Shown in pieces: positions 1 to 64,000 of a stretch of 64,000 nt of DNA. The notes beneath the pieces are model-generated. The model was not told the origin of the DNA. It did not search any database and was given only the letters and a program-made list of their open reading frames with translations. The stretch comes from Apteryx mantelli (lineage: Eukaryota > Chordata > Aves > Apterygiformes > Apterygidae). The first letter of the stretch is position 1. Every line of letters starts with the position of its first letter. The position numbers were made by a program, and so were the translations under genes. Where the stretch lies: contig NC_090018.1 of the NCBI RefSeq assembly GCF_036417845.1, forward strand, positions 1-64,000. The letters are read 5' to 3'.

Positions 1-132
1 TAGATTCGGGGTGCCGGTAGGGGTTTCCCTTTGGAGCAGGGCTTTGGGGGTTGGTGGAAGTCGGGGGGGGGGTGATTTAGGGGGGTGCAGCCCCCCCCCC
101 CTCACGGCTTCCCCCCCCCCCACCGCCCGCAG

Positions 133-395
133 AGCTGGAGGTGGGCAAGGACCAGGAGTTCACGGTGAAGGCGAAGGGCGCCGGGGGCCAGGGCAAGGTG
201 GGCGCCAAGATCGCGGGCCCCTCGCGCAAGCCGGTGCCCTGCAAGGTGGAGCCGGGCCTGAGCGCCGAGAGCAGCCTGGTGCGCTTCATCCCCCGCGAGG
301 AGGGGCCCTACGAGGTGGAGGTCACCTACGACGGCGTCCCCGTGCCCGGCAGCCCCTTCCCCGTCGAGGCCGTGCCCCCCACCGACCCCTCCAAG
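133..395 (+). CDS. FLNA: FLNA exon: Ig repeat 8
   Basis: Acceptor CCCGCAG ends at 132; donor AAG|GTGGGT follows 395. Encodes [20 protein letters not shown] through [13 protein letters not shown] and PTDPSK, the strand pattern of repeat 8. Entered in phase 1 and left in phase 0. Confidence 0.92.
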
Positions 396-3300
396 GTGGG
401 TCTCCGTCCCCCCACCCCGGGGCTCCGCGTCGCCCCGCGGCCCGCTTTCGGGCTCTTGGGGGGGCGGCTCGGGTGATGCCATGGGGCAGGTGCCTGCTTT
501 GGGGGGGTCCTGATGAGATGGGGGGGGGGCCGGGAATGTGTCCCCCACCCCCCTTAACACGTGTCTCTCCCTGCAGTTAGGGACCTGTTTTGGGGAGGGG
601 GCAAGTAAGGGGGGGGCCTCAGGGGCCCCAATGAGGAGGTGGCCCTGGTGATGGGAGTCCCAAGGGTGGGGTTCCCCGGTAAGGGGGTGACCATGGCGGT
701 GGAGGTCCCCAAGGGCTGGGGGTCCCCAATAAGAGGGTGTCTTTGGTGATGGGGGGGTCCCCAGGGACGGGGGGTCCCCAATAAGGGGATGCCCTTGGTG
801 ATGGGGGGGTCCCCAAGGGCTGGGGATCCCTGGTAAGGGGGTGACCCTGATGCTGGGGGGTCCCCAGGGACTGGGGGTCCCTGTTAAGGGGTTGACCCTG
901 GTGATTGGGGTCTCCCCAAAGAAGGGGGGTCCCCGGTAAGCGGGTGTCCTGGTGCTGGGAGGGTCCCTGAGGGCTGGGGCTCCCCAGTAAGGGGGTGTCT
1001 TTGGTGATGGGGGTCCCCAGTAAGAGGGTGTCCCTGGTCCTGGGGGCTCCCTAGGGATTGGGGGTCCCTAATAAGGGGTTGTTCCTAGTGATGGGGGTCC
1101 TCAATAAGGGGGTGTCCCCGGTCATAGGGGTCCCTGAAGGCTAGGGTTCCCAGTAAGGGGGTCCCCCCAATGACAGGGGTTTCCAGTAAGGGGTGTCTCT
1201 GGTGATGGGAGTCCCTGGTAAGGGGGTGCCCCAATGATAGGGCTTCCTCAAGGGTGGGGTCCCCAGTAAGGGGGTGTCCCCGGTCATAGGGGTCCCTGAG
1301 GGCTAGGGCTCCCCAGTAAGGGAGTCTCCTCAATGACAGGGTCCCCAGTAAGGGGTGTCCCTGGTGCTGGGGGGGTCCTTGAGGGCTGGGGCTCCCAGTA
1401 AGGGGTGCCCAGTGATGGGGTCCCCAGTAAGGGGTGTCCCTGATGCTGGGGAGCTCCCCAGGAATTAGGGGTCCCTAATAGGGGGTTGTTCCTAGTGATG
1501 GGGGTCCCTAATAAGGGGGTGTCCTGGTCATAGGGGTCCCTCAGGGCTAGGGCTCCCCAGTAAGGGGGTCCCCCCAATGACAGGGGTCTCCAGTAAGGGG
1601 TGTCTCTGGTGATGGGAGTCCCTGGTAAGGGGGTGCCCCAATGATAGGGCTTCCCCAAGGGTGGGGTCCCCAGTAAGGGGGTGTCCCTGGTCGTAAGGGT
1701 CCCCAGTAAGGGGGTGCCCCGGTGATGGGGCTCCCCAACGAGGGCCCTGGTGGAGCCCGGGGGGCGCCGTGACCCCACACGGCGGCTCCCCCCCCCCCCA
1801 CAGGTGCGCGCCTACGGGCCGGGGCTGCAGGGGGGCCTGGCGGGGGTGCCGGCCCCCTTCACCATCGACACCAAGGGTGCCGGCACGGGGGGCCTGGGGC
1901 TGACGGTGGAGGGCCCGTGCGAGGCGAAGATCGAGTGCCTGGACAACGGCGACGGCACCTGCTCCGTCTCCTACCTGCCCACCGAGCCGGGCGACTACAA
2001 CATCAACATCCTCTTCGCCGGCGCCCACGTGCCGGGCTCGCCCTTCCGGGCGCCCGTGCGCGCCCCCTTCGACGCCTCTAAGGTGACGTGCTCGGGGCCC
2101 GGCCTGGAGGGCGCCACGGCGGGCCAGCCCGGCCACTTCCGCGTGGACTGCAGCCGCGCCGGCACCGCCGAGCTCACCATCGGCATCGCCTCGGAGGCGG
2201 GGGCCCGCGCCGAGGTGCGGGTGGAGGACAACGGCGACAGGCACCTACACCATCGCCTACACGCCGCTGAGCCCCGGCGTCTACACCATCACCGTGGAGT
2301 ACGGCGGCCAGCCCGTGCCCCACTTCCCCAGCAAGGTCCGCGTGGAGCCCGCCGTCGACACGGCCGGCGTGAAGGTCTACGGGCCCGGCGTGGAGGGCAA
2401 GGGTGCGTCGGGGGCTGGCAGCGGTGACGGGGGGGCCGCGGCGGCCTGGGGGGCCGGGCCTGACCCCCTGCCCGCTCTGCGCCCCCCCCCCCCCCCCGCA
2501 GGCGTCTTCAGGGAGGCGGTGACGGAGTTTGATGTGGACGCCCGGGCGCTGGCCAAGAGCGGCGGCCCCCACGTGAAGACGCGCGTGTCGAACCCCTCGG
2601 GGAACGTCACCGAGACCTTCGTGGAGGACCGCGGCGACGGCACCTACCACGTGGAGTACACGCCCTACGAGGAGGGTGAGACGCTGCCGCCTCCTTCTCT
2701 TCCTCCTTCTCCTCCTCCTCCTTCTCCTCCTCTTTCTCCGGCGCCTGTCCGGCCAGTTTGGGGGGGGACACCTCAGCGTGACGCCCCCCCCCATCACCCC
2801 CCCCACCCCAGGCATGCACACGGTGGAGGTGAGCTACGCCGGCAGCCCCGTGCCCCACAGCCCCTTCCGGGTGCCCGTCACCGAGGGCTGCGACCCGGCC
2901 CGCGTCCGCGTCCACGGCCCCGGCATCCAGAGCGGCACCACCAACAAGCCCAACAAGTTCACCGTGGAGACCCGGTGAGCATTCCCCCCTCCCCCCAAAA
3001 AAATTCCTCCCTAGGGCACCCCCAAATACCTCTCCGGGTCCCCTAGCAGGCACCCAAACACCCCCCCCCGCCTTAAATCCTTCTTCCTGTATGGGAAAAC
3101 ACATCCTGAGCGCTCCTCCCGGTGTCCCTGTGCCCCCTGTGCCCAAACCTTTCCCCCTGTGCCTGACACCCCCTCGCTCCCCCCAAACCTGCCCTCGCTC
3201 CCCCCAAACCTGCCCTCGCTCCCCCCAAACGCTCCTTCACAGCTTGATCCTTCCCCTGCTGCCCCTCAAATCATCGCTGAACCCCAAATCCTCCTTTCCC

Positions 3301-6300
3301 CCCCCCAAATATCCCTTTGCCCCCCAGTTTTTTTCCTTCTAGCACCTCCAAAACCTCAATCCCCCCCCAGCACCGTTGAATCTCCCCCCCCACCAGCGCC
3401 CTGCTGCCCTCAGGGGCCGGGCGGGTTTGGGGGTGCCCGGCCTGACCCCCCCCCCCCTTTCCCCAGGGGCGCCGGCACCGGGGCCTGGGCCTGGCCGTGG
3501 AGGGACCCTCGGAGGCCAAGATGTCCTGCACGGACAACAAGGACGGGAGCTGCTCCGTGGAGTACGTGCCCTACGAGCCGGGCACCTACAGCCTCAACGT
3601 CACCTACGGCGGGCACCAGGTCCCCGGTGAGCGCCCGGGCGCGTCGGGGGGGGGGGGGCTCCTGGCGGGGGGGGGGGAGTTTGGGGCTCACGTTTGCCCC
3701 CTCCTGCCCCCAGGGAGCCCCTTCAAGGTGCCGGTGACGGACGTGGTGGACTCGTCCAAGGTGAAGTGCGCGGGGCCGGGGCTGACGCCGGGCGCCGTGC
3801 GGGCCAACGTGCCGCAGACCTTCACCGTCGACACCAGCAAGGCCGGCGTCGCCCCCTGGACGTTAAGGTCCAGGGCCCCAAAGGTGGGCGCCCCCCCCCC
3901 CCTCGCCGCGGAGAGCCGCCGTTTGGGGCGACCCCTGGGTGCCTGGGGGGGGTCTCGGGGGGTGCTGTGGGTCTTGGAGCGCCCCATGGGGTGCTATAGG
4001 GCCTTAAGGGGCACCGTGAGGGCTCAGGGGTGCTCTGTGGGATAATATAGGGGGTTTTGGGGTGCTCTGTGGGGTGCCATAGGGTCTCAAGGGGCTCTTG
4101 TGGGGTGCCATGAGGTCTCAGGGTGCCGTGTGGGATAATATAGGGGGTCTTGGGTGCTCCGTGGGGTGCTATAGGGTCTCAAGGGGCTCTTGTGGGGCGC
4201 TGTGAGGTCTCAGGGTGCTGTGTGGGATAATATAGGGGGTCTTGGGGTGCTCCGTGGGATGCTATAGGGTCTTAAGAGGCTCTTGTGGGCGCTGTGAGGT
4301 CTCAGGGTGCTGTGTGGGATAATATAGGGGGTCTTGGGGTGCTCTGTGGGGTCCTGCAGGCTCTTGGGGTGCCCATGGGGTGCTATAGGGGCAACCTGTG
4401 GGATGCTATAGGGTCTCAAGGTGCCTTGTAGGGTGTTATGGTGGGTTTCAAGGCATTCTGTGGGATGCTATAGGGTGTCTTGGGGCACCCCATAAGGTGC
4501 TATAGAGTGTCTCGGGGCAGCCTATGGGTTGCTATAGGGTCTCAGGGCACCCTATGGGGTGCTCTAGGGGGTCTCGGGCACCCCATGGGATGCTATAGGG
4601 TCTCAAGGTGCCTTGTAGGGTGTTATAGTGGGTTTCAAGGCATTCTGTGGGATGCTATAGGGTGTCTTGGGGCACCCTATAAGGTGCTATAGAGTGTCTT
4701 GGGGTAGCCTATGGGATGCTATAGGGTCTCAGGGCACCCTATGGGGTGCTCTAGGGGGTCTCGGGGCACCCCATGGGTGCTATAGGGTCTCAAGGTGCCT
4801 TGTAGGGTGTTATAGTGGGTTTCAAGGCGTTCTGTGGATGCTATAGGGTGTCTTGGGGCAACCTATGGGATGCTATAGGGTCTCAGGGTGCCCTATGGGG
4901 TGCTCTAGAGAGTCTTGGGGCAACCTGCGGGATTCTATAGGGTCTCAAGGTGCCCTGTGGGATACTATAGGGGTTTCAGGGTATTCTGTGGATGTTATGG
5001 CGTGTCTTGGGGCAACCTATGGGATGCTATAGGGTCTCAGGGTGCCCTGTGGGGTGCTCTGGAGAGTCTTGCGGCAACCTGTGGGATGCTGTAGGGTCTC
5101 AGGGCACCCTATGGGGATACTATAGGGGGTTTCAGGGCATTCTGTGGGATGTTATAGGGCGTCTTGGGGCAACCTATGGGAGGCTATAGGGTGTCAGGGC
5201 GCCCTGTTGGGTGCTCTAGGGGTCTCGGGCAACCCGTGGGATGCTGTAGGGTCACGGGGCACCCCGTGGGAGTCTATAGGGTCTTGGGGCGCCCTGGGGG
5301 GTGCTCTGGGGGGTCTCAGGGTGCCCCGTGGGATACTATAGGATCTCGAGGCACCCTGTGGGGTGCTCTAGGGGGTCACAGGGCACCCCGTGGGAGTCTA
5401 TAGGGTCACAGGGCACCCCATGGGAGTCTATAGGATCTCGGGGCACCCTGTGGGTGCTCTAGGGGGTCTTGGGGTGCCCCGTGGGATACTATAGGGTCAC
5501 AGGGTGCTCTGGGGGTGTGTGGGGTGCCTGCGGGGGCGCCCCTGAGCCCCCCCCCGCCCCCCCCCCCCAGGCGTGGTGGAGCCCGTGGAGGTGGCGGACG
5601 CCGGGGACGGGACACAGCGCGTCAGCTACGTGCCCTCCCGCGAGGGGCCCTACAGCATCTCCGTGCGCTACGGGGACGAGGAGGTGCCCCGCAGGTGAGC
5701 GGGGCGGCGGGGACCGAGGGGTGCGTGTGTGTGCGTGCGCACGCGTGTCGTTTTGGGGGGGCCCGGCTGACCCCCCCCCCACCACCACCCCGTTTCGGCG
5801 CAGCCCGTTCAAGGTGAAGGCGCTGCCCACCCACGACGCCAGCAAGGTGAAGGCGAGCGGCCCCGGGCTCAACACCACCGGCGTCCCCGCCAGCCTCCCC
5901 GTGGAGTTCACCATCGACGCCAAGGACGCCGGCGAGGGGCTGCTGGCCGTGCAGATCACGGTGGGGACGGCGGGGGGAAAGGACGGGAAGGAGGACGGGG
6001 AGAGGGGGAAGGAGTTGGGGACAGGGCCGTGAGCAGGGGGAAGGAGTAGGGACAGGGATGTGAGCAGGGGACAGGGCCAGGAGGAAGGAGTCGGGGATAG
6101 GGACCGGGTGACAGGGACAAGGATGGGATGGCAGGGACAGGGATGTGAGCAGGGGGACAGGGACAGGATGATGGGATAGGGACATGAGCAAGGGGACAGG
6201 GACAGGGGAAGGGGTTGGGGACAGGGATGGGGTGGCAGGGGTCAGGGACAGGGGAAGGAAGGAGTTGGGGACAGGGATGTGAGTAGGGGGACGGGTGGGG

Positions 6301-9300
6301 GAAGGGGTTGGGGACAGGGACAGGGTGGCAGGGGACAGGGATGGGGGGAAGGAGGACAGGGAGAGGGGGAAGGAGTTGGGGACAGGGACAGGGGAAGGGA
6401 TTGGGGACAGGGATGTGAGCAGGGGACAGGGCCAGGAGGAAGGAGTTGGGGACAGGGATGTGAGTAGGGGGACAGGGACATGAGCAGGGGCACAGGGATG
6501 GGGGAAGGGGTTGGGGACAGGGAAGGGTGGCAGGGGGACGGGGAAGGGGTTGGGGACGGATGAGATGATTGGGGACAGGGGGAAGGGGTTGGGACAGGAG
6601 GGAAGGGGTTGGGGATAGGGATGTGAGTAGGGGGATTAGGAACAGGGGAAAGGAGCTGGGAACAGGGTCAGGACAGCAGAGGACGGGGGAAGGGGCTGGG
6701 GACAGGGAGGGGAGGGAGTTGGGGATAGGGATGGAATGGCAGGGAACAGGGACTGGGAGAAGGGGTTGGGGACAGGGATGTGAGTGAGGGGACAGGGACA
6801 GGAGGGAAGGGGTTGGGGACAGGGACAGGATGGCAGGGGGACAGGACAGGAGGAAGGGTTTGGAACAGGGACAGGGATAGGGGAACAGGGACAGGGAAAA
6901 GGGATAGGGAACAGGACAGGAGGGAGTTGGGGACAGGAGGAAGGGGACAAGGACAGGATGACGGGGGACAGGGCCAGGAGGAAGGGATTGGGGACAGGGT
7001 GATAGGGGACAGGGGAAGGGGTTGGGGCTGGGGACAGGAGGGAGTTGGGGACAGGAAGAACAGGACAAGGACAGGATGACAGGGGCCAGGGCCAGGAGGA
7101 AGGGGTTGGGGACAGGGATGCGAGCAGGAGGGAAGGGGTTGGGGCCGAGGACGCGAGCAGAGGTGGCCAGGGCCACCGACGTGTCCCCCCCCGCGCCGCC
7201 GCAGGACCCCGAGGGCAAGCCCAAGAAGGCGACGATCCGCGACAACCAGGACGGCACCTACACGGTGTCCTACGTGCCCGACATGACGGGCCGCTACACC
7301 ATCCTCATCAAGTACGGCGGCGACGAGATCCCCTACTCGCCCTACCGCATCCGCGCCGTGCCCGCCGGCGACGCCAGCAAGTGCACCGTCACCGGTGAGC
7401 GGCGCCCCGCGGCGGGGGGCGGGCGGGGGGGGGACACACCCACGCACCCACCCACCGCCCACCCGCCCACCCGCTTGCAGCCCAGTCACCGCCGGGTGAG
7501 GGGGCCCGAACCGGGGCCGGGGGCTGGGGACGACGGGGACGAGGAAGGGGACGGCGGCGCCCGCCGCCTGTGTCTCACTGGATTTCTTGCTTCTCTGCCC
7601 ACCCCACGCCCCCCCCCCCACCACCCCTCTCTCACCCCCCTTCACCCTCTTTTGCCCCCCCCACCCCACCCCGCCCCACGCTCTAGTCTCCATCGGAGGT
7701 CACGGCTTAGGTAAGCTCACGGCATGGCTCGCTTGGCGTCGGGGTGCATGCCTGACCCCCCCCTCCCCTCCCCGCACCCCGAAACCACCCTGCGGGCCGA
7801 CGGGGGGGGGGGGGACACCTTCCCTGCGGTGACGCTACCGGCGGGGGGGGACGACAGCACCGGGAGCGGGGACCCCCCCCCGTCCGGGTCTAATTAGGGG
7901 GTGTCGCTCAGGCCTGTTTTAGCACCAGAGACACCCCACGGTCTCCTCTAAACAACCCCCCCCCTTTAATTTAATTAGATAATAATTAAGTGGTTAATTG
8001 GGGGGGGGTCCAGGCTCAGGGCAGGGGGGTCTCCCCCGCGTTTCGAGGTGGGGCAGCGGGGAGCCCCTCCCCGGTAAGGTCACTGCTGGGCACGCGTCTG
8101 GGGGGGGGTGCGGGGGGGGTGTTTCTGCATGTCCTCGGCGCCTCCTGACTTACTCTCCTCCCCGTGGCATGGCATGAGTTTCCCCGTGCTCAGCCCGCCG
8201 GGGAGGGGCGGGTTGTTCTTACGGCATCTAGGTGGGGGGGGGTCGTTCGGACCCCCCAGCCGCAGCCGCGCTACCCAGGGGTGGCGACGGAGGCCAGCAG
8301 CGAATTCGGGGGGGGGGGGATGCACGAGCTCCCCCGTGGGGCCTCCGGAAGCCCCGGTGGGTTTGGGGGGGGAGGTGGGGGAGCGGCGGCGCGGCGTAGT
8401 CACCCCCCCGCCCTCCCCCGGGGCAGGGGCAGGCATCGGCCCCACCATCCAGATCGGCGAGGAGACGGTGATCACGGTGGACGCCAAGGCGGCGGGCAAG
8501 GGCAAGGTGACGTGCACCGTGTGCACGCCCGACGGCTCCGAGGCCGACGTGGACGTGGTGGAGAACGCCGACGGCACCTTCGACATCTTCTACACCGCCC
8601 CCCAGCCCGGGAAGTACGTCATCTGCGTGCGCTTCGGGGGCGAGCACATCCCCAACAGCCCCTTCCAGGTCATGGTGAGCGCACGGGGGGGTCGGATTTG
8701 GGAGGGGGGGGGTGAGGGGGTCGCGCCAGGCTCCCCGCTAACGAGCTCGTTCGCGCAGGCCACCGACCGCCCGCTGCTGGGCGTCAACGGGCTGGACATG
8801 GCCGGGCTGCGCCCCTTCGACCTCGTCATCCCCTTCACCATCAAGAAGGGCGAGATCACGGGTGAGATGCGGGGCGGGGGGGGGACACCAGGCGCCCCGA
8901 AATGTCCCAGCTCCTCCCCGGGGGGACCCGAGCAGCCAAAGTCCTCCTGGGGGTCCCCAAAATCCTCCTGGGGGTTCCCAACGTCCTTCTAGACCGGGGT
9001 GTCCAAAGACTGAGCTCCCCCAGGGAGTCCCCGAGGGGTTTAGGGATCTGTATTGGGGTCCCTAGCCCCCCCCAAGTCCCTTTGGGGGGTCCCTAGGCCA
9101 GCCAGGGTCCTCTTTGGGGGTTCTCAGAGCCTTCCTGGGGGGAGCCCCAAGTTATAGGGGGTCCCTAGAGCCCCTCCCAGGTCTTCCTCGGGGGTCCCCA
9201 GAGCCTCTTGGGGTCCTCCTAGGGGGTCCTCAGGTCCTCCTGTGGGTCCCCAGAATAGCTGGGTCCTCCCAGGGGATCCCCAAGGCAGCCGAGGTCCTCC

Positions 9301-12300
9301 TAGGGGGTCCCCAGAGCCTCTTTGGGTCCTCCTGGAGGGTCTTCAGGTCCTCCTGTGGGTCGCTAGAATAGCCAGGTCCTCCTAGGGGGTCCCCAAGGCA
9401 GCCGAGGTCCTCCCAGGGGGTCCCCAGAGCCCCCCAGGTCCTCCCAGAGCCCCCCAGGTCCTCCCTGGGGGTCCCCAAGGCAGCCGATGTCCTCCCAGGG
9501 GTCCCCAGAGCCTCTTGGGGTCCTCCTAGGGGGTCCTCAGGTCCTCCCAAGGGGTCCCCAGAGCCCCCCAGGTCCTCCCAGGGGGTCCCCAATACAGCCA
9601 AGGTCCCTCCCAGGGGGTCCCCAGAGCCCCCCAGGTCCTCCCAGAGCCCCCCAGGTCCTCCCTGGGGGTCCCTAATACAGCCAAGGTCCTTCCAGGGGGT
9701 CCCCAGAGCTCCCCAGGTCCTCCCTGGGGGTCCCCAATACAGCCAAGGTCCTTCCAGGGGGTCCCCAGAGCCCCCCAGGTCCTCCCTCGGGATCCCCAAT
9801 ACAGCCAAGGTCCTTCCAGGGGGTCCCCAGAGCTCCCCAGGTCCTCCCTGGGGGTCCTCAGGTCCTCCTGGGGGTCCCCAAAGTAGCTGGGTCCTCCCAG
9901 GGGGTCCCCAAGGCAGCCCAGGTCCTCCTAGGGGAGTCCCCAGAGCCCCTTAAGTCCTCCCCGGGGGTCTTCAGGTCCTCCCAGGGGTCCCCAAAATAGC
10001 CAGGGGGTCCCTAGAGCCCCCCCAAGTCCTCCCGGGGGGTCCCTATGGGGTGCTGGCTCCCCAGGCCATGGGGGGGGGGGCGGTGTTCTCCCCCCCGCCC
10101 CGGCCCCAGCTCCCCTCTTCCCCCCCAGGCGAGGTGCGGATGCCCTCGGGGAAGGTGGCGAAGCCGGACATCACGGACAACAAGGACGGGACGGTGACGG
10201 TGCGCTTCGCCCCCACCGAGGCCGGCCTGCACGAGATGGACATCCGCTACGAGAACATGCACATCCCAGGTGAGGTGGGGGGGGGTCGCCGTGGTTCCCC
10301 CCGCCCCGGGCTCGGAGGGGGGGTGTCCTCGTGACACCCTGCACCCCCCCCGTGACACCCTTTCCCCCCCCAACCCCAGGCAGCCCGCTGCAGTTCTACG
10401 TGGACTACGTGAACAGCGGCCACGTCACGGCCTACGGCCCCGGCCTCATCCACGGCACCGTCAACAAGCCCGCCACCTTCACCGTCAACACCAAGGACGC
10501 CGGCGAGGGTGAGCGCAGCGGCGCGGCGGCCTCTCCCGGACGCCCGGGTCCTCCCCGGTGCCCGCGGGGACCCCCTTGACCCCCACCCCTCTCCCCGCTT
10601 CCAGGTGGGCTCTCGCTGGCCGTGGAGGGACCCTCCAAGGCGGAGATCAGCTGCACCGACAACCAGGACGGATCGTGCAGCGTCTCCTACCTGCCCGTGC
10701 TGCCCGGCGACTACAGCATCGTGGTCAAGTACAACGACAAGCACATCCCGGGCAGCCCCTTCACCGCCCGCATCACCGGTACGGGGGGCTGGGGGGGGCC
10801 CCTGCGTCACCGCTACGGGGGGTCAGAGGGGGTCTGGGGGGCCCCTTCGCCATCTGTGTCACCAAAATGGGGAGGTTTGGGGGGTCATAGGGGTCCTGGG
10901 GGGCCCCTTCACCATCTGTATCACCAAAATGGGGAGGTTTGGGGGGTCATAGGGGTCCTGGGGGGCCCCTTTACCACCTGTATCACTAATACAGGGAGGT
11001 TTGGGGTGTCAGAGGGGTCTTGGGGAGCCCCTTCACCGCCCACATCACTGGTACGGGGGGCTGGGGGGGCCCTGCGTCGCCACTACGGGAGGGCTCTGGG
11101 TGTCAGAGGGGGTCTGGGAGGCCCCTTTACTGCTTCTGTCACCAATATGGGGAGATTTGGGGTGTCAGAGGGGGTCTGGGGGGCCCCTTCACCACCTGTA
11201 TCACTAATACAGGGGGGTTTGGGGTGTCAGAGGGGTCTTGGGGGGCCCCTTCACCACCTGTATCGCTAATACAGGGGGTTTGGGGTGTCAGAGGGGTCCT
11301 GGGGGGCCCCTTCACTGCCTATATCGGTGGTACAGGAGGTTTTGGGGTGTCTTGGGGGGCTGCTGTATTGCCTGCCTCACTGATAGGGGGTCCTGGGGGG
11401 GGGGCTCTGGGGCTCCTGGGGGTGCCCAAAGGTGCTCCGGGGGGCCCCAGGGACCACCTGAGGGTCCCCAGGTCGGTCCAGGGGGTGCCCCCCTCCCCCC
11501 GAAACCCCGCTAACCCGCCCCGCCCCCCCCGCAGGCGACGACAGCCTGCGCCTGTCGCACCTCAAGGTGGGCACCTCGGCCGACATCCCGCTGGACATCG
11601 GCGAGACGGACCTGAGCCAGCTCACGGCCACCGTCACCTCGCCCTCGGGCCGCGAGGAGCCCTGCCAGCTCAAGCGCCTGCGCAACGGCCACGTCGGTGA
11701 GCCGCAGGGGGACGCGGGGTGGGGGACGCAACGCGCATTGGGGGACGCCGCTGACCCGTCCCCGTCCCCCTCCGTGCGCAGGCATCTCCTTCGTGCCGCA
11801 GGAGGTGGGCGAGCACCTGGTGCACATCTCGCGCGGCGGGAAGCCGCTGGCCCGCAGCCCCGTGGCCGTCACCATCAGCCAGGCCGAGCTGGGCGACGCC
11901 AGCCGGGTGCGCGTGGCCGGGCCCGGCCTGCGCGAGGGCCGCACCTTCGAGCCGGCTCACTTCACCATCGACACCCGCGACGCCGGTACGCCCGGACGCC
12001 TGGGTCCCTGGCGGGGGGAGCCGGGACGTTTGGGGTGGAGCGGGAACCCCTGAACATCACACAGGGTGGATCGAGGCTCCCCGGGGGGTGGAGCGGGGGG
12101 GGTTCCCCCAGACACCTGGATCCCTGGGGGTGGAGTGGGGGCTCCCCCAGACGCCTGGGTCCCTGGGGGTGCAGCGGGGGGGGCCCCCCCGGACGCCTGG
12201 GCCCCCCCCGGACACCTGGGTCCCGTTGGCAGGCTACGGGGGGCTCAGCCTGTCCATCGAGGGCCCCAGCAAGGTGGACATCACCACGGAGGAGCTGGAG

Positions 12301-15300
12301 GACGGCACCTGCCGCGTCTCCTACTGCCCCACCGAGCCCGGCAACTACATCATCTCCGTGAAGTTTGGCGACCAACATGTCCCCGGTGGGCGCGGGGGGG
12401 GGAACTGGGAGCACTGGGGGGATGTACTGGGGCTGTCGGGGGGAACTGGGAGCACTGAGGCAGGATATGGGGCCAAACGGAGGCACTGGGGAGGACTGGG
12501 GGCACTGGGGGAGCCACTGCGGGCAAACGGGGGTGGCCGGGGAGGAACTGGGATTGCTGGGGGAACAGGGGTTACTGGGAGGGAACTGGGGGCACTGGGA
12601 GGGCCTGCTGTGGGCAAATAGGGGCAGCCGGGGAGGAACTGGGATCGCTGGGGGGGATTACTGGGGGAACAGGGGGTACTGGGAGGGAACAGGAGGTACT
12701 GGGAGAGTCTGCTGTGGGTGAGCTGGGGTAACTGGGAGGAGCTGCAGTTGCTGGGGGGGATTACTGGGGGAACTGGGGTTGCTAAGAGGGAACTGGGGTT
12801 ACTGGGAGGGAACTGGGGGCGCTGGGAAAGCGTTCTTGGGGAATCAAGGTTACTGGGGGGCAACTGGGATGCCGGGGGGGAGCCGGGGGTACTGGCTGCT
12901 CCCAACAGCTCTTTTGGGGGGATCAGAGAGGTTTGGGGGTGCAGCAGGAGCTGGGGGGCTTTGGGGTCCCCCGGGGAGGGGGTGGGGGTCCTGGGGGGGG
13001 CCGCCCTGACCCCCCCCCCCCCCCGGGCCCTGCAGGGAGCCCCTTCTCGGTGAAGGTGACGGGCGAGGGCCGGGTGAAGGAGAGCATCACGCGCCGGCGC
13101 CGGGCCCCCCCCGAGGCCAGCGTGGGCACCGCCTGCGACCTCAGCCTCAAGATGCCGGGTGAGAGCGGGGACGGGGGGGTCCCGGGGGGGTCTTTACAGG
13201 TCCTAAGTGTTCTGGGAGGTCCCTGCGGGGGGTCTTGGGTGGCTCAGAAGGTCTTGGGGGTCCCAGGAGGTTCTTGAGTGGCTCAGAAGGTCTTGGGGGT
13301 CCCGGGAGGTTCTTGGGTGGCCCAGAAGGTTTTGGGGGGTCCCAGGAGGTTCTTGAGTGGCCCAGAAGGTCTTGGGGGGTCCCAGGAGGTTCTTGAGTGG
13401 CCCAGAAGGTCTTGGGGGGTCCCAGGAGGTTCTTGAGTGGCCCAGAAGGTCTTGGGGGTCCCAGGAGGTTCTTGGGTGGCTCAGAAGGTCTTGGGGGTCC
13501 CAGGAGGTTCTTGGGTGGCTCAGAAGGTCTTGGGGGTCCCAGGAGGTTCTTGGAGCATCTCAGGAGGCTTCTGGGGGGTTTGGGTGGGACCTGAGGGAGG
13601 GAATAGGACAGGGACAGGGTCTATGGGGCCCGCGGGGACCCATTGGAGGTCCCTGAGGACACGTGGGGGGACCCCAAGGACAGGTTGGGGGCCTGTGGGG
13701 ACCTCGAGGGGGTGGGGGAAGATGGGGCGAAGGCCTGGGGGTCCATGGGGACGTATAGGGGGTGCACAAACAGCCAGGATGAGGTCTGCAGGGACCCCAG
13801 GGACATGTGGGGGGTCCTCGGGGAGCCCGGCGCGCGTCGGGACCCCCCCCCCGTGACCCGCCTCCCCGCAGAGCTGAGCCCCCACGACGTGACGGCAGTG
13901 GTGACGGGCCCCTCGGGCCAGGCGGTGGCGGCCCAGGTGCTGGAGGGCGACGGCGGCGCCTACTGCATCCGCTTCGTGCCCGCCGAGACAGGCGTCCACT
14001 CGGTCAGCGTCAAGGACCGGGGGCAGCACGTGCCCGGCAGCCCCTTCCAGTTCACCGTGGGGCCCCTGGGCGAGGGGGGCGCCCACAAGGTCCGCGCCGG
14101 CGGCCCCGGCCTCGAGCGGGCCGAGGCCGGAGTGCCAGGTGAGCGGCGGCGCCCCGAAACCCACCCGGAGCTTCTCAAACTCGGCCGGGGAGCCTTGAAC
14201 CTGCTTTGGGCGTCCCAGAACCTGCCCCGAGTTCCCTGAGCCCTTCTAGGGCACCTGGAGCTGCCTGAGGTGCCCCCAAAACCTACCTAGAGCTCCCCCA
14301 AACCCCTCTAGGGCACCTGGAGCTGCTTGAGGCACCCCAAAACCCACCTAGAGCTCCCCCAAACCCCTCTAGGGCACCTGGAACTGCTTGAGGCACCCAA
14401 AACCCACCTAGAGCTCCCGAAAACCCCCTTGGGGCTGCCCAAACCCCTCTAGGGCACCTAGAGCTGCCTGAGGTGCCCCAAAACCCACCTAGAGCTCCCC
14501 AAAATCGCCTTGGGGCTGCACCAACCCCTCAAGAACACCTGGATCTGCCTGAGGTGCCCCCCAAACCCCTCTAGGGTACCTGGAGCTGCCTGAGGTGCCC
14601 CCAAACCCACCTAGAGCTCCCGAAAACCCCCTTGGGGCTGCCCAAGCACAGCTTAGGGCTTCTGAGTCTGCTTGAGGCACCCCAAAACCTAGATAGGGCT
14701 TCCCAAACCCCTCTAGGGCACCTGGAGCTGCCTGAGGTGCCCCCAAACCCACCCAGAGCTCCCCAAAACCCCCTTGGGGCTGCCCAAACACAGCTTAGGG
14801 CTCCTGAGTCTGCTTGAGGCACCCCAAAACCTACATAGGGCTCCCCAAAGTTCACTTTGGGCTGCCCAAACCCAGCTGGGGCACCTGACTCTGCCTAAGG
14901 TGCCTCCAAACCCACCCAGAGCTCCCCAAAACACCCCTTGGGGCTGCCCAAACCTAGGCAGGGCTCCTGAATCCTCTTCAAGCACCCCAAAACCCAACTA
15001 GGGCTCCCCAAAACTGGCTTTTCACCCCGTCCCCGCTCCCCCCCCCCTTACAGCCGAATTCAGCATCTGGACGCGGGAGGCGGGCGCCGGGGGCCTCTCC
15101 ATCGCCGTCGAGGGGCCCAGCAAGGCCGAGATCGCCTTCGAGGACCGCAAGGACGGCTCCTGCGGGGTCTCCTACGTCGTCCAGGAGCCCGGTACGGTGG
15201 TGGGGGGGGTGTTTTGGGGGGTGTCGCGGGGCTCTAAAAGAGCAGTAACGGGGTTGGGCCCCCCCCGCCAATGCCGTCACCGTCCCTACAGGCGACTACG

Positions 15301-18300
15301 AGGTGTCGGTGAAGTTCAACGAGGAGCACATCCCCGACAGCCCCTTCGTGGTGACGGCCGCGGCCCCCTGCGACGCCGCCCGGCGCCTCACTGTTTCTAG
15401 CCTTCAGGTGACGGCACCGGGAGAAACCCCCCCACACCTCGTAAACCCCCCCCGGCTGGGCCACGGGCCGGGCACGCGCAGGGGCCGGGGGCTCCGGGCG
15501 GCTTTTGGGGGTCTCTAGAGAGATTTTGAGGGTATCTAGAGGGGGTTCGAGTGAGAGTTTGGAGGAGTATGGAAGGGCTGCGGGGCTCTAGGAGGGCTTT
15601 GGTGAGGTTTGGGGGGCATCTAGGGGGGCTGCGTAGCTCTAGGGGGCTTTAGTGAGGTTTTGGGGGTGTCCAGGGGGGGCTGCAGTACTCAAGGGGGTCT
15701 AGAGAGATTTTTGGGGGCATCTAGAGGGGTTGAAGGGGTTTTAATGAGAGTTTGGAGGTCTCTAGAGGGGCTGCAGGGCTTATGGGGGTCTTCAGTGAGG
15801 TTTTGGGGGTGTCTAGGGGGGCTGCAGGGCTCAAGGAGGTCCTTAGTGAGGTTTTGGGGGTGCCTAGAAGGGCTGCAGAGCTCAAGGGGTTCTTCAGTGA
15901 GGTTTTGGGGGTGTCTAGGGGGCTGCAGGGCTCAAGGAGGTCCTTAGTGAGGTTTTGGGGGTGTCTGGAGGGGCTGAAGGGGGTTTTGGGGGGTCTCTAG
16001 AGGGGCTGTGTAGCTCTAGGGTGGCTTTAGTGAGGTTTTGGGGGTGTCTAGAGAGATTTTGGGGGTGTCTAGAGGGGCATCAGGGGGTTTGGGGGGCTTG
16101 TGGGGCACCTGTGTGTCTCCAGGGGTCTTTAGGGGAGTTTGGGGGGGGTCTGTAGCTCTCTAGGGAGCCGTTTTGGGGAGTCTGCGAAGGTCTAGAGGGA
16201 TTTTGGGGTCCCTGCGCTGGCCCAGGCGGCCCGGTGTGTCCCCCAGCCGTCCCGGGGGGCCCCGGGGGTCTTCTCTCGTGTCTCTTTTAAAGGCTATTAA
16301 CAGCCCCCCCCCCCCTCGGGGGGGCGACCTCGGGGCCCAGACGGGCCTTAACGGGAGAGAACGGCCCCCCCAAACCCCCCCCAGCACCCCCAAACCCCGG
16401 GGACGCCAGGGCCCCCCGTTCTCTCCCGTTAAGCTCTCTGGCCCCCCAAAAGGTAAGTGGGGCACTGGGTAGGGGATGGGGGGGTTCCCCTGACACCCCC
16501 AAATCCTTCCCGGGCCCTGGGGGGGGCACACAGCACCCCCAAATCGGAGGGGGGGGGATTCCCCAGCCCCCTAAATCCTTCCCTGCCTCTGGGGAACCCC
16601 TGAAATCGGGGGGGGTTGGTTAAAACCCTTCCCCCGAGGCAAAGGTTTTGGGGTGGGGATCCCCCCTCTGGTGTGATTTTGGGGGTCTGGTTCCCCCCCA
16701 CCCCAGGGTCGTTTTGGGGTACGATTTCCCCCTTCCCCGGGGGGGGATCTTGGGGTGCAGATCCCCCCCGGGGTTGTTTTGGGGTGCGAGGTTCCCCCTC
16801 CGGGGTTATTCGGGCTCTTGATCACGCCAGGGTTGTTTGGGGTGGGGGATTCGGGGGGCAAAAGCCCCCGGGGTTATTCAGGGTGGGGATTTTGGGTGCG
16901 AATGACCCCCAGGGATATTCAAGGTGAGGATTTAGGGGTGCAGATGCCCCCTGGGGCTATTTGGGGGAGGCTTTGGGGTGCAGGTGCCCCCCAGGTTTCT
17001 TCAGGAGGAACATTTTGGGTGTTAAACCCCCCAAATAACCACAGGGTTATTTGGGGTGAGAATTTTGGGGTGCTGATCCCCCCTGGGGTTATTTGGGGTG
17101 AGGTTTTGGGGGCGCTAATCCCCCCCAGGGTTATTTGGGGTACAGTTTTGGGGTCCAGATGCCCCCCGGCTTTATTTGGGAGGAACATTCTGGGGTATTA
17201 ATCCCCCAGGGTTATTTGGGGCAAAGTTTGGGGGTGTTAATCCCCCCCGGGGTTATTTAAGGCACGGTTTTGGGGGCGCTAGTCCCCCCCAGGGTTATTT
17301 GGGGTGAGGTTTTGGGGTGCTAGTCCCCCCCGGGGTTATTTGGGGTGAAGTTTGGGGGCAGTAATCCCCCCGGGGTTATTTAAGGCATGGTTTTGGGGGT
17401 GCTAATCCCCCCGGGGTTATTTAAGGCACAGTTTTGGGGGCACTAGTCCCCCCCCAGGATTATTTGGGTGAGGTTTTGGGGGTGCTAATCCCCCTGGGGT
17501 TATTTAAGGCACATTTTTGGGGGTGCTAGTCCCCCCCGGGGTTATTTGGGGTAAGGTTTTGGGGGTGCTAATCCCCCCCGGGTTTTTTTGGGGTGAGGTT
17601 TTGGGGGTGCTAATCCCCCCTGGGGTTATTTGGGGTGAAGTTTGGGGCATTAATCTCTCCCGGGGTTATTTAAGGCATGGTTTTGGGGGCGCTAGTCCCC
17701 CTGGGGTTATTCGGGGTGAGGTTTTGGGGGCGCTAATCCCCCTGGGGTTATTCAGGGTGAGGTTTTGGGGGTGCTAATCCCCCCCAGAGTTATTTGGGGT
17801 GAGGTTTTGGGGTGCAGCTGCCCCCCCCCAAGGCTTTTCAAGACGACCATTTCCAGGCGTTAATCACCCCGGCATCATTCCGAGGGTGCAACCCCCCCCC
17901 GGGGTGGGTGTTTCAGGTATGAGGGGGGGGGGGTCAGGATGGGGGTCCCCCGGTCCCTGGGTGCCCCCGGGTTGGGGGGGGCTCCCCCCCCCCGCTAACG
18001 TCTCCGCCCCCCCCAGGAGTCGGGGCTGAAGGTGCACCAGCCGGCCTCCTTCGCCGTCAGCCTCAACGGGGCCAAGGGGGTGCTGGACGCCAAGGTGCAC
18101 AGCCCCTCGGGGGCCCTCGAGGAGTGCCACATCACCGAGGTCACCGAAGGTGAGGGGGCCCAGGCGTCCGGGCGACGCCCTCCCCCCCCCCCCCGGGGCC
18201 CGGGCGGCCGGCGATGAGGGGGGGGCCCAGGCGTCCGGGGGCCTCCCGCCCTCCCCGAGGACCCAGGCGTCCCGGCTCCCTCCCGGCAGCGCGGTGAGCT

Positions 18301-20557
18301 CGTTCCTGCTAGAGGAGGGGGGGGAAAGGCCGGGGGGGGGCGCTGGGTTTTGGGGGAGCTGGGGGGGTCACCCCCTTTTCGGGGGGCCCCCCTGACCCCG
18401 TCGGCTCGGTTTCAGAGCCCCCCCACACTTGGAGGGGGGGAATTTGGGGAGTCTCCCTGGCCTCAGTGTAGGGTATTTTGGGATCCTCTGCCCAAATTCC
18501 TCCAATCCCAGTCTGGGGGGGGGCCTGGCTGACCCTGCTGGGCACATTTTGGGGCCCCCCCTGCTTTCTGGGGGTGACCCTGGTGATTTTGGGATGCCCC
18601 ACGCACCCGAATCTTTTTGGGGGGGGGGTCCAGGAGGTTTGGGGCACCCTTTGAGCCTCAGGGGTGCCCGGCGGTGGCCGCGCTCACCCCGCGGGGCCCC
18701 TCTAGGATTTGCTGGGGGATTTTCAGGCTGGGTGTTGTTTATTTTGGGGGGGGGTCGCGGCGGGTTTGGGGGCCCCCCGCTGACCCCCATCGCCCCCCCC
18801 CCCCGCCCCCCGTCCCCCCAGACAAATTTGCCGTGCGGTTCATCCCGCGGGAGAACGGCGTCTACTCCATCGACGTCAAGTTCGACGGCTCGCACATCCC
18901 CGGCAGCCCCTTCAAGGTGCGGGTGGGCGAGCCGGGCCAGGCCGGCGACCCCGGCCTCGTCTCCGCCTACGGCCCCGGCCTCGAGGGCGGCACCACCGGT
19001 ACGTGTACGTGTGTGTGTTTGGGGGGGCCCCTATAGGGCTGGGGGGGTGGCCCCTATGGGGTCCGACAGGGCCCTTATGGGGTGCGGGGCGGGGGGACGC
19101 CGGGGCAGGCGGGCGCCTCCGGCTTCGTCTCCGCCTGCGGCCTCGGGGCGGGGGCAACGCGGGTAGGTCCTGGGAGCAGGGGGGTCCTATAGGGTCCTAC
19201 AGAGCCCCTATGGGGGCCCTACAGTGTTCTATAGGCCCCTATGGGGTCAGGGGGGACCCTACAGGGCCCTTATGGGGTCGTAGAGGATCCTGTGTGGCCC
19301 TACAGGACCCTTATGGGATTGTGGGGAAGGGTCTTGTGGGGTCCTACAGGACCTTTATAGGGTTATGGGGCACTCTATGGGGTCCTGCAGGCCCCTGTGG
19401 GGTCGGGGGGGGCCCTACAGTCTTCTATAGGCCCCTGTGGGGTCTTAGGGGATCCTGTGTGGCCCTACAGGGCCCTTATGGGATCATGGTGGGGGGGGGA
19501 TTGTGGGGTCCTACAGGATCATGGGGGGGACGCTATGATGTTGGGGGACCCTGTGGGGTCCTATAGGGCCCTATGGGGCTGTAGGCATCCTTATGGGGTT
19601 GGCAGGGGGAGGCCTACAGTGTCCTGCAAGCCCCTATGGAGTCTTAGGGGCCCCTATGGGGTCCTAGGGGTCTTTGTGGGGTTGGGGGGCCCTGTGGGGT
19701 CTTATAGAGCCCTTACAGGGTCATAGGGGACCCTATGGGGTCCTGCGGGGCCCCTATGGAGTCAGGGAGGCCCTACAGCATCCCACAGCTCCCTGTGGGG
19801 TCCCACAGGGTCCTATGGCGTCCTGGAGAGCCTTGTGGGGTTGGGGGCCCTATGGGAGTCATAGGGGGCCCTATGGGGTCCTATAGGGCTCTCCAGGGTC
19901 ATAAGGGCCCCCATGGGATCCTGCAGGCCCCTATGGGGTTGGGGAGGACCCTACAGCATCCTGCAGGCCCCTATGGGGTCCTGGAGAACCTTATGGGCTT
20001 GGGGAGGGGGGGGGGGTCCTATGGAGTCGTAGGAGACCCAGTGGTGTCAGGGAGTCCTACGGAGTGACAGGGGCCCCTATGGGGTCGGGGGAGGGGGGGC
20101 CCTATAGCATCCTATAGGTCCCCGTGGGTTGTGGGGGGGAAGGGGGCCCTGCAGAGTCCAACAGGCTCCCGGTGGGTCACAAGAGATGCTACGGGGTCGG
20201 GGCCAGGGGAGGGGGGCATGAGCTGCAGTGGTGTCACGCGCCCCACAGCGTCATGTGCCCCCTGGTGACATGCGCCCCACGGTGTCACCTGCCCCACGGC
20301 GTCGTGTCCCCCCCGCCCCCCCAGGCTCGCCGGCGGAGTTTGTGGTGAACACGGCCAAGGCGGGCCCCGGGGCGCTGGCCGTCACCATCGACGGCCCCTC
20401 CAAGGTGAAGATGGAGTGCCGCGAGTGCCCCGAGGGCTACCGCGTCACCTACACCCCCCTGGCCCCCGGCAGCTACCTCATCGCCGTCAAGTTCGGGGGG
20501 CCCCACCACATCGCCGGCAGCCCCTTCAAGGCCAAGATCACCGGTGGGGGGCCGCGA
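133..20557 (+). CDS. FLNA: Filamin A, partial (repeats 8-23), 25 exons
   Basis: Actin-crosslinking scaffold of the cortical cytoskeleton. Coding exons: 133-395, 1804-2402, 2502-2675, 2812-2974, 3467-3626, 3714-3883, 5571-5694, 5804-5960, 7205-7394, 7687-7710, 8427-8674, 8759-8861, 10129-10269, 10380-10508, 10605-10778, 11535-11696, 11782-11985, 12233-12385, 13036-13158, 13872-14138, 15054-15191, 15292-15407, 18017-18149, 18822-18998, 20325-20543 or to the gap. Exon phases join consistently once three 1-nt indels (2239, 3480-3483, 3852-3856) are allowed for. Each Ig-like repeat shows the GPGL start, DNxDGT turn and IPGSPF end. Hinge-1 flank ([23 protein letters not shown]) and SIGGHGLG match FLNA rather than FLNB or FLNC. 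The actin-binding domain and repeats 1-7 lie left of the window; hinge 2 and dimerizing repeat 24 are lost in the N gap. Paralogue choice is from remembered family sequences. Confidence 0.95.
396..1803 (+). repeat. FLNA intron filled by GGTCCCCAGTAAGGGG minisatellite
   Basis: From about 600 to 1740 the intron is a degenerate tandem array of roughly 30-40 bp units built on GGTCCCCAGTAAGGGGGTGT and GGTGATGGGGG. No coding homology is visible; open frames here are read-through of the repeat. 396-600 is G/C-rich and unremarkable. Confidence 0.85.
1804..2402 (+). CDS. FLNA: FLNA large exon: repeats 9, 10 and start of 11 (one frameshift)
   Basis: Acceptor CCACAG ends at 1803; donor AAG G|GTGCGT. 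Starts [11 protein letters not shown] and contains the repeat 9 core [19 protein letters not shown], repeat 10 ([14 protein letters not shown]) and the start of repeat 11 ([11 protein letters not shown]). At 2239 an extra A splits the conserved DNGD-GTYTIAY turn: the frame before 2238 reads DNGD and the frame from 2240 reads [17 protein letters not shown]. Exon length is 599; 598 would keep phase. Confidence 0.92.
2502..2675 (+). CDS. FLNA: FLNA exon: repeat 11 core
   Basis: Acceptor CCCCGCAG, donor GAG G|GTGAGA. Encodes [37 protein letters not shown] and VEYTPYEE, matching filamin A repeat 11 closely. Confidence 0.93.
2812..2974 (+). CDS. FLNA: FLNA exon: end of repeat 11 and start of 12
   Basis: Acceptor CACCCCAG, donor ACC CG|GTGAGC. 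Encodes [40 protein letters not shown] and [13 protein letters not shown]. The upstream intron (2676-2811) has a TCCTCC pyrimidine tract. Confidence 0.93.
2975..3466 (+). other. FLNA intron, C-rich, short CCCTCGCTCCCCCCAAACCTG triplication
   Basis: Contains three near-identical copies of a 20-21 bp C-rich unit at about 3170-3235 and further CCCCAAA runs. No coding or regulatory signal recognised. Confidence 0.7.
3467..3626 (+). CDS. FLNA: FLNA exon: repeat 12 core (one frameshift)
   Basis: Acceptor TCCCCAG, donor CCC G|GTGAGC. Expected [20 protein letters not shown] is interrupted: the G-run at 3480-3483 has four G where five are needed, so the frame shifts between GAGTG and GLGLAVEG. Downstream reads [17 protein letters not shown] and [11 protein letters not shown]. 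Length 160; 161 keeps phase. Confidence 0.92.
3714..3883 (+). CDS. FLNA: FLNA exon: end of repeat 12, repeat 13 (one frameshift)
   Basis: Acceptor GCCCCCAG, donor AAA G|GTGGGC. Encodes [40 protein letters not shown] and TSKAGVAP. The C-run at 3852-3856 lacks one C, breaking [15 protein letters not shown]. Length 170; 171 keeps phase. Confidence 0.91.
3884..5570 (+). repeat. FLNA intron minisatellite GGGATGCTATAGGGTCTCAGGG
   Basis: About 4020-5520 is a tandem array of 50-65 bp units around GGGATGCTATAGGGTCTCAGGG, CACCCTATGGGGTGCTCTAG and TCTTGGGGCAACCTAT, with larger higher-order blocks of several hundred bases. No coding signal. Confidence 0.88.
5571..5694 (+). CDS. FLNA: FLNA exon: repeat 13 end
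   Basis: Acceptor CCCCCAG, donor CGC AG|GTGAGC. Encodes [40 protein letters not shown]. Confidence 0.93.
5804..5960 (+). CDS. FLNA: FLNA exon: repeat 14 first half
   Basis: Acceptor CGGCGCAG, donor ATC ACG|GTGGGG. Encodes [40 protein letters not shown] and [13 protein letters not shown], nearly identical to mammalian FLNA. Confidence 0.95.
5961..7204 (+). repeat. FLNA intron minisatellite GGGACAGGGATGTGAGCAGG
   Basis: About 5965-7190 is purine-rich on the plus strand: degenerate 20-40 bp units of GGGGACAGGGATGTGAGCAG and GGAAGGGGTTGGGGACAG. It is a long polypurine/polypyrimidine stretch. No coding signal. Confidence 0.88.
7205..7394 (+). CDS. FLNA: FLNA exon: repeat 14 second half
   Basis: Acceptor CCGCCGCAG, donor ACC G|GTGAGC. 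Encodes [39 protein letters not shown] and [10 protein letters not shown]. Confidence 0.95.
7687..7710 (+). CDS. FLNA: FLNA 24-nt micro-exon (VSIGGHGLG)
   Basis: Acceptor CTCTAG and donor TTA G|GTAAGC flank 24 nt that, with the preceding G, encode VSIGGHGL plus half a glycine codon. Filamin A has this alternatively used 8-residue exon at the start of repeat 15. Skipping it keeps frame. Confidence 0.92.
7711..8426 (+). other. FLNA intron, mostly single copy
   Basis: 716-bp intron without a tandem array, unlike its neighbours. It holds the AT-rich cluster described separately and G/C homopolymers. The branch and pyrimidine region before 8426 is C-rich. Confidence 0.7.
7895..8010 (+). promoter_or_regulatory. 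AT-rich ATTA-motif cluster in a FLNA intron
   Basis: In a surrounding of extreme GC, 7966-8000 reads TTTAATTTAATTAGATAATA followed by ATTAAGTGGTTAATT, and 7890-7897 carries another TAATTAG. Several TAATTA/TTAATT cores of the type bound by homeodomains lie within about 110 bp. Function is inference only. Confidence 0.3.
8427..8674 (+). CDS. FLNA: FLNA exon: repeat 15
   Basis: Acceptor GGGGCAG, donor GTC ATG|GTGAGC. Encodes [40 protein letters not shown] and [14 protein letters not shown], the end of rod 1. Confidence 0.95.
8759..8861 (+). CDS. FLNA: FLNA exon: truncated hinge 1 and start of repeat 16
   Basis: Acceptor TTCGCGCAG, donor ACG G|GTGAGA. Encodes [20 protein letters not shown] and [14 protein letters not shown]. 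The approximately 30-residue proline/glutamine-rich stretch that precedes ERPLVGVNG in mammalian FLNA is absent, and the 84-bp upstream intron has no room for it. Confidence 0.93.
8862..10128 (+). repeat. FLNA intron minisatellite AGGTCCTCCCAGGGGGTCCC
   Basis: About 8930-10040 is a tandem array with 35-65 bp units built from AGGTCCTCCCAGGGGGTCCC and CAGAGCCCCCCAGGTCCTCC, with AATACAGCCAAGGTCCTTCC variants. No coding signal. Confidence 0.88.
10129..10269 (+). CDS. FLNA: FLNA exon: repeat 16
   Basis: Acceptor CCCCCCAG, donor CCA G|GTGAGG. Encodes [40 protein letters not shown] and ENMHIP. Confidence 0.95.
10380..10508 (+). CDS. FLNA: FLNA exon: repeat 16 end and 17 start
   Basis: Acceptor AACCCCAG, donor GAG G|GTGAGC. 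Encodes [40 protein letters not shown]. Confidence 0.95.
10605..10778 (+). CDS. FLNA: FLNA exon: repeat 17 core
   Basis: Acceptor CTTCCAG, donor ACC G|GTACGG. Encodes [40 protein letters not shown] and SPFTARITG. Repeat 17 binds GPIb-alpha in mammals. Its tail (SPFTARITG plus donor) is re-duplicated in the next intron. Confidence 0.95.
10779..11534 (+). repeat. FLNA intron array carrying copies of the preceding exon tail
   Basis: About 10790-11380 is a 60-70 bp tandem array of roughly eight units. Each contains a version of GCCCCTTCACCGCCCGCATC and ACCGGTACGGGG, the last ~30 nt of the 10605-10778 exon with its donor. The unit at 11022-11060 encodes SPFTAHITG and keeps GGTACGG; other units have diverged (CACCATCTGTATCACC). 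Confidence 0.85.
11535..11696 (+). CDS. FLNA: FLNA exon: repeat 18
   Basis: Acceptor CCCCGCAG, donor GTC G|GTGAGC. Encodes [40 protein letters not shown] and RLRNGHV. Confidence 0.95.
11782..11985 (+). CDS. FLNA: FLNA exon: repeat 18 end and 19 start
   Basis: Acceptor GTGCGCAG, donor GCC G|GTACGC. Encodes [40 protein letters not shown] and [14 protein letters not shown]. The donor is followed at once by the CCCGGACGCCTGGGTCCC motif. Confidence 0.95.
12233..12385 (+). CDS. FLNA: FLNA exon: repeat 19 core
   Basis: Acceptor GTTGGCAG, donor CCC G|GTGGGC. Encodes [40 protein letters not shown] and FGDQHVP. Repeats 19 and 21 bind integrin beta tails in mammals. Confidence 0.95.
12386..13035 (+). 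repeat. FLNA intron minisatellite GGGAACTGGGGGCACTGGGA
   Basis: About 12395-12900 consists of 30-40 bp degenerate units of GGAACTGGGGTTACTGGGAG with CACTGGG and ATTGCTGGGGG variants. Confidence 0.85.
13036..13158 (+). CDS. FLNA: FLNA exon: repeat 19 end, repeat 20 start with RRRR basic patch
   Basis: Acceptor CCCTGCAG, donor CCG G|GTGAGA. Encodes [40 protein letters not shown]. The mammalian PKA/PAK phosphosite (RRRAPS, Ser2152) aligns with the second proline of RRRAPP. Confidence 0.94.
13159..13871 (+). repeat. FLNA intron, 40-bp tandem repeat
   Basis: About 13230-13560 holds eight or so near-identical 40-mers of GGCCCAGAAGGTCTTGGGGG followed by GTCCCAGGAGGTTCTTGAGT. The rest to 13871 is G-rich and non-repetitive. 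Confidence 0.88.
13872..14138 (+). CDS. FLNA: FLNA exon: repeat 20 and start of 21
   Basis: Acceptor CCCCGCAG, donor CCA G|GTGAGC. Encodes [60 protein letters not shown] and LERAEAGVP. Confidence 0.95.
14139..15053 (+). repeat. FLNA intron minisatellite ACCTGGAGCTGCCTGAGGTG
   Basis: About 14170-15000: units of 60-190 bp combining ACCCACCTAGAGCTCCCC, CCTTGGGGCTGCCCAAAC and TAGGGCACCTGGAGCTGCCT in a higher-order array. Confidence 0.87.
15054..15191 (+). CDS. FLNA: FLNA exon: repeat 21
   Basis: Acceptor CCTTACAG, donor CCC G|GTACGG. Encodes [40 protein letters not shown] and YVVQEP. Repeat 21 is the main integrin/migfilin-binding repeat in mammals. Confidence 0.95.
15292..15407 (+). CDS. FLNA: FLNA exon: repeat 21 end, 22 start
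   Basis: Acceptor CCCTACAG, donor CTT CAG|GTGACG. Encodes [39 protein letters not shown]. Confidence 0.95.
15408..18016 (+). repeat. Long FLNA intron with two distinct minisatellites
   Basis: 15500-16160 is an array of 55-65 bp units of GTGAGGTTTTGGGGGTGTCT followed by AGGGGGGCTGCAGGGCTC. 16630-17830 is a second array of 45-60 bp units of CCCCGGGGTTATTTGGGGTG, AGGTTTTGGGGGTGCTAATC. Between them, 16200-16600 is single-copy C/G-rich DNA; the 14-mer AACGGGAGAGAACG at 16351-16364 recurs inverted at 16419-16432, a potential stem. Confidence 0.85.
18017..18149 (+). CDS. FLNA: FLNA exon: repeat 22
   Basis: Acceptor CCCCCCAG, donor GAA G|GTGAGG. Encodes [40 protein letters not shown] and EVTE. Confidence 0.95.
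18150..18821 (+). other. FLNA intron with dispersed CCCAGGCGTCCGGG motifs
   Basis: 672 bp, without a large array. Three CCCAGGCGTCC motifs lie within 18155-18270; the remainder is G-rich single-copy sequence with no coding homology. Confidence 0.7.
18822..18998 (+). CDS. FLNA: FLNA exon: repeat 22 end, 23 start
   Basis: Acceptor CCCCCCAG, donor ACC G|GTACGT. Encodes [40 protein letters not shown] and [14 protein letters not shown]. Confidence 0.95.
18999..20324 (+). repeat. FLNA intron minisatellite GGGGTCCTATAGGGCCCCTA
   Basis: About 19170-20110: units of roughly 60 bp built from TATGGGGTCCTACAGGGCCC and CTTATGGGGTC. 20200-20320 is single copy with three CACGGTGTCAC-like words. Confidence 0.86.
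20325..20557 (+). CDS. FLNA: FLNA exon: repeat 23 core, runs toward the gap
   Basis: Acceptor CCCCCCAG. Encodes [40 protein letters not shown] and [19 protein letters not shown]. Either a donor ACC G|GTGGGG ends the exon at 20543 or it reads on as GGGPR into the N run; mammalian FLNA continues TGPRL here, so both remain possible. Repeat 23 helps bind FilGAP in mammals. Confidence 0.9.
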
Positions 20558-20757
20558 NNNNNNNNNNNNNNNNNNNNNNNNNNNNNNNNNNNNNNNNNNN
20601 NNNNNNNNNNNNNNNNNNNNNNNNNNNNNNNNNNNNNNNNNNNNNNNNNNNNNNNNNNNNNNNNNNNNNNNNNNNNNNNNNNNNNNNNNNNNNNNNNNNN
20701 NNNNNNNNNNNNNNNNNNNNNNNNNNNNNNNNNNNNNNNNNNNNNNNNNNNNNNNNN
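20558..20757. other. Assembly gap of 200 N
   Basis: Exactly 200 N, a common placeholder for unknown length. It removes FLNA hinge 2, repeat 24, stop and 3' UTR, and the ATP2B3 3' UTR, so the true FLNA-ATP2B3 distance is unknown. Confidence 0.99.
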
Positions 20758-20791
20758 TGGGGGGGGGAAAGAAGGGCCCAGGCGTCCGGCG

Positions 20792-43402
<22,611 letters not shown>

Positions 43403-43414
43403 GGCGGCGGCAGC

Positions 43415-44340
43415 CTGCGGCGACGGGGACACGGCTTGGGGACATTGCTGGGGACGTGGGGTGGGTGGTGGGGACACGGGACACGGCTTGGGAACAGCGC
43501 TGAGAACATGGGGTCAGTGGTGGGGACATGGGACACGGCTTGGGGACAGTGTTGAGAAAGTGGGGTCGGCGGTGGGGACATGGGACATGGCTTGGGGACA
43601 TGGGACATGGCTTGGGGACAGCACTAGGGACACAGGGACAGCTTGAGGACACCATTGTAGACATGGGACATGGCTTGGGGACAGCGCTGGGGATGTGAGG
43701 TTGGTGGTGGGGACACGGGACATGGTTTGGGGACAGCGCTGGGGATGTGAGTTTGGTGGTGGGGACACGGGACATGGTTTGGGGACAACACTGGGGATGT
43801 GGGGCTGCTGGTAGGGACATGGGACACCGATTGGGGACACGGGACGCGGCTTGGGGACAGCATTGGGGACACAGGGTTGGCGGTGGGGACACGGGACATG
43901 GCTTGGGGAGAGTGCCAGGGACATGGGATTGGTGGTGGGGACATGGGACGCGGCTTGGTGACATGGGACGTAGCTTGGGATCAGCACTGAGGATATGGGG
44001 TTGGTGGTGGGGACATGGGATGTGGCTTGGGGACATCATTGGGGACACAGGGGTGGTGGTGGGAACATGGCTTGGGGACATGGGACATGGCTTGGGATCA
44101 GCACTGAGGACATGGGGTTGGTGGTGGGGACATGGGACGCGGCTTGGGGACACGGGACGCGGCTTGGGGACAGCATTGGGGACACAGGGTTGGCGGTGGG
44201 GACATGGCTTGGGGACACGGGACACGGCTTGGGGACAGCATTGGGGACACAGGGCTGGCGGTGGGGACATGACTTGGGGACACGGGACACGGCTTGGGGA
44301 CAGCATTGGGGACACGGGGACACCATGGGGGGGGTCTCAC
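43415..44340 (-). repeat. ATP2B3 5' UTR intron: GGGACATGGCTTGGGGACAG array
   Basis: 43430-44330: 35-60 bp units of TTGGGGACAGCATTGGGGAC, GGTTGGTGGTGGGGACATGG and GGGACACGGCTTGG. Confidence 0.88.
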
Positions 44341-44590
44341 CTGCTCAGCGGTGACGGCGGCGGTGGCGGTGGTGGCGGCGGCGGGGGCCGGGGGGGGTCA
44401 TGCCGGGGGGCCCCCCCTCGCTGGTCGCGCACCCCCGCGGGGGGCCCAGGCCATGGACGGGCACCGGGGGGGGGCGGGGGGGGGGTCAGGGGCTGCCGCC
44501 CCCCGAGCCCGGGCTACACCTGGGGGCGGCGGCGGCACCACGGTTCCCCCAGTGCCACCAGTCACGCCCAGGCCCCCCAGCGCTCCCATT
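44341..44590 (-). other. ATP2B3: Candidate ATP2B3 non-coding first exon
   Basis: In gene sense 44590-44341 is a CpG-rich single-copy stretch ending GCTGAGCAG|GTGAGA, a good donor, immediately before the 5' UTR intron. It has GCC/CAC triplet runs and no coding frame needed. The 5' boundary is unknown. Confidence 0.45.
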
Positions 44591-45775
44591 AACTCCCAGT
44601 TACCTCAGAAACTCCCAGTTACCTCAGAAACTCCCAGTCACTCCCAGTCACCCCAGTTCCCTCAGAAACTCCCAGTCCCCCCCATGCTCCCAGTCAATCC
44701 CAGTCTCCTCAGAAACTCCCAGTCCCCCCCAGTCTCCCCAGTGCTCCCAGTTACCTCAGAAATTCCCAGTCACTCCCAGTCACCCCAGTTCCCTCAGAAA
44801 CTCCCAGTCACTCCCAGTCTCCCCAGTCTCCTCAGAAACTCCCAGTCCCCCCCAGTCTCCCCAGTGCTCCCAGTTACCTCAGAAATTCCCAGTCACTCCC
44901 AGTCACCCCAGTTACCTCAGAAACTCCCAGTCTCCCCAGTGCTCCCAGTTCCCTCAGAAACTCCCAGTCACTCCCAGTCACCCCAGTTCCCTCAGAAACT
45001 CCCAGTCACTCCCAGTCTCCCCAGTCTCCTCAGAAACTCCCAGTCCCCCCCAGTCTCCCCAGTGCTCCCAGTTACCTCAGAAATTCCCAGTCACTCCCAG
45101 TCACCCCAGTTACCTCAGAAACTCCCAGTCTCCCCAGTGCTCCCAGTTCCCTCAGAAACTCCCAGTCACTCCCAGTCACCCCAGTTACCTCAGAAACTCC
45201 CAGTCCCCCCCAGTCCCCTCGGTCACTCCAAGTCAGTCCCAGTTACCTCAGAAATTCCCAGTCACTCCCAGTCACCCTAGTTACCTCAGAATCTCCCAGT
45301 CCCCCCCAGTCTCCCCACTGCTGCCAGTTACCTCAGAAACTCCCTGTTACTCCCAGTTCCCCCAGTTACCTCAGAAACTCCCAGTCCTCCCAGTGCTCCC
45401 AGTCAATCCCAGTCTCCTCAGAAACTCCCAGTCCCCCCCAGTCCCCTCAGTCACTCCAAGTCAATCCTAGTTACCTCAGAAATTCCTAGTCACTCCCAGT
45501 CACCCCAGTTACCTCAGAAACTCCCAGTGCTCCCAGTGCTCCCAGTCAATGCCAGTTTCCCTCAGAAACTCCCAGTTACCTCAGAAACTCCCAGTCTCCC
45601 CAGTTCCCCCAGTGTTCCCAGTCACTCCCAGTCAATCCCAGTTACCTCAGAAACTCCCAGTCGCTCCCAGTCTCTCCCAGTTACCTCAGAAACTCCCAGT
45701 CTCCCCAGTGCTCCCAGTCTCTCCCAGTCCCCTCCAGTTCCCCCCACTCCCCTCAGACACTCCCCGTCCCTCCCT
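44591..45775. repeat. CTCCCAGTTACCTCAGAAA minisatellite
   Basis: About 1.2 kb of units (20-35 bp, about 200-bp higher order) of CAGTTACCTCAGAAACTCCC and AGTCACTCCCAGTCACCCC. On the ATP2B3 sense strand the core reads TTTCTGAGGTAACTGGG, which contains a strong donor-like GAG|GTAACT repeated well over twenty times. Confidence 0.9.
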
Positions 45776-45935
45776 CAGTGACCCAGGCCCCGCCCCTGCC
45801 TGTCCATCACCCCATGGCAGCCAATGAGCAGTGGAGGGGGCGGGGCCTCGGCACCACGGCCCCGCCCCCGGCCCTGCGGCGGGCGGGCGAGGACTGCGCC
45901 AAAGGGGGGGCGGGGGGGGGGCCGAGACCCCAAAT
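45776..45935. promoter_or_regulatory. CpG-rich promoter-like patch with GC boxes and CCAAT box
   Basis: Single-copy DNA with GCCCCGCCCC at 45789, GCCAATGAGC around 45820, GGGGGCGGGGCC around 45837 and GCCCCGCCCCC around 45862. Placed upstream of the candidate ATP2B3 non-coding exon. Direction and target are inferred from position only. Confidence 0.4.
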
Positions 45936-46455
45936 CCCAGCTTTTCACCCCAAAACCCGGGCCCTGCACCCCCTCCTGCGCGCACGGCCCTCCAAATCCC
46001 GGCTTTGCACCCCAAAAAACAGCCCTGCGCCTCTTCCGAGGTGCACGCCTCTCCAAATCCCAGCTTTGCACCCCAAAACCCGGGGCCTGCACCCCCTCCT
46101 GCGCGCACGGCCCTCCAAATCCCGGCTTTGCACCCCAAAACCCGGGCCCTGCACCCCTTCCGAGGTGCATGCCTCTCCAAATCCCAGCTTTGCACCCCAA
46201 AACTCAGCCCTGCACCCCCTCCTGCATGCACGGCCCTCCAAATCCCAGCTTTGCACCCCAAAAAACAGCCCTGCACCCCTTCCGAGGTGCATGCCTCTCC
46301 AAATCCCAGCTTTGCACCCCAAAACCCGGGTCCTGCACCCCGTTCTGCACGCACGGCCCTCCAAATCCCGGTTTTCCACCCCAAATATTGCCCCTGCACC
46401 CCTCCTTCCAAACACAGCACTCCAAATCCCTGCTTTGCACCCCAAAACCCTGCAG
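45936..46455. repeat. ~60-bp array CAAATCCCAGCTTTGCACCC
   Basis: Eight or nine units of CTCCAAATCCCAGCTTTGCA, CCCCAAAACCCGGGCCCTGC and alternating CTCCTGCGCGCACGGCC or TTCCGAGGTGCATGCCT, a dimeric higher-order array. Confidence 0.9.
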
Positions 46456-46499
46456 AGCACCCCAACCCCTCACGGGGTGCTGCTCATGGCTGCAGGGCA

Positions 46500-47950
46500 G
46501 CCCCCGAAACACAAATGATGCCGTCCAAACTGTGCACTGAGCCCCGTAATCTGTGCATTGCACCCCAAAATCCTGCACGGCACACTCCAAACCATGCACT
46601 GCACCCCGTAATCTGTGCATTGTACCCCAAAATCCTGCATGGCACACTCCAAACCATGCACTGAGCCCCGTAATATGTGCATTGCACCCCAAAATCCTAC
46701 ATGGCACACTCCAAACCATGCACTGCACCCCAAAATCCTGCACAGCACGCTCCAAACGATGCACTGAGCCCCATAACCCATGCATTACACCCCAAAATCT
46801 TGTACAGTACACTACAAACCATGCACTGACCCCATAATGTGTGTGCTGTGCCTCCCCCCAAAAAATAACAAGCTCCAAGCCATGCAGTGCGCCCCATATG
46901 TGCATTACACACCCCAAAATTGCACTGTGCCCTCCAAACCATGCATTGCATGTCTTAATCTGTGCATTGCACCCTAAAATCTTGCACGGCATGCTCCAAG
47001 CCATGCACCGAGCCCCATAATCTGTGCATTGCACCCCAAAATCCTGCATGGCACACTCCAAGCCATGCATTGCACCCATAATGTGTGCATTGCACCCCAA
47101 AACCTTGCATGCCATGCTGCAAACCATGCATAGTATTCATTAATGTGTGCATTGCGCCCCCAAATCTTGCACAGCACACTCCAAACCATGCATTGCATCC
47201 ATTAATATATGCATTGCACTCCAAAATTCTGCACGGCACGCTGCAAACCATGCATTGCACCCATAACGTGTGCATTTCACCCATAATGTGTGCATTGCAC
47301 CCCAAAACCTTGCACAGCATGCTCCAAACCATGCATTGCACCCATAATGTGCGTGTTGCACCCCAAAACTTTGCATGGCATGCTCCAAACCATGCCTTGC
47401 ACCCCAAAACTTTGCAAGGCACGTTCTAAACCATGCATTGCACCCATTAATGCGTGCATTGCACCCCAAAACCTTGCACGGCATGCTCCAAACCATGCCT
47501 TGCATCCCTTAATGCGTGCATTGCACCCCAAAACTCTGCATGGCACACTCTAACCCATGCATTGCACCCCAAAACCTTGCATGGCATGGTGCAAACCACG
47601 CATTGCACCCCAAAACCTTGCACAGCACACTCCAAACCATGCCTTGCATCCCTTAATGCGTGCATTGCACCCCAAAACTCTGCATGGCATGCTGCAAACC
47701 ACGCATTGCACCCCAAAACCTTGCACGGCACACTCCAAACCATGCCTTGCATCCCTTAATGCGTGCATTGCACCCCAAAACTCTGCATGGCACACTCTAA
47801 ACCATGCATGGCACCCATTAATGCGTGCATTGCACCCCAAAACCTTGCACGGCACGCTCCAAACCATGTGTTGCACCCCAAAACCTTGCACGGCACGCTG
47901 CAAACCACGCCTTGCCTCCCTTCCTGCCTGCACCGCGCCCCAAAACCTCT
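46500..47950. repeat. CATGCATTGCACCCCAAAAC array (~60 bp)
   Basis: About 25 units of ACCATGCATTGCACCCCAAA, CCTTGCACGGCACGCTCCAA with TTAATGCGTGCATTGCACCC variants. Open frames on both strands are repeat artefacts. Confidence 0.9.
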
Positions 47951-48285
47951 GCCGAGCAGCCCCAAAAACCGCGGGCGGGCCACAGCCCGGCTGCCCTCCG
48001 CATCGCCCGGCGGGCCCAGGTGCCCGTGCAAGGACACCCGCGTGTGCGCGGGCGTGCGCGGGCTGCTCGCTCCTCCCCTCGCACGCGGCCGAGGCCTGCG
48101 CGCACACGCGTGTGCTCCCGTGCAAGGGGGCCCGGGGAGGGGACGCCGGGCGTTGCACGTGGGTGCCCAGGTGCATGCGGGTGGGTCCTGCCCCATGGCA
48201 ACATGCCCACACACGTGTGCGTGTGTGTGTGTGTGTGAGGGGGGGGCGCGTGCCCGCACGCCCACCTCCGTGCACCCCCCCCCGC
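47951..48285. other. Single-copy CpG/GTGT-rich stretch
   Basis: Alternating purine-pyrimidine words (GTGCGCGGGCGTGCGCG at 48045, GTGTGCGTGTGTGTGTGTG at 48217) that could adopt Z-DNA. No gene recognised. Confidence 0.5.
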
Positions 48286-48480
48286 AATGCAACAACCCCC
48301 ACACTGCAATAGTCGCTGCATTGCGCCCCCAGCAATGCCACGACCCCCCCACCTTGCAAAACCACCCCCCCGCTCCAGCAATGCAGCGACCCCCCCTTTG
48401 CAAAATTCCCCCCCCACCAGCAATGCCAGACACCCCGCCAGCTGCAAAACTGCTCCGCTGCAATGCAATGACCCCCCCCC

Positions 48481-48513
<33 letters not shown>

Positions 48514-49400
48514 CCGCAGCGGTGCAAATCGCGGCCCGGCGCATGCCGTGTGCAATGCAACTCCCCCCCCCCCCGCCGTGCAATGACACCCCCCCCCCCC
48601 AATGCACCACTCTGCAATGCAATAGCTCCCCGCAACGCCGGGCCGGGCCCAGCGCCCCCCCCCCCCCCCCGCTTCGCAATGCAAAACCTCTCTGGCCATG
48701 CAACACCCCCCCCCACAGCAATGCAAAAAAAAGCCCCTAAATGCAGCTTATCCGCAATGCAAACCGCCCCCCCCCCCGCGAAAAGCAAGAGCATCCTGCA
48801 ATGCAATAAGCGGCCCAGTGTCGTCGTCGTCCCCCCCCCGCCGGGGCGATGCAACAGCCCCCGCTCGCCCTGCAATGACCCCCCGCTGCAATGCAATAGC
48901 CCCCCCCCCAGCGCCCCCCTCCCATTTTGCAATGCAGTGTGACCCCCCCCCCAATGCACCGGGCTGCCCTGCAATAACCCCCCCCCGCAACAGCCCCCCC
49001 CCTTGCAATGCAAGACCCCCCCCCCAACTGCACTCTGCTTGCAACGCCAGACCCCCCCCCAAAAAAAAAACCGTTTACAACGCGGTGACCCCCCCCCGGA
49101 TGCAAAAACCTCCCCACCTGCAGCACATCCCCCCCCCCCAGCCCGGGCAGTGCGACCACCCCAATCCCTATGCACGGCGGAGGGGGGGGGGGGGAAGCAT
49201 TGCAACCCCCCACCCCACGAGCACCCCCCTTTTGCAACGCAGCCCCCCCCTCAATGCAACGGGGCCCCCCCCCGCTGCACCCCCCCTTTTGCAATGCAAC
49301 CGCCCCCCCCCCGTTTGCAGAGCCGCCCCCTCCCCTTGGCGGTGCCCCCCCCCCCACGGGCAACCCGCTCCATCCCCCCCCCTTTGCAAGGCCCCCCCCC
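48286..49400. repeat. TGCAATGCAA / poly-C array
   Basis: Irregular array of CTGCAATGCAATGACCCCCC with C-runs of 7-12. Includes the (CA)n microsatellite at 48482-48511. No coding signal. Confidence 0.85.
48482..48511. repeat. (CA)n dinucleotide microsatellite
   Basis: About 14 uninterrupted CA repeats between C-runs. Confidence 0.95.
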
Positions 49401-49439
49401 CCGGTCCCGGACACCCCCCTCCCGGTCCTGGACCCCCCC

Positions 49440-49700
49440 CCCCGGCCCAGTGCCCCCCCCCCCCGGTACCGGGCCATGGGTCCCGGCGCTGCGGCGGTGC
49501 CCGAGGCGCGGCGCGGTTTGGGCCGGGGGGCGGGGGAGGGAGGGGGAGCGGGGTGGGGCGGGGCGAGGGGCGGAGCCTGGCGGGCAGAAGGGGCGGGGTC
49601 TAGGCGGGGCCACGCCCCCCTCGCGCCGCCGTGTTCCCGCCCACACCCGGGGTGGAGCGGTGCCACCGCAGCGCGCGCGCGGTCCCACGTCCCCGCGTGT
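49440..49700. promoter_or_regulatory. CpG island-like GC-box cluster
   Basis: Single-copy DNA with GGGGCGGGGCGAGGGGCGGA around 49555, GGGGCGGGGTC around 49589, GCCACGCCCCC around 49608, preceded by CGGCGCTGCGGCGG. Dense GC boxes suggest a promoter, possibly an upstream ATP2B3 promoter, but no transcript start is identifiable. Confidence 0.35.
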
Positions 49701-50600
49701 CCCTTGTGTCCCCCCCCGTGTCCCCTCCGTGGCGTGTCCCTGCGTGTCCCATGTCCCCCCCCGTGTCCCCATGTCCCCTGCGTGGCATGTCCCCCCGTGT
49801 CCCCTGCGTGCCCCATGGCGTGTCCCTTGTGTGTCCCCCCATGTCCCCTGCGTGTCCCCATGGTGTGCACCTACGTGTCCCCTGCATGTTCCCCCGCGTC
49901 CCTTGCATGTCCCCCCATGTCCCCTACGTGTCCCGTGTGTTCCCCCGTGCCCTCCCATGTCCCCTGCGTGTCCCCATGGTGTGCACCTATGTGTCCCCTG
50001 TGTGTTCCCCCATGTCCCTCGCGCATCCCCCCATGTCCCCTACGTGTCCCCTCTGTGTTCCCCTGTGTCCCTTGCGTGCCCTGTGTGTGTCCCCGCGCCC
50101 ATTGCATGGTCACCTGTGTCCCATGTGTGTCCCTGTCCCATGCGTGTCCCCTGCTTGTCCCCTGCCTGTCCCGTGTGCCCATGTCCCTTGCACGTTCCCT
50201 GTGTCCCGTGTGTCTCTTGCGTGTCCCTCATTGCATGTCCCCTGCGTGGCCATGTGTCCCTGTGTCCCCACGTGTCCCCCGTATGGCCGTCATGTGTCCC
50301 TGCGTGTCCCCCATGGGGCCGTCCCGTGTCCCCCACCTGTCCCATGTGCCCGTGTCCATTGTATGTTCCCCATGTCCCCTGCGTGTCCCTCATGTGTCCC
50401 TCGTGTATCCCCCCATGTCCCTTGCATGTCCCCATGCGTCCCCCGTGTGTCCCCTGCATGTCCTTTGCATGTTCCCCCGTGTCCCTTGGGTGTCCCTTGC
50501 ATGTCCCCCGCTTGTTCCCCATATGTCCCCCGCATGTCCCCCACATGGTCCCCGCGTGTCCCCCGCGTGGCCATCGCGTGTCCCCACGTGTCCCCGCGTG
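49700..50600. repeat. GTCCCCTGCGTGTCCCCATG array
   Basis: Degenerate 15-70 bp units of CCCCTGCGTGTCCC, CATGGCGTGTCCC and TTGCATGTCCCC between ATP2B3 and the BGN poly(A) site. Confidence 0.86.
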
Positions 50601-50613
50601 TCCAGCCGGTCCC

Positions 50614-50619
50614 TTTATT
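50614..50619 (-). terminator. BGN: BGN poly(A) signal AATAAA
   Basis: Minus-strand GTCAATAAAGGG in an A/T-containing stretch (CAATAACCGCGGGTCAATAAA), followed by G-rich downstream sequence. It is the only such signal between BGN and ATP2B3. Confidence 0.8.
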
Positions 50620-53600
50620 GACCCGCGGTTATTGCACAAAGATTTTTACAACGAGGAAAAACCGAAGAACAGTTAAAACCCCCCAAACGGCCCCGAAACG
50701 GCCCCGCCGGGGGGGGGGAGGGGGGAGGAGGAGGAGGGGGGCCCCTCCCCCCCCCAGATCTTTGGGGCCAGAAAGGGGCGAAACGGTAAAGTCAGCCGGG
50801 AGGGTAGGGGGGGACACACACGACAGCGGGACACGGCCCCCCCCGCCCAGCGGGGACAGGGCGCCCGTGTCCCCGGTGTCCCCTGCACCCGTGGGTGCCC
50901 CTGTCACCCTCTGTCCCCCATGTCCCCCCATGTCCCCCTGCTCCCACAAACGCCCCTGGGTGTCTGTGACATCCCCATGTCCCCCCATGTCCCTTATGTC
51001 CCCCTGTGTCCCTGCTCCCACGAACACCCGTGGGTGTCCGTGACGTCCCCGTGTCCCCCATGTCCCCACATCCCCCTGCTCCCACAAACACCCGTGACGT
51101 CCCTGTGTCCCCCCACGTCCCCTATGTCCCCCCATGTCCCCATGTCCCCCCTGCTCCCATGAACATCCGTGGGTGTCTGTGACGTCCCCGTGTCCCCATG
51201 TCCCATGTCCCCTATGTCCCCCTGCTCCCACAAACACTCATGACATCCCCGTGTCCCCTATGTCCCCATGTCCCCCTGCTCCCACGAACACCCGTGGGTG
51301 TCTGTGACGTCCCTGTGTCCCCCCGTGTCCCCTATGTCCCCACGTCCCCCCACTCCCACGAACATCCGTGGGTGTCTGTGACATCCCTGTGTCCCTCCAT
51401 GTCCCCTATGTCCCCACGTCCCCCCGCTCCCACGAACATCCGTGGGTGTCTGTGACATCCCCGTGTCCCTGTGTCCCCCCATGTCCCCTATGTCCCCACG
51501 TCCCCCCACTCCCACGAACATCCGTGGGTGTCTGTGACATCCCCGTGTCCCCATGTCCCCCACATCCCCTATGTCCCCAGGTCCCCCTGCTGCCACGAAC
51601 ACCCGTGGGTGTTGTGATGTCCCCCCATGTCCCCTGTGTCCCCACGTCCCCCTGCTGCCACGAACATCTGTGGGTGTCCATGACGTCCCCGTGTCCCCAT
51701 GTCCCATGTCCCCTATGTCCCCCTGCTCCCACAAACACTCATGACATCCCTGTGTCCCCTATGTCCCCATGTCCCCCTGCTCCCACGAACACCCGTGGGT
51801 GTCTGTGACATCCCCACGTCCCTGTGTCCCCCCGTGTCCCCTATGTCCCCACGTCCCCCCGCTCCCACCAACACCCGTGGGTGTCTGTGACGTCCCCGTG
51901 TCCCCATGTCCCACGTCCCCTATGTCCCCCTGCTCCCACAAACACTCATGACATCCCCGTGTCCCCTATGTCCCCACGTCCTCCTGTTCCCATGAACACC
52001 CGTGGGTGTCTGTGACATCCCTGTGTCCCTGTGTCCCCCGTGTCCCCTATGTCCCCACGTCCCCCCGCTCCCACCAACACCCGTGGGTGTCTGTGATGTC
52101 CCCGTGTCCCCATGTCCCATGTCCCCTATGTCCCCCTGCTCCCACAAACACTCATGACATCCCCGTGTCCCCTATGTCCCCATGTCCCCCCGCTCCCATG
52201 AACACCCGTGGGTGTCTGTGACATCCCTGTGTCCCCCCATGTCCCCTATGTCCCCATGTTCCCCCTGCTCCCACGAACACCCGTGGGCGTCTGTGACATC
52301 CCCACGTCCCTGTGTCCCCCCGTGTCCCCTATGTCCCCACGTCCCCCCGCTCCCACCAACACCCGTGGGTGTCTGTGACGTCCCCGTGTCCCCATGTCCC
52401 ATGTCCCCTATGTCCCCCTGCTCCCACAAACACTCATGACATCCCTGTGTCCCCTATGTCCCCACGTCCCCCTGTTCCCACGAACACCCGTGGGTGTCTG
52501 TGACGTCCCCATGTCCCTGTGTCCCCCCGTGTCTGCTATGTCCCCACGTCCCCCCGCTCCCACCAACACCTGTGGGTGTCCCCACGTCCCCATTACTTGC
52601 AGCCGCCGCGGGGGGGGGGGAAGGCACGCGTCCCCGCAGCATCCCCGCGGTGTCGGTGTCGCTGTCCCCACGGTGTCCCCGCCGGGGGGGGACACACACG
52701 CGCGGGGACGTCACTTGTAGTTGCCGAAGTGGAGGGCGAGGCGGTCGGCGAGGCAGCGGAAGGCGGCGGGCGGCACGGCGCCGGGCGCCACGGGGTTCCC
52801 GAACAGGCTCAGGCCCTGGTAATGGGCCCGCTTGGCCCCGGGGGGGGCGCAGAAGTCCTGAGCCCCCACCCGCGAGATGTTGTTGCCGTGCAGGTACACC
52901 ACCTGCGGGGGGGGGGGGGACACGGGGGGGGGACGCGGGGGGGACACGGGGGGGACACACGGGGGGGACATGGGGAGGATACAGGGGGGGACACGGGGGG
53001 GACAAGGGGGGGACACGCAGGGGACACACGGGGGGACATGGGGGGGACATGGGGGGGACACGGGGGGATACAGGGGGGATATGGGGGGGACACGGGGGGG
53101 ACAAGGGGGGACACACAGGGGGACATGGGGGGGACATGGGGGGGACACACGGGGGGGACATGGGGAGACACAAGGGAAAGGGAGAGATGTCAGTGGTGTG
53201 AGCAGACACCCGGTGCTCCCAGTGCTCCCAGTGCCTCCCAGTGTCCCCCCCAGTGACTCCCCAGTGCCCCCCAGTGCCTCCCAGTGCCCCCCAGCGCCTC
53301 CCAGTGCCCCCCAGCGACTCCTCAGTGCTTTCCAATGCTTCCCAGTGCCCCCAGTGCCCCCCAGTGCCCCCAGTGCCTCCGGGTGCCCCCCAGTGCTCCC
53401 CAGTGCACCCAGTGACCCTTCAGTGCTTCCCAGTGCCCCCGGTGCTTCCCAGTGCCTCCAGGTGCCCCCCAGTGACTCCTTTGTGCTTTCCAGTGCTTCC
53501 CAGTGCTTCCCAGTGCCTTCCAGTACCCCCCAAGTGTCCCCCCGAACCCCCCAATGGATCCCCCAATGGATCCCCCCCGATCCCCCGCACCGTGAGCAGG

Positions 53601-56600
53601 CGCAGGCTGGGCAGCCCCGGGGGGACCCGGCACAGCTGGTTATGCTCCGGGCGCAGCTCCCGCAGGGATCCCCACCCCCCCCCCGATGGATGGATCCCCC
53701 CAATGGATCCCCCCGATGGATCCCCCCCGATCCCCTGCACCGTGAGCAGCCGCAGGCTGGGCAGCCCCGGGGGGACCCGGCGCAGCCGGTTGTGCTCCAG
53801 GCGCAGCTCCCGCAGGGATTCCCACCCCCCCGATGGATGGATCCCCCCGATGGATCAATGGATCCCCCCGATGGATCCCCCCCGACGGATCCCCCGCACC
53901 GTGATCAGCCGCAGGCCGGGCAGCCCCGGAGGGACCCGGCGCAGCCGGTTGTGCTCCAGGCGCAGCTCCCGCAGGGATTCCCACCCCCCCGATGGATGGA
54001 TCCCCCCGATGGATCAATGGATCCCCCCGATGGATCCCCCCCGACGGATCCCCCGCACCGTGAGCAGCCGCAGGCCGGGCAGCCCCGGAGGGACCCGGCG
54101 CAGCCGGTTGTGCTCCAGGCGCAGCTCCCGCAGGGATCCCCACCCCCCCCGATGGATGGATCCCCCCGATGGATCAATGGATCCCCCCGATGGATCCCCC
54201 CCGACGGATCCCCCGCACCGTGAGCAGCCGCAGGCCGGGCAGCCCCGGGGGGACCCGGCGCAGCCGGTTGTGCTCCAGGCGCAGCTCCCGCAGGGATCCC
54301 AGCGGGCTCAAGCCGCCCTCCGCCACCTCCCGGATCTCGTTGTGGCCCAGGCCCAGCCTGGGGGACGGACGGACGGACGGACATGGGGGGGGGGGACACA
54401 CGGGGGGGGGGGGACACGGGGACACACACGGTCAGTGAGGGACCCCCGCCTGCCCCAGGGCTCCCGCTGCCCCCCCCCACTGCCCCCCATCCTGCTCCCA
54501 GTCCCTCCCAGTTGCTCCCAGTGCCCCCCCAGTATCCCCAGTCCAGCCCCCAGCGTCCCCCCAGCATCCCCCATCCTGCTCCCAGTCCCTCCCAGTTGCT
54601 CCCAATCCTGCCCTCAGTCACTCCCAGTAGGTCCCGGTTCCCCCCAGTGTCCCCAATCCTGCCCCCAGTCCCTCCCAGTCCCTCCCAGTTGCTCCCAGTC
54701 TCCCCAATCCTGCCCCCAGTCGCTCCCAGTGCCCCCCATCCTGCTGCCAGTCACTCCCAGTCCCTCCCAGTCGCTCCCAGTGCCCCCCATCCTGCCCCCA
54801 GTCCCTCCCAGTTGCTCCCAATCCTCTCCAGTGTCCCCAGTTTTGCCCCCAGTTGCTCCCAGTCGCTCTCAGTGCTCCCATCCTGCTCCCAATCCCTCCC
54901 AGTGCCCCCCATCCTGCCCCCAGTCGCTCCCAGTCCCTCCCAGTATCCCCCATCCTGTTCCCAGTCGCTCCCAGTATCCTCCATCCTACCCCCAGTCGTT
55001 CCTAGTCACTCCCAGCTCCCCCCAGTGTCCCCCATCCTGCCCCCAGTCGCTCCCAGTTGCTCCCAGTGCCCCCCGTCCTGCCCCCAGTCGCTCCCAGTCG
55101 CCCCCAGTGCCCCCCATCCTGCCCCCAGTCGCTCCCAGTCGCCCCCAGCGCCCCCCGTACCGGGCGAGCTGCCCGTAGCGCTTGAGGTCGTCGCGCTCGA
55201 TGGTCTGGATGCGGTTGTGGTCGAGGTGCAGCTCCCGCAGGGTCTCGGGGAGGTCTGGGGGGCGCGCGGGGACACGCGGGGACACGTGGGGACACGGGAG
55301 TACACGAGGGACACGGGGACGGAGAGGACACGGGGACAGAGACGCGGGATGGCGACAGGGAGATGCGCGGGGCACAGAGCACAGCGCGGGGACAGCAGGT
55401 GGCAGGAAGGTGGCAGGGAGGCGATGGAGCGAGATGCGAGGTGGCAAGGAGGCGGCAGGGAGGTGACAAGGAGGGGACAGGCCCTTACCTTTGGGGACGC
55501 TGGTGAGGCGGGCCTCGGAGACGCGCCGGAAAGGGACAGAGATGGCAAGGAGGTGGCAGGGAGGTGGCAGGGAGGCGATGGAGCGAGATGCGAGGTAGGA
55601 GGGAGGTGACAGGACGAGATGGGAGGTGGCAGGGAGGGGACAAGGAGGGGACAAGCCCTTACCTTTGGGGACGCTGGTGAGGCGGGCCTCGGAGACGCGC
55701 CGGAAGGGGACGGAGGCGGCAGGGAGGTGGCAGGGAGGCGATGGAGCGAGATGCGAGGCAGCCGGGAGGTGGCAGGGAGGTGACAAGGAGGTGACAAGGA
55801 GGGGACAGGCCCTTACCTTTGGGGACACTGGTGAGGCGGGCCTCGGAGACGCGCCAGAAGGGGACGGAGGTGGCAGGGAGGTGGCAGGGAGGCGGCAGGG
55901 AGGTGACAAGGAGGGGACAGGCCCTTACCTTTGGGGACGCTGGTGAGGCGGGCCTCGGAGACGCGCCGGAAGGGGACGGAGGTGGCAGGGAGGCGGCAGG
56001 GAGGCGGCAGGGAGGCGATGGAGCGAGATGCGAGGCGGCAGGGAGGTGGCAGGGAGGCGGCAGGGAGGGGACAAGGAGGGGACAGGCCCTTACCTTTGGG
56101 GACGCTGGTGAGGCGGGCCTCGGAGATGCGCAGGTAGTTGAGCTTGAGGCCGGCGAAGGCGCCGGGCTCGAAGCCGCTGTTGTCCAGGGGGTTGCCCCCC
56201 ATCTCTGCGGCGGGGGGGGGGACGGAGACGGTGAGGCCGGGCGCGGGGCCGCCGGGCGTCCTCCCCTCCGCGTCCCCTCCGTGTCCCCTCCGTGTCCCGG
56301 GGGGGCGAGCCCCGCGCTCACCGATGCAGTTGACGTGGCGCAGGCCGCGGAAGGCGCGCCGCGGCACGGCGCGGATGCGGTTGTCGTGCACGCGCAGCTC
56401 CAGCAGCCCCGGCGGCAGCGGAGCCGGGATGGCCGCCAGGCGGTTGTGCGACAGGTAGAGCTTCTCCAGGCGCGTCAGCGGCGCCAGGGCCCCCGCGTGC
56501 ACCCGCCGCAGCCCGTTGTTCACCAGCACCAGCGCCTGGGCCCGCGCGCGGCGGCGCCGTCAGCGGGGGGCGGCGCGGGGGGGACGCGGGGGACGCGGGG

Positions 56601-58069
56601 GACGCGGGGGACGAGGGCCGCGGGAGCCGTGGGGATGTGGGATACGGGGGGTATGGGGGACACTGAGACCGTGGGAACATGGGATATAGGGGACGAGGGA
56701 CACGGGGACCATGGGACCTTGGGATACAGGGGACAAGGGACATAGGGACCATTGGACCGTGACATACAAGGGACGTGGGACACTGTGACCATGGGATTCA
56801 GGGGACGAGGGACCATGGGAACATGGGATACAGGGGACACTGGGACCATGGGAAACAGGGGACAAGGGACACTGGGACCCCGGGACAGTGGGAACAAGGG
56901 ACACAGGGACCATCGGATCATGGGATACAGGGAACAAAGAATGCAACAACCATGGGAACATGGAATACAGGGGATGAGGGACACTGGGACCATGGGAAAC
57001 AGGGAACATGAGACACCACGACCACAGGGAACTGGGGACAGGGAACGCTAGGACCACGGAACCACGGGATATAGGGGACAAGGGACACAGCGACCATTGG
57101 GCCATGGGATACAAGGGATGTGGGATGCTGGGACCATGGGACCCAGGGAATGAGGCACACAGGGATCACAGGACCTTGGGATACAGGGGACATGGGACAC
57201 ATGGAACATGGAAACATGGGATGCAGGGGACACTGGGACCATGGGATTCAGGGGACGAGGGATGCAGGGACCATGGGACTATAGGAAACAGGTGACAAGG
57301 GCCACAGGAAGCAAGGAAACCCCAGATACAGGGAACAGGGAACGGAGCCGGGGTCCCCGGGACCAGGGGACGCGGGAACCAGGGAGCGGGGGGGTTGGAG
57401 CCGCGCGGGGACACGAGGGGACACGCACGTAGAGGTGCCGCAGGCCCCGGAAGTCGTGGGGCCGCAGCTCGGTGATGCGGTTGTTCTGCAGGTCCAGCAG
57501 CGTGGTGTCGGGCGGGATGTCCTTGGGCACCTCCGTCAGGCCTGGCGGGGGGGGGACACACAGCGGAGGGGACCCAGGCGTCCGGGCGCCGCAGCGCACC
57601 GGGGCCCCCGCCCCGACCACCCTCCCCAGGGACCCAGGCGTCCGGGGCCCGGCTCGGTCCCCGAGGGAGACCCCAGGGACCCCCGTTCCCCGGCCCCCAA
57701 GGGCCCAGGCGTCCTGCCCCACACACACCCAGGTCTCCCCAGCCCCCAAGGGCCCAGGCGTCCTGCCCGCCCCCCCCCCAGCGGGGGCCCAGGCGTCCGG
57801 GGGGGCTCACCCAGGTCGGAGCACTGCACCACGCGCAGGTGGCAGTGGCAGCCGAAGGGGCAGAGGCCGCTGTAGGGGGGCGGCTCGGCGTCGCCGTCGC
57901 CGTCGGGGGCCCCCGAGGTGGGGAAGAAGCCCGAGGCCTCGTCGCCGTCGCCGCTGTCGTCGCCGCCGCCGCCGCCGCTGTCCGCCATCGCCGCCGCCAG
58001 CCGCCTGCCGCCGGGGCCCTCGTCCAGCGCGAAGTCCCAGAAGCCGCGTTGCTCGAAGGGCAGCGCCCC

Positions 58070-58100
<31 letters not shown>

Positions 58101-58109
58101 CCCGCCATC
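50614..58109 (-). CDS. BGN: Biglycan, complete coding sequence plus 3' UTR
   Basis: Small leucine-rich proteoglycan of the extracellular matrix that binds collagen and TGF-beta. Coding exons in transcript order: 58108-57811, 57541-57429, 56535-56322, 56204-56094, 55254-55161, 54357-54219, 52902-52711; 1161 nt, 386 residues (human 368), no indel. Signal peptide [15 protein letters not shown], then [19 protein letters not shown], an acidic Gly/Ser region with four Ser-Gly candidates for glycosaminoglycan chains, the class I cysteine cluster [14 protein letters not shown] (CX3CXCX6C), leucine-rich repeats and the C-terminal ear with two Cys ending [16 protein letters not shown] and VVQCSDLG identify biglycan rather than decorin or asporin. 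Exon number and phases match mammalian BGN. Poly(A) signal at 50619-50614. Confidence 0.96.
50620..52710 (-). repeat. BGN: BGN 3' UTR with ~60-90 bp tandem array
   Basis: 50660-50880 is single copy. 50880-52580 holds about 18 units of ATGTCCCCCTGCTCCCACGA, ACACCCGTGGGTGTCTGTGA and CATCCCCGTGTCCC. Each unit contains ACACCC-GT-GGGTGT, a 6-bp inverted repeat with a 2-nt spacer. If the poly(A) signal is used, the whole array is transcribed in the 3' UTR. Confidence 0.8.
52711..52902 (-). CDS. BGN: BGN last exon: LRR cap and C-terminal ear
   Basis: Acceptor CCCGCAG, stop TGA at 52713-52711. Encodes [40 protein letters not shown] and [16 protein letters not shown]; the two Cys form the terminal disulfide of SLRPs. 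Human BGN has one more Lys. Confidence 0.96.
52903..54218 (-). repeat. BGN intron: GGGGGACACGGGG, CTCCCAGTGC and exon-tail arrays
   Basis: 52910-53170: GGGGGGACACGGGGGGGACA units. 53200-53560: CAGTGCCTCCCAGTGCCCCC units. 53587-54140: four copies (about 53587, 53736, 53891, 54051) of the last ~85 nt of the 54357-54219 exon with donor ([20 protein letters not shown]), separated by GATGGATGGATCCCCCCGAT. Confidence 0.9.
54219..54357 (-). CDS. BGN: BGN exon: LRRs LGLGHNEIR and [12 protein letters not shown]
   Basis: Acceptor TCCCCCAG, donor CTC ACG|GTGCGG. Encodes [39 protein letters not shown] and PGLRLLT. Its last two thirds are repeated four times downstream. Confidence 0.96.
54358..55160 (-). 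repeat. BGN intron: CTCCCAGTCGCTCCCAGTGC array
   Basis: 54470-55155: 25-65 bp units of CCCCCATCCTGCCCCCAGTC and GCTCCCAGTCCCTCCCAGT. In gene sense the unit begins within a few bases of the donor at 55161 (GGGGGGCGCTGGGGGCGACT). Confidence 0.9.
55161..55254 (-). CDS. BGN: BGN exon: [15 protein letters not shown]
   Basis: Acceptor CCCCCCAG, donor GCC CG|GTACGG. Encodes [20 protein letters not shown] and [12 protein letters not shown]. Confidence 0.96.
55255..56093 (-). repeat. BGN intron with four copies of the VPKG exon tail
   Basis: 55480-56090: copies at about 55487, 55660, 55811 and 55925 of the last ~40 nt of the 56204-56094 exon plus GTAAGGG donor ([17 protein letters not shown]), each followed by GGTGGCAGGGAGGTGGCAGG units. 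55255-55480 is a looser GGGGACAC/GGTGGCAGG region. Confidence 0.9.
56094..56204 (-). CDS. BGN: BGN exon: [17 protein letters not shown]
   Basis: Acceptor GCCGCAG, donor AAA G|GTAAGG. Encodes [37 protein letters not shown]. Confidence 0.96.
56322..56535 (-). CDS. BGN: BGN exon: LRRs 3-5
   Basis: Acceptor GGGCCCAG, donor ATC G|GTGAGC. Encodes [40 protein letters not shown] and [20 protein letters not shown]. Confidence 0.96.
56536..57428 (-). repeat. BGN intron: GGGACCATGGGATACAGGGG array
   Basis: 56630-57350: 15-50 bp units of GGACACTGGGACCATGGGAT and ACAGGGGACAAGG. 56540-56620 contains GGACGCGGGG units. Confidence 0.87.
57429..57541 (-). CDS. BGN: BGN exon: LRRs 1-2
   Basis: Acceptor CCGCCAG, donor CTC TAC|GTGCGT. 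Encodes [37 protein letters not shown]. Confidence 0.96.
57542..57810 (-). other. BGN intron with four to five CCCAGGCGTCCGG motifs
   Basis: GACCCAGGCGTCCGGG-type words at about 57572, 57630, 57705, 57753 and 57790, the last directly after the donor in gene sense. No coding signal. Confidence 0.75.
57811..58109 (-). CDS. BGN: BGN first coding exon: signal peptide, SG-rich propeptide, Cys cluster
   Basis: Acceptor CCGGCAG one base before ATG (58108-58106); donor CTG G|GTGAGC. Encodes [37 protein letters not shown], an acidic stretch with [20 protein letters not shown] and [17 protein letters not shown]. The acidic region is longer than in mammals. Start chosen because it gives a signal peptide directly before [11 protein letters not shown]. 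Confidence 0.96.
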
Positions 58110-58129
58110 CTGCCGGCACGGGCGCGGGG

Positions 58130-59275
58130 CTCGCATGAACGCGGGGATCACGTGGGGACAGGGATTGCACAGGGACAGGGATTGCACAGACACCGGGCTC
58201 GCATGGGCACCGGCTTCACACGGGCACCAGCTTCGCACGGGCATGGGGCTCGCACGGGCACAGGGTTTGCACAGGACCAGGCTTGCACGGGGATGGGAAT
58301 CGCATGGGCACGGCGTTTACACGGGCACAGGGCTCCCATGGGCACCGGTCTCGCACGGGGACAGGGTTTGCACAGGGACCGCCCCTCGCATGGGCACCAG
58401 CTTTGCATGGGCACCAGCTTCGCACAGGGATGGGGGTTGCACAGGCACCGGGCTCACACGGGCACTGGCCTTGCATGGGCACGGGGCTCGCACGAGGACC
58501 AGGCTCGCACGGGGATGGGGATCGCGTGGGGACAGGGTTTGCACGGCCACGGGGCTCGCGCAGGCACCGGCCTTGCACGGGGATGGGGGCTGCACAGGCA
58601 CCGGGCTCACACAGGCACCGGCCTTGCACGGGCACGGGGCTTGCACGGGCACGGGGCTCGCACGATGACCAGGCTCGCACGGGGATGGGGATCGCATGGG
58701 GACAGGGTTTGCACGGCCACGGGGCTCGCGCAGGCACAGGCCTTGCACGGGCACGGGGCTCGCACAGGCACGGGGTTTGCACGAGGACCAGGTTCACACA
58801 GGGACAGGGCTCGTGCGAGGATCCACCTCATGCAGGGAGCGGCCTCACACGGGAACTGGCCTCGCGCAGGGACACAACTCGGGCAAGGACCCACCTCGCA
58901 CAGGGACCAGCCTTGCATGGGGACGCGCATCACGCGAGGACGCGCCTCGCATGGACCCACTTCACTCAGGGACAGGGAGATGCGTCTTGCACAGGGATGT
59001 GCTTTGCACAAGAACATGCTTTGCACAGGGACACGCTTCACACGAGGACATGCTTTGCACGGGGACACGCTTTGCACGACAACATGCTTTGCACAAGAAC
59101 ATGCTTTGCATGGGGACACGTTTCACACGAGGACACACTTTACACGAGGACATGCTTTGCACAAGGACACGCTTTGCACAAGAACATGCTTTGCACAAGA
59201 ATACGCTTCACACAGGGACACGTTTCACACGAGGACACGTTTCACATGAGGACACGTTTCGCACGAGGATGCAGG
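58130..59275. repeat. GGGCTCGCACGGGCACCGG and TTGCACAAGAACATGC arrays
   Basis: 58140-58980: 20-30 bp units of GGGCTCGCACGGGCACCGGC, GGGGATGGGGATCGCATGGG. 58980-59270: units of ATGCTTTGCACAAGGACACG. Long plus-strand frames here are repeat read-through. Upstream (5') of BGN coding exon 1. Confidence 0.88.
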
Positions 59276-59334
59276 GCCGTGCCCAGGGCTCCGGCGCTGC
59301 CATCGCCAGGAGGAGCAGCGCGGGGGGGGGGGGG

Positions 59335-60960
59335 TGGGCACAGGGCACCCGGACGCCTGGGCCCTCTCCCAGCCGCGGGCAGGGTGTGGTGCCCGGCGGT
59401 TGGAGCGGGGGGACGTGTCCCGGACGCCTGGGTCCCTCTCCTGGGTGGTGGGGAGGGGAGGGGGGGCCCGGACGCCTGGGTCCCGCCGAGCGTGGGCAGG
59501 GTGCCACGTTAGCAGGTTGGCGGCAGCGGTGGAGGGGGGGGACGGTTGGCTCCCGCCATGGGCCCAGGCGTCCGGGCCCCCGCCGCCGGCTGGGGTGGGG
59601 TTGGGGTTGGGGGGGGGGGGGATGGCGGCGCCGCGGGCAGGGGCGAGCGGCCAGGCCGCGGGCACCCGGCCACGGGCCACGGCCTGGCACCGGCCGCCGG
59701 GCGGGGCTGCCCGGACGCCTGGGTCCCTGGGCTGGGGGAAGGCGGGGGAGGGGAGGGGGGGGCCCGGACGCCTGGGCTCTCCTGGCTGCGAGGAGGGGGG
59801 GGGCTGGCGGCCAAGCCGCCTCGGAGTGTCTGGGAACGGGGGGAAAATCCGACGAAGCGTTTCCGTCCCGCCGGCCCTGCCAAGGCGGGAGGGAGGCAGC
59901 GAGGGAGGGAGGGGAGGGGGCCAGCGGGACGGACCCAGGCGTCCGGGAGCCCCAAATCATCCTCCCCCCCCCCACTGCCAGAGGACCCAGGCGTCCGGGA
60001 GTCCCAAATTCCCCTGGGGAGACCAGGCATCCAGGAGCCCCAAATCATCCCCCCCACCAGGGGATCCAGGCGTCTGGGACCCCCAAGCTGTTCCCCCCCT
60101 CTCCGAGGAACCCAGGCGTCCGGGGGCCCGGGAGCCCAGGCGTCCGGGAGCCCCAAGCTGTTCCCTCCCTCTCCGAGGAGCCCAGGCGTCCGGGGGCCCC
60201 AAATTCCACTGGGGAGCCCAGGCGTCCAGGAGCCCCAAGCTGTTCCCTCCCTCTCCGGGGAGCCCAGGCGTCCGGGAGCCCCAAATTCCCCCAGGGAGCC
60301 CAGGCGTCCGGGAGCCCCAAACTCCACCGCAGAGCCCAAGCGTCTGGGAGCCCCAAGCTGTTCCCCCCCTTTCCGAGGAGCCCAGGAGTCCGGGAGCCCC
60401 AAATCATCCCCCCCACCAGGGGATCCAGGCGTCCGGGAGCCCCAAACTCCACCGGGGAGCCCAGGCGTCTGGGAACCCCAAATTCCACCGCAGAGCCCAG
60501 GCGTCCGGGAGCCCCAAGCTGTTCCCTCCCTCTCCGGGGAGCCCAGGAGTCTGGGAGCCCCAAATCATCCCCCCCACCAGGGGATCCAGGCGTCCGGGAG
60601 CCCCCAAATTCCCCCAGGGAGCCCAGGCGTCCGGGAGCCCCAAGCTGTTCCCCCCCCTCTCTGGGGAGCCCAGGCGTCCGGCACTTCCCATTCAAACCCT
60701 GCGTGCGGAGGGGACCCAGGCGTCCCGACACGGACTCGCTGCTGCCGCCCCCCCCAATCCCGCGCCGCCGGAGAGAGCCCAGGCGTCCGGGGACCTGCTT
60801 TCCCCTTAGGATGCTCCGGGTGAGACAGGGGGACCCAGGCGTCCAGCGAACGCGTCGTTACCCCCCCCTTTTCCCAACCCGGGGCGTCCCACGGCGGAGC
60901 GGGACCCAGGCGTCCGGGCGGCCGCGGAGGGGGGGCCCAGGTGTCCGAGGGTACCCGGGT
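59335..60960. repeat. Dense CCCAGGCGTCCGGGAGCCCC array upstream of BGN
   Basis: 59345-59780 has CCCGGACGCCTGGGTCCC in plus orientation; 59935-60960 has the reverse orientation AGCCCAGGCGTCCGGGAGCC with CCAAGCTGTTCCCTCCCTCT and CCAAATTCCAC spacers at 40-60 bp. The orientation switches near 59800-59935. Confidence 0.9.
59785..59930 (-). promoter_or_regulatory. Single-copy CpG-rich patch, possible BGN exon 1/promoter
   Basis: Non-repetitive island between two oppositely oriented motif arrays, with GGCGGCCAAGCCGCCTCGGA (an inverted repeat GGCGGC...GCCGCC) and a GGGAGGGAGGCAGCGAGGG purine run. No TATA box. Assignment to BGN is positional. Confidence 0.25.
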
Positions 60961-61014
60961 GTCCATGGGGGGGCCCAGGTGTCCGAGGGGACCCCGGTGT
61001 CCGGGCGGGCACCC

Positions 61015-61260
61015 ACCTCGTCGGGGAGGCCGGACTCTCGCTCCCGTCCCGTCGCCGCCTCGGTGCTCGAGTGGCGGCGCACACGCGGGGCCCCCTCGCA
61101 CGCGCACGCGCCCCCCCGCCCCGCAGACGCGTCCGTCTGTCCGTCCCCCCTGTCCGTCCCCCCCCCCCCCCCCCGGCACCAGATGGTTCCTATCAGGCAC
61201 CTGCCAAAAAAGCCGAATTCGAGCGCGAGGGCGGAAAAACGAACGCCCGGCCCGGGGATG
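61015..61260 (-). promoter_or_regulatory. Single-copy CpG-rich patch with donor-like site, possible BGN exon 1
   Basis: Non-repetitive sequence with many CpG. In BGN sense it has GAATTCGGCTTTTTTGGCAG|GTGCCTGATAGG, a plausible donor. No encoded protein recognised. Confidence 0.25.
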
Positions 61261-61500
61261 GGGAGGGGACCCAGGCGTCCGGGCCCCCCCCGCCCTGCCC
61301 CGGGGACCCCGGGGGACCCAGGCGTCCGGGCGCCGCCTCGCCCCTGCGCCCCGCTGCCGGCACGGGGGAACCTGCCGGAGAGAGGCCCGGACGCCTGGGC
61401 CCCCTTGGTGGGGGGGCGGGATCCGGACCCCTGGGTCCCTTTTGGGGGGGGGCCCAGACGCCTGGGTTCAATTTCCCCCCTCTGCTCCCGGCCCCGGATT
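61261..61500. repeat. CCCAGGCGTCCGGG motifs, mixed orientation
   Basis: Two copies in one orientation (61270, 61316) and three in the other (61386, 61425, 61452) within 200 bp. Confidence 0.8.
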
Positions 61501-61539
61501 GCTGGTGACGGATGCGGCTCCCCCCTGCCCCACGGCGCC

Positions 61540-63435
61540 CCTATAACACTCTCTGCCCCACAGCACCCCTATAGCACCCCTATAACAACCCCTGCCCCAT
61601 AGCACCCCTATAGTGCCCCTATAACAGCCCCTGCCCCACGGCACCCCTATAGCGCCCCTATAACACTCTCTGCCCCATAGCACCCCTATAGCGCCCCTAT
61701 AACAGCCCCTGCCCCACAGCACCCCTATAGCGCCCCTATCACTCTCTGCCCCATAGCACCCCTATAGCGCCCCTATAACAGCCCCTGCCCCACAGCACCC
61801 CTATAGTGCCCCTATAACACTCTCTGCCCCACAGCACCCCTATAGCACCCCTATAACAGCCCCTGCCCCACAGCACCCCTATAGCACCCCTATAACACTC
61901 TCTGCCCCACAGCACCCCTATAGCGCCCCTATAGCAGCCCCTGCCCCACGGCACCCCTATAGCGCCCCTATAACACTCTCTGCCCCATAGCACCCCTATA
62001 GCGCCCCTATAACAGCCCCTGCCCCACAGCACCCCTATAGTGCCCCTATAACACTCTCTGCCCCACAGCACCCCTATAGCACCCCTATAACAGCCCCTGC
62101 CCCACAGCACCCCTATAGCACCCCTATAGCACTCTCTGCCCCATAGCACCCCTATAGCATCCCTATAGCAGCCCCTGCCCCACAGCACCTCTATAACACT
62201 CTCTGCCCCATAGCACCCCTATAGCATCCCTATAGCAGCCCCTGCCCCACGGCACCCCTATAACACTCTGCCCCATAGCACCCCTATAGCACCCCTATAA
62301 CAGCCCCTGACCCATAGCACCCCTATAGCACCTCTATAACACTCTACCCCATAGCACCCCTATAGCGCCCCTATAACAGCCCCTGACCCATAGCACCTCT
62401 ATAGCACCTCTATAACACTCTGCCCCATAGCACCCCTATAGTGCCCCTATAACAGCCCCTGCCCCATAGCGCCCCCTATAACATTCTCTGCCCTACAGCA
62501 CCCCTATAGCTTCCCTATAGGACCCCCTGCTCTACAGCACCCCATAGCTTCCCTATGCCACCCCTGCCCTATAGCACTCTCTATAGCACCCCTATAACCC
62601 ACCCTGCTCCCCAAGGCCTTTATAGCCACCCTATAGCACACCTGACCCACAGGACTTCTAGTGCCCCCATAGCATCCCTGCAACACCTCCTGCCCCACAG
62701 CACCCTCTACAGCACCCCCATAGGACCCCCGCAGTACTTGCATAGCATCCCTATAGCACCCCATAGCACCTCCTGCCCCATAGCACCTCCTGCTCCTATA
62801 GGACCCCCATAGCAATCCCATAGCATCCCCATAGCACCCCTATAGCCCCTCCTGCCCCATAGCACCCCCACAGCACCCCTACAGCTCCTCCTGCCCCATA
62901 GGAGCCCCACAGCACCCCTATAGCTCTTCCTGCCCATAGCATCCCCATAGTATCCCCACAGCCCCTCCTACCCCATAGCATCCCCATAGCACCTCCTGCC
63001 CCATAGCACCCCTATAGCCCATCCTGCCCCATAGCACCCCCACAGCATCCCCATAGCCCCTCCTGCCCCATAGCACTCCCACAGCACCCCTACAGCTCCT
63101 CCTGCCCCATAGGAGCCCCACAGCACCCCTATAGCTCCTCCTGCCCCATAGCATCCCCATAGTATCCCCACAGCCCCTCCTACCCCATAGCATCCCCATA
63201 GCACCTCCTGCCCCATAGCACCCCTATAGCCCCTCCTGCCCCATAGCATCTCTATAGCCCCTCCTGCCCCCATAGCACCCCCACAACACCCCTATAGCCC
63301 CTCCTGCCCCATAGGAGCCCCTATAGCACCCCCATAGCACCCCTATAGCTCCTCCTGCCCCATAGCATCCCCATAGTATCCCCACAGCCCCTCCTACCCC
63401 ATAGCATCCCCATAGCATCTCCTGCCCCATAGCAT
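61540..63435. repeat. GCCCCATAGCACCCCTATAG array
   Basis: About 1.9 kb of 15-70 bp units: CACCCCTATAGCGCCCCTAT, AACAGCCCCTGCCCCACAGC, AACACTCTCTGCCCCATAGC, changing after 62500 to CTCCTGCCCCATAGCACCCC. Confidence 0.92.
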
Positions 63436-63439
63436 CCCC

Positions 63440-64000
63440 CGGCGTGTGCGAGCCGTGTGCCCCAGCTCCTCGGCGTGCCCCTGGCATGTGTCCCATGTCC
63501 CCAGTGTGTGCCAGCCCCCAGCGTGTGTGCGTGTCCTTGGCATGTTCCTGGTGTGCGCGAGCCATCCGTCCCGGCGTGTCTCACACCCTTAGCGTGCTCC
63601 TGGCATGTGCCAGCCCCAATGTATGTGTCCTTGGCGTGTTCCTGGTGTGTGCGAGCCGTTTGTCCCAGCGTGTCTCACACCCTTAGCGTGCTCCTGGCAT
63701 GTGCCAGCCCCAATGTATGTGTCCTTGGCGTGTTCCTGGTGTGTGCGAGCCGTTCGTCCCAGCGTGTCTCACACCCTTAGCGTGTTCCTGGCATGTGCAA
63801 GCCCCCAGCATGCACGTGTCCTTGGCATGTTCCTGGCATGTGCAAGCCATTCATCCTAGTGTGTCTCACACCCTTAGGGTGTTCCTGGCGTGTGTGAGCC
63901 CCCAGCGTGTGCATGTCCTTGGCGTGTTCCTGGTGTGTGCGAGCCGTTCGTCCCGGCGTGTCTCACACCCTTAGCGTGTTCCTGGCGTGTGCGAGCCACG
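63440..64000. repeat. ~95-bp array GTGTCTCACACCCTTAGCGT
   Basis: Five to six units of GAGCCGTTCGTCCCAGCGTG, TCTCACACCCTTAGCGTG, TTCCTGGCATGTGC and GTCCTTGGCGTGTTCCTGGT, running off the window's right end. Confidence 0.9.

Follow-up and report, generated by a model that had tools for sequence, protein, structure and literature searches.

Donor-side exon-end copies in intronic tandem arrays of an Apteryx mantelli contig

Introduction

Introns filled with tandem repeats raise the question of where the repeat units come from, and in the first 64 kb of contig NC_090018.1 of Apteryx mantelli (assembly GCF_036417845.1) several arrays carry the tail of the upstream exon and its splice donor. Here, we ask whether such copies are confined to the donor side of the intron, and what might keep them there. 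The whole stretch of 64,000 nucleotides is referred to as the window. A donor-side bias would narrow the mechanism to either a splicing constraint on the survival of copies or a mutation process tied to transcription. In addition, with their many near-perfect decoy donors, these genes offer a natural experiment in how 5' splice sites are chosen.

The first-pass annotation of the window knew of no named element with this behaviour, but the phenomenon is already published, having been named 'exon stuttering' by Hron et al. 2026 (Genome Biol Evol, PMC12954441) on chicken dot chromosomes, where it involves 115 genes and 236 introns and where variable intron length among individuals is one of its traits. 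In the accessible text of that article, copies are described as coming from 'donor or acceptor' with no side bias given, the copied source lies at most 1 nt from the exon border in over 90% of cases, and FLNA and ATP2B3 are absent from the main text. Its showcase, intron 18 of PHF8 on chicken dot chromosome 29, is said to originate partly from exon 19, which by the numbering is apparently the downstream exon, on the acceptor side. The arrays described here are like exon stuttering in being local, direct tandem copies of exon edges across the exon-intron border into the adjacent intron of a GC-rich bird chromosome, with imperfect repeat units that are tens to hundreds of nucleotides long. Unlike the published account, as far as its accessible text goes, they are donor-sided, and this bias is what the present analysis adds.

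Introns of GC-rich tandem repeats with G4 motifs, as found here, were also described for GC-rich avian genes in PMC6792250, in which, as far as the article was available, neither exon-derived units nor splice-site polarity is described; both are present here. Ordinary intronic minisatellites and VNTRs are similarly head-to-tail and imperfect, but the units here start within an exon and include the donor. We take the study of GC-rich avian genes to be that of Beauclair et al. 2019. Tandem duplication that copies a splice-competent piece of an exon has reportedly been studied as a route of intron gain. In such gain via tandem genomic duplication (PMC4974935), a new intron arises, whereas here an existing intron enlarges. 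A literature search with most subscription journals outside its scope returned no other reports of exon-derived or donor-linked intron repeats.

Gene models and repeat content

Manually built exon models of FLNA (+ strand), ATP2B3 (- strand) and BGN (- strand) comprise 51 exons and 48 complete introns, with GT-AG borders in 48/48; the intron positions are, in our judgement, conserved relative to the human genes. TRF arrays with periods of at least 10 nt make up 59.6% of the window, and tandem repeats pack the majority of its introns. The contig is 357 kb long, mostly 63-75% GC, carries a PHF8-like gene (JmjC match) and is probably an avian dot microchromosome. A glycogen phosphorylase (PF00343) search for a second dot gene gave matches on C3 and C4 only.

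Exon ends copied within introns

Units that include the preceding exon's end and donor occur in 6/48 modelled introns (one in FLNA, three in ATP2B3 and two in BGN), in agreement with the per-gene counts of the first-pass annotation. These six cases, and a seventh from the interior of an exon, are as follows:

10605..10778, + strand: FLNA exon F14, source of the copied 3' end and donor GTACGG
10746..11351, + strand: F14 array (TRF), reaching 33 nt inside the exon; 6 tail copies, 69-91% identity, GT retained in 2/6
18822..18998, + strand: FLNA exon F23, internal segment copied to about 19081-19146 in the next intron
35770..36011, - strand: ATP2B3 exon E9, donor GTGAGT
33929..35746, - strand: E9 array (TRF); 10 degenerate copies of tail and donor, 70-73% identity, GT retained in 9/10
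32554..32733, - strand: ATP2B3 exon E11, donor GTGGGC, array intruding 46 nt
31685..32599, - strand: two adjoining E11 arrays (TRF; 31685-32081 and 32121-32599); 5 tail copies, 69-97% identity, GT retained in 3/5
28175..28386, - strand: ATP2B3 exon E16, donor GTGGGC, array intruding 44 nt
27113..28218, - strand: E16 copies, in the TRF array 27339-28218 and a stretch past it; 6 tail copies, 92-94% identity, GT retained in 5/6
56094..56204, - strand: BGN exon B4, donor GTAAGG, array intruding 38 nt
55388..56131, - strand: B4 array (TRF); 4 tail copies, 97-100% identity, GT retained in 4/4
54219..54357, - strand: BGN exon B6, donor GTGCGG
53216..54301, - strand: B6 array (TRF), main unit 159 nt; 4 tail copies, 94-100% identity, GT retained in 4/4

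The copied source ends exactly at the exon border (0 nt) in E11, E16, B4 and B6, 1 nt from it in E9, 2 nt in F14 and 20 nt in F23, and is thus within 1 nt of the border in 5/7 window cases. The F23 case is a 66-column match from which the border is absent. In B6, an 82-nt piece was copied with 99% identity. Simple-repeat coverage is 0.76-0.95 in the six introns and 0.49 in F23-F24. By eye, microhomology looks likely at the capture junctions of B6, E11 and F14. As annotated, the arrays follow the direction of transcription on both strands, clearly so within the window; both strands are represented among the cases retained elsewhere on the contig as well. A proposed two-copy case at 42010-42055 did not hold up, its alignment score being under that of most shuffles and 0 copies passing the 68% scan.

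The blastn-short screen, run with the published exon-stuttering settings (at least 20 nt and at least 42.1 bits), returned 15 matches in 4/48 introns, every one donor-side and on the same strand. F14 (38.2 bits) and F23 (40.1 bits) fell under the cut, and E9, the most degenerate of the six, is detected by Smith-Waterman but not by blastn. In the Smith-Waterman test, which used 60-nt exon ends and passed those with z>4 and a score reached by 0/60 shuffles, 9/48 donor ends and 0/48 acceptor ends passed. Two of the nine, E17-E18 (a 28-nt match at the intron's far end) and B2-B3 (score 11.5), are doubtful and were left uncounted. Neither method detected copies of the downstream exon's head in the 48 window introns, and blastn-short found 0 matches of at least 42.1 bits in non-adjacent introns of the window genes; the best distal match (38.2 bits, BGN B5 in intron B6-B7) likely reflects leucine-rich-repeat homology.

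Donor and acceptor sides along the contig

The donor rule was tried on a further 250 kb of the contig, making 314 kb in all from one contig of one bird. Two predicted exons with matches on both sides were judged false and dropped before the raw count: 121970-122400, antisense to HCFC1, and 289609-289930, an array reading frame. The raw count then stood at 14 donor-side cases (210 flanks) versus 3 acceptor-side cases (213 flanks), and after inspection, in which the verdicts were the author's own and made with the side known, at 12 versus 0-1. Nearly all copies are thus donor-derived here, on the evidence of this one contig of one bird. Outside the window the counts were 8 versus 3 raw and 5 versus 0-1 inspected, so that the comparison of exon tails and heads gives the same direction as in the window, though a donor excess not significant alone. 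When the cut was lowered and exon ends of 60 nt were used, the exons outside the window gave 4 donor and 2 acceptor matches in a set of 118, and 5 and 3 in a set of 46.

Donor matches set aside on inspection were HCFC1 120090-120497 (Ala-rich, interior), HCFC1 123380-123994 (coding repeats) and 278204-278423 (interior, ambiguous). The acceptor matches set aside were IRAK1 144770-145042 (low complexity) and 293730-293924, a probable false acceptor ahead of the SMC1A start, while a weak 27-nt acceptor-side match at HUWE1 220153-220307 was left ambiguous. Two weak matches, 274839-274902 (donor, score 14) and 291596-291908 (acceptor, score 15), fail the 314-kb cuts. On contig C31, 10 exons showed no capture at either donor or acceptor; two weak predicted exons were obtained from L027 and none from L029, both of which were left out of the counts.

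Array distance from splice sites

Arrays lie nearer to donors than to acceptors. In the window, the array is closer to the donor in 25 introns and to the acceptor in 9 (median gap 59 nt versus 106 nt), and outside it the corresponding numbers are 33 versus 10 exons (Wilcoxon p=0.0008; 40 nt versus 146 nt). Five captured arrays extend into the exon and therefore have a gap of 0. Several arrays lie close to a donor with the exon copy undetected, among them the following:

54476..55156, - strand: array (TRF) 4 nt past BGN donor 55161, exon copy undetected
42343..43189, - strand: array (TRF) 11 nt past ATP2B3 donor 43201, exon copy undetected
32790..33527, - strand: array (TRF) 21 nt past ATP2B3 donor 33549, exon copy undetected
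24632..25147, - strand: array 11 nt past ATP2B3 donor 25159, sole exon-tail match at the intron's far end
23769..24209, - strand: array (TRF) 16 nt past ATP2B3 donor 24226, exon copy undetected

The closeness of these five to their donors had been annotated correctly, although the range given, 5-15 nt, was too narrow for gaps of 4 to 21 nt. ATP2B3 E12 was rejected as a capture, with an array 1 nt past the donor and no exon copy.

Where an array lies within 50 nt, capture is found at 10/67 donor flanks versus 0/44 acceptor flanks (p=0.006; inspected cases only, with the HUWE1 match uncounted and exon 293730-293924 dropped). Given array proximity of 5, 10 and 20 nt, the p values are 0.28, 0.15 and 0.10. 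The difference becomes significant only from 30 nt upwards: at distances of 30-75 nt, every capture is again on the donor side (p=0.028 to 0.005).

Copy history

In several arrays the copies have changes in common that are absent from the exon, which suggests a single capture followed by amplification. Shared non-exon bases outnumber singletons in E9 (12 versus 7), F14 (11 versus 6) and SMC1A (12 versus 6), and singletons exceed shared bases in PHF8 (25 versus 3), E11 (14 versus 9) and TIMM17B (5 versus 1). Copy identity of 0.69-1.00 points to events of differing age. The copied GT is retained in 42/53 copies, with identity at the copied donor of 0.85 for G and 0.91 for T and of 0.84 at exon sites; the scan, made at 68%, favours retained GT, since its query includes the GT and four more donor bases.

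Origin of the donor-side bias

We lean, with modest confidence, towards regarding these as exon-stuttering arrays whose donor-side copies survive through geometry and splice tolerance. Intron minisatellites would expand through slippage or unequal exchange, and an array abutting an exon may sometimes absorb the edge of that exon through a single tandem duplication, after which the captured unit would be amplified inside the array. Captures would persist mainly on the donor side: a donor requires only about 6 intron bases, allowing arrays to abut the exon, and on the acceptor side the branch point, pyrimidine tract and AG have to stay repeat-free. Further, a copied donor lies downstream of the real donor, which is transcribed and recognised first. 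With a copied acceptor the order would be reversed, the copy being upstream and encountered first, so that selection would act against acceptor copies. Competition between 5' splice sites can favour the donor closer to the acceptor; in that case copied donors would do harm as well, which counts against tolerance. Given the stated partial origin of chicken PHF8 intron 18 from exon 19, capture may not be strictly limited to donors in other genomes or genes.

Geometry without a splicing filter, in which mutation is symmetric and acceptor sequence holds arrays about 100 nt off the exon, fits the larger array gaps at acceptors and the lack of a significant difference in capture rates within 5-20 nt, but the donor-only captures at 30-75 nt speak against it, and we consider it rather improbable. 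Transcription-coupled mutation, in which the displaced G-rich strand just past donors would cause slippage through R-loops or G-quadruplexes, would render the polarity mutational rather than selective. A sense G4 motif occurs in the first 100 intron nt of 9/12 copied donors versus 47/129 others (p=0.013), an antisense motif at 0/12 versus 30/129 and positive sense GC skew at 10/12 versus 75/129, with exon 293730-293924 excluded from the G4 comparison. Relative to the subset of uncopied donors whose array lies within 30 nt, however, the sense G4 contrast shrinks to 9/12 versus 20/35 (p=0.32) and the median skew is 0.31 versus 0.30 (antisense G4 at 7/35 of the latter); the sense strands of BGN B4 and PHF8 are C-rich, and whole-intron sense skew across the six window cases ranges from +0.40 to -0.47. 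The R-loop or G-quadruplex cause put forward in the annotation is thus not established; transcription-linked mutation is a possible cause, and as the explanation of the polarity we deem it unlikely. A broader version, a one-sided transcription-coupled DNA amplification in which the donor edge becomes a mutational origin of minisatellites through the machinery at 5' splice sites (co-transcriptional R-loop, stalled polymerase, repair), seems to us similarly unlikely; if true, transcription-coupled capture would leave a strand-specific signature in the germ-line genome.

An artefact of assembly or of long reads, by which repeats at exon edges are multiplied or collapsed, is highly improbable. The assembly has four 200-N gaps in the first 264 kb of this contig, and probable indel errors put FLNA 1804-2402 and ATP2B3 24226-24397 out of frame, but the copies differ by many substitutions and within several arrays have derived states in common, and chicken PHF8 introns were checked with raw nanopore reads (PMC12954441). 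Chance or low-complexity similarity did produce some raw matches, as judged for the Ala-rich HCFC1 and Pro/Gly-rich IRAK1 exons, but as a general explanation it is barely conceivable: the top score in five sets of shuffled introns was 34.2 bits versus up to 155 for real matches, shuffles rule out chance for the clear window cases, and with 60-nt ends own donors scored at least 18 in 6/48 cases versus 3/4512 for non-adjacent pairs, with no antisense matches on own introns at a score of at least 14.

The splicing-constraint and transcription-mutation readings differ in their predictions for the 236 chicken introns, for long-read RNA and for population long reads. As for in-frame use of the copied donors, which we do not favour, the reading frames of E9 and B6 hit a stop ahead of any copy, and the offsets of the copies span all frames.

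Sequence and exon models

The window makes up positions 1-64,000 of a contig of 357,424 bases, which belongs to an assembly of 1.504 Gb and 408 contigs. Within the window GC content is 54.6-71.7% per 2 kb, and tandem arrays of period at least 10 nt take up 59.6% of the length. Exon models with GT-AG borders were built by hand for three genes, giving 48 complete introns:

FLNA, + strand, 24 exons
ATP2B3, - strand, 20 exons
BGN, - strand, 7 exons

Two exons, FLNA 1804-2402 and ATP2B3 24226-24397, are out of frame, probably through assembly indels in homopolymers, and were kept uncorrected. Exons in the adjoining 250 kb of the contig were predicted by a small gene finder for which the window served as training set; in leave-one-gene-out runs it found 35 of the 48 donors (3 extra calls) and 33 of the 48 acceptors (5 extra calls). 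Among the genes beyond the window are what we take to be long-wave opsin, blue opsin, RENBP, HCFC1, IRAK1, PHF8, HUWE1, TIMM17B, PRICKLE3 and SMC1A. Pfam matches were obtained for nine of ten queried proteins (two of the nine being window genes; outside families JmjC, 7tm, HECT, SMC_N, PET, aminotransferase and kinase), TIMM17B being the one of the ten with no match. Between 190001 and 250000 of the contig, GC is still about 66-72%, yet tandem repeats drop to 0-15% of each 10 kb; a high GC content by itself therefore does not yield arrays. A PF00343 search of the genome gave 24 exon matches, only on two other contigs, C3 and C4 (two loci), and no third, muscle-type glycogen phosphorylase gene.

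Copied exon ends in the window

The copying of exon ends into arrays of the adjacent intron is real. As the first-pass annotation had described, array units hold the end of the preceding exon plus its donor in six of the 48 window introns. Under published screen settings, 15 matches of at least 42.1 bits were found in four introns, all to the upstream exon, all on the sense strand and none to the downstream exon in the 48 introns, while the best score in five shuffled intron sets was 34.2 bits. Tandem Repeats Finder (TRF) arrays extend into the upstream exon at F14, E11, E16, B4 and B6, by 33 nt in the shortest case and at least 60 nt in the longest, and none reaches into the downstream exon in the 35 window introns that are 200 nt or longer. 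In Smith-Waterman alignments of 60-nt exon ends with their own introns, nine of the 48 donor ends passed and none of the 48 acceptor ends did. Seven of the nine are regarded as sound, with E9 the weakest:

Exons with copied ends in the window
F14, FLNA, 10605-10778, + strand
F23, FLNA, 18822-18998, + strand, interior piece copied
E9, ATP2B3, 35770-36011, - strand
E11, ATP2B3, 32554-32733, - strand
E16, ATP2B3, 28175-28386, - strand
B4, BGN, 56094-56204, - strand
B6, BGN, 54219-54357, - strand

In a control with 60-nt ends and a score of at least 18, own donors matched in 6/48 cases, own acceptors in 0/48 and non-adjacent exon-intron pairs in 3/4512; antisense comparisons of these ends with their own introns gave no match.

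Donor polarity across 314 kb

Early passes outside the window (60-nt ends, score at least 14, z >4) yielded four donor and two acceptor matches among 118 exons, and five and three, respectively, among 46 exons. The main comparison set whole exons against their downstream and upstream flanks for 213 exons in 314 kb (51 in the window, 162 outside), two predicted exons judged false having been removed beforehand. At a score of at least 17 and z >4, 14/210 donor flanks and 3/213 acceptor flanks matched (sign test p=0.013); outside the window alone the counts were 8 and 3 (p ~0.23, by hand). On inspection 11 of the 14 donor matches were retained, E9 was added (score 14.5, under the cut) and at most one acceptor match, a weak one in HUWE1, was left, giving 12 donor versus 0 or 1 acceptor cases (p=0.0005 or 0.0034), of which 5 versus 0 or 1 lie outside the window. 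The donor excess is thus significant when pooled, and the outside part has the same direction and is not significant alone. The five outside cases represent both strands:

Exons with copied ends outside the window
Blue-opsin-like, 79259-79498, 85-nt match, 92%
PHF8, 193948-194110, 4 copies
TIMM17B, 275639-275749, 4 copies
PRICKLE3, 279702-279815, 3 copies
SMC1A, 301408-301564, 6 copies

Another contig, C31, had no capture on either side (ten predicted exons, one scoring <20), so the donor-side evidence is confined to one contig. At about 121559-123994, HCFC1-like exons carry repeated coding units (CSNPPCETHETGTT), and the screen scores this coding tandem repeat as exon copies.

Relation to known repeats

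The window feature is a case of exon stuttering, which Hron et al. 2026 (PMC12954441) describe, with sequence stuttering, on chicken dot chromosomes; the available text reports it in 115 genes and 236 introns, 190 of these on dot chromosomes, with the source at most 1 base from the exon border in >90%. The main text as available names donor and acceptor once each, together, with no split by side. The intron shown there as an example is PHF8 intron 18, for which a partial origin from exon 19 is stated; by numbering this is the downstream exon, so a donor-only rule is possibly not absolute. The PHF8 case on our contig follows a JmjC-domain exon, and this intron is probably a different one. The available part of Beauclair et al. 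2019 (PMC6792250) describes G4 motifs and tandem-repeat introns for GC-rich avian genes. What is new is the donor polarity claimed in the first-pass annotation, which is significant for the window pooled with further sequence, all from a single contig of one bird; it can be checked directly against the published chicken intron list.

Origin of the copies and of their polarity

G-quadruplexes or R-loops are a possible cause of the donor-side arrays. Over the first 100 bases of the intron, sense G4 motifs are present at 9/12 copied-end donors versus 47/129 others (p=0.013). However, where an array lies no more than 30 nt from an uncopied donor, such motifs also occur in 20/35 (p=0.32 against 9/12), and in two copied-end cases the sense strand is rich in C; antisense motifs were counted in 0/12, 30/129 and 7/35 of the three groups. 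Geometry is part of the answer, since arrays lie nearer to donors: 25 versus 9 of the 34 window introns that bear arrays and are 200 nt or longer (binomial p=0.009), and 33 versus 10 of 43 outside exons whose two flanks both carry arrays and measure 200 nt or more (median gap 40 versus 146 nt, Wilcoxon p=0.0008). Where an array lay no more than 50 nt from the exon, inspected captures (HUWE1 left out) numbered 10/67 at donors and 0/44 at acceptors (p=0.006), and at no more than 10 nt 6/24 and 0/11 (p=0.15), so geometry may perhaps fall short of the whole answer.

We favour a single capture of the exon edge followed by amplification inside the array, which would match the derived bases that copies share in several arrays. 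At the border, where the E9 exon reads CAA, each of its ten copies reads CAG, and derived bases are more often shared than single in E9 (12, 7), F14 (11, 6) and SMC1A (12, 6). Over the short tail compared, singletons are more numerous in PHF8 (3 shared, 25 singletons), E11 (9, 14), E16 (2, 5), TIMM17B (1, 5) and B6 (1, 3), and a longer E16 alignment has changes common to most copies. Copy identities spread over 0.69-1.00, which indicates captures of different age. The exons retain the residues expected from the human protein and the intron copies drift, so copying probably ran from exon to intron. A donor copy lies downstream of the real donor, which is transcribed first, and in our reading would be tolerated, whereas an acceptor copy would sit upstream of the real acceptor and be used first. 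The copied GT is retained in 42/53 copies (G 0.85, T 0.91; copied exon bases 0.84), and no depletion is visible in these 53, found by a scan that includes the GT and so favours its retention. We lean slightly towards this explanation as a whole, with confidence lowered because the outside-window sample alone is not significant.

ATP2B3 intron E17-E18 ends (24398-24425, - strand) in 28 nt that resemble the E17 tail (z 9.4); the acceptor here has no pyrimidine tract, as if a copy of the tail supplied its AG.

Dispersed motif

Exon stuttering is local, whereas a further motif, GGACGCCTGGGTCC, is not: it has 78 matches in the window with at most 2 mismatches, against 4.1 expected, at sites including 11994, 18156, 21066-21408, 38325, 38653, 42273, 57570-57798 and 59351-61469. 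It sits in introns of FLNA, ATP2B3 and BGN, and at least five of its occurrences are roughly 30 nt or less from a donor. In the 1.5-Gb genome, CCCGGACGCCTGGGTCC occurs exactly 1499 times (740 forward, 759 reverse), and its backwards control 0 and 1 times. We take the motif to resemble a human GGACTCCTGGGTC minisatellite.
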